The translations under genes were made by a program, and so were the position numbers. Positions 1 through 64,000 of a stretch of DNA of 64,000 bases are shown in pieces. Positions within the stretch are counted from its first letter, which is position 1, and each line of letters opens with the position of its first letter. The notes under the pieces are model-generated. The model had not been told where the DNA came from and did not search any database. It worked only from the letters and a program-made list of their open reading frames with translations. This stretch comes from Closterium sp. NIES-65 (taxonomy: Eukaryota > Streptophyta > Zygnematophyceae > Desmidiales > Closteriaceae). The DNA lies in the NCBI GenBank assembly GCA_948144175.1, contig CANXME010002417.1, forward strand, positions 62,001-126,000, in the 5' to 3' direction.

Positions 1-3000
1 GAACCCTACGTAAACTAGCTAGGTTTTACTACTACTGTTTTCTCTTTTGCCAAACCTTCTCCTTGGAATGTCTGATCACACGAAGGCGTACAATGACTCC
101 TCAGTAAGCTGCCTGCAAGGAAGGGGAACTCAGCAAGAGGAAGATGCAAGTGCTTCACTGCTACCTGTAACGGCAGGAGCAGCAGCAGCAGCACTTGTGT
201 CCTGGTCTGGTGAAGCCCTGGTCCCTGGGAATGCTCTCACCACCACTTGGCCCCACCCGCTCCTTTCCTTCCACCCGCTCCTTCCCTTCCACCCGCTCCT
301 TTCCTTCCACCCGCTCCTTCCCTTCCACCCGCTCCTTTCCTTCCACCCGCTCCTTCCCTTCCACCCGCTCCTTGCTGGGTCCATACAAATATCGCATTCA
401 GGCAAGCCACTGACCTTTGATTGCGGGGGCGTCACTCGTAGCAGCCGCTGCACCACGTTCAGAGCAGCATTGCGATACGGCAGTAGGACGAGCACTTTAG
501 GGCGAGTAAAACCCTGGTCCCTGGGGATACTTTCCACCTCCACCAACTCCTTCCCATCCACCACTCCTCCGCCTGGCCCCTTCCTCTCTCGCTTCCCTCC
601 TTTTCCTCCCTTTTTGAAAAGCACACTCGCCGTCCCTTCTTCCTCCATCTCCCCGCCCTTCCCACCTTCCTCCGCTTGCCCCCCCTCCTCCTTCGCCTCC
701 GCCTCCTTTTCCCTCTCTTCTTTCCCCTTCCCCTGTTCCCTTGCTTCTAAGCTTGCAACAGCTGTATCTGCTGCATTACCCCCCTGACTGCTCCCTTTCT
801 CCCCACCACCTTTACTCCTCTTCTTCCCACTTGTACCAGCGGCGGCATCAGCAGCGTCAGCTGCAGCAACAGCAGCAGCAGAGGCTCGATTGAGCTTGTC
901 GTTGTTCTTGGTGATGCGGTCGCGGGTGTGAAACACATGGTTCAGCTGGGGAGAGGAGTCGGGCAGACGACGGGGATAGAGGAAAGGAAGTGAGAATGGT
1001 ATTGGAAGGGAGAAGTGACGCGGAGGAAGCAGCAGTTGCTCGGTTGAGCTTGCCGTTGTTCTTGGTGATGCGATCCTGCGTGTGAAAGACGTGGTTCAGC
1101 TGGGGAGGAGAATAGAGGAGGAGATGAGAGGGAGAAAAGATGGGAAGAGAGGGGGGTAGTGAAAAAGGGGAGTGACACACAGGAAGCAGCAGAGGCTCGG
1201 TTGAGCTTTTTGTTGTTCTTGGTGATGTGGTCCCGCGTGTGAAAGACATGGTTCAGCTGGGGAGAGGAGAGGGGTGGGAGAGTGAGCGGGGAAGAGGACG
1301 GGATGAGAGGGGGATCATGAGGAGAGAATTGACTCAGAGGCTCGATTGATTTTGCTGCTCTTGGTGATGAGGACACGCGTGTGAAAGAGCCACGTGTAAT
1401 AAGTGAGTTTTTGAGACGTCTCAAAAACTCACATATTACAGTTTGCCGCTCTTGGTGACGAGAACACGCGTGTGAAAGAGGTGGTTGAGTTGGGAAGAGG
1501 TGGGGGGAAGAAGAGGCGGGGGAAGGAGGAGGTGAGATTACGGGCAGGAAGGAAGTTAAATACAGGACGTGAAAAGCAGTTCAGCTGTGTGTGTGTGTGT
1601 GAGTGAGTGAGTGTGTGTGTTCGTGTGTCTGTGATTGAGTGTGTGCGTGTGTGTGTGTGTATGTGGCTAAGGGACAGTTGAGAGAAGGTGCAAGCAGGTG
1701 AATTAGCGCACACACAGTACCGTGTCCATCAGGTAGGAGGCGTCTGTGAGCGCCTGTGCGTCCAGAAGCGAGGCAAACTTGGACTGAGCTTGCAGCACAG
1801 TTCAACAGCAGGTGCAAGCAGGTGCAAGCAGGCAAGGGGGCAAGGGGGCAAGGGGGCGTACAGCGTGCAGCAGGTAGGCATCGGTGAGGGCCTGTGCGTC
1901 CAGCGGCGAGCCGAACTTAGACTGGGCGCAGGGGCGGCGCGAATGCAGCACATCTGAGTATGACGTGCCTGGGGGAGGGAGGGGGGAGGAGGGTGAAGGA
2001 GGGGAGAGAGGGGAAAGGATGGGGAAAGGGAGGAGGGGGAAAGGGGGGGGGGGGGGGGGGTTGGGGGAGAAATAATCCAAGGGGGTGGGGAAGAGGAGGG
2101 ACTACGCTTCAGGCACCTCAGAACCAGGAGATTTTGTATGATGCCTGGCGGGTGGGAAGAGAGATGCTGGGCAGAGAAGATATGGGTAGAGAGGACATGG
2201 GCAGAGAGAATATGGGCAGCGAGGATATGGGATGCGATTGGGAGGTGGGGATGGGATGGGCAAGAAGGACATGGCACAACGAGTGACTCACAGAGGGAGA
2301 AGAACTGGCGCTGATGGTCGCTCGCAAACCCATCATTGCTTGATCCCAACATCCCAAGGGCTGCTTCCTCTGGCGACGGGCCATCAGCCGATCCATCCAC
2401 CGATCCATCCCCTGCTGTGGCTGCCAGCCCCTTCTTCCCCCTCTTCCGCTTCCCAGCCCCCTCACTGTCCCCATTCACGTTGCTCCTGCTGCTTTTAGCA
2501 GCCTTATTATCGCTGTTGCTGCTGTCTCCGCCCCCCTGCTTCACTCTCAGCAGCGGTGCATAATCCTCCTCCACCACTCTCCCCCAATGCTCCTTCAACC
2601 GCCCCTTGAACCCCTCCCACGCATCCACAACCTCCTCCTCCTGCTCCTTGTCCTTTTCTTTACTCTTCGCCTTATCCTTACCCTTGACCGTGCCTTTTTC
2701 TTTACCCTTATCCTTATCCTTTTCCTTATCTTCGTCCTTATCCACAGCAGCGGCCGTCCAAGGCAGTGCATGGTCAGCCACCCACTTGCTGCCCGGGACA
2801 CCCATCGCCGGCCATTCATACGAAAACTTGAGTGGCTTGCCGCCCCCTGCACCGCCCAAGCCACCGGACCTGCCAGCGCCACTGCCACTGCCCTTGGCCT
2901 TGCCTTTCCTTCCTGCAGCAGCAGCAGCCGCAGCAACAGCAGCAGCAGCAGAGGCAGTAGCAGCAGCGGCGTCAGCAGAGCCTCCCAGCGAGAGGAGCTC

Positions 3001-4495
3001 CTGTGGCGAGAGCATGTGCTCCATGCGCTGGGCGAATGGGCTGGGGGCGCGTGTGAGAGGGGCAGTCAGGGGAAGGGGGAGAGTGAGACAATTTGAACGC
3101 CGTGCAGCTCCCTGCACCACCGGAGCCACTGGGCCTTGCAGCGAGAGGAGCTCCTGTGGAGTGAGCATGTGCTGTGCTCCATGCGCTGCTGGGCGAATGG
3201 GCTGGGCTGGGGAAGTGTGGGAGAACGAGAGAAACAGGAACGAGAGAACGAGGAAGGGAAGCACACGAGGTGTCAAGGAGAGTGGAGGTGTGGAATTGGC
3301 TTAGGAAGGGCAAGGAAGGCAAACGGAGGTTCAAAGCAAGGGGGTGGGCGTGACACGAAGTGCGAGCGCGGGGAATGTTGATCGCGAGAGGAATGGAACG
3401 TTGGGTTGCTTGGGTGTGCTTACTCCAGTCTGGCTGTAGCAGCAGCATGACCATCCCCACCTCCAGTTTCCTCCTCCTCCTCCTCATCCACTCCCTCCTC
3501 TTCACTTTCCTCTGGTTCCCCTTCCTCCTCTTCACCATCACTACCATCATCTACTCTCACTCCAGAAGCACCAACAGACCGTCCCACATCCTTTTCCTCA
3601 TCCCCATCCTCTTCCTCATCCTCATCTGCATCCCCTTTTTCCCCGTCTGCTTCTGGATCTGACTCGCCTGCCTCGTTCTTCTCCTCCTCCTCTTCACTCC
3701 CCTCCTCCCCTTCCTCATCTTCTTCCTCCTCGTCCTCCTCCTCGCTCTCTATCCCCAATGCGTCCCTCTCCCTGCAATCAACCACACTCGCCCCAAAACA
3801 CACAAGGCCGGTCATGCAGAATCCCAGATGCTTGCATGCATTGCATGAGTGCATGCACAAATAACAAGTGAGAGCAACAAACACATGACTGACGGCCACA
3901 TTGACATCACAAGCATCATACGCGCAGCTGCACAAGCTATCGTTGTTGCAGGCGTTTTTTTTTATTTTTATTATTATTATTATTTAAAAACGGCCACATT
4001 GCCATGATGAGCATCATACGCGCTGCTGCACGAGCCTCAAAAGCCAGGCGCCGCACGCATCGCCCGCATCATAGTCATCTCTCCCTACCTCTGAGAGTAG
4101 ACCTGTGAGAGCGCGCCACGTGTACTCTTTCCCAGCGATGTCAGCAGGGCAGAGTAAGCGTCAGGGCCAGCCACACTCAACCCTATACCCGCATCTTCCT
4201 CCTCCTCCGCCTCTTCATTACCCCGTTCCCCTAGACTACCCCCTTCTGCGCGCTTCCCTCCCCTTCCCCCAGGACGGGAGTCCCCCCTTCCCCCCGTTCG
4301 CCTTCCGCCCCTCCCGCGCGTATCCCCTTTCCCCATCCCCCTCGCATCCTGAACCCCCCCGGCGGAAGGCCTTGCGCTTCCCCCTGCGGCCGCGACTGCC
4401 CCACCTCGCCAGCTCCCTCTTCCCCCGCCTCGTCCCCTTCCCCTTCCTCGTCCTCCCCCTCTTCCTCTTCCCCTATGCCTGCCTACTGGCCCCAT
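1..4495 (-). CDS. UTP25: UTP25/DEF-like U3 snoRNP-associated protein, partial
   Basis: Homologue of UTP25 (digestive organ expansion factor), a nucleolar protein of the small-subunit processome needed for 18S rRNA maturation. Exons read on the minus strand: 4495-4089 (Arg/Gly-rich start, then AYSALLTSLGK, like the family's N-terminal GYxxLLxxL segment), 3771-3424 (acidic Glu/Asp tract, acceptor CAG at 3774-3772, donor GTAAGC), about 3030-2292 (Lys-rich, ending RQFFSLC), about 1965-1870 (YSDVLHSRR..AYLLHA), and about 950-415 (LNHVFHTRDRITKNN, then IPRDQGFTRPKVLVLLPYR, the best-conserved block of the family, donor GTCAGT). The C-terminal UTP25 domain must lie left of position 1. Several exons have extra tandem copies, described separately. 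Phases were not reconciled across every intron, so the exon chain is provisional. Identification rests on remembered family blocks; family assignment is fairly sure, exon borders less so. Confidence 0.82.
253..373. repeat. 18-bp minisatellite (36-bp higher-order unit)
   Basis: About seven head-to-tail copies of CCACCCGCTCCTTYCCTT. The variable base alternates T/C from copy to copy, so the true period is 36 bp. It lies in an intron of the UTP25-like gene beside a partial duplicate of the IPRDQGFTRP exon part (about 205-240). Long ORFs across it are low-complexity shadows. Confidence 0.9.
878..1492 (-). repeat. five tandem copies of one UTP25 exon segment
   Basis: On the minus strand a segment coding LNHVFHTR-x-ITKNN-x-KLNRA occurs about every 150 bp, near 895-950 (the copy fused to the rest of the exon), 1036-1102 and 1196-1261, with diverged copies near 1340-1390 (FHTRVLITKSSKINRA) and 1440-1495 (LNHLFHTRVLVTKSGK). 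The first three keep the reading frame and an upstream pyrimidine-rich CAG. A 44-bp palindrome separates copies four and five. Confidence 0.85.
1396..1439. repeat. 44-bp near-perfect palindrome (family member A)
   Basis: Centred on GACGTC between 1417 and 1418. Arms of 22 bp pair with one mismatch; the core reads TTTTTGAGACGTCTCAAAAA. It sits exactly between two diverged copies of the same UTP25 exon. It is a core variant (GACGTC instead of GTCGAC) of the palindromes at 15865, 19800 and 60666. Confidence 0.9.
1583..1672. repeat. GT-rich microsatellite
   Basis: Imperfect (GT)n/(GAGT)n tract inside an intron of the UTP25-like gene. Apparent ORFs rich in Thr-His here are artefacts of the repeat. 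Confidence 0.9.
1715..1968 (-). repeat. duplicated UTP25 exon (two copies)
   Basis: The minus-strand segment around 1876-1935 (KFGSPLDAQALTDAYLLHA, donor GTACGC) is repeated at about 1727-1790 in diverged form, sharing for example CTGTGCGTCCAG and the same splice-donor surroundings. Between them is a short GCAAGCAGGTGCAA repeat. Only the 1876-1968 copy reads cleanly as UTP25, so the other is probably a decayed duplicate. Confidence 0.7.
3893..4030. repeat. direct repeat split by an A/T-rich tract
   Basis: A roughly 40-bp segment (CGGCCACATTG...GCATCATACGCGC-GCTGCAC) occurs at 3893-3935 and 3989-4029. The copies are separated by a T-run and (ATT)n tract (about 3956-3985). It lies in the first intron of the UTP25-like gene. 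Confidence 0.75.
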
Positions 4496-5720
4496 GCGAA
4501 TTGTCTGTTCAACAGCCTTCTTCTGTTCTTCCTGGATTTCAAGTCAAAAGCGACCTAGCATACGCCTTGCAGACGTATATTATACGCTGTTTCGATTCAA
4601 TGTATTTTCAGATATAAGCGATTAGATTCAGGCCGATAAGCTCGAGGCGACAGGTGCAAGGAAAAGGCTAATTCGAAACTCAGGTTCAGGGTGCAGGGTT
4701 TCTGCTCTTGTCCGCAGTAGCAGCTGTTGATCTGGTGGAGGCTGTATGATTGACGGATTTAGTACACCAGTTGCCGAAATGTTAACTTGGACGATAGAGC
4801 AGCAATGAAGCATTAGGGATAAGACTATGACTGTAATTCTAGTTTATATATTGTACAGAATAATAGTTGTACCACAAATTTTGATGGAATTAATAACTTG
4901 TCCAGTTGAAACATGTCCAGGCTCGAACCTTTTATATTCCAATAAATTTAGTGCTTTGTTTGGCTACACCAGCAAGCCCGTTGAAAGAGAAAATGTAATT
5001 TTCTAGAAGCGGACAGATTCAGCTGGTCCACCATCGCTCCCCTTGTCATTCCCAGAGCATGCGCGGCAGCTTTGCCCAGATTGGTGGAAGTGTCGGGCAG
5101 TTCCATTGCTGTGCGATGCCTTCGCGAACCCTAGTTCACGGGGTACACTGTGTAACTATCTACGGTAACATGCAGCGGCGTCAGCAGCATCACTCAGGCT
5201 GGGACGAGAAAAGTGGCGCCAAAGCCAAAAAATCAAGGCGCCTCGAGGACGCGCGAATCAGGAGCAGGAGCGCTGCACGCTTCGAGATTGCCTCGCCCGA
5301 GGCTGCCTTATCCCTTCATCCCGCCAATTCCCTCTGATTCGGCTGGATACGGTTTCAACGGCTAGGAGAACAGCTCAGGTGCAATTCTGTCCTTGTCAAC
5401 CCTCCCCTAGAAGTCTTCAGCCGTTCGGCCTTCTCTTGCTCTCTAAACCTCAAGCGGCCTGGAGAGTAACATGATGACGACCCATGTTAATCAGTCCAGA
5501 AGCACTCCCAGAAGCCTCTCGCGGGACGTAAGGTGCTGCTCTGTCTCGAGATTCATGTGGTAACTGCTAGTTTCCAGCTCGAGACTCGTTTGGTAACTGC
5601 TAGCTTCCAGCGTGATCTGGTTCCCACCTAGCAACTTCCGATCTCACGTGCATATCGAGGCTTTTTGGATTCTTGCAAACCGAGGTGTCAAGATATCTAG
5701 CTAGCTAAAGCACTGCTTGC
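4496..5720. other. intergenic region between divergent genes
   Basis: No convincing gene. It holds the 5' flanks of the minus-strand UTP25-like gene and the plus-strand gene at 5721. It is more AT-rich around 4840-4990. A 92-codon ORF at 5059-5337 has no recognisable domain. Confidence 0.5.
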
Positions 5721-6983
5721 ATGGACCCGCATGCGGAAACAAGTGGGATAGAGGTCGAAACAGCTAAGTTGGAATCCACGTCGCTAGCCGGAGCTAGCTA
5801 CAGTAACCTCATCAGCAGGACCAAAGGCATTGGCAGATTCGGCACACCTAAGACGGTGGTTTGTTCCGAATCACAGGGCAACACCGTTCCTGAATCGCGT
5901 CTTCCTGTTTGCTGCTCGAAGGCAGTCAGGATAACTTCATGCCTTCATGACCATAATGAGCCTGGTAGCAGCAGCTGTAACTGCAGCTGTAGCAACAGCA
6001 GCACCGGCGTTTCTTTGAAGAGCTTGAGACCTCTGCTGGAAATTCTGTTAAAGCAGAAGGCGGACGCGGCAGCATCTTCCGCTACAGTCACCACCAGAGG
6101 CATTGGACGATTCGGTAAACCTACTCAAGTGGCGTCTATGAAACCACAACGTGCCAACAGACCCTTGTGTTTCAAGCCCCCTCAACCCTCAGTGCGGATT
6201 GACTGCACGAAACGTCCCACCACTGACCACTGCAACAGCATTGTGCTGAAGAGCATTAGGCCGTTGCTTGAGAACCTGTCAAGACAGCCCCATACCTCTC
6301 CCTCCTTCACCAGTTCTGCTGCTGGCCACAAGTCCAAAACGGTGCAGAGTGTTGGCCCGGGGGATGTGAAGCCGGGAGGAATAGGCCGCTTCCGAGGGCA
6401 AGTCGCTGCATTTGAGGTCACTACTGCTGCGTCTTCTCCCATCTCAACGTCTTCAGCAGTGCCAGATCCAAGTGCTGCTGCTGCCGTGCTGGAGTCAACA
6501 GGTGCTGAATCTGAGCGTCCACTGCTGCAGTCTCAGGTCAACGTGGCCAAGAACAGCTGCACTTGTGACAAGGAAGAAGTGCTTGCCAGCAACGCTCGCA
6601 GCATCTCTGGCAGCAAACCTATCAGCAGTAGTAGCAGCATCAGCAGCAGCAAGGAACGGGTGCTCCTTCTAAGGACTATCAGGTCCATTGTACATGATCT
6701 AGTGCGGGAGAGGGCAGATCCTGCCAATCATATGGCCGACAGCCACAGCTCCACCAGGCGTCGTCTGAAGGAAACCCTGTTGCAACTGGCCTTGCAACGA
6801 GTGAAAGCCAGCCATTCTTGTGAGGTCGGGGGGACAAAGGTCGGATGGTGTGGAGGGGGGGTGTGGGCAAGGGTACCACAGCAAGTAGGTTGCAGGCAGG
6901 TTGAGGTCATGGTGCCAGATGGGAGGGACGCAGCAATGGGAGGAGGGGAGCAGCAAGAGGAAAGGGAATCAAACAGGCAGTGA
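5721..6983 (+). CDS. unrecognised Ser-rich protein with three repeated GIGRF / RPLLE modules
   Basis: I do not recognise this family. The 420-codon ORF opens at the first ATG and shows three units of two motifs. Motif one, GIGRF[GR], is at residues 36-41, 127-132 and 220-225. Motif two, LKSxRPLLExLxxQ, is at about 98-112 and 175-189, with a diverged third copy (LLRTIRSIVHDLVRE) at 316-330. Between them are Ser/Thr-rich, probably disordered linkers. The regular alternation and conservation against a diverged background argue for real protein rather than a chance ORF. Motif two looks like an amphipathic helix and motif one like a docking motif; both are inference. The tail after about residue 368 (from about 6825) becomes Gly/Val-rich and is probably intron read-through, so the true 3' end may be spliced. 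No membrane segment or signal peptide is visible. Confidence 0.6.
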   Translation: MDPHAETSGIEVETAKLESTSLAGASYSNLISRTKGIGRFGTPKTVVCSESQGNTVPESRLPVCCSKAVRITSCLHDHNEPGSSSCNCSCSNSSTGVSLKSLRPLLEILLKQKADAAASSATVTTRGIGRFGKPTQVASMKPQRANRPLCFKPPQPSVRIDCTKRPTTDHCNSIVLKSIRPLLENLSRQPHTSPSFTSSAAGHKSKTVQSVGPGDVKPGGIGRFRGQVAAFEVTTAASSPISTSSAVPDPSAAAAVLESTGAESERPLLQSQVNVAKNSCTCDKEEVLASNARSISGSKPISSSSSISSSKERVLLLRTIRSIVHDLVRERADPANHMADSHSSTRRRLKETLLQLALQRVKASHSCEVGGTKVGWCGGGVWARVPQQVGCRQVEVMVPDGRDAAMGGGEQQEERESNRQ

Positions 6984-7578
6984 GAGGGGGGTGCTGCATT
7001 AGCAGTCAGTGATGTCAGGGATGGGGGAGTGGCAGGTGGCCAGAGGGATTATTCAGTGGTGGTGAAGTTTGGAGTGCATGAGGAGCAAGCAGCAGCTGGT
7101 GAAGGAGCATCGGGACTTAGGGAGGATCTTCCTGTGAAGACCTCCTCTTATTGGGTGCCAAGTGTTGGAAGCTGTCATGTAGCATCCCATATCAGCATTC
7201 GCGTGTGGATCAACCATGTGCTTGAGGCAAAATTGGTGCAGTAGCAGCACCAGCATAGGGTTACTGTAGTCCTTCCAGCTATAACTGCACTGCCTTCTGG
7301 TGTCAAGGTAGCCATTTGTAAGTAGGACTTCGCTATTTCAGAAAGGTTGCAGTGGCTGCATATGTTTGTCATTCCGTTAGTTCTGAACTTCTGAATAAAA
7401 AACTAAGGTACTGCATGGGTTCCACACATCTATGCTATAGATGGTACAGTATGGCACACTGTCTAGCTGGTAAGCCCTAGATTGATCTGCTGAGATGCCC
7501 TGCATTCCAGAGCACCATCTTCACCAATAAACATGGAAGTCAGTACACCCCGTTCTGTAGGCGTCTCAGGAGCAATCT
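6984..7578. other. intergenic, convergent gene ends
   Basis: Contains the 3' flanks of the 5721 gene and of the GT47 gene. A direct repeat of about 33 bp (about 7508-7543 and 7570-7602) duplicates the last codons of the GT47 gene, including the sequence around its stop. No independent gene is supported; a 71-codon ORF at 7029 may be a further exon of the upstream gene. Confidence 0.45.
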
Positions 7579-10500
7579 TCACCAATAAACATGGGAGTCA
7601 GGCTTCCACGGCTTGAAGTCATTCGCCGGCCCAGCAGTCCAATTCAGCCTCTCATCCCCAGCCTGTAAATACGTCGATGGTGGGTGGGGAAGCTTCCTCG
7701 CAAGCCCGTTCAGCACCTGGTGAAACACATCCCCTTCCTGCGGCTGCGGGTGCCCCAGCACGACAGCCTGCCTGATCGCATGAGACGCCAGCCGCTGCTG
7801 CATCGCCAGCACTCTCCTCGGCCCAATCCCAGCCAGAATCTCATCTAGTTTCGGCACGTCTTTTTCCGGGACGAAAACTGCGATTTCCCGCCACGGGATG
7901 ACGTCAGAGAAGGGGAGGACGATGTTGTCGGCGACAATGACGGGGATGCAGCCGAAGAAGACGGACTCGACAAGGCGGGGCGACCAGGGCGCCCAGCCAA
8001 GCGGGCAGAGGCAGAAGAGCGAGCGCTGCATGTCCTCGTAGTAGGACGCTGGGTGCTCCGCTGACATGTCAAACAGCGGGTTGCTCTTGAAGTTCTCCCA
8101 CATGGACGCACGCGCACCCCTGCAGGCCAGGAGGTACGGGACATGAGGGGGAAGGGAGGGGTCGGATGCAGTTATGAGGCCACACACGGGAGTGCTCTGC
8201 TGACATGTCAAACAGTGGGTTGGATATAAAGTTCTCCCACATGAATGCATGCACACCTTTGCAGGCCAGGAGGTACAGGAAAAGGGCACACGGGGAGCAG
8301 GGAGAGCAGGAGGTAGAATGCTGGGAGTCAAAGATTGGAAGAGTGGGAGAGGAAGGGGGATGGAAGGGCCCGCAGCCAAGCAGCATACTAAGTTGCATTC
8401 AGCTTCACCTGGCATAGTACCCCCCCTTTGCGGGTTGTTGTCGCAATCATAGAAGAGCACACGGAAGTAGACGAAGATGGAGCGCAGCGCATCAACAGCA
8501 TGCTGTAAACACTCTCCACAAGCTCAGCCCATCCGAGAGCACAGCCTCACCTGGCATAGTAGCCCCCTTGAGGATCGTTGTTGCGGTCGTAGAACAGCCC
8601 ACGAAAGTACACAAAGATGGAGCGGGGAGTGTCGGGGGGGATGCGGCGGCGGTGCATGTGGCCCGTGGGGGCGAAGGGAGGCACCACGATGCTGCCGGGC
8701 TTGTGGCACACGTGGTGCGACTGCCCAAACGTCTGCACCAGGGTTGCTCGCTTCAATAGCGGCATGATGCCGCGGGTGATGGCCTTCTCTTCCTGAGGAG
8801 GATCGTATGAGGGGAGGAGAGAGGGACAGAGGGCGAGAAGCTTGTGGCACACGTGGTGCGACTGCCCAAACGTCTGCACCAGGGTTGCTCGCTTCAATAG
8901 AGGCATGATGCCGCGGGTGATGGCCTTCTCTTCCTGAGGAGGATCGTATGAGGGGAGGAGAGGGGGACAGAGGGCGAGAAGCTTGTGGCACACGTGGTGC
9001 GACTGCCCAAACGTCTGCACCAGGGTTGCTCGCTTCAATAGCGTCATGATGCCGCGGGTGATGGCCTTCTCTTCCTGAGGAGGATCGTATGAGGGGAGGA
9101 GGGACAGAGGGCGAGAAGCTTGTGGCACACGTGGTGCGACTGCCCAAACGTCTGCACCAGGGTAGCTCGTTTCAATAGCGGCACGATGCCGCGGGTGATG
9201 GCCTTCTCTTCCTGAGGAGGATCGTATGAGGGGAGGAGAGAGGGACAGAGGGCGAGAAGCTTGTGGCACATGCGGTGCGACTGCCCAAACGTCTGCACCA
9301 GGGTAGCTCGTTTCAATAGCGGCACGATGCCGCGGGTGATGGCCTTCTCTTCCTGAGGAGGATCGTATGAGGGGAGGAGAGAGGGACAGAGGGCGAGAAG
9401 CTTGTGGCACACGTGGTGCGACTGCCCAAACGTCTGCACCAGGGTTGCTCGCTTCAATAGAGGCATGATGCCGCGGGTGATGGCCTTCTCTTCCTGAGGA
9501 GGATCGTATGAGGGGAGGAGAGAGGGACAGAGGGCGAGAAGCTTGTGGCACACGTGGTGCGACTGCCCAAACGTCTGCACCAGGGTTGCTCGCTTCAATA
9601 GCGGCATGATGCCGCGGGTGATGGCCTTCTCTTCCTGAGGAGGATCGTATGAGGGGAGGAGAGAGGGACAGAGGGCGAGAAGCTTGTGGCACACGTGGTG
9701 CGACTGCCCAAACGTCTGCACCAGGGTAGCTCGTTTCAATAGCGGCACGATGCCGCGGGTGATGGCCTTCTCTTCCTGAGGAGGATCGTATGAGGGGAGG
9801 AGAGAGGGACAGAGGGCGAGAAGCTTGTGGCACACGTGGTGCGACTGCCCAAACGTCTGCACCAGGGTAGCTCGTTTCAATAGCGGCACGATGCCGCGAG
9901 TGACAGCTTTTTCTTCCTGGAAATCGGGTATCGGGATGTGAAGTGAAAGCAAGAGGGAAGGAGAGTAAGTGACTTGTGACACACATGGTGCGACTGCCTA
10001 AACGTCTGCACCAGCGTGGCTCGTTTTAGAAAAGGCATGATGCTGCAGGTGAAAGCTTCCTCTTCTTGGAGGTTGAATGCAAGGGTAAGGAAAGGGAGTG
10101 CGGGGCTCGCGGCACACAGGGTAGATTTTGCCCCTGTGCTGTATAAGCCTGCCTATCATGCTAGTAGCACTACGCAGTATGACTCTCTCCCTGCTCTCTG
10201 CCTTCCCTGTTCTCTGCTCTCTGCTCTCTGCTCTCTGCTCCCTGTCCTGCACTCTTCGTTACAGTCACTCACCTCATAGTGAAAGCACGCGCCGAAATCG
10301 TGCGGCGTGATGAAGAAGTGATCCGCGCCGTCCGTTCGGTTCCAGTACGGCCACCGCTCCGACACCAGCGTGATCGCCGCGCGGATCATGCGAGGCGACC
10401 GGAACGGCAGCGGCAATCCCGAGGCCGTCAGATCGCACGTGGGGTACACGGGCATGTAGAACCAGTCCGCCTCGTCCGGGTTCGTCGTACGTACGGGGCT

Positions 10501-11367
10501 GTTCAAGATGTAACGGTGGAACAGCACCTCTAATGCGAACATGTGCGTCAGGCAGCGGGGTTGCTTCTTAATGAAATTGTAATTGAAATCGCGCGGTAAA
10601 TCGTAGACGTAGATCTTGAGCCGGCCCACGGGATTGCCGACCAGCTCCTCCTGCTGGTGCCGCTGCTGCGAGCTCAGACTCGCGTCATTGTCGCCGTCAT
10701 TGCCGCCGACATTGACGCTCCCCTCCTCCTTTTCTGCAGGGTCGAAGGACGGGAGACGAGAGTGGGGTGAAGAGGTCATTATAAAATCTCCTTAAAAGAA
10801 GCGTAACGCAAGGCCTTGAAAGAATATCGTTTTGAACATCCCATAACACACTATCTTTCTCCAAAGCTTCCCTCAGGATCCTCAAAAGCGTACCCCCTAT
10901 CAATTATACCTGAAGTACACCTCCTGGTAAGCGTTAAAACTGCACTAACGCGTACGTCACAGGAAAAACCTCGACCAGCACCCACCTCCTAAGCTATCCG
11001 CCGCGTCGCCTCCAGTCACGCCCACCACCATCTCCTTATCCTGCATCTTACGTCGGACTAAACTGCTAACTCCAGCAGTCGAAGGCCCGCTAATCCCCGT
11101 AGACGACACTCCTTGCAAGCCATCCGTCCGTTGCAGCAATTGCTGCTGCTGCGATTGTTGTTGCTGCTGCGACGAGCTGTCGGCGTAAGGTCCGACAACG
11201 GAATCGTCGAGTGCCGTTGGACTGGGTAAACTGGGAACTCTGGCACTCAAGTTGAGATTACGGTTGAGCGACGGGAGGACGATGACCAGCAGCAGCGCGA
11301 GCAGGAATCCCGGATCCGTCACAGCGCTCTGCGCGCTGCGGATCAATGGAGATAATCTCCGAATCAT
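7579..11367 (-). CDS. IRX10L: IRX10-like GT47 glucuronoxylan xylosyltransferase
   Basis: Exostosin-fold GT47 enzyme of the IRX10/IRX10L clade, which in plants extends the beta-1,4-xylan backbone from UDP-xylose in the Golgi. Exons: 11367-10986, 10733-10273, 8792-8551 and 8119-7579; together 1626 bp, 541 residues plus stop, in phase throughout. Residues about 18-34 form a signal anchor (DPGFLLALLLVIVLPSL), followed by a Gln-rich stem. The catalytic part carries family blocks: GRLKIYVYDLP, PRCLTHMFA, NPDEADWFY, PHDFGACFHYE, LKRATLVQTFGQ, RSIFVYFRG, YYEDMQRSLFCLCPLGWAPW and GCIPVIVADNIVLPF, ending DSHVYW. Length and block order match land-plant IRX10. The intron between exons 2 and 3 is filled by tandem copies of the first part of exon 3; exons 3 and 4 also have partial duplicates at 8395-8462 and 8180-8265. 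Family assignment is very sure; activity is by homology. Confidence 0.93.
8699..10075 (-). repeat. about ten-copy 141-bp array duplicating the start of GT47 exon 3
   Basis: Each unit holds about 93 bp of exon (EEKAITRGI through QSHHVCHK) plus about 48 bp of the preceding intron, ending in a CAG acceptor. Starts on the plus strand fall near 8700, 8840, 8982, 9119, 9260, 9400, 9541, 9682, 9824 and 9969; the last is the most diverged. No unit except that at 8551-8792 continues into the rest of the exon, and none has its own GT donor after HVCHK. The unit is 47 codons, so long ORFs run through it, but a unit about 4 bp short near 9090-9110 breaks the common frame. Confidence 0.93.
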
Positions 11368-12854
11368 GGCGGTGAGGTAAAATCAGTGATCGATGATGAG
11401 CTGTAGTGTACTTTATGGGAAGAGTAATGTGGAGAGGAGGTAGGAGGACGCTGATGATGGCTCAAGGAGGGCTGACTCGTTGAGAAGTATGAGAAGCAGC
11501 TCCAATGATAACTACAGCGGGCTTTGAAAAATGGCTAGAATACGGTTTTGAGGAGTCTTAGAACGTCTCATTATCACTTAAATTCAGCGAGAATATCTGA
11601 CAAGATTCATAGCGATGCGGAGTGATCCATTGGCATCACACCACGAACCGAGCAGCGCGAGCCTTAATAGGCTTGGTCGTTCGTGTTACTCGAATGTGAT
11701 GGGATAAATCTATTCACGACTCACGGGTCACGACTTCTCGGCTGTCACCCTCGATTCCGTAGGGGGTTGATCGTTTTCAAGGTAGGCTAATGAGAAAAGC
11801 TTGAATACGGAAACGCGAACAGTACGTAGCAACAGGGCTGTTGACCTGTCTTTTGATATTGCACGAAACATCTAAGGCAAAAGGCCTTCCTACCTAGAGT
11901 CGCTCGTTGAATGTGAGTCCAGACTCTAGACTAGAGTCTAGACAGCCACGGCTTCTGTGCTGTGGTATTTTGTGGTTCATCCATTGTTCCCTCTCTCCAG
12001 CTTGTACTTGGTTTTGCTTGTTCGGCAGTCAGAGCTGGCAACCCTCTTTCATTGCGTCCCCCAACTTCCGATAAAAAGAGTGAAAGGTAAAGGTTACCAC
12101 GATTTTCACCTGCATTCCATAATCTCCATGATTTCGCGACAAAACTTGCTGTAGTTTCGTTGCTATGCTGGATAACTACTAGGAACATTTCTATCCAGAG
12201 AAATCTGAGTGTATTCTCAGAGAAACGTGATACTCGAGGGGCAAAAGGAAAGCCAGTCACTCAGTCAATTGTGACTGAAGCGATGGCATAGAAGTGCGCG
12301 ATACGGGGGTTCGATCACAATCACGGGGAGGTATCGGTCGTGAGTCGTGACTCATGCGCTACTGTATCCATTGCGCGCCCTAAAAAGTTTCGATTGGCTG
12401 ACTCATCCAGTGGACTGCTTCCGAGCCCCAGTGTCAGAATCATGGCATCCTTTAACTAGAACAAACGTTACAGTCACCGTGACTTCCATAAAAGTTGCAC
12501 ACGTGTCCCATTGCAGTCAAACCTGCGGATTTTACGGAGTTTAAACTACAAGTATAGAAAGTAGAATAAAATCGAAGCTGAAACCACGAAAGCAAAGCAT
12601 TAGCGCGTACAGACCTTCGGAACTTTTTCGAGGTTCGAGTTTTCAAACTTCGAATGCCTTTTTCGAGCTACTGTAGCCCTCCCCCCCTCCCCAATTGCTC
12701 CCTTCGCACCTCGAAATGTCTTTCCCGTGCCACTGTCGTGAAATGCTTCAAACCCTCACTCCTCTCGACCCTCTTTCAGCTGTTTCAACTCTCGACTTGA
12801 AAGCTCCGACGGAACCGCACCGCACCTCACCGCACAACGGTTAGTATTGGGATT
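11368..12854. promoter_or_regulatory. putative bidirectional promoter region
   Basis: About 1.5 kb between the starts of the divergent GT47 and zf-GRF-like genes. No ORF is convincing and I see no clear TATA box. Short inverted repeats are present, for example AGACTCTA-GAC-TAGAGTCT near 11921-11939. Promoter function is inferred from gene orientation only. Confidence 0.4.
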
Positions 12855-14745
12855 ATGGCTGGGAACGTGGACGCGGCGAAAGTGAATATGCCTGCAGAGA
12901 AAGAGGCAGCGAAGATAGGTAAGAGCGTTGCTGGCGATTCGACTGCCGAAGCTAACGCTGCGCCCGCTAACTCTGTCAAGGACACTCTAAAAGCAGACGA
13001 TCAGCTTGCAAACGGCGGGGAAGTTGTGAAAGAGGGGATGGCTGCCGGGGGCGGGAATAATGCAGGGGAGCCGCAAGCAAATGGCGAGAATGTTGTAATC
13101 GCGGACGCTGAGAAAATGGAACCCGTTAAAGCGGAAGCGACTAAGCCGGAAGCCGCTAAGGCAGAAGCGGGAGCAGAGGCGAAGAACGATGCGGAAAAAA
13201 CGGAAACTGAGAAAGCAAAGGCGGAAGAGAAGGCGGAAGCAAAAGCGGAAGAGAAGGAGGAAGCGAAGGCAAAACTTAAGGCGGAAGCAAAGGCGGAAGA
13301 GAAGGAGGAAGCAAAGGCGGAAGCAAAGGCGGAAGAGGAGGAAGCAAAGGCGGAAGCAAAGGCGGAAGAGAAGGGGGACGCGAAGGCGGAAGAGAAAACT
13401 GAAGCAAAGGGGGGAGAAAAGGAGGAAGCAAAGGCGGAAGAAAAGGCTGAAACGAAGGCGGAAGATAAGGCAGAAGCGAAGGCGGAAGAGGAGGCGGAAG
13501 CAAAGTCAGCAGAAAATGGGGGCGCGGAAAAGGCGGAAGTTGGGAAGGAAGCTGATAAGGCCGACACGGGGAAAGAGGAAGCGGAGAAGGCGGCGGTGAA
13601 GCCAGAAACGGGGAAGGCTGATGTGGAGATGGCGGAAGCGGAGAAGGCGGCGGTGAAGCCAGAAACGGGGAAGGCTGATGTGGCGATGGCGGAAGCGGAG
13701 AAGGCGGATGCGGGGAAGGCGGAAGCGCCGAAGGCGGAAGCGGGAAAGACGCGGAGGTCGCGGAGGTCTCAAGCCGCCAGTGGTGACGCTGAAACCACCA
13801 ACTCGAAGAAGAGGAAAGCTGAAACCGTCGAAGAGGATAATGCCGCGTCGAAGGAAGACGCGGCGCCGCCGGTAAGCGAGGCGCCGCCGACAGGCGAGCT
13901 GCCGGAAGGAGAGGGCCCGACGTGCTACTGCGACGCGGCGGATGGGGAGGAGGGGCGGGAGGTGGAGGAAAAAGCGGAGGGGGAAGCAGCGGCTGAGTCC
14001 GCGGGAAAGGCGGCTGATGGGGAGAAAAAAGAGGGCGAAACGGACGCGGGGGAAGCGAAGGAAGCGGAGAAAAAGGACGGAGACGGGGAGGCGAAGGCAG
14101 AGGGGGAGGGGAAGGCGGAGGGGAAGGGGAAGGGGACGCGGAAGCGGTTGGCGGTGGTGCGGACGGTGACGGCGGCGGCGAACGAGAACAAGGGGCTGCG
14201 CTACTGGACGTGCGCCAACTACCAGCCGCGCCCCTTCAAGCGCCCCCGCCACGCGCGCAAGGGCGCGCGCCACGCGGCGGCGGAAGGGGACGAGGCGGAG
14301 GGGAAGAAGGATGTCACGCGGTGCAATTTCTTCAGGTGAGAGAAAATCGTTCCGTGAAAGATTGAGTTATTCGGATCGAGAAAATTGTTTTACGCGTCGG
14401 AGTCTGGGTGTTAAGCACGCTCAGTTGTGGACTTAGCTAAAAGCGGCCTGAAAGAAAGAGTTTTTGGAGGTGCACGTTGGCATGCGAGCCAGGGGTGGTA
14501 TTTGGGTGAATACGTTTTTCCTTCTTTCTTTATTCTATGTTAAATTGGTTACTTTATTCAGCAATCTGATCTCTCTCACAAGGGTGGATATTCTCCAAGA
14601 GCAACCTCAATGTTCTTGCTCCCTCCCGCCTCTCCTCCCCCTTGCTGTCTGCAGGTGGCTGGACACCCCGCGTGTGACCAAGGAGGAGAAGGCCGCAGCG
14701 GCGAGGGAGAAGCGGCGCAAGCGAGAGCTGGCGCTGCTCGCATGA
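12855..14745 (+). CDS. Glu/Ala/Lys-repeat protein with C-terminal GRF-type zinc finger
   Basis: Two exons, 12855-14335 and 14655-14745, join at AG|G to give 523 residues. The donor is GTGAGA and the acceptor CTGCAG. Residues about 75-300 are an imperfect KAEAKAEEK-type repeat, probably a long charged helix. A basic patch (KTRRSRRS, about 300) and KKRK (about 317) look like nuclear localisation signals. The C-terminus resembles zf-GRF, a Cys/His/Trp zinc finger that binds single-stranded nucleic acid: CYC at about 357-359, NENKGLRYWTC at about 445-455, then across the splice RCNFFRWLDTP. The distance from CxC to the next Cys is about 95 residues, with an acidic insert, far more than the usual spacing, so the domain call is tentative. 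The splice restores the CxFFRWxD end of the motif, which supports both exons. A decayed partial copy lies at 17210-18130. Confidence 0.7.
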
Positions 14746-15785
14746 GGAGGGAGGAAAGCCCTTTCCTCATGCGATCCTGCTCATGCGAGCAGGAAAGCGC
14801 TCCTGAGATCCTGCTCTCGACTGTCGACTTCGGAGACGCTTGGGGATTCTGGGATGGCGAGAGCTGGCAGTGGCATGGTGGCGTTGAGAGGAGGTGGTGG
14901 GAAAGAGTTGAGCAGGAGAGTAGAGATGTTGTGACATGACATGCTCCGATGTGACATGACTTGACATGGTGGCCTGCATGGGGTTGCTGTTTAGGGCTGG
15001 GCGGTAGGCTTGAGTGCCGGCCGGGGCTAACTGGGTGTAGGGCTAACTGGGTTTGGTGGGGAGATGGGAGGGAGGGAGGGGTGTGGTAAGGATGATGGGG
15101 GGATGTGGTTTAAGGGGTGATTTTCTTTTGTGTTTAAATCTCTGTTGGATCTCTGTTGTTGGTGGTTGTGGCCCAGTTTAATAGGCTGACTTCCGTAGGC
15201 TTTTTTAGGACATGCACTAGCATGTATGGTACCTGTTACGGCTGTCCCTGTAGGCCATTTAGCTACCTTTCTGACATTTTCAGCGTTCACTTCTCTTCAG
15301 AAACCTCTATTTTAAGATAATGCATTTGCCAGTGTGTACAGTACAGGGTTTTCCACACTGTGAAGCTATGATAGAATATGCCCATCCCCAACCAGCATCC
15401 TCATTTGAAACTGCACCAACCCCCAGGTACCTTTCCAGCCTGGGCCCTTTTTTCCCATCGGACCCACTGTACCATACCTACACTGCCGTAGATCTTAGGG
15501 CTGTGAAGATGCACCGTTTTGCAGACTCATATGCTCCACATCGCGCCCCCTCTGAGCCCTTCACATGCATGTCTGCCTGCCCGCGTTCAGTGGAAAAACT
15601 TCATCTACCGTATCAATTTTACTTCTACGGTATCCTAGAAAGTGCATCTACTGTACGCACTTCACTCTCTCGTCGCATCCTGCTTCTCCTCTGCCTTCTG
15701 CCGTCTACTGCGCCCCACCCCCTCCTCACTGTCCCCAAACCTGCCACCCCTCTGCGCCCCTCCACCCCTCGCTGCCACCCAGCCT
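14746..15785. other. intergenic, no gene seen
   Basis: Holds the 3' flank of the zf-GRF-like gene. TGACATG repeats occur near 14935-14965. ORFs at 15320-15850 lack domain signals and are pyrimidine-rich. Confidence 0.45.
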
Positions 15786-15833
15786 GCTCCTCTCTGCCTG
15801 CTGTCGCTTCGGCGCCAGGCCCCCCACCTCCTC

Positions 15834-15920
15834 GCCTCGTCCAGGGTTAGGCCTCTGGTGACTTCTTTTGAGTCGACTCAAAAGCGCCTCGTCCAGGGTT
15901 AGGCCTATGGTGACTTCTTC
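15834..15920. repeat. direct repeat separated by 20-bp perfect palindrome (member B)
   Basis: CTTTTGAGTCGACTCAAAAG at 15865-15884 is a perfect palindrome. It is flanked by two copies of a roughly 34-bp segment starting GCCTCGTCCAGGGTTAGGCC (15834 and 15886) that differ at one base. The segment lies next to a diverged copy of the PET100-like C-terminal coding part (15786-15833). Confidence 0.9.
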
Positions 15921-16032
15921 CCCCTGCTACCCTCTCCTGCCGCTGGCCCTCTGCTTCCCTTTGCACCACTCCCCCCATCACTGCCCCCGAACCTGCTTCC
16001 CTCTGCGCCCCTCCAGCCTTCCCTGCCCGCCA

Positions 16033-16096
16033 GCCTGCCTCCCCTCACCCTAGTGCTCCTTTTACTGCCTCCCCTCACCCTAGTGCTCCTTTTACT
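16033..16096. repeat. 32-bp tandem duplication
   Basis: Two identical adjacent copies of a 32-bp pyrimidine-rich segment starting CTGCCTCCCCTCACCCTAGT, downstream of the PET100-like gene. A short CTG microsatellite follows at about 16139-16163. Confidence 0.85.
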
Positions 16097-16181
16097 GTCT
16101 TTTCTATACATCCAAACCACTCCTCCTGCTGCTGTTTCCTGCTGCTGCTGCTGCTGCTGCTGCCTCCGGACCACTCCTCCC

Positions 16182-17035
16182 TCACTGCCCCTCAGCCTGC
16201 TTCCCCTCCCCCTGCTGACGCCTCTGCGCCAGGCCCCTCACCTCCTCGGCAGTGGGCGGGCGAGGGCCCTCAGGGGGGTAGATCACATATGCTCTCTGTA
16301 GGCGAGGAAGGGGGGAGGAGGGGAGGGGGGAAAATAGGGGGGTAGGGGGAGTGCACATGAGGGCGGGTGAGGGCCCTCAGGGGGGTAGATCACATATGCC
16401 CTCTGTGGGGGAAGAAGATGGGGAGAGGGGGAAGGCGGAATTGCGTGGGTGGGTGGAGGGAGAGTGGGGAGGGACGGATGAGACAGTGGATTTAGCGGGG
16501 TGTGCATGTGGGGAGGTACATAAGAAATTCGAGGGGTTGAAGGCCTTTTTTCTGGCCTCATAGAACAGGCAGTGGGCGGGGTACACATGAACGCCTCACG
16601 GTCACATGTCACGTGTCACATGACCCACGCCACGCACGTTTTCGCCTGAGGCACATGCACGCATACACGTTTTCGCCATGCACACACACATGTCTGCATC
16701 GTGCGCATGATGGTCTCACGTTGCGGATGATAGCCTCGAGGTTGTCGTGGTTGTTGGCAAATGTGACCATCATGGTGATGCGATGGGAATGATCTCACGC
16801 CGCCTCATGCACAACCCCAACACTCACTCACTCACGCACGCACATGTCGCATGATGCACCAATCCAACATTGACGCACGAGCATGTCTCACATAAAAGGG
16901 TCTCACGTTTCGGATAATAGCCTCGAGGTTGTCTTGGTTGTTGGCGAACGTGACCATCATGGCGATGGGGATACCCACGTAGCACACGAACTTAAACACC
17001 TCCAGAAACCCCTTGCGCGGCCCTTTGAACGACAT
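16182..17035 (-). CDS. PET100: PET100-like cytochrome c oxidase assembly protein
   Basis: Small two-exon gene, 17035-16907 and 16295-16182, joining in phase to 80 residues plus stop. It resembles PET100, an inner-mitochondrial-membrane chaperone for complex IV assembly: a short N-terminus (MSFKGPRKGFLEVFKF), one membrane span (VCYVGIPIAMMVTFA, about residues 17-31), then NNQDNLEAIIRN and YVIYPPEGPRPPTAEE, the motif typical of plant homologues. Donor GTGAGA, acceptor CTACAG. Copies of exon 1's 3' half (about 16713-16790, donor kept) and of exon 2's start (16365-16405, with a CCCACAG acceptor) lie between the exons, and a C-terminal copy at 15786-15850. If the 16400 copy were used instead, the tail would be Pro-rich and different. 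The start is the only Met before the membrane span. Identification is by remembered motif, not alignment. Confidence 0.75.
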
Positions 17036-17209
17036 CCCGATTCCCGACTAAAGCGCGCGCTCGCTCACACGCCGCTCCTTCTTGCCGCAAATCCAGCGCC
17101 GTTGCCCTCCGCGCTTCGCCCTTCCCTGCCGGATTTGACCCCTTTCTGCCGGGATCTGCTTCCTCTGCCGCAAAGCCCGCTGCCACCTGTCCTTTCCGCC
17201 TGAGCTTGC

Positions 17210-18130
17210 TTTTGGCGCCTGAATCTCCCTATGCGGCTGTGGCAGCTGAAAAGGCGGAAGCGGGGATAGCAGAAGCGGGGAAACCAGAAGCGGATAACAG
17301 CGGAGGGGTGAGGGTGGAAGCGGGGAAGGGCGAATGGGTGAAGGTGGAACCGGGGAAGGGCAAAGGGATGAAGGCGGAGGCGAGGAACGGCGAATGGGTG
17401 AATGCGGAAGCGGGGAACGGCGAAGGGGCGAATGGGGAAGCGGGGAAGACGCGGAGGTCGAGGAGGACTCAAGGCGCGGAGTTGGAGAAACAGCAGCCCG
17501 GGCGGTGACGCAGCAACCCGCCGGTGGTGACGGCGGTGACGGCGGTGATGACGGCGGTGACGGCGGTGACGGCGGTGATGACGGCGGTGACGGCGGTGAT
17601 GACGGCGGTGACGGCGGTGATGACGGCGGTGACGCTGGAGTCACTAACTCTAAAAAGAGGAAAAAAAAAGCTGTAATCGTCGACGAAGATAATGCGCGAC
17701 GCCGGTAACGGAGGCGCCGCCGACACGCGAGGTGCCAACGGGCTACAGCGACGCGGAGGGAGGGAAGGAGGGACGGGAGGTGGACGAGGAAGGGGAGGAA
17801 GAGGCGACGACTGAGTCGGCGCGTGAGGCGGTGATGACGGCGGTGACGGCGGTGATGACGGCGGTGACGGCGGTGATGACGGCGGTGACGCTGGAGTCAC
17901 TAACTCTAAAAAGAGGAAAAAAAAAGCTGTAATCGTCGACGAAGATAATGCGCGACGCCGGTAGCGGAGGCGCCGCCGACACGCGAGGTGCCAACGGGCT
18001 ACAGCGACGCGGAGGAAGGGAAGGAGGGACGGGAGGTGGACGAGGAAGGGGAGGAAGAGGCGACGACTGAGTCGGCGCGTGAGGCGGCTGAGAGAGAGGG
18101 AGAAAAGTGGGCAAAGCGGACGCGGCGGAG
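17210..18130 (+). pseudogene. decayed partial copy of the zf-GRF-like gene
   Basis: Plus-strand fragments match the gene at 12855 in order: an EAGK-type repeat, then KTRRSRRTQ (about 17450), TNSKKRK (about 17645 and again 17900), DEDNA, and PTGYSDAE..GREVDEE (about 17730-17830 and again 17985-18090). Stops and frame changes interrupt it and the zinc-finger Cys residues are gone (CYC reads GYS). About 250 bp (17640-17890 and 17895-18100) is tandemly duplicated. It is best read as a segmental duplicate of the neighbouring gene that has decayed. Confidence 0.75.
17525..17637. repeat. GGCGGTGAC/GATGAC minisatellite
   Basis: Array of GGCGGTGAC and GGCGGTGATGAC units inside the pseudogene, with a second smaller array at about 17830-17890. 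It probably arose from the single SGDA codon stretch of the parent gene. Confidence 0.85.
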
Positions 18131-18630
18131 AAAGAGTTTCACCTCTTTCTGCGCGCGAGGGTGCGCGGCAACGTCCCTACGTCCATTCTTCGGAAGCTTC
18201 GACTCGCCACATGTCCCGCCCCTCTTCAGTTGCACAGACGTGTCCATCTGTGTGAGGGACATTTGAGAAGTACGTGGAAAAAGGACCAGGCGAGTGTTGT
18301 ACCCGCGCATCAGAACGAGAGATTGAAGGATTGTGCTACTGGTCCTACCATTCGCTGCAACTTTAATAAATATAAAATAACGAAATTACCCTTTTTGTGT
18401 ATGCTAAGAGCGGGCCCATCGCGTTCGTTTTTCCCAATTGTACAGTTCATCCGTCGTGGTGCAAAACGATCTCAACAGCTTACAGCGGTTTTCACGATTA
18501 ACCGTTCTAAACCATGACAAAACTAGAGTAACATCTCAGAATGAACTGTAAATGAGCGCGCCGACCCCGTCCTGAGCCGAGTGGTTGTTCTGGAAGAATA
18601 TATTGCACTGCCAGCTTCATGACCGCGGGC

Positions 18631-18746
18631 AAGAAAAAAACTAAAACCCACTCGGATGGCATGCCATCCGAGGGAGCCTCAACCCTAAAATGTTAGGGTT
18701 GAGGCTCCCGAATGGCATGCCGTAAGCCATGGGGTTTATTTTTTCT
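18631..18746. mobile_element. fold-back (MITE-like) element
   Basis: Nested inverted repeats. The outer arms run AGAAAAAAACTAAAACCC at the left against GGGGTTTATTTTTTCT at the right. Inside is a perfect 22-bp palindrome centred on GGCATGCC (18652-18673) and a stem GAGCCTCAACCCTAA / TTAGGGTTGAGGCTC with a short loop (about 18676-18709). GGCATGCC recurs in the right arm. It has no coding capacity, and no target duplication was identified. Confidence 0.65.
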
Positions 18747-18767
18747 GCCCTCCGGCAGCTTGCTGAC

Positions 18768-18801
18768 GCGGTCGGTAGCGCTACCGGGCGCTACCGACCG
18801 C
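18768..18801. repeat. GC-rich hairpin with 13-bp perfect arms
   Basis: GCGGTCGGTAGCG and its exact reverse complement are separated by 8 bp. It lies just right of the fold-back element and may belong to the same element or be a second one. Confidence 0.8.
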
Positions 18802-19256
18802 TACCGGCCCCAAAAAGTGAACTTTTTTGGAGGTTCAATGTGCGACAGATTCCTGTTTTGCCCGTGAAGCAATTGCAAAAGAAATTGCTGGTACCCTAGA
18901 TTTTTCGGAAGCTTAGATGGTTCACTTGGCTTGATGAGTCTTTCACTGAGTGGCTTTTTTTAATGAGCTCTAAAGAAATATACAACTCTAACCCCTGTTC
19001 CTTAGATAGGATTACCATGCACAACAAGTTGCACTCTATTGATGCTGATCATACCGTAATTTGATATTATTATATTTCCTTGATTTATTACAGCTACCGT
19101 ATAAGTTTAGAACATGAAACATACGATATGGTGAATGAGCTTCTAGCAGTTGAGTGAGCATGGTGAGCATGATAAGCATGGTGAGCATGGTGCGCATCCC
19201 ACGACGATGAATCCATCGTTTCAACTACCTAGTTTAATTTGACTGACGCAGACAGA
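18802..19256. other. AT-rich intergenic stretch
   Basis: No gene seen. A short GCATGGTGA-type repeat lies near 19155-19195. At 19257-19345 the minus strand can be read as a possible terminal exon (AMHAAQEDGYPWQQRVICL, then stop) with no recognised family. Confidence 0.35.
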
Positions 19257-19735
19257 TCACCCTCTGCTGCCATGGATACCCATCTTCTTGAGCAGCGTGC
19301 ATGGCGTTGAGGGAGAAATTTCGGGACAAGGGCTCAGCGGAGAGCATGAGGGGCGATTAAAGCATGGGAACATGAAAGTATGAGGCGGGCGTGCGAATGC
19401 TGGCATATGGGCATGAGAGAGTGAGAGCACGCACACAAACACCACTTGCAGGGTGGCATGGAAACTATAACGCAGGCGGTAAAACGGTGAAGAGGGAAAA
19501 GGGGAAACAGAGGGTGTGGTGCAGGACTGAGCAGGGATGGGAGGAGACGAGAGAGGCGGAAAAGTGGAGAGGGGCAGAGAGGGGCGGGAGGAGTGAGGCA
19601 GAAAGGGTTGTGATGTCATGTAGGATGCAGAAAGGGAAACGAGGACGGGACATACCATAGGTAGGAGGGACAACTTACGTGGAGAAGGGCGGAGCGAGAT
19701 GGAAGGAGAGAGGAAGGGAGAAGTGCAGGTTCTAG

Positions 19736-19899
19736 GGCAGAGGAGATATAGACAGGTGGGGAGGGAAGGAGAGAGGTGGGGAGGGAAGTGTGGCAAAAGG
19801 TGACTTTTGAGTCGACTCAAAAGTCACAGGCAGAGGGGATATAGACAGGGACAGGGAGGGAGGGAAGGAGAGAGGTGGGGAGGGAAGTGTGGCAAAAGG
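19736..19899. repeat. 65-71-bp direct repeat separated by 28-bp perfect palindrome (member C)
   Basis: The 28-bp palindrome at 19800-19827 has the core TTTTGAGTCGACTCAAAA with GTGAC/GTCAC ends. The left flank 19736-19800 (GGCAGAGGAGATATAGACAG to GTGTGGCAAAAGG) is repeated at 19829-19899 with a few changes, directly after the palindrome. Confidence 0.92.
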
Positions 19900-19919
19900 G
19901 CAGAGGGGCTTGGAGAGGG

Positions 19920-20105
19920 GAAAGGAAGGACGGAAAGAGGGGGAAGGAAGGACGGAAAGAGGGGGAAGGAAGGACGGAAAGAGGGGGGAAGGAAGGACTG
20001 AAAGAGGGGGGAAGGAAGGACGGAAAGAGGGGGGAAAGGAAGGACGGAAAGAGGGGGGGAAGGAAGGACGGAAAGATGGGGGGAAGGAAGGAAGGAAGAG
20101 GGGGG
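19920..20105. repeat. GGAAGGACGGAAAGAGGGG purine minisatellite
   Basis: About ten copies of a 18-20-bp purine-rich unit. No coding sequence; Pro/Ser-rich or Lys/Arg/Glu-rich ORFs here are repeat artefacts. Confidence 0.9.
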
Positions 20106-20227
20106 GGGGAAGGGCGGTGACAGGGCAGAGGGGGCAATAGGCGAGGGGGGAAGGATGGAGAGAGGTGGGGATGGAAGGGTGGGTTCATGAGCAGAGGGGG
20201 AGACGGGCCGGGGAGGAAGGGGAAAGA

Positions 20228-20540
20228 GAGAAGGGCGGGTTTAAGCACACAGGGGGAGATAGGCGGGGAGGGAAGGAAGGAGAGAGGAATGGAGGGAAGG
20301 GCGGGTTTAAGCACACAGGGGGAGAAAGGCGGGGAGGGAAGGAAGGAGAGAGGACTGGAGGGAAGGGCGTGTGTAAGCACACAGGGTGAGACAGGCAGGA
20401 AGGGAAGGAAGGAGAGAGGACTGGAGGGAAGGGCGGGTTTAAGCACACAGGGGGAGATAGGCGGGGAGGGAAGGAAGGAGAGAGGACTGGAGGGAAGGGA
20501 TGGTTTAAGCACACAGGGGGAGATAGGCGGGGAGAGGCGG
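20228..20540. repeat. 66-bp minisatellite, five copies
   Basis: Unit begins GGAAGGGCGGGTTTAAGCAC and ends GAGAGAGGACTGGAG. It is repeated head to tail with few changes; the third copy is the most diverged. The surrounding 19.3-21.1 kb is purine-rich on the plus strand with no recognisable gene. Confidence 0.9.
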
Positions 20541-21399
20541 CAAGGGCGAAACGGACGGAAGCGCAGGGGGGAAATGGTGAAAAAGGCAATGGGTTAAGTG
20601 GGAGGAAATGGGCAAGGGAGAACGAAGGGAAGGGCAAGAAGGAACGGGAATGGAGGACAAGGAGGGAAACGGGGGGAAAAGGGCAAGGGGGGAATGGAAC
20701 GAAGGAGAAAGTGGGATCAAAGAGAAGGGCTAGGGGTGACCGAAATGATGGCAATGGGGGGCACCGTGGGAAATAAGAGGGAAGGACATGCGGTAGATGG
20801 GGCATAGGTTAAAGGGGAAACAGAGGATAGGGCAAGGGGGGAATGGAGGAATGGACAAAGGGGGAAACGGAGGAAGGGCAAGGGAGGGATGGGAGAGGCG
20901 GAAAAGGGATGGATTGGAGTAGGAAAGAGAGGACGGGATGGGGATTGAGGGAGGGTCAGGAGAGCGGTGAGAGAGGGGCAGAAGACTGGGAAAGGGGAGG
21001 GACGGGAGGGTTGGGACAAAGGGACAACGGGACGATTATGGAAAAGAAGCACACGTGGAAAAGGGGAGCAGTGTATAGAGAAAAGCGACTCGTTAGAAGA
21101 TGAGAAGTGGGCTGCAGAGGTCTTACCTTGATCAGCTAAGAGGGAGTGTGTGTTCTAGGAGCAGCAAGTAGGGACTGGGGCTTTGCATAGGAAAGGGGGA
21201 ATCCAGCGTGCAGGGAAGGAGGAGCAGTGCAAGGGGGGAGTGGGGAAGCAGAGAGTAGGGAAGGGTTAGCAGTGCAAGGGGGAGTGGAGAAGCAGCGCGT
21301 AGAGAGAGCAATGAATAGTCAGCATTTGCCTTGATTACAATGGATAAATAAGTAGAACTCTATGCACACGCATACATACTCCTAGCAATAATCATATCC
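20541..21399. other. purine-rich intergenic region
   Basis: GGGAA/GGA-rich low-complexity DNA without a supported gene. On the minus strand CTGATCAAG followed by GTAAGA (about 21125-21140) looks like a splice donor, so an unrecognised exon may be present. Confidence 0.35.
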
Positions 21400-24300
21400 T
21401 CATCCATAACCCCATTCTGCATCATCCCATTCTGCACCATCACTCGCTGCATCATCGTCGCATTCTCCATTATCATCACATGTATCATCACATGTATCAT
21501 CACATGCATCATCACATGCATCATCACAAGCATCATCACCAGCACTAATAACACTCTCGTCCTCCTCGCCACCAACCACAGCAAGTTGCCACTCTCCGAA
21601 GAAACCATTCCACAGCAAAACATGCTCCGCGGTCCTTCGACCAGTCACCACCAGCCGTGGCAGCAGCATCCCAACCTCCCTGCCAGCACGCCTCAACTCC
21701 CTCCACTTCCTAAACTCCACACTACCGTTATCGAAACAAGCTTCTCCACTCCCTTCACCCCTTCCCATGTCACCCTCGCTTCCACCTTCCCTGCTTCCAC
21801 CTTCCTTGCTTCCCCTCCACCGATCCCCAGCAATCACTCCAGGAGAAACCACCAGCCGCCGCAGCCTGAAATCCTGCAGCCCAAAGCACCCACTCCACCT
21901 CATCCTTTCCTCCTCATGCCCCAAACCCTCGCCTGCAATTTCCTCCTGCTCCTCACACCCCCCATCCACCGCCACCACTTCAGCCAACCCAGTTTCCCTG
22001 CTCTTCTCCCTGTTGCCAGCAAGTTCCCTGGCAACTGCTGAGAGGGCGACCAGGAGGGTAGACGACACCCCCGGGCATCCATACAGGTCCAGCAGAACCA
22101 GCCGCGGCAGCTGCAGCTGCAGTGGCGCGCCGGAAGCACTGCCTACACCAGCAGCAGCGTCAGGAGAAGATGAAATCTCAGGAGGAGGCTCAGGAGCACT
22201 GCCTGCTGCACCAGTAGCAGCGTCATCGGGTCCAGGTGAAATTTCAGGGGTACGCTCAGGTGAAATTTCAACGACAGCACTGCCAACAGCAGCATTCACT
22301 GCCCCACCCACGCTGCCGCCGCGCCAGCTGTCGCCGAACAGGGCCGCCACGATAGCAGCATCGTCCACCGCCGTCCGCGCCAGCCGCAGCACCTCCAGCC
22401 GCCCGCATCGCCTCGCCAGCTGGCGCAGCCCCACTGGCCCCACGTTCTCACAGCCACCCAGACTTAGCTGCACCAATCGCGTGCATCCGTTCACGAGTTG
22501 CCACGTGGACAGGGAGGAAGTGTGGGCGTGAAAGGAGCGCAGAGAGGAGGAGGAGGACGCAGGTGAGAGGCACTGGCTGCCACCATTGCCGCCGCCGCCG
22601 CCGCCGCCGCTACTGCTGCAAGTGATGCTGCTGCTGGTGTTGGTGTTGGTGCTGCTGGTCTGTGCTCCAGTGGCGACGCTTTTAGCAGAGAGGGCGAGCA
22701 GGAGGGAGGAGGCGGGAAGCAGATCCCAGGCCACGGAGTGATGGGGGAACGGAGTGATGGGGGAACGGACTGATGGGGGAACGGAGTGATGGGGGAACGG
22801 AGTGATGGGGGAACAGAGTGATGGGGGAACGGAGTGATGGGGGAACGGAGTGATGGGGGAACGGAGTGATGGGGGAACGGAGTGATGGGGGAACGGAGTG
22901 ATGGGGGAACGGAGTGATGGGGGGTGATATATAGACGGATGGAGGAGAGGCACGGCACCAGGGGGGTAGCTGAGCCTAACGCGCATGAGAAAGGGTTGTC
23001 AGCATCCTTGGGTGCTTCGGCGAGCAAGGAGAGGTGAGCCAGAAGAGCAGCCGCCGCATCGGCTGCATTGGCTGCATCGGCTGACTTTTGAGATGTCTCT
23101 ACAGCCGCCGCAGCATTATCAGCTGCATCAGCTGACCTCCTCGCCCGTCCTACTCCGCGGCGCTCTGTCGTTGCGTGTGCCGCCTCCCACTGCTTGTACT
23201 CCGGAAGGGGCGCGAGGCGGTATGACACGAGAGAGAGGCGCTGTAGCGACGGGAGGAGTGCGAGGAGGCGAAGCGAAAGAGCGTCTCCCAGGTGACAGAA
23301 TCCGCGCAGAGCGCGAGGGCTGTCAGGCGCGGAAGCTTGCTGGCCATGTGCTCTATGGACTCCGCGGTGTAGTCCCCTGGCACGTTGATGTTTAAGGCAC
23401 GGAGATTAGGGAGCGCGGCGGCGATTGAAAGCAGGTGGCGGGCGGAGAGGAAGTCGGGCTGCCGATGGGGCGCGCACAACGGGGGAGGCCGCGGCGGGGG
23501 GGGGGGATCCAATTAGGAGGCGGCAGGGGAGGTGGAGGACAACGCGGAGGGGATGGGAGGGGCGGAGGGGGTGGAGGAACACGCGGAAGGGGAGGGGGTG
23601 GCGGAGGAGGCGCATGAACACGCGGAGGGGGAGGGGGTGGCGGAGGAGGGGGCGCAGGAACACGCGGAGGGGGAGAGGGGGGCGGAGGGGGCGCATGAAC
23701 ACGTGGCGGGGGAGGGGGGGGCGGAGGGAGCGCATGAACACATGGCGGGGGAGGGGGTGGCGGAGGAGGGGCCGCATGAACACGCGGAGGGGGAGAGCGG
23801 GGAGGAGGAGGCGCGGGAACACTCGGAGGGGGAGGGGGTGGCGGAGGGGGAGGCGCAGGAACACGCGGAGGGGGAGGGGGTGGCGGAGGGGGCGAAGGAG
23901 CACGCGGAGGGGGAGAGGGGGGTGGAGATGGCGCAGGAACACGCGGAGGGGGAGGGGGTGGCGGAGGAGGAGGGGGTGGCGGAGGGGTAAGCGCAGGAAC
24001 ACACGGAGGCGGAGGGGTTTGCGGAGTGGGGGTGGACGATCCCGGCTCGGGGAATTGAGTGGCGTCACCATGACCCCACACCAGATCGGATCTCCTAGAT
24101 TGAGTCCTCTCAGCTATCTCCTCCTCATTGAACGCTTCCGAATCGCCTTCAGCGAGCGCGAGCGGGTTTACGCACGTCACCGGGCAGAGAAAGTGGTCGG
24201 AGCGCACACTCAGCGACTTGAGCTGACGTGGCACGGCTGGTAACAGCACCCTCTCGAAGTCTAGTTTGAGCATGGGTAGCGAATCCAGTAGCCGGCAGCT

Positions 24301-24756
24301 GTACTCCACGCAACTGACCAGAGTCAGGGTTTCGATCCTCGGTGCCTGTCCAAGGATTCGTGCGATGCCGTGGCACGTCAGCCTGTCGTCATCAGATTCC
24401 GTTAAGTTTCGTGCGCCGGGACGGAACTCCAGGGACCGGAGCGTGTCGGCGAATCGCATAGTTAAATCGAGCATCTGCGATTCGGAGTCGGAACAACCAA
24501 GGATGCGCTCCGATCCCGGAGCTATGCTCTCGAGCAGGAAGGGTGACGGTTGGAGCGATTGCACAGACAAGCGCAGCGCGATGCGGCACCAGCGGCGGCA
24601 GACGAAGGCGGCTGAGGAGATGGCGAAGCGCGAGGGGAGGAAGGAGAGGACTCTGGAGAGAATGTTGTCGTCTAGTAGTGACGTGAGGGAATTCCATTCC
24701 GCTGAAAACTCTCCGCGATCACAGTCGGCGCTATCGATGTGCAACAGTTTTCCCAT
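21400..24756 (-). CDS. F-box / leucine-rich-repeat protein with polyproline insert (frame broken)
   Basis: Starts at 24756. Residues about 25-65 (LTSLLDDNILSRVLSFLPSR..VCRRWCRIA) fit an F-box, the Skp1-binding part of SCF ubiquitin ligases; leucine-rich repeats follow (TLRSLEF, RIETLTLVSC, LPRQLKSLSV). A polyproline tract with RVPAP-type spacers (24020-23515) comes next. After a run of eleven C (23496-23506 as G) the homologous frame continues in another register (LPNLRALNINVP, LPRLTALAL), shifts again near 23260 (LLPSLQRLSLVSYRLAP), and resumes after a minisatellite with LVQLSLGGCENVGPVGL and LVLLDLYGCPGV. It ends in an acidic tail of DDAC/DDTC units and a stop at 21400. The frame changes may be introns, homopolymer errors or real decay; I cannot tell which. 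Substrate unknown. Confidence 0.6.
22733..22925. repeat. 16-bp minisatellite, about twelve copies
   Basis: Unit GGAGTGATGGGGGAAC, nearly perfect. It probably lies in an intron of the F-box/LRR gene, although both strands stay open through it. Confidence 0.9.
23046..23136. repeat. duplicated segment with half-palindrome at its junction (member F)
   Basis: TGACTTTTGAGATGTCTCT at 23082-23100 matches the left arm and the GAGAxGTCTC core of the palindrome at 1396. On both sides lie related segments: CAGCCGCCGCA..GGCTGCATCGGCTGAC (about 23048-23085) and CAGCCGCCGCA..AGCTGCATCAGCTGAC (about 23102-23136). Confidence 0.6.
23515..24025. repeat. polyproline-coding minisatellite
   Basis: About 14-17 variable units of roughly 30-39 bp built from GGAACACGCGGAGGGGGAGG and GGTGGCGGAGG. 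On the minus strand they code runs of 6-12 Pro broken by RVPAP, RVHAP or SVPAP. Confidence 0.88.
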
Positions 24757-25605
24757 GGCAATGGGAGCTGTCAGTAACCAGCCACGACACCGTCACGCTA
24801 TCACGAGAGAGGCGAAATGCCGCGGATATGTTACCGAACAGTTCAGATCGAGGAATCAACTGCAGAATAAACGCACTGGATTCTAAACCGAGCCAAGAAA
24901 AACTATAAGGCACTGAGGATGATTGGGGAGCATGTCAATTCCCGATTTTGACGAAAAGACTGCAGTTCGAGGTGCGGGAAAGGAGCATGAGCCTGTTGAG
25001 ATACTCTTGGCTCATTAGGGCGATGTTCGGCTGGCGGGAATAACATGTGGAAGTGATGAGAGAGCGAGGGAGGGAGAGAGAGAGAGTCGGACCTTGCGCC
25101 CCTAGTTCGCGCTGGTCAACTTAGGAGTCAAATTTTGCATGATTCATGCGCGAGCGGAAATGTCAGGCAGTGGGGAAAGGAAAGGCGCGAAAGTGCAGAC
25201 TCGGGGGATGCGGGGGTGGGGTTGAAACAGAAGCTCAGTGAGCAGATTGACGCGACAACACATATCGGGGGTAGTAGCCCGTTTTTTTCCAGCCCAAGAA
25301 CACATATTTTTCTGCCCCGAGTCGAAGGGGAAATATTCCCAGTGGTTGGGCAGCACGACTCGGGCAGATCAGTTGTCCTCAGCTCTGCCTCCTTGATCAG
25401 CCACCAGACCAACCATAGTGGTCCCGCACCGGACATTTCTGCCCCCTGCCTGACAGCCTTCCTGCCCGCCTGCATTCTTGCTGGATCCATGAGACTGTAC
25501 ATCTGATTATTGTTTGAGTCACCCCATGGGTGCCTTGTCAAGAGGGCGCTAAAGTGGTTCTTGAAAATCGTAAGGGTTTCGTTAATTCGCAGCTAGAAAA
25601 AAGGA
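24757..25605. other. upstream region of the F-box gene
   Basis: No supported gene. ORFs at 25135-25506 (+) and 25128-25541 (-) overlap on opposite strands and show no domain. An AG-rich tract lies at about 25060-25090. Confidence 0.4.
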
Positions 25606-27535
25606 TTCGTTCGTGCTTTTTTTTTTTTTGGGTAATTGATGTATGCACCAAGTACAGCAGATGTATATAGCAATAACAGTCGTAACTGTGCGTGAGAGGT
25701 AGCTACGTGGCTACCCCAGATTGACAACTATGGTGGTCTGTGATTTTTCCTCGGCAGCTGCCAGATGGCAGCAAACGCACTATTCCACTTCCACTTCTTG
25801 CTGCTACTGTCCCTCAGTTTATCTACCAATCTTATCTCCTCCTCTCTTGCGCGCTGAAACGATCCCTTCTTGTCCGTAGCCACCCGCCTCCTGCGTACAT
25901 CCTCCTTTGCCCGCATGTACACCCTTGCATGCTGCCGGAAAGCCAGCTCAATCCACCTCAACACCCGTTTTGTCCCGAACCTTCGCCCTCTGAAAGCAGC
26001 TTGACAGCGCTCCAACCACACCTGATGGAGTGTGATGGCAATTATTGTCGCTTCTGGAAACGCTGAGCTGGAGCATGGCTTCTGGAAGAGAAGGTCCCCT
26101 AACGACGAAATCGACCTCGAGTTGTTTATCATATGAAGAGCCCGCTTGAGTGCTGTAATCACCGTATGGACTTTGGGGCAGTCGTAAAGGCAGTGTTCCA
26201 AAGTCTCCTCTCCCCCACAGTGCGGACATTTCGGTTGTCCACTCAGAAATGACAGTCGTTCCCCCACCTGTAGGTTAAGGTTATGCACCCTTAGCAAAAC
26301 ATCCCTTGGCCTGCTTGGAGTAGCCAGGGATTCTCTGACCGAGATTGCCCTTTTCCATTCAATCTTCCCGTTCCACCTGCCCGACCATTGTTGCTGCTTC
26401 ACTGATGCCTTTTGCCCTTTCTTCCACAGCTTTTCCAGCCGCCTCATCGGCACCACCTTCCCCTTCTCAAAGATCGGTAGAAGCGTGAAGTCTCTCCCAG
26501 GCGGGATGTATCTCCTGCGATGAGAACCAGCCGTACTAGGGTTTGATTGCTCTCTGTAGGAACCGTCTAGCACCAGAGCCCGCCATGTCTCAGGTGCCGC
26601 TTCGAAAGCCTTCAACGCCAGCCTAGCTGGCCCTTTCCCCCCCAGCTCCTTCTTCAGTGACTCCACCCCTCTTAGTGTGGGAACTCCTTCCTTGTCATAG
26701 CTGATCAAGTGTCCCAGCCTCATCTCCCACAGTGGTTTGGCGTCCTTCTGTTCTCCAACCGGTGTGGTCCCCCTGAGAAGGATACGCTTGTTAAACATTA
26801 TCCGCTCTCCCTCCGCAGCTTCTCGAGTAACGATCTCCGGAAATTCCCCCAGTGGCGACTTCATAAAATTTTCGCACGCGATTTTCCACCGAGCACTACG
26901 TCCTTCCCATCGCCGTAGTAGTTTTTCATGTGCGAAGAAGGACTCAATGCTCATAGGAAGCTCAGCCGCCCACATCATGATCTCTTTCTTGAGCACGTTC
27001 CTCTCCGTGATCAATAGCCCCACCCTCCTTGCCGAGAGGCAAGCAAGGATCATCTCCGGGTCACATACTCCAACTCCCCCATCCTCCCTTGACGTGTGTA
27101 GAAGATCCTTACTCCACAACCTGAACACCCTGTCAGCCGTTGCCTTGTTCCCAGATACAAAGTTATGGAACGTCTTGGAGAGCGCATTCCAGGTTACTCG
27201 CGGCGGCGGATATACTTGCGCCTGGAACGCCACCACCGACATAGAGTAGTCATTCACCACTCCCGCTCTCGCCTTCATCGGAAGATATTTTTTCTCCCAT
27301 GTTTTAAGTTTTCCGACCACGCTTGCCCCCGCCTTCTCCCACGTTGGCTGACAACTTCCTGTCGGTGTTACCCAAATCCCCAGCAGTCTCTCTGCCTCAT
27401 CCGCTCCCGCCCATCGGAAGCTATGTGGTCTGCATGAGTGCCTGCGCAGGTTATCGCCCAGCGGCAGGATGACTGACTTTTCCACATTCGTCTCCAACCC
27501 CGAGGTAAGCTTAAACCTCTCCAGTACCTTCTCCG
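25606..27535 (-). mobile_element. LINE (non-LTR retrotransposon), 3' part
   Basis: Downstream segment of a minus-strand LINE. The 589-codon ORF 27497-25728 covers the region C-terminal to the reverse-transcriptase core and ends with a zf-RVT-type finger (CPHCGGEETLEHCLYDCP). After the stop come about 100 bp and a 13-base A tail (T at 25617-25629). Outside the tail, TTCGTTCGTGCTTTT (25606-25620) is a 15-bp target duplication repeated at 43477-43491. At 27535 the element is cut by a Copia insertion and resumes at 34925 with the frame continuing. Confidence 0.9.
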
Positions 27536-27667
27536 TGTCAGATTATTATAGCTGATGCATGTTTGTAGGCTATAGTGGGGTAGCACATATGGGGTACAGC
27601 TTTCTAGGGTTGTATTTGTACCCAACTCTGACTTAGTCATTCATCATTCCTGCTCATTTATTTCACA
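27536..27667 (+). repeat. 5' LTR of Copia 1
   Basis: 132 bp, TGTCAG...TTCACA, identical to the 3' copy. Followed at once by the tRNA-iMet primer site. Confidence 0.95.
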
Positions 27668-27779
27668 TGGTATCAGAGCGAGTTCCCTGTGGGAACGTGG
27701 CCTAGGGCCCACCGAAGCGCGCCCCGAGGCGCGCACCTTTTTTTTTTTTTTTTTTAGCGACCCCTCGAGTCGCCCTTTC

Positions 27780-28660
27780 CCTCGTGGCCCCGCCGTCCCT
27801 CAGACGCGGCCCCGCCACCCCTTCTGATCGCGGCCCCGCCACCCGATCGCGGCCCCGCCGCCACGTCGCGGCCCCGCCACCCGATCGCGGCCCCGCCGCC
27901 AGCTGCGAAGCGGCCCCGCCACCTGCTCGACGCGGCCCTGCCGCCTGCTCTGACGCGGCCCTGCCGCCTACTCTAACGCGGCCCCGCCGCCCGCTACGAC
28001 GCGGCCCCGCCGCCTGCTCTGACGCGGCCCCGCCGCCACCTCTTACGCGGCCCCGCCGCAACCTCTGACGCGGCCCCGCTGCCTGATCTGACGCGGCCCC
28101 GCCGCCACCTCTGACGCGGCCCCGCCGCCTGATCTGACGCGGCCCCGCCGCCGCCTCTGACGCGGCCCCGCCGCCTGCTCTAACGCGGCCCCGCCGCCCG
28201 CTACGACGCGGCCCAGCCGCCTACTACGACGCGGCCCCGCCGCCCGCTACGCCGCCGGCCCCGCCGCCTGCTCAGCCGCGGCTCCGCCGCCCTCTCTGCC
28301 GGCCCCGCCGCTCCACCAGCCGCGGCCCCGCCGTCCCCGCCGCTGCACCTGCCGGCCCTGCTACTTCGGCCCCGCTGCCCCTGATCTCGCGGCCCCGCCA
28401 CCCTACCTGCAGCAGCCAAGCCGCCCACCTGCAGCAGCCGAGCAGCAGTGCAGCCGAGCCGCCCCGCACCCGAGCCGCCCTGCCGCCGAGCCGCCCGGGA
28501 GCCGAGCCGCCCAGCCGCCGAGCCGCCCGGGAGCCGAGCCGCCCTGCACCAGAGCCGCCCTGCCGCCGAGTCGCCCGGGAGCCGAGCCGCCCAGCAGCCG
28601 AGTCGCTGAGTAGCCGAGCCGCCCTTCTGCAGAGTTGCCCGGCCTGCCCTGCCTGGTGAG
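27780..28660 (+). repeat. GC-rich tandem repeats in Copia 1 leader
   Basis: About 0.9 kb between primer site and gag, made of GACGCGGCCCCGCCGCC-type units (to about 28300) and then GAGCCGCCCGGGAGCC-type units (28430-28640). Copia 2 has related arrays at 41700-42560. Apparent ORFs in the array are not genes. Confidence 0.88.
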
Positions 28661-28722
28661 CACAGTCCCACTGTCACTGCGTGCTCTTCCCCTACTGCTT
28701 GCACTGCTTCGCTGTCGTCGTC

Positions 28723-31700
28723 ATGGCTACCCCTAGTGTCCTAGCTTTTGACGCTGAGGGTCGCGCCATTGACTTTGAGGTCTGGGTAGATGACCTGCAG
28801 TTGTTTTTACAGTGCGATAGGGCAGACAGCCTTTCTCTCTTTGACCTTACCTCTGGCGCCTCTCCTGCTCCTGCTGCCGATGCTGATCCCACTGTGCGCT
28901 CTCAGTGGGCCACCCGCGATGCTGCTGCACGTCTTGCTGTGCGTCGCCACCTCCCTACCTCTGAGCGTGCGCATTTTAGTCAGTACAAGAGTGCTCAGAC
29001 CTTGTACGACGCTGTAGTTGCACGCTACTCCTCTCCTGCCACTGCTGCACTGAGCCGTCTCATGCTTCCCTACCTCTTTCCTGACCTCTCTGCCTTTCCC
29101 ACTGTCGCTGACCTCATTACGCACCTCCGCACTAGTGACACTCGCTACCGCGCCGCCCTTCCTGCTGAGTTCTGCGCTAAGAACCCCCCCCCCATGTACA
29201 TCACTCTCTACTACGTAGTCGCACGCCTCCCTGACTCCCTTCGTGTAGTCAGGGACCACTTTCTCGCAGTCTGTCCCACCACCCTCACTGTCGACGTCCT
29301 CGAGAAGGCCCTCCTCGCAGCGGAGAAGAGCATAGTCGCTGTAGGAGCTTCTCGTGGAGACCCTCGCACCCCCATCTTTGAGGGGTGCTCTCCTTCCCCC
29401 TTGCTGCCCTCTGTTGCCTCTGCTGCTGCTGCCGACCTACTTGGTCTTGAGTCGGTCGGCGCGGCGTCTGCCCCTAGTGGGAGACGTCGCTCTGGCAAGG
29501 GCAAGGGGGGCAAGGGCGCGGGTGGAGCTGGAGGGGGCGGTGGCGGTGGCGGCGGAGGCGGCGGAGGGAGTGGGGGTGGCGGTGGGAGTAGTGGCGGGGG
29601 TGGTGGTGGTGGTGGCAGCAGCGGCGGAGGCGGCGGTGGAGGTGGCGGCGGTGGTGGTGGTGGCAGCGGCGGAGGTGGAGGCGGCGGAGGAGGCAGCGGA
29701 GGAGGCGGTGGTGGTGGAGGGGGTGGAGCTGGTCGGGGTGGTACCCAGCAGCGGAGCGGCGGTGGTGGTGGCCAGCGCTCGCAGCAGCAGCAGCAGCAGC
29801 GTTCGCGGGACATCCCTCCGCCTCAGCAGCTTCGTGAGTGGTACACTCAGCGTCAGAGGGGTGGGGGTACTGGTCCTTGCACCTACGTCCTTCGTTCCGG
29901 CGACCGCGCGGGTGAGCAGTGTGGGGGTGCCCACCCCACCCAGCGCTGCTTTGGCCGCCTGACGGACGCTTGGCGTCAGCAGTTCCCCGGGGCTAGTGAG
30001 ATCCCTCGCTGGGATGAGCTTCTTAGGGCTGGTGTAGCGATCTTTGATCTTGATTTTGATGCTATCCTTGCTGCTATGTATGCTGTGACTATTAGTGAGG
30101 AGACTGAGGGTTACCGGTGTTTCCAGCCCGACCCGGGCATTGGTACAGCTGCGCTAGGTGCTTGTGAGGCTGCTGCTCTAGGTGCCAGTGCGTCTGCGCT
30201 CTCAGGTACTGGTGAGACTGCGCTCTCAGGTACTGCGTCGCCCTCGTCCTCCCTTACTTTCACACTTGACTCTGGAGCTTCTCGCTCCTTCTTTCGAGAC
30301 CGCACCACCCTTACGCCGCTTGGCCGGCCGGTTGCCGTCTCCCTGGCTGACCCCTCTGGGGGTCCTGTCCTCTCTCACTTCTCCACTGTCCTCCCGTGTC
30401 CGGCTGCCCGTTCGGGCACCCTGTCTGGTCTGTACCTTCCCTCGTTCTCTACGAACTTGGTGAGTGGCGCGGACCTGCAGGATGTGGGGGTTCACCAGTT
30501 CACTCCTGCGAGTCAGCGGGTGACCCACTGCACGGAGGCACGCACAGGCCGACACCTGGCCACGTTCTCGCGTCGGCCGGGGTCGAGTCTCTACACCCTG
30601 ACCGTTGAGTCTCCTCCTGTCCTTGCGTCTGGTCAGGTGGCTGCGTCAGGTCAGGTGCTTGCTGCTGCGTCCCGGTCAGGTCCTGAGTCTGCCCCCTGTT
30701 CTTGTCGCCTCCTGTCTCACGAGACTCTCCTGTGGCACCACCGTCTTGGCCACCCCTCCTTGCCCCGTCTTCGGAGCATGGCTTCTCGTGTCCTTGTCTC
30801 TGGTCTTCCCCAGTCTCTCCCTCCCCTTCCCTCCGGGCCAGGACCTTCCTGTGTCCCCTGTGTCGAGGGTCGCCTCAGGGCTGCTCCTCACTCCTCCCAG
30901 TTCCCCCCGACAGAGGCTCCTCTGCAGACGCTTCACATGGACGTGTGGGGCCCAGCCCCCGTCCGTGGGCAGGGTCACGAGCGCTACTTTCTGTTGGTGG
31001 TTGACGACTACTCGCATTACACCACAGTCCTCCCCTTGCGCAGCAAGGGTGCTGTCACTGAGGTGCTGATCAACTGGATCCGCGAGGCTCGTCTCCAGCT
31101 CAGGAAGAGCTTCGGCTCGGACTTTCCTGTTCTGCGTCTGCACTCGGACAGAGGCGGAGAGTTCTCCTCGCGCCTTCTGCGAGACTACTGTCGTGCACGG
31201 GGGATCCGCCAGACCTTCACGCTTCCGGACTCTCCACAGCAAAATGGGATTGCTGAGCGCCGCATTGGCATGGTCATGGATGTCGCTCGTACGTCCATGA
31301 TGCATGCGGCTGCCCCCCATTTTCTGTGGCCGTTTGCGGTGAGGTACGCGGCGCATCAGCTCAACCTTCACCCCAGGGTCTCTCGGCCCGCGATGTCCCC
31401 AGTCTTGCTGTGGACGGGGAAGGTTGGCGATGCGTCGGCGTTCCGTGTCTGGGGATCTCGGGCGTTTGTCCGCGACTTGTCTGCGGACAAGCTGTCCCCT
31501 CGTGCTGCTCCCTGTGTCTTCCTTGGCTTCCCCACTGACGCTCCAGGGTGGCAGTTTTACCACCCCTCCTCTCGTCGTGTTATGTCCTCCCAGGACGTCA
31601 CGTTCGACGAGTCAGTCCCCTTCTACCGCCTCTTCCCCTACCGCACTCCTTCCCCCCCCCCTCCGCCGGACTTCCTTGTGCCGGTTCCCCCCCCGGTAGA

Positions 31701-34578
31701 CCCCCTCCCCCCTCAGGTTCCTGCCCCCTCAGGTGTGTCCCAGGTAGACGCAGTTGACCCGGTCGAGGTTACTGGTGACTCTGGTGCTGCTGCGGGTGCT
31801 GAGCCTGGGGGTGCTGACTCTGGGGGTGCTGTGCGCGGGGGTGCCGGGCCTGGAGGTGCTGCTACTGGGGGTGCTGAGCCTGGGGGTGCTGGGCCTGGGG
31901 GTACTACTGCGGAGGGTGCTGAGCCGGGGGGTGCTGTGCCTGGAGCTGCTGAGCCTGGGGGTGCTGAGTTGGGAGCTGCTGAGCCTGGGGGTGCTGAGCC
32001 TGGGGTTTCTCCTGCTGCTGCGTCTCGACGGGAGCCCCTCTCTCCACAGGAGCTGCGCGAGTGGTTTGCTCGCCGCTGGAGGCGTGCTGCTGGAGATGGA
32101 GCTTCTTCGACCGTTGAGGGTGCTGGTGCTGCCGGTCCCGGAGCTGCTGGGCCTGCGGGTCCTCCTGGAGCTGGAGCTGTTGAGGGTGTTGGTGCTGAGA
32201 CCACTGCTGTCTGTCCTCGCGGTGGTTCTGCTGCTGGTACTGCTGGAGGTCCTGCCGCTGGAGGTGTTGGTGGCGCTGGTACTGTCGCTGAGGGTGCTGG
32301 TGCTGTCCCTGCTGAGTCTGGAGCTGCCGCGCGGCCTCGGCCGTACTTCGTTCCGCTCCTGCAGCAGGTTCTTGGTATTTCTCCTCCGGTAGAGTGTCCA
32401 CAGCCTGTCCAGTCGCAGTCACTGTTGGAGCCTTCCTCTCCTCTGCCTGCTCCCTCTCCTTTAACTGGTCCTACTAGAGGTCTTACTGAGCGTCGTGAGC
32501 CTGCGTCTCGTCCCGCGTCGCCTGTTCGTGCTGCTCGCGCTAGTGGTCGCGGTTCGCGTCAGCGTCCTCCTCCTGTCCCTGGCACGCACCGGATGTCTCT
32601 GCGTCCGTCCACTGCTCCTCTGCGTGCCCCTTTGCCTTCTCCTCCTGAGTCCTCTCTTCCTGCGCTTGCCGACCCTGAGTCGGACTCTCTTCGTGCTGCC
32701 AGTCCTACTGTCACGCGTCTGCTTGCTACTGTCGTCACTGACCCCTCGTTTGAGTCCACTGCTGCGTCTGCTCTTGTCGCTGAGCTCGTCGACTTTGCTG
32801 CTCGCTGTCGTCTAGACTACGCTGCTAGTCTTGTTGCTGAGTCTGCGTCTGTCTGTCCTCCGTCCGTCGGGGGTGAGTGTGCTCTTGGCACGGACGTCCT
32901 AGAGGACAGGCAGGAGGAGTTACAGTGTCTGGCTACTGCTTCACCTCATCTCGCGTCTGTACTACTTGCTCCTGAGGGAGACCCGGATGCACTAGACATC
33001 CCGACTCCGCGCTCTTACGTGGAGGCCGTAGAGGGTCCCTACTCCTCTCAGTGGCAGGCAGCTATGGATGCAGAGATGGCTTCCTGGAAGTCCACAGGCA
33101 CCTACGTTGACGCAGTTCCCCCTCCTGGGGCGAACATCGTCAGTGGCATGTGGATCTTCCGGGTGAAGCGGCCGCCGGGCTCTCCACCTGTCTTCAAGGC
33201 GCGGCACGTTGCTCGTGGTTTCAGCCAGCGGCAGGGAGTTGACTACTTTCAGACCTTCTCTCCCACCCCGAAGATGACCACTCTTCGGGTGCTGCTGCAC
33301 ATAGCCGCTCAGCGCGACTACGAGCTTCACTCTCTCGACTTCAGCACTGCGTTCCTGCAGGGTAGCCTGCACGAGGAGATCTGGCTGCGCCGTCCACCTG
33401 GCTTCACTGGGACTTTCCCTCCTGGCACCCAGTGGAGCCTCCGACGGCCAGTCTACGGTCTCCGCCAGGCACCGCGTGAGTGGCACGACACACTGAGGAC
33501 TACGCTTGCGGCTCTTGGGTTTGCTCCGTCTACTGCTGACCCGTCGCTGTTTCTGCGCACCGACACTTCACTGCCGCCGTTCTACATCCTCGTGTACGTC
33601 GACGACTTGGTCTTTGCCACCGCGGACACTGCTGGACTCGCCTACGTGAAGTCCGAGCTACTGAAGAGACACACGTGCACAGACCTGGGTGAACTGCGCA
33701 GCTACCTTGGCTTGCAGATCACTCGGGACAGAGCACGCCGCACCATCACCTTGACTCAGTCACACATGGTGCAGCAGGTCCTTCAGCGCTTCGGCTTCAC
33801 GTACTCCTCGCCTCAGGCCACTCCTCTGTCTACTCGCCACTCGCTCTCAGCTCTGCCTTCGGATGAGTCCGTAGAGTCGAGTGGCCCGTACCCAGAGCTT
33901 GTTGGCTGCCTCATGTACCTGATGACCTGCACTCGACCTGACCTTGCATACCCTCTGAGCATTCTTGCACGCTATGTTGCTCCTGGGAGACACCGACCAG
34001 AGCACATGGCTGCAGCGAAGAGGGTATTGCGCTACCTGTGCAGTACGTCGGGCATGGGGCTAGTGCTTGGAGGGCGGAGTCCAGTGGTCCTTACAGGCCA
34101 CGCGGACGCTTCTTGGGCTGACGACCAGGCTACGCAACGGTCGTCACAGGGTTACACCTTCAGTCTTGGTTCCGGCTCTGTCTCGTGGCGGTCTACTCGT
34201 TCGTCTTCGGTTCTCAGCTCCAGTTGTGAGGCTGAGATCTACGCCGGGGCCATGGCTGCACAGGAGCTTCGCTGGCTCACCTACCTGCTGACTGACCTTG
34301 GAGAGCCGCCTCGTTCTCCTCCAGTGCTGTACGTAGACAACAAGGCCATGCTGGCCTTGTGTCGAGAGCAGCGCTTGGAGCACAGAACGAAGCACATTGC
34401 TCTCCGCTACTTCCTTGCTCGTGAGTTGCAGCAACGTGGTCAGTTGCGACTTGCGTACGTGGCCTCTGAGGCCAACACTGCTGATGTGTTCACCAAGGCA
34501 CTCGCGCCTTGTGACCATCAGCGCTTCTGCACCCAGCTGGGTCTTGTGCCTGTCTTGCCTCACTTGCTCTCTTCTTGA
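28723..34578 (+). CDS. Copia 1 gag-pol polyprotein
   Basis: One uninterrupted 1951-residue polyprotein from the ATG at 28723 (MATPSVLAFD), chosen because the related elements start at the same place. Order: gag (1-about 260), polyglycine tract (about 266-345), unusual zinc-binding segment C-x13-C-x3-H-x4-C (from 386), aspartic protease LDSGAS (515-520), GAG-pre-integrase with WHHRLGHPS and CVPC (about 671-720), integrase with DVWGP, HSDRGGEF and QQNGIAERR (about 740-850), reverse transcriptase with YVDDLVFA (about 1625) and RNase H (about 1790-1930). Integrase before reverse transcriptase is the Copia order. All catalytic motifs named are intact. It ends 212 bp before the right LTR. Confidence 0.95.
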   Translation: MATPSVLAFDAEGRAIDFEVWVDDLQLFLQCDRADSLSLFDLTSGASPAPAADADPTVRSQWATRDAAARLAVRRHLPTSERAHFSQYKSAQTLYDAVVARYSSPATAALSRLMLPYLFPDLSAFPTVADLITHLRTSDTRYRAALPAEFCAKNPPPMYITLYYVVARLPDSLRVVRDHFLAVCPTTLTVDVLEKALLAAEKSIVAVGASRGDPRTPIFEGCSPSPLLPSVASAAAADLLGLESVGAASAPSGRRRSGKGKGGKGAGGAGGGGGGGGGGGGGSGGGGGSSGGGGGGGGSSGGGGGGGGGGGGGGSGGGGGGGGGSGGGGGGGGGGAGRGGTQQRSGGGGGQRSQQQQQQRSRDIPPPQQLREWYTQRQRGGGTGPCTYVLRSGDRAGEQCGGAHPTQRCFGRLTDAWRQQFPGASEIPRWDELLRAGVAIFDLDFDAILAAMYAVTISEETEGYRCFQPDPGIGTAALGACEAAALGASASALSGTGETALSGTASPSSSLTFTLDSGASRSFFRDRTTLTPLGRPVAVSLADPSGGPVLSHFSTVLPCPAARSGTLSGLYLPSFSTNLVSGADLQDVGVHQFTPASQRVTHCTEARTGRHLATFSRRPGSSLYTLTVESPPVLASGQVAASGQVLAAASRSGPESAPCSCRLLSHETLLWHHRLGHPSLPRLRSMASRVLVSGLPQSLPPLPSGPGPSCVPCVEGRLRAAPHSSQFPPTEAPLQTLHMDVWGPAPVRGQGHERYFLLVVDDYSHYTTVLPLRSKGAVTEVLINWIREARLQLRKSFGSDFPVLRLHSDRGGEFSSRLLRDYCRARGIRQTFTLPDSPQQNGIAERRIGMVMDVARTSMMHAAAPHFLWPFAVRYAAHQLNLHPRVSRPAMSPVLLWTGKVGDASAFRVWGSRAFVRDLSADKLSPRAAPCVFLGFPTDAPGWQFYHPSSRRVMSSQDVTFDESVPFYRLFPYRTPSPPPPPDFLVPVPPPVDPLPPQVPAPSGVSQVDAVDPVEVTGDSGAAAGAEPGGADSGGAVRGGAGPGGAATGGAEPGGAGPGGTTAEGAEPGGAVPGAAEPGGAELGAAEPGGAEPGVSPAAASRREPLSPQELREWFARRWRRAAGDGASSTVEGAGAAGPGAAGPAGPPGAGAVEGVGAETTAVCPRGGSAAGTAGGPAAGGVGGAGTVAEGAGAVPAESGAAARPRPYFVPLLQQVLGISPPVECPQPVQSQSLLEPSSPLPAPSPLTGPTRGLTERREPASRPASPVRAARASGRGSRQRPPPVPGTHRMSLRPSTAPLRAPLPSPPESSLPALADPESDSLRAASPTVTRLLATVVTDPSFESTAASALVAELVDFAARCRLDYAASLVAESASVCPPSVGGECALGTDVLEDRQEELQCLATASPHLASVLLAPEGDPDALDIPTPRSYVEAVEGPYSSQWQAAMDAEMASWKSTGTYVDAVPPPGANIVSGMWIFRVKRPPGSPPVFKARHVARGFSQRQGVDYFQTFSPTPKMTTLRVLLHIAAQRDYELHSLDFSTAFLQGSLHEEIWLRRPPGFTGTFPPGTQWSLRRPVYGLRQAPREWHDTLRTTLAALGFAPSTADPSLFLRTDTSLPPFYILVYVDDLVFATADTAGLAYVKSELLKRHTCTDLGELRSYLGLQITRDRARRTITLTQSHMVQQVLQRFGFTYSSPQATPLSTRHSLSALPSDESVESSGPYPELVGCLMYLMTCTRPDLAYPLSILARYVAPGRHRPEHMAAAKRVLRYLCSTSGMGLVLGGRSPVVLTGHADASWADDQATQRSSQGYTFSLGSGSVSWRSTRSSSVLSSSCEAEIYAGAMAAQELRWLTYLLTDLGEPPRSPPVLYVDNKAMLALCREQRLEHRTKHIALRYFLARELQQRGQLRLAYVASEANTADVFTKALAPCDHQRFCTQLGLVPVLPHLLSS

Positions 34579-34792
34579 CTTTACTTGTTCTGTGACATAT
34601 ATATACCTGCTCCTGCTTGTCTAGTTTTATATATATGTCTGTACTCCTGCATGTGAACTGGCCTCTGGCCCTGCTCTTGTGCTCGGACTGTGTGGTGACT
34701 TTGTGATCCACCCTGAGCTTGCTTTGCTTTGCTTTGCTTTGCTTGACTGGTCTTGTGACCCCTTGTTCTCCCCCACTTTGCCTATGGGGGTG

Positions 34793-34924
34793 TGTCAGAT
34801 TATTATAGCTGATGCATGTTTGTAGGCTATAGTGGGGTAGCACATATGGGGTACAGCTTTCTAGGGTTGTATTTGTACCCAACTCTGACTTAGTCATTCA
34901 TCATTCCTGCTCATTTATTTCACA
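34793..34924 (+). repeat. 3' LTR of Copia 1
   Basis: 132 bp, identical to the 5' LTR, followed by the target duplication CTCCG. Confidence 0.95.
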
Positions 34925-35387
34925 CTCCGCCTTAATGATTTGCTCCTTCCCCTCCGGTATCAGTGTGGTGTCGTCAGCGTACCCGATATACGAGAGACGC
35001 TCGTCCGCCTTACTGATCCCCAGCTTTTTCCGCCACACCTCTTGCGCCAACGGTTCTACTGCGCAGAGGAACAGGTATGGAGCAAGCGGGCATCCCTGCC
35101 TTACCCCAGATAGTACTTCCACTCCATCTCCGAACCATCCATTTATTAACAGCCGCGTTTGTGTTCCCTTGTGCACAGCCAACCAGCCGCTCCGGGAAAC
35201 CCATCTCCCTCAAGATTCTGAAGGTGTAGTCCCTCGACACCGAATCATATGCCTTCTTGAAGTCAACGAGTAACAGAAACCAGTCCTTATTCTTGTTCCG
35301 AGCCGCATCAATCACATCGGCGATCAATCCCACTGCGTCCGTGAGTCGTCTCCCCGGCAGGAAACCGTACTGCTCCTATGAAATCAC
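34925..35387 (-). mobile_element. LINE, middle part (reverse-transcriptase core)
   Basis: Between the two Copia insertions. The minus strand codes QYGFLPGRRLTDAVGL, DFKKAYDSVSRDY, GVRQGCPLAPYLFL and the catalytic GYADDTTL of LINE reverse transcriptase. An in-frame TAG directly before EQYGFLPGR breaks the frame. The right end abuts Copia 2, whose ATCAC target duplication is at 35383-35387. Confidence 0.92.
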
Positions 35388-35519
35388 TGTGAAGCAAGGA
35401 AAATAGGAATGAAATGACTAAGGAAAGATTGGGTACAAATACAACCCTAGAAACCCTGTACCCCATATGTGCTACCCCACTATAGCCTACAAACATGCAT
35501 CAGCTATAATACTCTGACA
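35388..35519 (-). repeat. 3' LTR of Copia 2
   Basis: 132 bp. On the plus strand TGTGAAGC...CTCTGACA; differs by one base (T for C near position 16) from the other LTR. Confidence 0.94.
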
Positions 35520-35730
35520 CACCCCCATAGGCTAAGTGGGGGAGAACAAGGGGTCACAAGACCAGTCAAGCAAAGCAAAACAAAGCAAGCTCAGGGTGGA
35601 TCACAAAGTCACCACACAGTCCGAGCACAAGAGCAGGGCCAGAGGCCAGTTCACATGCAGGAGTACAGACATATATATAAAACTAGACAAGCAAGAGCAG
35701 ATATATATATATGTCACAGTACAAGTGAAG

Positions 35731-38700
35731 TCAAGAGGAGAGCAAGTGAGGCAAGACAGGTACAAGACCCAGCTGGGTGCAAAAGCGCTGATGGTCACAA
35801 GGCGCGAGTGCCTTGGTGAACACATCAGCAGTGTTGGCCTCAGAGGCCACGTACGCAAGTCGCAACTGACCACGCTGCTGCAGCTCACGAGCAAGGAAGT
35901 AGCGGAGAGCAATGTGCTTCGTTCTGTGCTCCAAGCGCTGCTCTCGACACAAGGCCAGCATGGCCTTGTTGTCTACGTACAGCACTGGAGGAGAACGAGG
36001 TGGCTCTCCAAGGTCAGTCAGCAGGTAGGTGAGCCAGCGAAGCTCCTGTGCAGCCATGGCCCCGGCGTAGATCTCAGCCTCACAACTGGAGCCGAGAACC
36101 AAAGACGAGCGAGTAGACCGCCACGAGACAGAGCCGGAACCAAGGCTGAAGGTGTAACCCTGTGACGACCGCTGCGTAGCCTGGTCGTCAGCCCAAGAAG
36201 CGTCCGCGTGGCCGGTAAGGACCACTGGACTCCGCCCTCCAAGCACTAGCCCCATGCCCGACGTACTGCACAGGTAGCGCAATACCCTCTTCGCTGCAGC
36301 CATGTGCTCCGGTCTGTGTCTCCCAGGAGCAACATAGCGTGCAAGAATGCTCAGAGGGTATGCAAGGTCAGGTCGTGTGCAGGTCATCAGGTACATGAGG
36401 CAGCCAACAAGCTCTGCATACGGACCACTCGACTCTACGGACTCATCCGAAGGCAGAGCTGAGAGTGAGTGGCGAGTAGGCAGAGGAGTGGCCTGAGGCG
36501 AGGAGTACGTGAAGCCGAAGCGCTGAAGGACCTGCTGCACCATGTGTGACTGAGTCAAGGTAATGGTGCGGCGTGCTCTGTCCCGAGTGATCTGCAAGCC
36601 AAGGTAGCTGCGCAGTTCACCCAGGTCTGTGCACGTGTGTCTCTTCAGCAGCTCGGACTTCACGTAGGCGAGTCCAGCAGTGTCCGCTGTGGCAAAGACC
36701 AAGTCGTCGACGTACACGAGGATGTAGAACGGCGGCAGGGAAGTGTCGGTGCGAAGAAACAGCGACGGGTCAGCAGTAGAAGGAGCAAACCCAAGAGCCG
36801 CAAGCGTAGTCCTCAGTGTGTCGTGCCACTCACGCGGTGCCTGGCGGAGACCGTAGACTGGCCGTCGGAGGCTCCACTGGGTGCCAGGAGGGAAAGTCCC
36901 AGTGAAGCCAGGTGGACGGCGAAGCCAGATCTCCTCGTGCAGGCTACCCTGCAAGAACGCAGTGCTGAAGTCGAGGGAGTGAAGCTCGTAGTCGCGCTGA
37001 GCGGCTATGTGCAGCAGTACCCGAAGAGTAGTCATCTTCGGGGTGGGAGAGAAGGTCTGAAAGTAGTCAACTCCCTGCCGCTGACTGAAGCCACGAGCAA
37101 CGTACCATGCCTTGAAGACAGGTGGAGAGCCCGGCGGCCGCTTCACCCTGAAGATCCACATGCCACTGACGATGTTCGCCCCAGGAGGGGGAACCGCGTC
37201 AACGTAGGTGCCTGTGGACTTCCAGGAAGCCATCTCTGCATCCATAGCTGCCTGCCACTGAGAGGAGTAGGGACCCTTTACGGCCTCCGCGTAAGAACGC
37301 GGAGTCGGGATGTCTTGTGCATCCGGGTCTCCCTCAGGGGCAAGCAGTACAGACGCGAGATGAGGTGAAGCAGTAGCCAGACACTGTAACTCCTCCTGCC
37401 TGTCCTCTAGGACGTCCGTGCCAAGAGCAGACTCACCCCCGACGGACGGAGGACAGACAGACGCAGACTCAGCAACAAGACTAGCAGCGTAGTCGAGACG
37501 ACAGCGAGCAGCAAAGTCGACAAGCTCAGCGACTAGAGCAGACGCAGCAGTGGACTCAAAAGAGGGGTCAGTGACGACAGTAGCAAGTAGACGCGTGACA
37601 GTAGGACTGGCAGCACGAAGAGAGTCCGACTCAGGGTCGGCAAGCGCAGGAAGAGAGGACTCAGGAGGAGAAGGCAAAGGGGCACGCAGAGGAGCAGTGG
37701 ACGGACGCAAAGACATCCGGTGCGTGCCAGGGACAGGAGGAGGACGCTGACGCGAACTGCGACCACTAGCGCGAGCAGTGCGAACAGGCGACGCGGGACG
37801 AGACGCAGGCTCACGACGCTCAGCAAGACCTCCAGTAGGACCAGTGTAAGGAGAGGGAGCAGGCAGTGGAGAGGAAGGCTCCAGCAGGGACTGCGACTGG
37901 ACAGGCGGAGGACCCTCTACTGGAGGAGAAAGACCAAGAACCTGCTGCAGGAGCGGAACGAAGTACGGCCGAGGCCGCGCGGCAGCTCCAGACGCAGCAG
38001 GGACAGCACCAGCACCCTCAGCGACAGCACCAGCGCCACCCACACCTCCAGCGGCAGGACCAACAGCAGTAGGCGCAGCACCAGCGCCCTCAGCAGCTCC
38101 AGCACCAGGAGGACCCGCAGGTCCAGCAGCTCCGGGACCGGCAGCACCCGCACCCTCGACGGTCGAAGAAGCTCCAGCTCCAGCTCCAGCAGCACCTCCA
38201 GACTCAGCAGCACGCCTCCAGCGGCGAGCGAACCACTCGCGCAGCTCCTGTAGAGAGAGGGGCTCCCGGCGAGACGTAGCAGCAGGAGAAACCCCAGGCT
38301 CAGCAGCTACAGACGCAGCACCCCCAGGCTCAGCAGCTCCCAGCTCAGCACCCCCAGGCCAAGCACCTCCAGGCACAGCACCCCCCGGCTCAGCACCCCC
38401 AGGCTCCGTACCCTCCGCAGTAGCACCCTCAGGCCCAGCACCCCCAGCAGAAGCACCCCCAGGCTCAGCACCCCCGCGCACAGCACCCCCCAAATCAGCA
38501 CCTCCAGGCTCAGCACCCGCAGCAGCACCAGAGTCACCAGTAACCTCGACCGGGTCAACGGCGTCTACCTGGGACACACCTGAGGGGGCAGGAACCTGAG
38601 GGGGGAGGGGGTCTACCGGGGGGGGAACCGGCACAAGGAAGTCCGGGGGAGGGGGGAGGGAAGGAGTGCGGTAGGGGAAGAGACGGTAGAAGGGGACTGA

Positions 38701-40203
38701 CTCGTCGAACGTGACGTCCTGGGAGGACAGAACACGACGAGAGGAGGGGTGGTAAAACTGCCACCCTGGGGCGTCAGTGGGGAAGCCAAGGAAGACACAG
38801 GGAGCAGCACGAGGGGACAGCTTGTCCGCAGACAAGTCGCGGACAAACGCCCGAGATCCCCAGACACGGAACAAAGACGCATCGCCAACCTTCCCCGTCC
38901 ACAGCAAGGCTGGGGACATCGCAGGCCGAGAGACCCGGGGGTGAAGGTTGAGCTGATGCGCCGCGTACCTCACCGCAAACGGCCACAGAAAATGGGGGGC
39001 AGCCGCATGCATCATGGACGTACGAGCGACATCCATGACCATACCAATGCGGCGCTCAGCAATCCCATTTTGCTGTGGTGAGTCCGGAAGCGTGAAGGTC
39101 TGACGGATCCCCCGTGCACGACAGTAGTCCCGCAGAAGGCGAGAAGAGAACTCTCCGCCTCTGTCAGAGTGCAGACGCAGAACAGGAAAGTCCGAGCCGA
39201 AGCTCCTCCTGAGCTGGAGACGAGCCTCGCGGATCCAGTCGATCAGCACCTCAGTGACCGCACCCTTGCTGCGCAAGGGAAGGACTGTGGTGTAACGCGA
39301 GTAGTCGTCAACCACCAACAGGAAGTAGCGCTCGTAACCCTGCCCACGGACGGGGGCTGGGCCCCACACATCCATGTGAAGCGTCTGCAGGGGAGCCTCT
39401 GTCGGGGGGAAGTGGGAGGAGTGAGGAGTAGCCCGGAGGCGACCCTCGACACAGGGGACACAGGAAGGTCCTGGCCCGGAGGGGAGAGGAGGGAGAGACT
39501 GGGGAAGACCAGAGACAAGGACACGGGAAGCCATGCTCCGAAGACGGGGCAAGGAGGGGTGGCCAAGACGGTGGTGCCACAGGAGAGTCTCGTGAGACAG
39601 GAGGCGACAAGAACAGGGGGCAGACTCAGGACCTGACCGGGACGCAGCAGCAAGCACCTGACCCGACGCAGCCACCTGACCAGACGCAGGGACAGGAGGA
39701 GACTCAACGGTCAGGGTGTAGAGACTCGACCCCGGCCGACGCGAGAACGTGGCCAGGTGTCGGCCTGTGCGTGCCTCCGTGCAGTGGGTCACCCGCTGAC
39801 TCGCAGGAGTGAACTGGTGAACCCCCACATCCTGCAGGTCCGCTCCACTCACCAAGTTCATAGAGAACGAGGGAAGGTACAGACCCGACAGGGTGCCCGA
39901 AGGGGCAGCCGGACACGGGAGGACAGTGGAGAAGTGAGACAGGACAGGACCCCCAGAGGGGTCAGCAAGGGAGACCGCAACCGGCCGGCCAAGCGGCGTA
40001 AGGGTAGTGCGGTCTCGAAAGAAGGAGCGAGAAGCCCCGCAGTCAAGTGTGAAGGTGAGGGAGGACGAGGACGACGCAGTACCTGAGAGCGCAGTCTCAC
40101 CAGTACCTGAGAGCTCAGACGCACTGGCACCTAGAGCAGCAGCCTCACAAGCACCTAGCGCAGCAGTACCAATGCCCGGGTCGGGCTGGAAACAACGGTA
40201 ACC
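35731..40203 (-). CDS. Copia 2 pol region (downstream of in-frame TAG)
   Basis: Open for 1491 codons in the gag frame, directly after the TAG at 40206-40204. The first Met is at 39861, but protease-coding sequence starts before it, so expression would need read-through or a fusion product. It holds protease LDCGAS (Copia 1 has LDSGAS), WHHRLGHPS, integrase HSDRGGEF and QQNGIAERR, reverse transcriptase YVDDLVFA and RNase H. The Cys next to the catalytic Asp is unusual for aspartic proteases, where DSG or DTG is the rule. Otherwise well preserved. Confidence 0.9.
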   Translation of the reverse strand, partial: GYRCFQPDPGIGTAALGACEAAALGASASELSGTGETALSGTASSSSSLTFTLDCGASRSFFRDRTTLTPLGRPVAVSLADPSGGPVLSHFSTVLPCPAAPSGTLSGLYLPSFSMNLVSGADLQDVGVHQFTPASQRVTHCTEARTGRHLATFSRRPGSSLYTLTVESPPVPASGQVAASGQVLAAASRSGPESAPCSCRLLSHETLLWHHRLGHPSLPRLRSMASRVLVSGLPQSLPPLPSGPGPSCVPCVEGRLRATPHSSHFPPTEAPLQTLHMDVWGPAPVRGQGYERYFLLVVDDYSRYTTVLPLRSKGAVTEVLIDWIREARLQLRRSFGSDFPVLRLHSDRGGEFSSRLLRDYCRARGIRQTFTLPDSPQQNGIAERRIGMVMDVARTSMMHAAAPHFLWPFAVRYAAHQLNLHPRVSRPAMSPALLWTGKVGDASLFRVWGSRAFVRDLSADKLSPRAAPCVFLGFPTDAPGWQFYHPSSRRVLSSQDVTFDESVPFYRLFPYRTPSLPPPPDFLVPVPPPVDPLPPQVPAPSGVSQVDAVDPVEVTGDSGAAAGAEPGGADLGGAVRGGAEPGGASAGGAGPEGATAEGTEPGGAEPGGAVPGGAWPGGAELGAAEPGGAASVAAEPGVSPAATSRREPLSLQELREWFARRWRRAAESGGAAGAGAGASSTVEGAGAAGPGAAGPAGPPGAGAAEGAGAAPTAVGPAAGGVGGAGAVAEGAGAVPAASGAAARPRPYFVPLLQQVLGLSPPVEGPPPVQSQSLLEPSSPLPAPSPYTGPTGGLAERREPASRPASPVRTARASGRSSRQRPPPVPGTHRMSLRPSTAPLRAPLPSPPESSLPALADPESDSLRAASPTVTRLLATVVTDPSFESTAASALVAELVDFAARCRLDYAASLVAESASVCPPSVGGESALGTDVLEDRQEELQCLATASPHLASVLLAPEGDPDAQDIPTPRSYAEAVKGPYSSQWQAAMDAEMASWKSTGTYVDAVPPPGANIVSGMWIFRVKRPPGSPPVFKAWYVARGFSQRQGVDYFQTFSPTPKMTTLRVLLHIAAQRDYELHSLDFSTAFLQGSLHEEIWLRRPPGFTGTFPPGTQWSLRRPVYGLRQAPREWHDTLRTTLAALGFAPSTADPSLFLRTDTSLPPFYILVYVDDLVFATADTAGLAYVKSELLKRHTCTDLGELRSYLGLQITRDRARRTITLTQSHMVQQVLQRFGFTYSSPQATPLPTRHSLSALPSDESVESSGPYAELVGCLMYLMTCTRPDLAYPLSILARYVAPGRHRPEHMAAAKRVLRYLCSTSGMGLVLGGRSPVVLTGHADASWADDQATQRSSQGYTFSLGSGSVSWRSTRSSLVLGSSCEAEIYAGAMAAQELRWLTYLLTDLGEPPRSPPVLYVDNKAMLALCREQRLEHRTKHIALRYFLARELQQRGQLRLAYVASEANTADVFTKALAPCDHQRFCTQLGLVPVLPHLLSS

Positions 40204-41604
40204 CTAATTCTCCTCACTATAATCCACAACATACATAGCAGCAAGGATAGCATCAAAATCAAGATCAAAGATCGCTACACCAGCCCTGAGAAGCTCATCC
40301 CAGCGAGGGATCTCACTAGCCCCAGGGAACTGCCGACGCCAAGCGTCCGTCAGGCGGCCAAAGCAGCGCTGGGTGGCGTGGGCACCCCCACACTGCTCAC
40401 CCGCGCGGTCGCCGGAACGAAGAACGTAGGTGCAGGGACCAGTACCCCCACCCCTCTGACGCCCAGCGTACCACTCACGAAGCTGCTGAGGCGGAGGGAT
40501 GTCCCGCGAGCGCTGCTGCTGCTGCCGCTGCGAGCGCTGGCCACCACCACCGCCGCTACGCTGCTGGGTACCACCTCGACCAGCTCCACCTCCTCCACTA
40601 CCACCGCCTCCTCCGCTGCCGCCTCCACCGCCTCCACCTCCGCCGCCTCCACCACCGCCGCTGCCTCCACCACCACCGCTGGCACCACCACCACCGTCTC
40701 CGCCACTGCTGCCACCACCACCACCACCTCCACCACTAGTCCCGCCGCCACCCCCACTCCCTCCGCCGCCACCGCCGCCACCGCCACCGCCCCCTCCAGC
40801 TACACCCGCGCCCTTGCCCCCCTTGCCCTTGCTGGAGCGACGTCTCCCACTAGGGGCAGACGCCGCGCCGACCGACTCAAGACCAAGCAGGTCGGCAGCA
40901 GCAGCAGAGGCAACAGAGGGCAGCAAGGGGGAAGGAGAGCACCCCTCAAAGATGGGGGTGCGAGGGTCACCACGAGAAGCACCTACAGCGACTATGCTCT
41001 TCTCCGCTGCGAGGAGGGCCTTCTCGAGGAGGTCGACGGTGAGGGTGGTGGGACAGACTGCGAGAAAGTGGTCCCTGACGACGCGAAGGGAGTCAGGGAG
41101 GCGCGCGACTACGTAGTAGAGAGCGATGTACATGGGGGGGGGGTTCTTAGCGCAGAACTCAGCAGGAAGGGCGGCGCGGTAGCGAGTGTCACTAGTGCGG
41201 AGGTGCGTAATGAGGTCAGCGACAGTGGGAAAGGCAGAGAGGTCAGGAAAGAGGTAGGGAAGCATGAGACGGCTCAGTGCAGCAGTGGCAGGGGAGGAGT
41301 AGCGCGCAACTACAGCGTCGTACAAGGTCTGAGCACTCTTGTACTGACTAAAGTGCGCACGCTCAGAGGTAGGGAGGTGGCGACGCACAGCAAGACGTGC
41401 AGCAGCATCGCGGGTGGCCCACTTAGAGCGGACAGCGGGATCAGCATCAGCAGCAGGAGCAGGAGAGGCGCCAGAGGTGAGGTCAAAGAGAGAAAGGTCG
41501 TCAGCCCTGTCGCACTGTAAGAACAGCTGCAGGTCGTCTAACCAGACCTCAAAATCAATGGCGTGACCCTCAGCGTCAAAAGCTAGGACACTAGGGGTAG
41601 CCAT
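40204..41604 (-). CDS. Copia 2 gag
   Basis: From MATPSVLAFD at 41604 to TAG at 40206-40204, 466 residues. Same order as Copia 1 gag: UBN2-like part, polyglycine tract interrupted by Ser/Thr/Asp/Ala (coded by GGT/GGC repeats at about 40570-40800), then the C-x13-C-x3-H-x4-C segment. The stop sits where Copia 1 reads ACT GAG GGT and this copy AAT TAG GGT. Confidence 0.9.
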   Translation of the reverse strand: MATPSVLAFDAEGHAIDFEVWLDDLQLFLQCDRADDLSLFDLTSGASPAPAADADPAVRSKWATRDAAARLAVRRHLPTSERAHFSQYKSAQTLYDAVVARYSSPATAALSRLMLPYLFPDLSAFPTVADLITHLRTSDTRYRAALPAEFCAKNPPPMYIALYYVVARLPDSLRVVRDHFLAVCPTTLTVDLLEKALLAAEKSIVAVGASRGDPRTPIFEGCSPSPLLPSVASAAAADLLGLESVGAASAPSGRRRSSKGKGGKGAGVAGGGGGGGGGGGGGSGGGGGTSGGGGGGGGSSGGDGGGGASGGGGGSGGGGGGGGGGGGGGSGGGGGSGGGGAGRGGTQQRSGGGGGQRSQRQQQQRSRDIPPPQQLREWYAGRQRGGGTGPCTYVLRSGDRAGEQCGGAHATQRCFGRLTDAWRRQFPGASEIPRWDELLRAGVAIFDLDFDAILAAMYVVDYSEEN

Positions 41605-41689
41605 GGCGACGACAGCGACGCAGTGCAAGCAGTAGGGAAAGAGCTCGCAGTGTCAGTGGGACAGTGCTCACCAGGCAGGGCAGGTCGTG

Positions 41690-42560
41690 CAGCTATGCAG
41701 AAAGGCGGCTCAGCGACCGGGCGGCTCGGGTGCACAGCGGCTCGGCTCCCGGGCGGCTCGGCGGCTGGGCGGCTCGGGGACAGGGCGGCTCGGCTCCCGG
41801 GCGGCTCGGCGGCTGGGCGGCTCGGGTGCAGGGCGGCTCGGCTCCCGGGCGGCTCGGCGGCAGGGCGGCTCGGGTCCCGGGCGGCTCGGCGTTGGGCGGC
41901 TCGGCTCCCGGGCGGTTCGGCTGCTGGGGCGGCTCGGCCGGGAGATGCAGGGGCGGGGCCGTCAGGTGCAGCGGCGGGTCGACCGGTGCAGTGGCGGGCC
42001 GGCAGGTGCAGCGGCGGGCCGGCAGGTGCAGCGGCGGGCCGGCAGGTGCAGCGGCGGGCCGGCAGGTGCAGCGGCGGGCCGGCAGGTGCAGGCGGCGGGC
42101 CGTAGGGTGCAGCGGCGGGCCGTAGGGTGCAGCGGCGGGCCGGCAGGTGCAGTGGCGGGGCCGTCAGGTGAGGCGGCGGGCCGGCAGAAGCAGCGGCGGG
42201 CCGAAGGGTGCAGCGGCGGGGCCGTCAGAGGCGGCGGGCCGCTGGGTGCAGCGGCGGGCCGGCAGGTGCAGCGGCGGGCCGGCAGGAGCAGCGGCGGGCC
42301 GGCAGGAGCAGCGGCGGGGCCGTCAGGTGAGGCGGCGGGCCGGCAGGAGCAGCGGCGGGCCGTAGGGTGCAGCGGCGGGGCCGTCTGAGGCGGCGGCGGG
42401 GCCGCGGCAGTAGAGGCGGGGCCGCGTCAGGGGAGGCGGCGGGGCCGCGTCAGGGGAGGCGGCGGGGCCGCGTCAGGGGAGGCGGCGGGGCCGCGTCAAG
42501 CAGGCGGCGGGGCCGCGATCAGGAGAGGTGGCGGGGCCGCGTCTGAGGGACAGCGGGGCC
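41690..42560 (-). repeat. GC-rich tandem repeats in Copia 2 leader
   Basis: Arrays of CGGCTCGGCTCCCGGGCGG-type units (41700-41940) and GTGCAGCGGCGGGCCGGCAG-type units (41950-42400), then GCGGCGGGGCCGCGTCAGG units. Same architecture as Copia 1, different copy numbers. Confidence 0.88.
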
Positions 42561-42670
42561 GCGAGGGAAAAGGCGACCCGAGGGGTCGCTAAAAAAAAAG
42601 GCGCGCCTCGGGGCGCGCTTCGGTGGGCCCTAAAAAAAAACGGTCCTAAGGCAGGACCCGCTCTATACCA

Positions 42671-42802
42671 TGTGAAGCAAGGAAAACAGGAATGAAATGA
42701 CTAAGGAAAGATTGGGTACAAATACAACCCTAGAAACCCTGTACCCCATATGTGCTACCCCACTATAGCCTACAAACATGCATCAGCTATAATACTCTGA
42801 CA
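42671..42802 (-). repeat. 5' LTR of Copia 2
   Basis: 132 bp, next to the primer site at its low-coordinate edge (minus-strand element). Followed by target duplication ATCAC at 42803-42807. Confidence 0.94.
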
Positions 42803-43491
42803 ATCACCTTTCCCAGCACCTTCTTCATTCTGTCAGCAATCACCCTCGCCAGCACTTTGTAAGTGAAGTTTAGAAGAGTTATCGGTCGATAGTTATTCAA
42901 CTGATCCTTGTCCCCCTTCTTGTGCAGGAGTATCGTAACAGCTTCTTTGACATATTTGGAGAGGGAAGCAGAAGCCGCGAAGTCCTTCGCCATTGCTATA
43001 AAACCTTTACCCAGCAGGTCCCAGTGCGTTTCAAACAGTTCTTTCGGCAACCCATCCTTTCCAGGCGATTTGTTAGCCGCCATCACTCCAAAGGCTGCCT
43101 TAACCTCTTCTTCTGTCGAGTCAGCTGCTAGCTCCTCTGCTTCCTACTTCTCCAGCTTTTTTCCCTTTTATCGACTTCCAGTTCTCCTTAAGCCAGCATC
43201 TGTCTTCTCCGGAAATACCCGCGAAGAAAGCTGATGCTGCCTCCAAGATCCCTTTAGAGTCCGAGACTGCGCCGCTCGCTGTCTGTAACTCCGCGATTTG
43301 CGTGCTTTCCTTCCTCGCCTTTACCATTGCTGACAGATGCGGGGACGGCATTTCACCGGTAAGCTCCACCCGTAGTCCCGTCATCAGCTTCACCCGGTCC
43401 TTCTTAGCCGCATGGTACTCTTTAAGCTGCACCTCTTTCTCTGCTAACAGCATCGTCGTACGTTAGCAGGTCGGATTTCGTTCGTGCTTTT
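42803..43491 (-). mobile_element. LINE, 5' part (truncated)
   Basis: Minus-strand coding segments 43453-43121 and 43086-42808 lie in different frames, so there is a frameshift near 43120. The second reads NKSPGKDGLPKELF, VTILLHKKGDKDQLNNYRPITLLNFTYKVLARVIADR, typical of the N-terminal half of LINE reverse transcriptase. No apurinic endonuclease domain precedes it and the target duplication TTCGTTCGTGCTTTT follows at 43477-43491, so the insertion was 5'-truncated, a common outcome of target-primed reverse transcription. Confidence 0.9.
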
Positions 43492-43636
43492 AAACATTTG
43501 TAACTAATCTGCTGACAGTTTGACTTCGGTATCTTTAGTTTGACTTCAGTCTCTTCGTTACTAATGGTTCAGAATTACTGCAACTTGCGCGGGCTGTTTA
43601 TAACGTGGGCGCATTTGGCTGGTAGGTGCAGAATTT

Positions 43637-43753
43637 TGTCAAATATTATAGCCTGTAGTGGGTTGGGCTATATGGGGTACAACTAGTTAGGGTTAGGTGA
43701 TGTACCCCAATTCTGTCAACACAACGCATTCCGCTGTAGTTCTCATTCTGACA
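43637..43753 (+). repeat. 5' LTR of Copia 3
   Basis: 117 bp, identical to the 3' copy. Confidence 0.95.
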
Positions 43754-43859
43754 TGGTATCAGCAGTAGGTTAGCGCTCCTAGTCCTAGGCCCGCCCTTCC
43801 CTACCACTAGGGTTACCACTGCACCCTGCCAACCCGCCAGCGCCCTACCCCACGCCCCA

Positions 43860-44400
43860 GCCGGCGCGCCCCTCCCCTCCCTGCCCTTAGCCAGCGCCCC
43901 CGCCAGCCAGCCAGCGCGCCAGCAGCCTGCGCGCCAGCCAGCCAGCCAGCGCGCCAGCAGCCTGCGCGCCAGCCAGCCAACGCGCCAGCCCGCCAGCGCG
44001 CCAGCCAGCTAGCGCGCCAGCCAGCCAGCGCGCCAGCGCGCCAGCCAACCAGCGCGCCAGCGCGCCAGCCAGCCTGCGCGCCAGCCCGCTTGCACGCCAG
44101 CCCGCCAGCGCGCCCGCCAGCGGGCGCACCAGCGAGCCCGCCGGCTCGCCTGCCAGCGCGCCCGCCAGCGAGCTCGCCAGCGCGCCCGCCAGCACGCACG
44201 CCAGCGCGCCCGCTAGCGCGCCCGCCAGCGCGCCACGCCAGCGGGCCCCGCCAGCGCGCACGCCAGCGCGCCGCGCCCGCCAGCGCGCGCCCTGCTTAGC
44301 CGCCCGCCAGCGCGCCACGCCAGCCAGCGCGCCGCGCCGGAGCGCGCCCCTCCAGCGCGCGCCCCGCCGCCCCGCGCCCAGCCAGTGCGCGCCCCGCCTG
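43860..44400 (+). repeat. GCGCGCCAGCCAGCCA repeat in Copia 3 leader
   Basis: Variable GCGCGCCAGC and CAGCCAGC units fill the leader between primer site and gag. Unrelated in sequence to the Copia 1/2 leader repeats but in the same place and similarly GC-rich. Confidence 0.85.
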
Positions 44401-44478
44401 CGCGCACCCGCCTCGCACTCACCTCCCTCTCCTCCTCCTCTCGCGGCTAGCGGCCGCTATCACTTGTCCTTGCCCCTC

Positions 44479-45585
44479 ATGGCGACGTCTCGCGTGCTCC
44501 GTTTCGACCCTGAGGGGCGTGCAATCGACTTTAGTACCTGGCTGACGCAGGCCCAGCGCCACCTTAGGAGCCAGCGCCAGGATGGCGTGCACCTGTTTGC
44601 GCATGCGTCCGGTGCTCTGCCCGCCCCGCCGCAGCCTTCACCGCTGCCCACTACCCCACCGCCTACTTCCGAGCAGGAGGCTGAGTACCAGCGCCGGTTC
44701 CTCGCTCGTGACGTGTGGGAGTCTCGTGACGCTGCTGCCTGCCTCGCCCTGACCGACCTTCTCCCGCCGACTGAGGCTGTCCACTTCACTCAGGTCGAGT
44801 CTGCTGCAGACCTTTACACTGCTATTGTTGCTCGCTACTCCACTCCCTCCTCTGCCTCCCTCAGCCGCCTCCTCGTCCCCTTTATCTACCCTGACCTCGC
44901 CTCCTTTGAGACTGTCGCTGACCTCGCTACCCACCTGCGCTCCCTTGAAGCTCGCTTCAAGGCCGCTTGCACTGAGGAACAGCTTGCCCTTGCATCCCCC
45001 CCCATGTGGCTCACTATTCACTGGTTAGTCACTCGCCTCCCTGACCGTCTAGCCACAGCCCGCGACGCGCTTCTCCTGAAGCACCCCACTGAGCTTACTA
45101 TCGATCTTCTTGAGACCGCTCTCTCGAAGATCGAGAGTAACCTCCTCGCTGTTGCCTCCGCCTCTTCCGCGCCTCCTCCTCGTCTCTTTGAGGGGTGTGC
45201 GGTACCACAGCTTCCCACCTTCACTGCCTCGCTTGCCACTGCCGCGTCTTCTGCCTCTGAGGAGACGGCGGCCGTTTCTGTCTCTGACGGACAGAAACGT
45301 GGCAAGTCCGGCAAGAAGGGAGGGAAGGGCGGCGGGGGTTCTGGGGGTGTTGCGGGTGGCGGCGGTGGCGGTAGTACTAGTGGCGGGGGTGGCGGCGGGG
45401 GTGACTCGGGACCTGACGGCTCTCCTCTAGACGGTGGTGAGGGGTTTTCGCAGCAGCAGCAGCAGACTCCTCCGCAGCTGCCACCGCCTGGACAGCAGCA
45501 GCGGCAGGGACAGCAGCAGCAGCGCCAGGGCCAACAGCAGCGTCCGCCTCAGCAGCAGCCCCAGCAGTGGGGCACTCTGCAGTAG
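44479..45585 (+). CDS. Copia 3 gag
   Basis: 368 residues from MATSRVLRFDPEG to TAG (45583-45585). UBN2-like gag part, Gly-rich tract (about 280-315), then a Gln-rich QQQRQG/QQW tail. The stop is in CAG TAG TGG within a QQW repeat, where the neighbouring units read CAG CAG TGG. Confidence 0.9.
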   Translation: MATSRVLRFDPEGRAIDFSTWLTQAQRHLRSQRQDGVHLFAHASGALPAPPQPSPLPTTPPPTSEQEAEYQRRFLARDVWESRDAAACLALTDLLPPTEAVHFTQVESAADLYTAIVARYSTPSSASLSRLLVPFIYPDLASFETVADLATHLRSLEARFKAACTEEQLALASPPMWLTIHWLVTRLPDRLATARDALLLKHPTELTIDLLETALSKIESNLLAVASASSAPPPRLFEGCAVPQLPTFTASLATAASSASEETAAVSVSDGQKRGKSGKKGGKGGGGSGGVAGGGGGGSTSGGGGGGGDSGPDGSPLDGGEGFSQQQQQTPPQLPPPGQQQRQGQQQQRQGQQQRPPQQQPQQWGTLQ

Positions 45586-48134
45586 TGGGGCACTCAGCAG
45601 CAGTGGGGCCCTTCGCAGCAGTGGGCCCCCCCGCAGCAGTGGAGACCTACGGGCCCCCCGAGCACTGGGCGCAGTGGTGCCCCTTCTAGTCGGGGACCCC
45701 GCTCGGCCGGCCGCGACGTTGGTCCCTGTGTGTACTGGATCCTGACGGGTCCGCACAGGGGCACGTACTGCGGCCGCCCTGACCACTCTGCTGCACGCTG
45801 CTTCAGCCGTCTTGACGACCTGTACGTCCTGCACCACGGTCCCTCCGCTCCCCCGCCACCGCGCTGGGGACCACTCCTTGCTCGTGGTGTTGCTGTGTTT
45901 GATATGTCTATGGATGATGCTAGGTCTTATGCCATGTATGCTGATGTTGACTATAGTGCTGTCGGATCTGTTTACTTGCCTGTACCTAGCGTAGGATCTT
46001 TGCCTGTTGCTAGAGTAGGTGCTGGTGTAGGATCCTGTCTAGCTACTAGTACAGGTGCTCCCTCGGCGGACGCGTCGCTCTCCTTCACACTGGACTCCGG
46101 AGCGACGCAGTGCTTCTTCCGCGACAGCACGACTCTTACTCCACTCTCGGCGCCGGTTTCTGTAGCACTGGCCGATCCCTCTTCGGGACCGGTCATTGCG
46201 ACTCACGCCACTACCCTCCCGTGCCCAGCTGCCCCTTCCGGTTCTCTGACCGGCCTCCACGTTCCTACTTTCTCTAGGAACCTGGTTGGTGTGGCTCCTC
46301 TGGCGAGACAGCACGTCGGGGTCTGGTTTGAGCCTTCGGGTGACACTGCAGTCTGTGTGGACGGTGACACGTACGCCCCTCTGGCCACTTTTCGTCAGGA
46401 GCCGGGCTCTGGTCTGTACACCCTCCACACCGACACCCGTCCGGTTCCCCCGTCCCACCAGGTAGCCAGGTCCAGTCAGGTAGCTGTGCCAGGTCTAGTG
46501 GCTGCGTCGTGCTCGTGTCAGTCGCTGTCCCACCCTGCCCTCCTCTGGCACCACCGCCTTGGTCACCCGTCCCTCTCTCGTCTCCGCGCTATGTCCAGTC
46601 AGCGTCTTGTCTTAGGCCTCCCCCGCGACCTCCCGCCACTCCCGCCGTCCCCCGCTCCTCCGTGCGGTCCTTGTGTCCAGGGTCGGCTGCGCGCCACTCC
46701 TCACTCCTCCTCCCTTCGTCCAACCTCCGAGCCCTTTGAGACACTCCACTTAGACGTCTGGGGCCCCGCTCCACGGCTTGGACCTGAGCGAGAGAGCTTC
46801 TTCCTAGTGGTCGTTGACGACTACTCTCGGTACACCACCGTGTTCCCTTTGGCGAAGAAGTCCGACGTGACTTCTACGCTGATCCGGTGGCTGCTCGCCA
46901 CCGAGAGTACTCGTCGTCGTCGTGTCAGTTGTCTCCACTCCGACCGTGGGGATGAGTTTCGCTCCGGCATTCTCGCCAGATTCTGTGCTGAGCAGGGCAT
47001 CACCCAGTCCTGGACTCTTCCAGACTCTCCACAGCAGAATGGGGTTGCTGAGCGCCGGCTAGGCCTGGTCATGGAGATTGCCCGCACCTCCATGATCCAC
47101 GCCTGCGCGCCCCATTTTCTGTGGCCCTACGCGGCTCGGTACGCCGCTCACCAGCTGAACCTCTGGCCTCGCGTCTCTCGGCCAGGGGCTTCACCGACCA
47201 GTCTTTGGACAGGGTCCCCTGGTGTTGCGTCGAGGTTTAGTGTCTGGGGCTGCTTGGCGCTTGTCCGCGACACCTCTGCGGACAAGCTCTCACCTCGCGG
47301 CGTCCCCTGTGTCTTCCTTGGTTTCCCTGAGGCCTCCTCTGACTTCACCTTTTACCACCCTCCCTCCCACCGGTTCTTTGACTCTCGTGACGTCAGTTTC
47401 GATGAGTCCGTCCCCTACTTCGTCCGGTACCCCTGTCGAGGTCTCCCGGTTCCCCCCCCTCCCCTCTTCCTCGCCCCAGCTCCTCCTCCTCCCACTCCCT
47501 CTCCTCCGGTACCCCCCCCGGTTCCCGCTCCGTCAGGTGTGTCGCAGGCTACCCCCCCTCCCTTGGTCCCCCCCCAGGTCTCTCCTCCTTCCCCACAGTC
47601 GTCCTCACAGCCTCCGCAGCAGCCGTCGGCGCTTCCTCTCCCGGCCACTGCGGACTCTGAGGGTGTTGGTGCTCGAGGTGAGGGCTCTGGCGGTGCTGGT
47701 TCTGGGGGTGTTGGAGTTGGAGCTGAGCGTGCACCTGCCGCAGATGCACGTCCCGAGCGTGTTGGAGTCGGTGGTGGAGCTGGAGCTGGTGGTGTTTCTG
47801 GAGCTGGAGAGTCTGGGACTGGTGCTGGTGCCACTGGCGGCGCCACGACTGGGGGTGCGGGTACACCTCCTACAGGTACTGGTCGTGCTGCCGCAGGGGT
47901 TCCTCGCTCTGGGGGTGCTCAGCCGGGTCCTGTCGAGGGTGGAGCCGGTTCTTCTTCGTCGTCTCCTGACACCACTCCTCCTCCTCACCCCTACCCGACT
48001 CGTTACCAGGCCCTTCGTCGTCTAGAGCGTGAGGAGCAGCAGCGTTTGGAGCGTGAGAGGTCGGAGGTTCAGCAGCGGGTGGAGCGTGAGCGGTTGGAGT
48101 TTCAGCAGCAGCAGCAGCAGCAGCAGCCACAGCC

Positions 48135-48176
<42 letters not shown>

Positions 48177-50370
48177 GCCGCAGCTGCCGGAGCAGCCTCC
48201 GGCCCCTGTTTCTGGCCTTCGGGCCCTTGGTCTCCCCTCCTCTCCTCCTGTGTTCGGTCCCACGTTTCCTCCTCCGGACTCCACTCCGGCTGTCTTCCCT
48301 CGTTCTCAGTCTCCTCCGTCCCCCCCTCCTCTCGCCCACACTTGGGCCTCTCGCCCTCCTCGTGCTCGTCCCTCGTCCCCTGTCACTGACCTCCGTACCG
48401 TGTTGTTTCGTCCTCGTCCTCCTCGTTCTCCTCCGTCTGTCCTTCCTCGTCCTCCTGAGTCTTCCCTCACTGCCTCCCTGTCCACTCCGGTCACTGACTA
48501 CTACCGCACGTACCGCCCCACTCTCTCTCGTGTTCTCGCCTCTCTTGTTACAGACCCTCGTGCCTCTCCTTCCTCCGTCGCGGTCCTCACTGCCGCTGTC
48601 ACTGACTTTACTGCTACGCGTCACCTTGACTACGCCACTCGAGTTGTGGCAGCTCCTCCTGTCCGTCCTCTGTCCGCCGGGGGTGTGTGTGCCCTTGGCT
48701 GTGACGTCCTAGAGGACAGACAGTTTGAGCTAGAGTTCCTGGCAGCTGCTTCGCCTCATCTCTGTGCCATGCTGCTCACTCCTGAGGGAGACCCCGACGC
48801 TCCTGACATACCTACTCCTCGCACTTACGCTGAGGCAGTGTCAGGGCCTTGGGCCTCTCAGTGGAGAGCTGCCATGGACGCAGAGATGGCCTCCTACAGG
48901 TCCACATGCACTTACGTTGACGAGGTTCCCCCCCCAGGGGCGAACATTGTTGACGGCATGTGGATCTTCAAGGTGAAGCGGCCGCCGGGATCTCCCCCAG
49001 TCTTCAAGGCACGCTACGTGGCTAGAGGGTTCAGTCAGCGCGAGAGGGTTGACTTCTTTCAGACCTTCGCGCCCACCCCGAAGATGACCACTCTTCGGGT
49101 TTTACTGCACGTAGCAGCGCAGAGAGACTACGAGCTACACTCTCTTGACTTCTCCACTGCCTTCCTCCAGGGCTGCTTACACGAGGAGATCTGGCTGCGT
49201 CGTCCTCCGGGCTTCACTGGCACTTTCCCGCCTGGGACCCAGTGGAGCCTCAGACGACCGGTCTACTGTCTCCGCCAGGCACCCCGTGAGTGGCACGACA
49301 CTCTCCGCTCTACTCTCTCCGACCTCGGGTTTGAGCCGTCTTCCGCCGACCCGTCGCTGTTTGTTCGTCGTGGCCGTACACCTTTCTTCGTCCTAGTCTA
49401 TGTTGACGACTTGGTTTTTGCCACGGCCGACACAGCTGCACTGGCGGAGGTGAAGTCCGAACTGCAGAAGAGACACACCTGCACTGACCTTGGGGAACTG
49501 CGCCGCTACCTTGGCCTGCAGATCTCCAGGGACAGAGCCGCTCGCACCATCACTCTCACTCATTCACACATGGTGCAGCAGGTTCTTCAGCGGTTCGGGC
49601 TTCAGGACTCTTCTCCTGCCCCCACTCCTCTTGCTGTAGACCACAGACTCACTGGGCCTTTTCTTGACGAGCCGTTCGAGCCCAGTGGTCCCTACGCAGA
49701 GCTGGTGGGCTGCCTCATGTACCTGATGACGTGCACTCGCCCGGACCTCGCCTTCCCCCTTAGCATCCTGTCTCGCTTTGTTGCGACTGGGAGACACCGT
49801 CCTGTTCACTGGGCGGCGGCTAAGAGGGTGGCGAAGTACCTTGGCGCGACATCAGGCATGGGGCTTGTACTTGGAGTGACACAGCCAGTTGTACTCACCG
49901 GTCACTGTGACTCTTCCTACGCTGACGACGTTGAGACTCAGAGGTCTACGCAGGGTTACTGTTTCAGCCTGGGTTCTGGAGCTGTTTCGTGGAGGTCTAC
50001 TCGGTCCTCCTCTGTTGCGACTTCTACCGCAGAGGCCGAGATCTACGCTGGGGCCCTTGCTGCTCAGGAGCTACGCTGGTTGACCTTTTTGCTCATTGAC
50101 CTTGGTGAGCGGCCGAGCTCTGCACCGACCCTGTTTGCTGACAACAGGGCGATGATTCTCCTGTGTCGTGAGCCTCGACTGGAGAGCCGAGTGAAGCACA
50201 TCGACGTCAGGTACTTCCTCCTTCGAGAGTTGCAGAGACGCGGACAGGCTCGTCTGGACTTTGTGGCCTCCGAGGCCAACACTGCAGACATCTTCACCAA
50301 GGCCCTCCAGCCTTGTGACCACCGTCGGTTTTGTCTGCAGTTAGGCCTCGTTGAGACTGGGTCTAGTTGA
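45586..50370 (+). CDS. Copia 3 pol region (same frame as gag)
   Basis: Open for about 1595 codons after the TAG, in the gag frame. Starts with more QQW units, then C-x12-C-x4-H-x4-C (CVYWILTG.. YCGRPDHSAARC), protease LDSGAT, WHHRLGHPS and CGPC, integrase DVWGP, HSDRGDEF and QQNGVAERR, a Pro/Gln-rich spacer (CAG repeat at 48100-48180), reverse transcriptase YVDDLVFA and RNase H, ending ADIFTKALQPCDHRRF. All catalytic motifs look intact. The first ATG after the TAG is at about 45906. Confidence 0.92.
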
Positions 50371-50592
50371 CTGCTATAGGGTGCTCTTTGTCTGTTGCTT
50401 GCTTGTACCTTATATATATATATTTGTTTGCACACTTTAGGACTGGCCTTGTGGCCCTTTGCTTGTGCTCAGATTAGGTGGTGACGTTGTGATCCACCCT
50501 GAGCTTTGTTTTCTGTCTCTTGTTTTTGACTGGTCTTGTGACCGTAGGTTGCTTGTTGTTGATTGGCCTTCCCCACTTAGGCTATGGGGGTG

Positions 50593-50709
50593 TGTCAAAT
50601 ATTATAGCCTGTAGTGGGTTGGGCTATATGGGGTACAACTAGTTAGGGTTAGGTGATGTACCCCAATTCTGTCAACACAACGCATTCCGCTGTAGTTCTC
50701 ATTCTGACA
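50593..50709 (+). repeat. 3' LTR of Copia 3
   Basis: 117 bp, identical to the 5' LTR; a purine tract (GGCTATGGGGGTG) precedes it. Confidence 0.95.
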
Positions 50710-51271
50710 ACTTTCTATCAGGTTTGTGCGAATTTGGGTGCAGGGGTTGAGCATCTTGTGTACAGATATCTGTGTCAAAGACAGCAACAAGAAGACCGAG
50801 GCCGCATGCTACTGTACACCAAGAAGACAGTCCACATTATTTACATTGATACAGTAATCTGGAGAGTGATAATGGACAGTGACAGAATAACCACTGAACT
50901 GAACATCGGATCAGAAATCCATCATGAGACTGCACCGGGAATTGTGAGCAAACCCGTAATTTAGACACTAGTAGTGAGAACTTCCCTCCCTCTTGTTCAT
51001 CTATGAAACGGCCTCTTTCTTTGCATGAGGTGTTGTTCATATGGTGTATGTGACAGCGTGAAACGCGCTGAGGTCGACTCTTGAAACCGTTTGCCGATTT
51101 GACTTTCCAGCGAGCATAAGTGGAGATGTTCACACTTCCAACGACTTCTAGAGTGGCGCGACTACCACTGCTTTGAAGCTTCCACCATAGATCTATGCTT
51201 CCTAGATACTTTCCATCTAGACCTCGAGGCTTCCAGGCGTTTAGACATTCAACCTTCCAGCCTTCCAGGCC
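50710..51271. other. upstream region of the PLOD-like gene
   Basis: Host sequence with no supported gene. With 24757-25605 and 43492-43636 it forms the original intergenic gap of roughly 1.5 kb, now expanded by about 25 kb of retroelements. Confidence 0.5.
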
Positions 51272-52690
51272 ATGGTGGCCTGGAAACCTCCTCTCTCCAG
51301 ATCCGTGATGAGCCGCGCGATCGTCAGCCTGAAAAAGAAACGTGATTCCTGGTTTCGACCGAACATGGCTTGCGCTACCAATCCATGGCGGATCGGCTAC
51401 AGCCGCGCCGCGATCCAGATATTCCTGATAGCGTTTTTCGCGCTGAACGCCGTTCTCGCTTGTCTCTACGCGACGGGGTTTTTTACGAGCGAATCACTGG
51501 AGAAGCAAAAGGAGGAGATCGTGCATCTATGGCAGTCATGCATCTACAACCGCTTCGCGCACATCCATAGATTTCAACACCCCTTCCTCCGCCCCGAGCC
51601 GTGTTCCGAACTCACTATGGCCGCCGCGAAACGCGGAGAAGCAGGCTTGAAACGAGTGCGATACTCGAGAGTCCCTGGTTACTACCACCCGGATATTGTC
51701 GACGGGTGTGCTTCTAGCGAAAGATCGACGGATTCGACGGATTTTTCTGGAAGATCGACGGAGGGTTGTCAGCTCGAGTGGGTAGTGTACTCCACAGAGT
51801 GCGGAGTGAATCTGAACCGTCTAGCTAAGCTCTGCCACGTGGCAGGAATCCCGCTAGCCGTGGTCGGGCTGAAGACGATGTGGAGGGGATTCGGTGGCAG
51901 GCTCAGGATTTTCAGGGACTATCTGCATTCCTTACCGGCTGACAGGATAGTAATTGTCTCCGACGCTGATGACGTGTTCGTACTGCCAGCTCAGCACTGC
52001 CGTCCGGTTGACATCATCCATAAGTTTCTGGATCTGGGTTCGCCGATGGTTTTCGGCTCGGAAAAATACTGCTTTCCTGATTGGTGGCTCTATCAAGATT
52101 TGTACCCGAAGCCGTCCCGAGATACCCCTTTTAAATACGTGAATGCTGGCACGTATATGGGCTTCACATGGGCTATCGCGAGCGCCATTGACGCTGCTTA
52201 CATAGGGGATTGCCTGGACGACCAACGGCAATTCATGCTCGTCTTCCTCGGGCAGGACAAACTTTTCAAAGGCCTGCCCCGTGCTCCGACCCCATTCACC
52301 CACGGCCAAAAATTCTCCCGCGTGAAGAAACCTCCACGGGTCACTCCTTCCCTGGTCCTACCATCCCCTCCATCCGCTACAGAAGATTCAGCTGCTCGCT
52401 CTTCTCTCTCCTCCTCCCTTTCTTCAATCTCTCCCAATTTAAACGCCAGCAATACTCCTCGGTTTATCCAGCTGGATTATTTCAATTCCATTTTCCACCT
52501 GCTGGGAGGGTTTGGAGCAGAGGCGTTGGAGATAGGGGGGGACGGGAGAGGCGGGAGGAGGGAGATGCGGGTGCGGTCAAGGTTTACAGGTGGTGAGGCG
52601 TGCGTGTTTCACCAGCAGGGAAACAAGACGGGTGATCTGGCCATGTTCGATGTGTTCAACGTTACAGGGATGGAGGTGCTGTTTGATTGA
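51272..52690 (+). CDS. PLOD/procollagen-type glycosyltransferase, type II membrane protein
   Basis: Single exon, 472 residues. One membrane span (about 44-66, IQIFLIAFFALNAVLACLYA) after a short basic N-terminus suggests a Golgi or ER type II enzyme. Residues about 170-390 fit the glycosyltransferase domain found at the N-terminus of animal lysyl hydroxylases (PLOD) and in related algal and viral proteins: WVVYSTECG, then RIVIVSDADDVFVLP with a DxD metal site, VFGSEKYCFPDWWLYQDLYP, KYVNAGTYMGF, DDQRQFMLVFL and LDYFNSIFHLLGG. No hydroxylase domain follows. A Ser/Pro-rich insert (about 345-395) interrupts the domain. Donor and acceptor sugars are unknown; hydroxylysine-linked collagen sugar is the animal substrate and need not apply. 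An alternative start is Met13. The last about 35 codons are duplicated twice downstream. Confidence 0.75.
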   Translation: MVAWKPPLSRSVMSRAIVSLKKKRDSWFRPNMACATNPWRIGYSRAAIQIFLIAFFALNAVLACLYATGFFTSESLEKQKEEIVHLWQSCIYNRFAHIHRFQHPFLRPEPCSELTMAAAKRGEAGLKRVRYSRVPGYYHPDIVDGCASSERSTDSTDFSGRSTEGCQLEWVVYSTECGVNLNRLAKLCHVAGIPLAVVGLKTMWRGFGGRLRIFRDYLHSLPADRIVIVSDADDVFVLPAQHCRPVDIIHKFLDLGSPMVFGSEKYCFPDWWLYQDLYPKPSRDTPFKYVNAGTYMGFTWAIASAIDAAYIGDCLDDQRQFMLVFLGQDKLFKGLPRAPTPFTHGQKFSRVKKPPRVTPSLVLPSPPSATEDSAARSSLSSSLSSISPNLNASNTPRFIQLDYFNSIFHLLGGFGAEALEIGGDGRGGRREMRVRSRFTGGEACVFHQQGNKTGDLAMFDVFNVTGMEVLFD

Positions 52691-52993
52691 ACTGCGGGAG
52701 GGGTTGGAGGAGGGAGATGCATGTGCGGTCAAAGTTTACAGTTGGTGAGGCGTGTGTGTTTCATCAGCAGGGGAACAAGGCGGGGGAATTGGCCATGTTT
52801 GATGTGTTCAACGTTACAGGGATGGAGGTGCTGTTTGATTGAGCTCCGGGAGGGGTGGGAGGAGGGTGATGCTCATACGATTGATGTTCACAGGCGGTGA
52901 AGCACGTGTGTTTCATCAGCAGGGGAACAGGCGGGCAATTTGGCCATGTTTGATGTGATTAACATTCCAGGGGTGGAGGTGCTGTTTGATTGA
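52579..52993 (+). repeat. three tandem copies of the PLOD-like gene's 3' coding end
   Basis: Period about 153 bp: 52579-52690 (the real end), 52731-52842 and 52885-52993. Each codes FT-x-GEA-x-VFHQQGN. The second keeps an open frame through MFDVFNVTGMEVLFD and its stop, with only V for G and a few other changes. The third is frameshifted by a small deletion after GN. Confidence 0.92.
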
Positions 52994-53805
52994 ACGCTGA
53001 CTGTTTGGTTGACCGTGTTGTCGACTGTATGCGTTGAATGGGCAGGTACAAGCATTAGATACCGTAGGCACAGTACAGTGTAGTACTGCTTTGGGTGTGC
53101 AGGGGTGGGCAGGCACAGTTCATGAATGGGTGTGCAGCTTTGAGTGGGCAGGGCTCTGTTTCTCCTTTGACTGCCACACATGATGTCTGCTGCTGCAGGC
53201 TCAGAGGTACTGCTGGGGCGATCAATGGCAACACATAGATATTGTTTTTGCGTATCTAGTTACGGTATGTTTTCTCTAATTTGAGTCATGTCATGGATGC
53301 CTTCTTGTAAATGCCAGGTGAATGCAAGTGCAGAATACAGGTACCCGTATGATTTCCTTGTGTATGCTTTGTAATGCTCATGACAAATCCTGGCTGCATC
53401 AGGGTTTGGTTCTTTCCAGTCAGCAATACTTTATTTCCCAGTGTGCATGCGAAACACTACTGCTCCTCTGGTCAAACACTGACCCCCATTGCTATCAGCC
53501 ATACCGACAAACAGATTTTACAGATGGCATACGGTACAAACATGCAACATTCAAGCAATCACTGCCAAAACCGGCTGGTCAGCAGAGCTCGCCAAGAGCC
53601 AAAACTGTAGAGGCACAAACTCCGTGCCTCATCCACCACCACCACATGCAGTTATGTGCCGCTTACACCGCTGCTACCTCTGTCTTCAACCATCCACACA
53701 TGTAGCACACACACATGTCACACCCACTGCTGCCTGCCTGTCGTGTCCCTCCAGCTCCATTGCACCGCCGTCAGCCTCAGCCATGCCTCTTCCTTCATCC
53801 GTGCA
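52994..53805. other. 3' flank, no gene seen
   Basis: Moderately AT-rich; small ORFs on both strands lack recognisable domains. Confidence 0.4.
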
Positions 53806-54135
53806 CATGCATCTCGCACATGCATCTCACACATGCATCTCACACATGCATCTCACACATGCATCTCACACATGCATCTCACACATGCATCTCACACATG
53901 CATCTCACACATGCATCTCACACATGCATCTCACACATGCATCTCACACATGCATCTCACACATGCATCTCGCACATGCATCTCGCACATGCATCTCACA
54001 CATGCATCTCGCACATGCATCTCACACATGCATCTCGCATATGCATCTCACACATGCATCTCACACATGCATCTCACTCACACATGCATCTCACACATGC
54101 ATCTCACACATGCATCTCACACATGCATCTCAAAC
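53806..54135. repeat. 13-bp minisatellite with ATGCAT core
   Basis: About 25 copies of ACATGCATCTCAC, nearly perfect, with rare CTCGC variants. Because 13 is not a multiple of 3 all three frames read the same His/Ser/Thr/Cys repeat, so the long ORFs across it are artefacts. Confidence 0.93.
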
Positions 54136-54177
54136 AGCGCCTGTTCCTTCCCACACACACATACCTCCAACCTGCCC

Positions 54178-54400
54178 TTTTACTTCATGCGCTGCTGCCT
54201 GTCATGTGCCTCAAAAACCACTGCTTCCAGTCTCTGTCGCACCTGATCCATCATGTGAGCATACATATTGCACAGAACACACTGATGCTGCCTCCTTCCT
54301 GCACCCCCTTACTTCATGCGCCGCTGCCTGTCATGTGCCTCAAAAACCGCTGCTTCCAATCTCTGCCGCACCTGCTCCATCATATGAGCATACATGCGCC
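54178..54400 (-). repeat. duplicated 3' coding end of the tafazzin-like gene
   Basis: The segment coding the last about 28 residues (MEQVRQRLEAAVFEAHDRQRRMK and stop, 54309-54400) is repeated at about 54178-54275 with few changes and the stop kept. A second gene in the window therefore has its terminal coding piece copied downstream. Confidence 0.85.
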
Positions 54401-56233
54401 TTGTCTCCTCACTCCCCACCGCCCTCACATTCTCAATCCTCCTCCTCAACGCTCCTGCCTCCGCCTTCCTGTCTGCCTCCACCTTCGTCTCTACCTCCCT
54501 CCCCTCCTCCCTCACTTCCTCATTCACAATCCTTCCTTCTCCTGCGCTGTCTCCAGCTCTCGTCTCCAATCTATGGTCAATTCCTTCTCGTTCTGACCGT
54601 AACCCACGCTGCATCAGCTCCTGTAACCGCTGAGTCAGCACCTCGGGCGAGTGGATAAGAGCGTCAGCGCCAAATGTCGGCTGCTGGGGCCGCCACGTGG
54701 GATCGAGGGGGTAGGCAGGCGAAGCGGCTGTTGTTTGCCTTTCTTGTTGGCAATCGGGGGAAAAGGTAGCTGGGTCGGAAGCAGCATTGCTGGTGTGTCT
54801 GCTGTCACTCATACTTCTACTGCTGCTGCTGGAGGTGTCACTGTCACTGCAGCCATCATCAGTGCTGCTACTGCTGCTGCTGGTGCTGTGAGCAGAGGCG
54901 GAAGTATCAAGCCGAACGGCCTGCTTGGCTTGCTGGCGCAGGGAGGGGAGGTCAAAGGAGAAGGGCTCGCCCACCACCACGCTCACACGCTGGTTCCACA
55001 GCGGAATCAACGGCCGCTTGTTGTTGCGGTAGTTCTGCGGGAGGATCTGCAGCATTGATGAGGGGTAAGGGCCATGTGGGATGGACGAAAGAGGGGAGGT
55101 CAAAGGAGAAGGGCTCGCCCACCACCACGCTCACTCGCTGGTTCCACAGCGGAATCAACGGCCGCTTGGTGTTGCGGTAGCTCTGAGGGAGAATCTGCAT
55201 GCAGGGGAGTGAGGGGAGAGACGTAGTTGTTGCAGAGACGAAAAGAGTTTTGCAGCCATAAAGCTCGCCCACCAACACCACCACGCTCACACACACGCTG
55301 GTTCCCTGGCAGGATCAACGGGCACTTGCTGTTGCGGTAGTTCTGAGGGAGAATCTCCATGCCGGAGGGGAGGGGAGCGAAGTGGCGATTCGAGAAGTGT
55401 TAGAAAGGGAAGAGGCTCGCCCATTGACCACCACGCCCACACACACCACAACGCTGGTTCCACAATGGAGGATCAACGGTCACTTGTTGTTGCCCTCACT
55501 CGCATCGACTCAAAAGCACGCTCACACACGTTACAATGCGAGCCGTTCCACAATGGGGGATCAACGGTCGCTTGCTTGTTGTTGCGCATTGGAATTACCC
55601 GTGAGCGACACCTTTCCTCCGTGCACTCTCACCCGATCCAAGCCGCCCCGCCGTGCTCCACACCACCACACAGATGAGGGACGGCACAACGCAGACCGCA
55701 TTTAACAGTCATGCAATTGCAATACCCTCACCTGCTCTCCCCCTCATGGCACACCCACCCACTTGATGCCGCTGTGTCCCACGCTGAGGAGGATGGACAG
55801 GGGCAGCGAGGGGCACAGGCGGTCCAGTAGATTCGAGTCACGTGGGGTATGGACAAACCCCCCTTTTTCGCCTTTCCCCATTGCACACCCACCCACTTGA
55901 TGCCGCTGCGTCCCACGCAGAGGAGGATGGACAGGGGCAGCGAGGGGCACAGGCGGTCCAGCAGACTGAAGGGTCAAGTGGCGTGCAGACCAGCAGGCAC
56001 GCCCCCATCCGGCCTTCTCCACACACACACACACACTCACCCCCTTTCCTCAACACACACATACCTTCTTCCCCCCCTACCCTACCCACCCCCTTCTTCA
56101 ACACGAAATCACACCTTCTTTCAACTCACCCGCTCAAGGCCGCTGTGCCCCACGCAGAGTAGAATGGGCGGGGGCAGCGAGGGGAGAGGCGGTCCAGCCC
56201 AGCAGACTGGCGAGTCAAGTGGGACGTTGATCA

Positions 56234-56265
<32 letters not shown>

Positions 56266-58637
56266 CACCATCCCGCCGCCTTTCTCCATAACGCACTCAC
56301 CCGCTCCAAGCCGCTGTGCCCCACACAGAGCAGGATGGGGGGGGGCAGCGAGGGGCAGAGGCGGTCCAGCAGACAACATTAGAATCACCCAGCGACTTGT
56401 TGCTCTGTGCACACTCACCCGCTCAAGGCCGCTGTGCCCCACACAGAGCAGGATGGGCGGGGGCAGCGAGGGGCAGAGGCGGTCCAGCAGACTGGCGAGG
56501 CCCCACTTGAGGCGCGGGAGGGGGCCGTGCTGCTGTATGATTCTCGCCTCTGGGAAGATGTTGAGCTGTAAACGAAGGGGAAGGGGAGAAGGGGAGGAAA
56601 AAGAGTATAAGGCTACTCCAGTTAACCACTTGAGGAGTGGCAGGGGGCCGTGCTGCTGAACTGAATGATGCGCGTCTCTGGGAAGATGTTGAGCTGCCGT
56701 GGAGGGGTGGGAAAGGTGGGGGAGGAAGGTTCTGTTGGAACTAGACGTGATTTGATTTGACTTCTGAGGCGGATTAAGCTAGTAAGGTGCTGAATGACGC
56801 GTGCCGCTGGGAAGAGGCTGAGCTGCGAATGAAGGGGTTCCAAGGGCACTTCATGGCATAGCATATTGTAGCATCGTGTAATACCACATTCACTCCATAC
56901 TCCTCTTACACCCACTTGACCCGCCTTCAATACATACCCTTTTTTTGTACAACAGGCGGACTCATTTTGATGTCGTTGCAAACAAAATTGTCGAAGATGT
57001 CAAACCGGTGTAGCTGCAGGATTTACCCAGCCGCCCAGGTCTATTTGTAAAAGCTACCCTGCCACCCAGATGTACGTGCGAAACTTACCCAGTCGCCCTG
57101 CTGTAACCGCAGCAGCGCCTCGTCCATGCCTGGCTGGAACACTCCTTGGTTGCGCGTTATCGGAATGCTCTTGCCTGCCACGGAGACATGTGTCAGGGCG
57201 ACATGTGTCAAGGCGACATGTGTCAGGGCGACATGTGTGAGAGCGACATGTGTGAGAGCGACATGTGTGAGAGCGACATGTGTGAGAGCGACATGTGTCA
57301 GAGCAACATGTGTCAGAGCGACATGTGTCAGAGCGCTTGAGACGAGTCGAATCAAAAGGCGAAACCAAGTACTTAATGAATGTTATCCGATGAAATGAGA
57401 GTAAATGACTGATTCTGAAGATTTACGCATCAAGGATCAGGAGGGAATGATTGAAATCACCGATGCGGAAGACGCAGGGAGGGAATGTCGTACCTATCCT
57501 GAAGATGTAGGAGTCGAGGAGGATGCCAGTGAAGCAAATCTCCGAGGCAGTGAGCGTCCAGCGACCTTTGAAGCGCCTCAGAAGTGAAACTCACGAGCCG
57601 AGGATCAGAAGGGCGGGAATCAGAAGAGGGGATGTCGTACCGATGCGGAAGATGTAGGAGTCGAGGAGGCCGGTGAAGCAGATCTCCGAGGCAGTGAGCG
57701 TCCAGCGGCACAGCTTGGGGTCTCTTATGCGCAGGCCCCTCTGCCCGCCCCACAGCAGCGGATCGTCTATCCTGCGGACGGGCAGGCGAAGCATGGGGTG
57801 GGTGAGTGAAAGGCAGAGCATGGGGAGGGTGAGTGAAAGGCAGAGCATGAGGTTGCAGGGAATATCGAGGGATCCGTGATGCGCAGCCCCCCCTGCTCGC
57901 CCCACAGCAGCGTGTCTCGTGTTTCTCTATCCTGCAGGCAGGTGGGTAAGATATGGGATGGGTGGGTGACAGGCAAAGCAAGGGGAGAAATGAGGGATTT
58001 GCGCGGGGTGCAGGTGAGTTGAGGGGTGCAGGAAAGGCAGGAATGTGCGAACAAGGGAAAACAAGAGACATGTGGAGGACACAAGACGGTGACAGATCAA
58101 ACCAAGAGAGACACGTGGAGGGCACACGATGGAGACGAATCAAACCAACCCCCCCAAGTGAGAGAAAAGAGAGGGGTTGGGGAAGTGGGCGAGGAGAGGG
58201 GCGTGGACGGGAGGTGCGGGAGAGCGGGAGAGCGGGGGAGCGGAAAAGCGGGAGAGCGGGAGAGCGGGAGATCGCGAGCGGCGGGTGCGCGGGTGAGCGG
58301 GTTGGAGCCAATCGTACGTTGCCATGTGGTTGCTGACGGTGATGAGCGGCGTGCCAGCTGGCCGAGAGTTTACGAGATCCAGCAGCGTCTGCTGATTGGT
58401 CACCTCCATGCGATTCAGGACGTTCATGTAAAAGTACGACATCGAGCTAATTGTTGCTATCGCCACGCGCCTCGGAATGCCGAACAGGTGCGACGCCTCC
58501 GCGGGAGGCGCCAAGGCTTCGGAGATCCAGGAACTCGCGCCGCGCCGGCCTTGCGTAGCTGCCGCCGCCGCTGCTCGAGCCGCGGCCGACGCGGCTGCGG
58601 AGACGAGCGGCTTGGAAGCTCGCACGCCGTTGCTCAT
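54309..58637 (-). CDS. TAZ: tafazzin-like phospholipid-lysophospholipid acyltransferase
   Basis: Homologue of plant and animal tafazzin, the mitochondrial PlsC-family transacylase that remodels cardiolipin. Exons 58637-58318, 57771-57641, 57174-57089, 56565-56419 and 55046-54309 join in phase to 473 residues. Blocks in family order: PLITVSNHMAT|IDDP across the first intron (NHX4D catalytic motif), LLWGGQRGLRIRDPKLCRW, SEICFTG..SYIFRIG, GKSIPITRNQGVFQPGMDEALLRLQQGDW, LNIFPEARI (FPEG-type motif with Ala for Gly), PRLKWGLASLL, ILPQNYRNNKRPLIPLWNQ and VSVVVGEPFSFDLP. An Ala-rich N-terminus may be a targeting sequence. The tail after the domain (about residues 255-473) is a Ser-rich linker and a charged helix, longer than in Arabidopsis. 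Introns are full of extra exon copies. The Gly-to-Ala change leaves activity uncertain; family assignment is sure. Confidence 0.87.
54945..55595 (-). repeat. four to five tandem copies of the tafazzin exon-5 start
   Basis: ILPQNYRNNKRPLIPLWNQRVSVV and its acceptor recur at 55046-54950 (true exon), about 55195-55085, 55362-55255, and as shorter, diverged pieces at about 55457-55492 and 55545-55584. The last two are 36-40-bp direct repeats (GTTCCACAATGGRGGATCAA) with the half-palindrome TCGACTCAAAAG (55505-55516) between them (member E). Confidence 0.82.
55740..56565 (-). repeat. tandem copies of the tafazzin exon-4 3' half
   Basis: RLCPSLPLPILLCVGHSG with a following GTGAGT-type donor recurs five times: about 56510-56419 (true exon), 56380-56300, 56215-56125, 55980-55890 and 55835-55750. 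A 29-base C run lies between two copies at 56235-56263. Copies of the 5' half (LNIFPE..) lie upstream at about 56695-56625 and 56830-56790. Confidence 0.85.
57185..57335. repeat. 15-bp minisatellite GAGCGACATGTGTGA
   Basis: About ten copies in the tafazzin intron. It ends at CTTGAGACGAGTCGAATCAAAAG (57336-57358; written here to show a loose likeness to the palindrome family). Confidence 0.85.
57440..57940 (-). repeat. duplicates of tafazzin exon 2
   Basis: Around the true exon (57771-57641) lie a partial upstream copy at about 57930-57860 (CAG acceptor, DTLLWGEQGGLRITDP) and a downstream copy at about 57580-57500 (RWTLTASEICFTG..LDSYIFRI with GTACGA donor), plus a scrap at 57455-57475. Confidence 0.8.
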
Positions 58638-59079
58638 GGTCGCTGCGCTTCGACGTCTCTTCGATCGTCGGTTCGTGAATACGCGCTTCCCGTTTAAACG
58701 TTCATCCTGGAAAGGTCAGGCGTTCGTTTTACGCTATAAAATCAGAACGTGACATTTACATCGGACTGCCTCAGGTGATTGGATGTACACAGGTGAAGAT
58801 TCGGTATAGCGTAACGCGGGGAAGTAATAACTCCGAAAGCTTCCAATCCGTGAGGCTCCTCAGCAGCACATCAATTCTTGCGCCATTCCGTTAGAGATCG
58901 AAACACGATCTAAAGCGCGAGACCAGGGCTTCACCTCTTCGCTGCCAGGATGACGGCAGGCACTGAGATCAAAAGATATGCCGTGAGAGAACGTAGGTTC
59001 CGACCGAGGAGGGACGCGGCTGGGATGAGAAGCTTTCAACTGTTACTTCTGCTCCCTCCATATAACTCCGCTTCAGTCA
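58638..59079. promoter_or_regulatory. upstream region of the tafazzin-like gene
   Basis: No gene seen. Promoter role inferred from position only; CTATAAAAT at 58733-58741 is on the opposite strand. Confidence 0.3.
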
Positions 59080-59081
59080 TA

Positions 59082-59541
59082 AGGGCGTGTTACATTTTCT
59101 AGCAGCGGCTAAAATCCGGACAGCCGTCCGAGAACGGTTCAGATTCCGAATCTCGGGCAGTCCGGGTCCAACGTCCAGACTAAACCTCGTCCGACGTTGT
59201 TTATGAAACATTTTCAACCTGACGAAATTCAGAGTATTCGCTAGGTTGCAACCATGATCACGACGAGATTTCGATAAGGGTAACACTCAAGGGACTGAAA
59301 GACTCTAATCGTAGACCAATAAAAATGCTTACTGTTACGCCCGTCCACTTATCGAACTGTATTCGTCTGGTCGAGCTGGGAAGGCAATTCACGCAAAATG
59401 CTCCATCATCGGTCCGATCGTTAACAACGTCGCAAGTGGTCTAGCGAGGAAACTGACGAAGGTATACGACAACGGTAACCGCTAAAAAGTCCGGACGACT
59501 GCTCATCCGGACGGGCTGAAGTAAAAAATGTAACACGCCTT
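59082..59541. mobile_element. 460-bp MITE with TA target duplication
   Basis: Terminal inverted repeats of about 20 bp, AGGGCGTGTTACATTTTCTA at the left and AAGGCGTGTTACATTTTTTA (reverse complement of the right end), lie just inside TA dinucleotides (59080-59081 and 59542-59543). Subterminal TCCGGAC/GTCCGGA pieces are also inverted. No transposase. TA duplications and size suit a Tc1/mariner (Stowaway-like) non-autonomous element. Confidence 0.82.
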
Positions 59542-59648
59542 TAGTTGGCAATACCGAGGTCTGTGTTTTGGTGGTGGGATGGCCCGATAACACCAAGAGC
59601 GAGAATCAGCCAATCAGGAAAAAACATCTGGAATCTAATAGAGAAACT

Positions 59649-59722
59649 TGGCCCATACAGGTTTCGAACCTGTGACCTTCGCGTTATTAGCACGACGCTC
59701 TAACCAACTGAGCTAATGGGCC
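59649..59722 (-). tRNA. tRNA-Ile(AAT)
   Basis: 73-nt cloverleaf plus discriminator A, starting GGCCCATTAGCTCAG. Acceptor GGCCCAT pairs ATGGGCC; D arm GCTC/GAGC; anticodon stem TCGTG/CGCGA with loop CTAATAA (anticodon AAT); T arm ACAGG-TTCGAAA-CCTGT. No intron and no encoded CCA. A T6 run on the minus strand (59619-59624) may end RNA polymerase III transcription. Confidence 0.96.
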
Positions 59723-60003
59723 AGTATATGCTTATTAAAACTATGTTATTATTTTCACTAATTTTTGCACACGTGTGTCTATCGGCTCCTCCACATTCTA
59801 ACAGCTTTCCAACGTCAGCAATCTTGCAGATGTGCGCGTATCGTAGCCGTTAACGACGACGTGCCAGGTACCGTCCGATCTAGGGTAGCGACTTTCCCGC
59901 AAGCTCCTGTCACCAACTTTTTCTCCGCTCCATTCCCTCTTTCCAAGTTCTGCTGTTAGCAGCCGCGGCCAAAAGGATTTCCGAGGGGGGAGCAGGTAAG
60001 GGG

Positions 60004-63000
60004 ATGAGGACGGATGGGAAAGACGGCAAGGACGGCAAGGACGGGGAGCATGGCGAACACTCGAGAACGCATTCGATGAAGAAGAAGATGGGATCGGTGC
60101 TCGGATGGGCGGCCAGGATTCTCCCGCAGTCCACCAGCGGCGGCAAGGGGCTCGGCGCGGAGCGGCGGAGCGAGAGCGAGGTGGAGCGGCGCGTGGTGGA
60201 GGCGCTGCGGCGGCGGAGAGAGGAGGAGGAAGCTTCCGGGAAGAAGCGCATCGTGCATTTCAATACGCTGGTGATGAAATTTGCCAAGTCGGACGAGGCG
60301 TTCAAGCAAATCCGCAAGCAGTTCGACCAGTACGGTGCGCGCTCCCAGCCGCATTCTCGAAGGATTAGATTCTAGGACAATCAGAGTATAGGAGAGCTAG
60401 ACTTTTGGAGGACGTAATTCTAGGAGGTTATGTTCCCACGATTTAGGTCCCACAATTTCTGTCCCACGATTCACGTAGTTCCACGATTGGGAGCCTAATC
60501 TTTCGCCTTTGTAGTTCCACACCTGCCGCTGCAACGCTCCGCAGACGCATTGAGTTTGCAGCCGCGCTGAGTGTGAAAGATTGCTCTTCCCTCCCTTCTC
60601 TCTCCCCCCCCCTTCTCTCTCCCCCCCCTTCTCTCTCCCCCCCCTTCTCTCTCCCCCCCCCTCTCTGACTTTTGAGTCGACTCAAAAGTCACCTAGATTG
60701 CTCTTCCCTCCCTTCTCTCTCCCCCCTCCCCCTCTTCCCCGCTTTCCCCTTTCCCCCTCCGAGCAGACAATGACGCAAGCCAGTCGATTGATCTGGAGGA
60801 GCTGCGAGCCGGCACTTATCCCCCACCAGCTCCCACCAACCTCCAACCCCCATCAACCCCCACCATCCCCCTCCAACTCCCTCCAACCCTTCCCCCCTCC
60901 ATCACCGCCCTCCTTCCCCTACAACAGACAAGGACGCGAGCCAGTCGATTGATCTGCACGAGCTGCGGACGTGTCTGGCGGCGCTGGGCGTGCGGATAGA
61001 GGAGGAGGTGATGCAGCTGTACCGCGAGGCCGACATGGATGGACTGCTGCTGTCCTCCCCCCCCCTCCCCTCAACAGACAAGGACTCCAGCCAATCAATC
61101 AATTGACCTGGAGGAGCTGCGGACGTGTTCCCCTTTTTCCCCCGTCCCCCACCGTGTCCCCCACTACCCCCCCCCCCCCCTCCCTTCAACAGACAAGGAC
61201 GCGAGCCAATCAATTGACCTGGAGGAGCTTCGAACGTGCCTATCAGCGCTGGGCGTGCAGATAGAGGAGGAGGAGGTGATGCAGCTGTACCGCGAGGCTG
61301 ACATGGACTGCTGTGATGGCGTGCACTTCAAAGAGTTCATTCTGCTGCTCGCGCTGCTCTACCTGCTGCAACCCAACGTACGTGTGGCTGTGGGTGTTAT
61401 ACGCATGTGTAGCTGTTGGGGTTGAACGTACGTTTAGCAGCCGTGGAAGGAAGTGCGAGTTGGGTATTAGGTGGGACCAAGGGCCTATGTGGGTATGGCT
61501 CGCCGCTGCACCGCGAGGCTGACATGGACTGCTGTGATGGCGTGCACTTCAAAGAGTTCATTCTGCTGCTCGCGCTGCTCTACCTGCTGCAACCCAACGT
61601 ACGTGCTGTGTTGGACATGCGTTAGAGGTATTTGCGTCTGCTCTCTCTCTCTCAAATGCCTCGGAATCGGGACTGGAAATGACTTGTGCGCGTGATGGCG
61701 TGCACTTCAAGGCGTTCGTTCATCCTGCTGCTCGCGCTGCTCTATCTCCTGCAACCCAACGTACGTGCGGGTTGTTGTTAGGCGCAATGTGTTGCTTCCG
61801 GAGACTGCTGTTCTCACCCCGTATGCTCACCTCTTATGTTCCGTTGGTGCTTCCTTCTTTCACCAGGCACACTTTGGTCTGCCAGAGGTGGAGGAGGCGT
61901 TTGAGCTGATAGCGGACGCGTTCAACTTCTTTAATGCACAGGGAGACCTTCCTCCCTTACTCCCCTCATACACTCCCGCCACATGCTCGCTTGTTGCTTC
62001 CCCTGCAGGCGCACTTCGGTACACCAGAGGTGGAGGACGCGTTCGGGCTGATAGCAGACGCGTTCAACTTCTTTGACACCACGGGGGAGGGCTTTCTCAC
62101 ACAGGCCAAGGTGCAGGCCGCCATGACCACTGGCAGGGACTCCTCCCCCAGCCGCATCGCTGGGCAGAGATTTGGTAAGAAGAGAGGCTGGGGACCTGGG
62201 GTATGTGTGTGGGTGGGTGGGTGGGTGGGGACATTGAGACAATAGGGCAAGGCCGGTGGGCTTTCTCTTGCAGGCCAAGGTGCAGACCAAGGTGCAGGCC
62301 GCCATGAGCAGCGGCAGAGACTCCTCCCCCAGCCGCATCGCTGGGCAGAGATTCGGTGAGTGCTGGGGGGAGTGGGTGAGAGAAATGGGCCGGAAGAGAG
62401 AGTGGTGGAAAATGGTTGGGGCATGAAGGATTTCTCACTCAAGCCAAGGTGCAGGCCGCCATGTGCAGCGGCAAAGTCTCCCCGCCCAGCCGCATCGCCA
62501 GGCAGAGATTCGGTGAGGGAGTAGGGTCACACAACCCTGGGCTGTAAGGGAGTAGGTTCTCACAGGGAACAGCTTCCTGGCGCAGGCCAAGGTACAGCAC
62601 ACCATGAGCAGCGGTCAGCACTCCTCCCCAGGGCAGAGACGTGTGAGCGCTGGGGATGGTGTGGGTGAGAGAGGAGAGGGTGAGAGAAATGCTACAGAGG
62701 GGAGGGTGCAAGGAGGGCGTGCGAGGAGGGTGTGCAAGGAGAGGGTTGGGTTTTGAGCTCTGAGATGGGATTCAACTGGACAGGCAGTATCTGTCAATGC
62801 GTTCTTGTTTGCCTATCTCTCTGTTTCCTTCGCTCTCGTTCTCGTTTGATTCTCCCTTTCACAACTCGATCAATCACACCCTCATCACCATTATCTCATG
62901 TAGCAGCTGCATCAGGAGGAGCACCACCAGCAGCAGCAGCAGAAGACATCTCCCTACCACCACCAGCACATCTACTGTTCCTGCTGTCCCACACCCACGG

Positions 63001-64000
63001 AATGAGTGCACTCTATGGGTGTGGGACAGGAGAATAGTAGATGTGCTGCTGGTGGTGGTAGCGAAACGTCTTCTACTGCTGCTGGTGCAGGTGCTTCTCC
63101 TGATGGTGTTGTCCTCCGAGATGGACTACAACGCGGACGGGCAGTGCACGATCAAGGGATTCCTGCTTGCCTGTCTCTCTGCCTCCCTTCCTGATTGCCT
63201 GTCTCTCTGCCTCCCTTCCTGATTGCCTGTCTCTCTGCCTCCCTTCCTGATTGCCTGTCTCTCTGCCTCCCTTCCTGATTGCCTGTCTCTCTGCCTCCCT
63301 TCCTGCTTGCCTGTCTCTCTGCCTCCCTTCCTGCTTGCCTGTCTCTCTGCCTCCCTTCCTGATTGCCTGTCTCTCTGCCTCCCTTACTCTCATTCTCTCT
63401 CACATGCACACGCTTTCTCTCCCTCACACTCGCTCACCCCGGGTTACCAGCCAAGATGGACTACAACCCGGACGGGCAGTGCACGTTCTCTCGTTTCCTC
63501 CCTATATCTGTCTCGCTCGCAATCTTACGCACCCACGCGCCATCCGGGATGGACTACAACACGGACGGGCAGTGCACATTCAAGGAGTTCCTGTTCGCCC
63601 ATTCCTCTCCGTCTTTCTGTTTACCTTGCTCCCTCACTTCCTTACGCACATTCGCTCCTGATTCACCAGCTGAGATGGATCAACTCTTCACCAGCTGGGT
63701 TGATGGATTCACTCTTACACATTCTCACCCTCCCCCTGACCCACCTGCAGCTGAGATGGACTACAACACGGACGGGCAGTGCACGTTCAAGGAGTTCCTG
63801 TTCGCCTGTCTCTCTGCCTCTTTTACTGTCTCCCTTACCCTCCTTCCTCTTTACCTCTTTCCCTTATCACTTCCTTGCGCACATTCACTCACGTTCCACC
63901 AGCGGAGATGGACTACAACACGGACGGGCAGTGCACGTTCAAGGAGTTCCTGTTCGCGTATGTGGGGTGGGTGGGCACTGCGGAGGAGGAGGAGGACGAG
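60004..64000 (+). CDS. CML21/22-like calcium-binding EF-hand protein, 3' end at window edge
   Basis: Resembles plant CML21/22-type EF-hand proteins. Exons joining in phase: 60004-60334, 61193-61377, 62009-62174 and, as last visible copy, 63903-64000 (to window end). The protein reads VHFNTLVMKFAKSDEAFKQI; EF-hand one YDKDASQSIDLEEL; EF-hand two EADMDCCDGVHFKEF, then ILLLALLYLLQPN; EF-hand three FFDTTGEGFLTQAKV, with SRIAGQRF; EF-hand four MDYNTDGQCTFKEFLFAYVGWVG. Loops one, three and four keep Asp at positions 1 and 3 or equivalents; loop two looks degenerate. Met at 60088 (MGSVLG) is an alternative start that would expose an N-myristoylation-type Gly; CML21 relatives begin similarly. Exons two, three and four are surrounded by partial copies, so which final exon is used is uncertain. 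Role: Ca2+ sensing, targets unknown. Confidence 0.8.
60578..60728. repeat. direct repeat and C/T array separated by 26-bp perfect palindrome (member D)
   Basis: The palindrome at 60666-60691 has TGAC/GTCA ends and the TTTTGAGTCGACTCAAAA core, identical over 26 bp to member C. AGATTGCTCTTCCCTCCCTT begins at 60578 and again at 60695, directly after the palindrome. Between left copy and palindrome are extra CTCTCTCCCCCCCCTT units. Confidence 0.9.
60767..61765 (+). repeat. seven pieces of EF-hand exon 2 around the intact copy
   Basis: Copies with a CAG acceptor and the start ACAAGGACGCGAGCCAG or close start at 60767, 60928, 61078 and 61193; only the last runs to a donor (GTACGT after 61377). Downstream, pieces carrying only the exon's 3' part and its GTACGT donor lie at about 61508-61600 and 61690-61762. 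Copies left of the intact exon keep acceptors, and those to the right keep donors. Confidence 0.88.
61867..62640 (+). repeat. partial copies of EF-hand exon 3
   Basis: 5' part (HFG-x-PEVE-x-AF-x-LIADAFNFF) with CAG acceptor at 61867 and, in the intact exon, 62009. 3' part (QAKVQAAM..SRIA-x-QRF) with GTGAG donor again at about 62275-62355, 62445-62513 and 62585-62640. Same polarity as exon 2: acceptor copies left, donor copies right. Confidence 0.85.
62900..63115. repeat. about 100-bp imperfect inverted repeat (fold-back)
   Basis: Left arm 62900-62998 and right arm 63015-63115 are imperfect reverse complements around an 18-base loop at about 62999-63016. The innermost paired part is ACACCCA/TGGGTGT, followed by CAGCACATCTACT/AGTAGATGTGCTG, CTACCACCACCAG/CTGGTGGTGGTAG and GAAGAC/GTCTTC. 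It lies in the intron before the last EF-hand exon; the right arm runs directly into an exon-4 copy. Confidence 0.85.
63116..64000 (+). repeat. repeated copies of EF-hand exon 4
   Basis: GAGATGGACTACAACACGGA and following sequence (MDYNTDGQCTFKEFLFA) recur near 63118, 63460, 63549, 63755 and 63905, with scraps at 62760 and 63670. Copies at 63118, 63549 and 63755 keep most of the exon; only the last continues into YVGWVG. Several have an AG acceptor just upstream. Confidence 0.86.
63165..63390. repeat. 28-bp minisatellite, about eight copies
   Basis: Unit GATTGCCTGTCTCTCTGCCT plus CCCTTCCT. It appears to have grown from the end of the exon-4 copy at 63118 (CTTGCCTGTCTCTCTGCC). Confidence 0.92.

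Follow-up and report, generated by a model that had tools for sequence, protein, structure and literature searches.

Palindromic sites in the window

The window analyzed here, a 64-kb stretch of Closterium nuclear DNA from an assembly of 874 Mb, carries short palindromes and degenerate relatives of them between or beside direct copies of local sequence. These features, all listed with strand (.), are as follows:

1351..1389, left copy at site A, a UTP25-like exon segment, 92% identity with 1442-1480
1390..1441, insert at site A, containing the palindrome 1395-1440
1442..1480, right copy at site A, matching 1351-1389
15833..15865, left copy at site B, a 33-bp duplicated target, 97% identity with 15885-15917
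15866..15884, insert at site B, near core-only, with a perfect palindrome at 15865-15884 and a GAGTCGACTC centre
15885..15917, right copy at site B, matching 15833-15865
19736..19799, left copy at site C, 89% identity with 19829-19898
19800..19827, palindrome at site C, 28 bp, perfect, with a GAGTCGACTC (TCGA) centre
19829..19898, right copy at site C, matching 19736-19799
23082..23100, site D, a one-armed degenerate member, the weakest of the set
55505..55516, site E, a degenerate member with one arm, flanked by copies 55432-55492 and 55517-55581 (82%)
57561..57588, site G, a decayed GCGC-centre member, 20/26 consensus positions
60578..60624, left copy at site F, 91% identity with 60695-60740, with a 16-bp minisatellite after it
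60666..60691, palindrome at site F, 26 bp, perfect, with a GAGTCGACTC (TCGA) centre
60695..60740, right copy at site F, matching 60578-60624

Re-reading of the window sequence upheld the palindrome coordinates given for sites A, B, C and F in a preliminary description, and the flanking copies reported there were recovered at sites A, B, C, F and E (92%, 97%, 89%, 91% and 82% identity, respectively). The palindrome of site A measures 46 bp, with a GAGACGTCTC (ACGT) centre, both arms, one arm mismatch and CACGTG at its left end; the tandem exon array 874-1480 already includes the UTP25-like exon adjoining the 1396 site. The placement of two half-palindromes between repeats stands for site E but is least secure for site D, whose flanks match imperfectly over 32 bp of CAG-like sequence (local score 11.5-15). 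Likewise, the claim of no similarity among the duplicated sequences is correct overall, except for a weak inverse match (75%) between the purine/pyrimidine-rich flanks 19758-19887 and 60602-60731.

The score of site G (20/26) compares with a maximum of 19 in 60 simulated windows. This site adjoins an 85-bp duplication (57479-57563/57626-57707, 89%), starting within the final 3 nt of its left copy and running into the spacer. Two other candidate decayed copies were rejected, namely 57339-57357, which has no flanking repeat, and 56757, which is repeat-flanked though its 15/26 consensus positions are within chance by sequence. Other hairpins in the window (18672-18709 and 11917-11943) have no clear flanking repeat.

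A genome-wide palindrome family

The core of the family is TTTTGAG-NNNN-CTCAAAA, in which NNNN is a palindromic centre and complementary arms are optional. The genome-wide motif search suggested in the preliminary description located this 18-bp core, when up to 2 mismatches were allowed, at 41,723 places in the assembly, compared with 14 for a reversed control, corresponding to approximately one copy per 21 kb. In exact form, the ACGT-centred core occurs 5,047 times in the assembly and its control 0 times. At least four centres are represented (TCGA, ACGT, GCGC and AATT), and inserts range from the bare 18-bp core to a palindrome of about 52 bp. Self-complementarity (terminal inverted repeats) is present in the form of perfect palindromes. 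Arms are absent on the left, right, both or neither side, depending on the insert: a complete core lacks one arm at loci L025, L037 and L059, and both arms at L042 and L032. Neither a poly(A) tract nor another fixed tail was seen at the inserts. Leaving aside half-sites that lie 30 nt or less from a full match, lone TCGA-type half-sites number 2 in 262 kb and are so rare that no longer parent element is seen in those 262 kb.

The outer arms of the ACGT family vary among copies but pair inside each copy. Across 42 loci, same-copy arm pairing is 0.458 versus 0.305 for cross-copy pairing, a value reached in 0 of 20,000 permutations, and 10 loci with at least 9/12 arm positions paired, where 1.1 would be expected, carry 10 different arms. 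The pattern looks as if one arm had been copied from the other. Arm covariation is weak in the TCGA (39 loci, p 0.0095) and AATT (6 loci, p 0.03) groups and absent in the GCGC group (5 loci).

Partial multimers occur within single inserts (L010 at 6031 and 3576, L013 at 9018), as expected if a polymerase re-primes on a self-complementary template. Two or more palindromes lie within 200 nt of each other in 19/88 loci; among these are target-palindrome arrays at L008, L016, L023 and L024, and a further array, at L064, holds 9 exact palindromes.

Flanking duplications at palindromes and elsewhere

The central claim of the preliminary description, that a short recurrent palindrome has long direct copies of its target on both sides and that these targets are unrelated, extends to the whole genome, and we consider it highly probable that the family is accompanied genome-wide by long direct target duplication. 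The concern that most copies might prove unflanked is not borne out: with each locus scored by its best member and each random position by its single score, 62 of 76 exact-core loci have a direct copy of local sequence on each side (score at least 12). Among random positions drawn from the window and the fetched loci, 120 of 600 do (p ~2e-26). At a score of at least 20, the corresponding figures are 59/71 palindromes, counted with arrays not collapsed, and 96/600 random positions (Fisher p ~2e-30). Duplications of local sequence occur frequently in this DNA, a repeat scoring at least 30 being found within 10 nt on both sides at 5% of window positions taken every 20 bp, and the association of palindrome and duplication exceeds this background.

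The duplications are variable in length, from about 13 to >100 bp; those of 48 non-array copies span 16-127 bp, and those of a strict set of 26 span 20-83 bp. They may include coding sequence, as at L050, where a 106-bp stretch is repeated on either side of an insert at a GatB gene. Among the 14/76 exact-core loci below the duplication threshold, L010 (at 4287), L019 (at 4651) and L058 have short repeats of 13-17 bp, and no repeat is visible at L031, L048, L061 and L062. Flanking copies are less frequent at degenerate-core loci (15/29), and core decay shows no significant correlation with divergence of the flanking copies (rho -0.15, p 0.15). No clear target motif was found at either cut of the 26 clean duplications, a sample small enough for weak motifs to escape: 0/40 positions reach the 99.7% null value, and two of the 40 lie at about the 95% null value, which is the chance expectation. 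The absence of a clear base preference fits opportunistic breaks.

Duplications with other spacers are also frequent, as 21 of the 27 spaced duplications listed in the window have no palindrome, their spacers being unrelated to the palindrome family. Apart from the palindromes, no clear recurrence was detected among the spacers; two non-palindrome spacer pairs, whose gapped alignments are weak, reach z 3.5-4.0 among the top 24 comparisons, and 7/27 spacers resemble the sequence beside the copies to some degree (z at least 3). Site G, the far larger family, its at least four centres, ACGT arm covariation, the arrays and these unrelated fillers all go beyond the preliminary description.

The prevalence of such fillers raises the possibility that the palindrome is one filler among many rather than an active element. 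Under this explanation, long-overhang breaks would be filled in and abundant palindromic fragments captured passively, the sequence multiplying through such copying with no selfish mechanism. The 21 of 27 duplications whose spacers show no clear recurrence are consistent with it. However, more than 40,000 places, centre variants and maintained complementarity in the ACGT group would be hard to obtain from random fragments, and we regard passive capture as improbable.

An empty site and the question of artefact

A paralogue of site B (L047) contains the 33-bp segment once and has no palindrome. The pre-event single copy of the target is thus seen at one site, in two paralogous units, and a single-copy, palindrome-free paralogue implies that insertion and duplication probably arose together. 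As judged from these sequences, the palindrome insertion and the target duplication at site B were probably one event, although the empty site, at the one site examined, could instead reflect recombination between the direct copies that restored a single target. An order in which the palindrome came first and then caused the duplication is disfavoured, as the palindrome lies between the copies, not within both, and the site B paralogue is without it. The gene paralogues at L006/L009, considered as a candidate second empty site, gave an uninterpretable comparison.

The site B insertion is also present in a second, 96% identical genome segment (L046). Together with the divergence of the flanking copies, this shared insertion makes an assembly artefact unlikely. 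A cloning or sequencing linker, the other trivial source considered in the preliminary description, is likewise judged unlikely, since the motif is absent from 72,556 plasmid records; the 24-mer is absent from bacterial and archaeal genomes, and the 18-mer from the viral contigs searched.

Proposed mechanism and competing explanations

The preliminary description listed several mechanisms and chose none; staggered breakage with fill-in and fold-back copying are retained here, and its interpretation is partly supported. The best overall explanation, to which we assign a probability of about 50%, is a mobile fold-back hairpin sequence captured at widely staggered, filled-in breaks. The palindrome sequence itself appears to be mobile and to have no coding capacity. 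The specific route, fold-back plus staggered break, is proposed somewhat more tentatively. A strand ending in the core would fold back upon itself, and its folded 3' end would prime copying of the preceding arm to yield a perfect hairpin or palindrome. This product would then be captured, perhaps with the involvement of a dedicated enzyme, at a double-strand break with nicks from about 13 to >100 nt apart, and filling in of both long overhangs would leave a target copy on each side. Subsequent unequal exchange or slippage between the direct repeats could generate target-palindrome-target-palindrome arrays. Fill-in and joining of overhang-bearing breaks are described as a source of small tandem duplications (PMC8355091), and insertions in rice are described as often being tandem duplications, of which some also contain inserted sequence (PMC7407515, citing Vaughn and Bennetzen 2014). 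Counting against the proposal are the loci below the duplication threshold, the less frequently flanked degenerate cores, the absence of a significant correlation between core decay and flank divergence, and the 21 palindrome-free duplications of the window. In addition, neither an intermediate nor an enzyme was found for the palindrome family, and arm covariation is strong in the ACGT family only.

Target-primed reverse transcription is the main alternative, though a less probable one. Here a non-LTR or Penelope-like enzyme would reverse-transcribe a small hairpin RNA at a nick in the target, and a second nick some distance away would give rise to target duplications that are long and variable. 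Enzymes of this kind typically produce target duplications of variable length, truncated copies and end-to-end jumps between templates, and the variable duplication lengths, one-armed inserts and internal multimers observed here match these features. The genome also contains reverse transcriptase genes, those encountered being of Copia and Gypsy type; eight open reading frames of the fetched loci encode LTR-element domains, ordinary domains or nothing recognizable. On the other hand, neither cut at the 26 sites shows a clear nick motif, no poly(A) or fixed tail was seen, truncations affect either or both sides, and covarying arms would require an additional fold-back step.

Transposase-based explanations are considerably weaker candidates. 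An extremely reduced MITE-like inverted-repeat transposon moved by a cut-and-paste transposase would account for the terminal inverted repeats, high copy number and subfamilies. It is nevertheless very improbable, since the duplications are variable and of about 13 to >100 bp, compared with 2-12 bp in the superfamilies covered in PMC10741241, and since there is no internal region and no visible parent element (the 2 lone half-sites in 262 kb). Equally remote is single-strand HUH-type transposition, comparable to the movement of REP/REPIN palindromes by RAYT enzymes, despite descriptions of REP sequences as high-copy palindromes of 20-40 bp (PMC3733652) and of REPINs in tandem clusters with flanks (PMC3116915). 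A six-frame search of the 874-Mb genome, with introns not modelled, gave no Y1_Tnp (PF01797) match, while the control was positive in 5/14 genomes. HUH transposition is not known to produce long target duplications.

Comparison with known systems

No description of such an element was found in the literature searched. MITEs and fold-back transposons share with the Closterium family inverted repeats, a non-coding nature, high copy number, subfamilies and a direct repeat upon insertion. However, their repeats are fixed at 2-12 bp, whereas this family combines an 18-bp core and no internal region with repeats of about 13 to >100 bp. Variable-length target duplications and truncated copies, known from non-LTR retrotransposons, SINEs and Penelope-like elements, are also found here, but the Closterium inserts are self-complementary, have no visible tail or clear nick motif, and are truncated on either side. 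Bacterial REP/REPIN sequences are likewise short, high-copy, hairpin-forming palindromes, sometimes in tandem arrays with flanks (PMC3116915); the Closterium family differs in being nuclear, in carrying long target duplications at most of the copies examined and in lacking a Y1 transposase match.

Introners are also short elements that spread in algal genomes, with duplications able to alter gene structure. They are described as producing 3-9 bp duplications and carrying or recruiting splice sites (PMC9860276), whereas the Closterium duplications measure about 13 to >100 bp and the duplicated segment can itself include exon sequence. Replitrons, mobile DNA of green algae and early land plants, are described as having short direct terminal repeats, a length of 0.9-4 kb, an HUH gene and 2-8 bp duplications (PMC10741241); the Closterium ends are inverted, the palindrome is at most about 52 bp and the duplications are long. 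The small tandem duplications attributed to staggered breaks resemble the present ones in having copies of tens of bp and sometimes filler, according to PMC8355091 and PMC7407515, but in the Closterium genome a single recurrent palindromic family supplies the filler, at tens of thousands of places.

Implications

These features might define a new class of mobile DNA, although we advance this with less than even confidence: a bare self-priming hairpin, 18 to about 52 bp long and devoid of any coding or internal region, whose second arm would be rebuilt by fold-back copying in each round and which, by entering widely staggered breaks, would duplicate 13 to >100 bp of target every time. If true, a small sequence would be mobile without any transposon body, and the signature of a long tandem copy plus a palindrome would directly connect the insertion of a short sequence with the origin of tandem repeats and of duplicated exons, insertions repeated across the genome seeding minisatellites and exon duplications. 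The family might also be relevant to the large copy-number variation described in this Closterium species complex (PMC10407611), a link that is speculative. It makes two questions testable in a single alga, namely how small filler-bearing tandem duplications originate in plants and algae, and what minimum sequence a mobile element needs.

Genome-wide occurrence and flanking duplications

A whole-assembly search of the 874.08-Mb assembly, in which the window corresponds to C2119:62001-126000, placed the 18-bp core with at most two mismatches at 41,723 places, compared with 14 for the reversed control, and the exact ACGT-centred core at 5,047 places, compared with 0. The published NIES-65 assembly, of 876 Mb, was built with Canu and Arrow from PacBio reads; linked reads were used for scaffolding and Pilon for correction (PMC10407611).

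The preliminary description had placed palindromes at the junctions of unrelated local duplications. On re-examination of the window, its palindrome and flanking-copy positions were borne out, except that the site at 23082 is a weak member, and an additional decayed member at 57561-57588, picked by sequence alone, also lies at a duplication junction. Because local duplication is frequent in the window (5% of positions, taken every 20 bp, have a repeat score of at least 30 no more than 10 nt away on both sides), the chance level had to be measured. Regions were chosen by place only, with flanks never a criterion: a first set of 20, each of at most 10 kb, around exact core matches; a second of 20 small regions around ACGT matches; and a later set of 17 small regions, 15 around ACGT matches and 2 around TCGA arrays. 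An anchored flank score of at least 20 was obtained for 59 of 71 palindromes from the window and the first set together. The corresponding figure for random positions drawn from that DNA was 96 of 600; palindromes no more than 130 nt from the end of a sequence were excluded, as were random positions near palindromes. When each locus was represented by its best member, a score of 12 was reached by 50/59 exact-core loci in the first count and 12/17 in the later set. The resulting 62/76, which includes two loci (L063 and L064) with a 45-bp unit in common, compares with 120/600 random positions and extends the claim of palindromes between direct copies to the whole genome. Loci with one to three departures from the core were flanked less often (15/29) than exact-core loci, which fits decay of both core and copies; the decay of a core was not significantly correlated with how far its copies had diverged (rho -0.15, p 0.15).

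When the spacers of 28 local window duplications were compared with one another, nothing but the palindrome family clearly recurred; two further spacer pairs gave z values of 3.5-4.0, their alignments being weak. Similarity to the sequence beside the copies was lacking (z <3) for 20 of 27 spacers and present to some degree for 7.

Anatomy of the insert

The core reads TTTTGAG-NNNN-CTCAAAA. Exact-arm sites, drawn from 102 sites with at most two arm mismatches, had the centres TCGA (42), ACGT (9), GCGC (4) and AATT (2), or a non-palindromic one (2). GAC directly precedes the core in 26 of the 42 exact TCGA copies and GTC directly follows it in 22; the longest TCGA form seen, in a region elsewhere in the genome (L021), is CGAGGTGAC-core-GTCACCTCG. 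Fuller ACGT copies read CACGTG, about 12 nt, the core and the reverse complement, with a longest perfect palindrome of 52 bp (L028). Either arm of an insert, or both, may be missing, and some inserts contain partial multimers. At 19 of 88 loci, two or more palindromes lie no more than 200 nt apart, and in several of them target and palindrome form arrays. Arrays were also read on contig C18:

L063, 1-601: array in which a 45-bp unit and the TCGA palindrome take turns, with 4 exact palindromes
L064, 1-801: array built in the same way from that 45-bp unit and the TCGA palindrome, with 9 exact palindromes in one stretch

The duplicated target measured 16-127 bp in 48 non-array copies, for which 130 nt of flank were searched. 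A stricter selection of 26 gave 20-83 bp (median 48.5), and in these neither cut had a clear base preference.

Across 42 ACGT loci, with clusters represented by their first copy only, arm pairing was 0.458 within copies versus 0.305 between copies, and 0 of 20,000 permutations matched the observed value. Ten loci had at least 9 of 12 arm positions paired, where 1.1 were expected, and carried 10 different arms. This pattern is compensatory change, reflecting either selection that favours pairing or, as the simpler reading, the copying of one arm from the other. Covariation was weak among TCGA copies and among AATT copies, and the 5 GCGC loci showed none.

An empty site

At window site B (insert 15866-15884), a paralogue on contig C842 with 71-73% identity has two tandem units, each with a single copy of the 33-bp target, and neither a TTTTGAG nor a CTCAAAA arm occurs within the 3.4 kb examined there. 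At this one site, duplication and palindrome therefore go together; alternatively, the insertion may have been precisely lost through recombination between the copies. A second copy of site B, on C1706, has the insertion (96% identity over 904 bp).

Exons and other repeats

Many duplicated window segments look like exons (UTP25-like, GT47 and others). The GT47 assignment comes from a domain match, and the open reading frame concerned is 99% identical, over 58% of its length, to a protein of Closterium sp. NIES-64; the names UTP25 and IRX10-like, taken from the earlier reader or from sequence motifs, are presumptive. A 141-bp unit repeated in 8.7 tandem copies at 8699-9919 presumably carries, by its motif, an IRX10-like GT47 exon. 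Elsewhere in the genome, the L050 insert is flanked on either side by a 106-bp segment that includes GatB coding sequence (PF02637, E 1.8e-9, right copy). At L042 (110-209), an ACGT core-only insert between 41-bp copies lies inside a possible coding exon and interrupts one of the first copy's open frames with a stop; Pfam gave no domain for the piece searched.

At 55742-56500, 57479-57990, 60760-62520 and 63115-63957 there are numerous local duplications, about 35-130 bp long and separated by other spacers of 20-120 bp, some with copies 95-99% identical (e.g., 61284-61384/61505-61605); they are apparently exon-centred, and the palindromes do not account for them. At 57339-57357, where a 15-bp minisatellite ends, a composite site joins an ACGT-type left half to a TCGA-type right half; it has no flanking duplication, and none is clear at a 38-bp hairpin (18672-18709) with telomere-like AACCCTAAA inside. 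Two Copia elements in inverted orientation (27536-34908 and 35405-42802; 91% over 7.5 kb) have LTR-like ends of 132-133 bp and mirrored GC-rich minisatellites, and the 117-bp ends of a third (43637-50709) show 100% identity.

Possible origin and classification

What is established comprises the recurrence of the family, the long copies on its flanks, a single empty site, ACGT arm covariation, arm loss on either side and cuts with no clear nick motif. The self-complementary core may prime fold-back copying, whose product would then be captured at a widely staggered break with fill-in; this route is given a probability of roughly 45%. Its fill-in step agrees with the origin of small tandem duplications as presented in two published studies (PMC8355091; PMC7407515). 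Target-primed reverse transcription by a putative enzyme ranks next, as the main rival, at a lower probability. A RAYT-like route is weakened, since a six-frame search of the genome, with introns not modelled, found no Y1 transposase. A cut-and-paste MITE is disfavoured by the duplication lengths.

No earlier description of such a family was found among the best-ranked open-licence PubMed Central papers. The tested features rule out plain membership among MITEs, introners, REPINs and replitrons, and SINEs or LINEs do not match them either; on these grounds the palindrome family is regarded, with caution, as new, any enzyme being putative.
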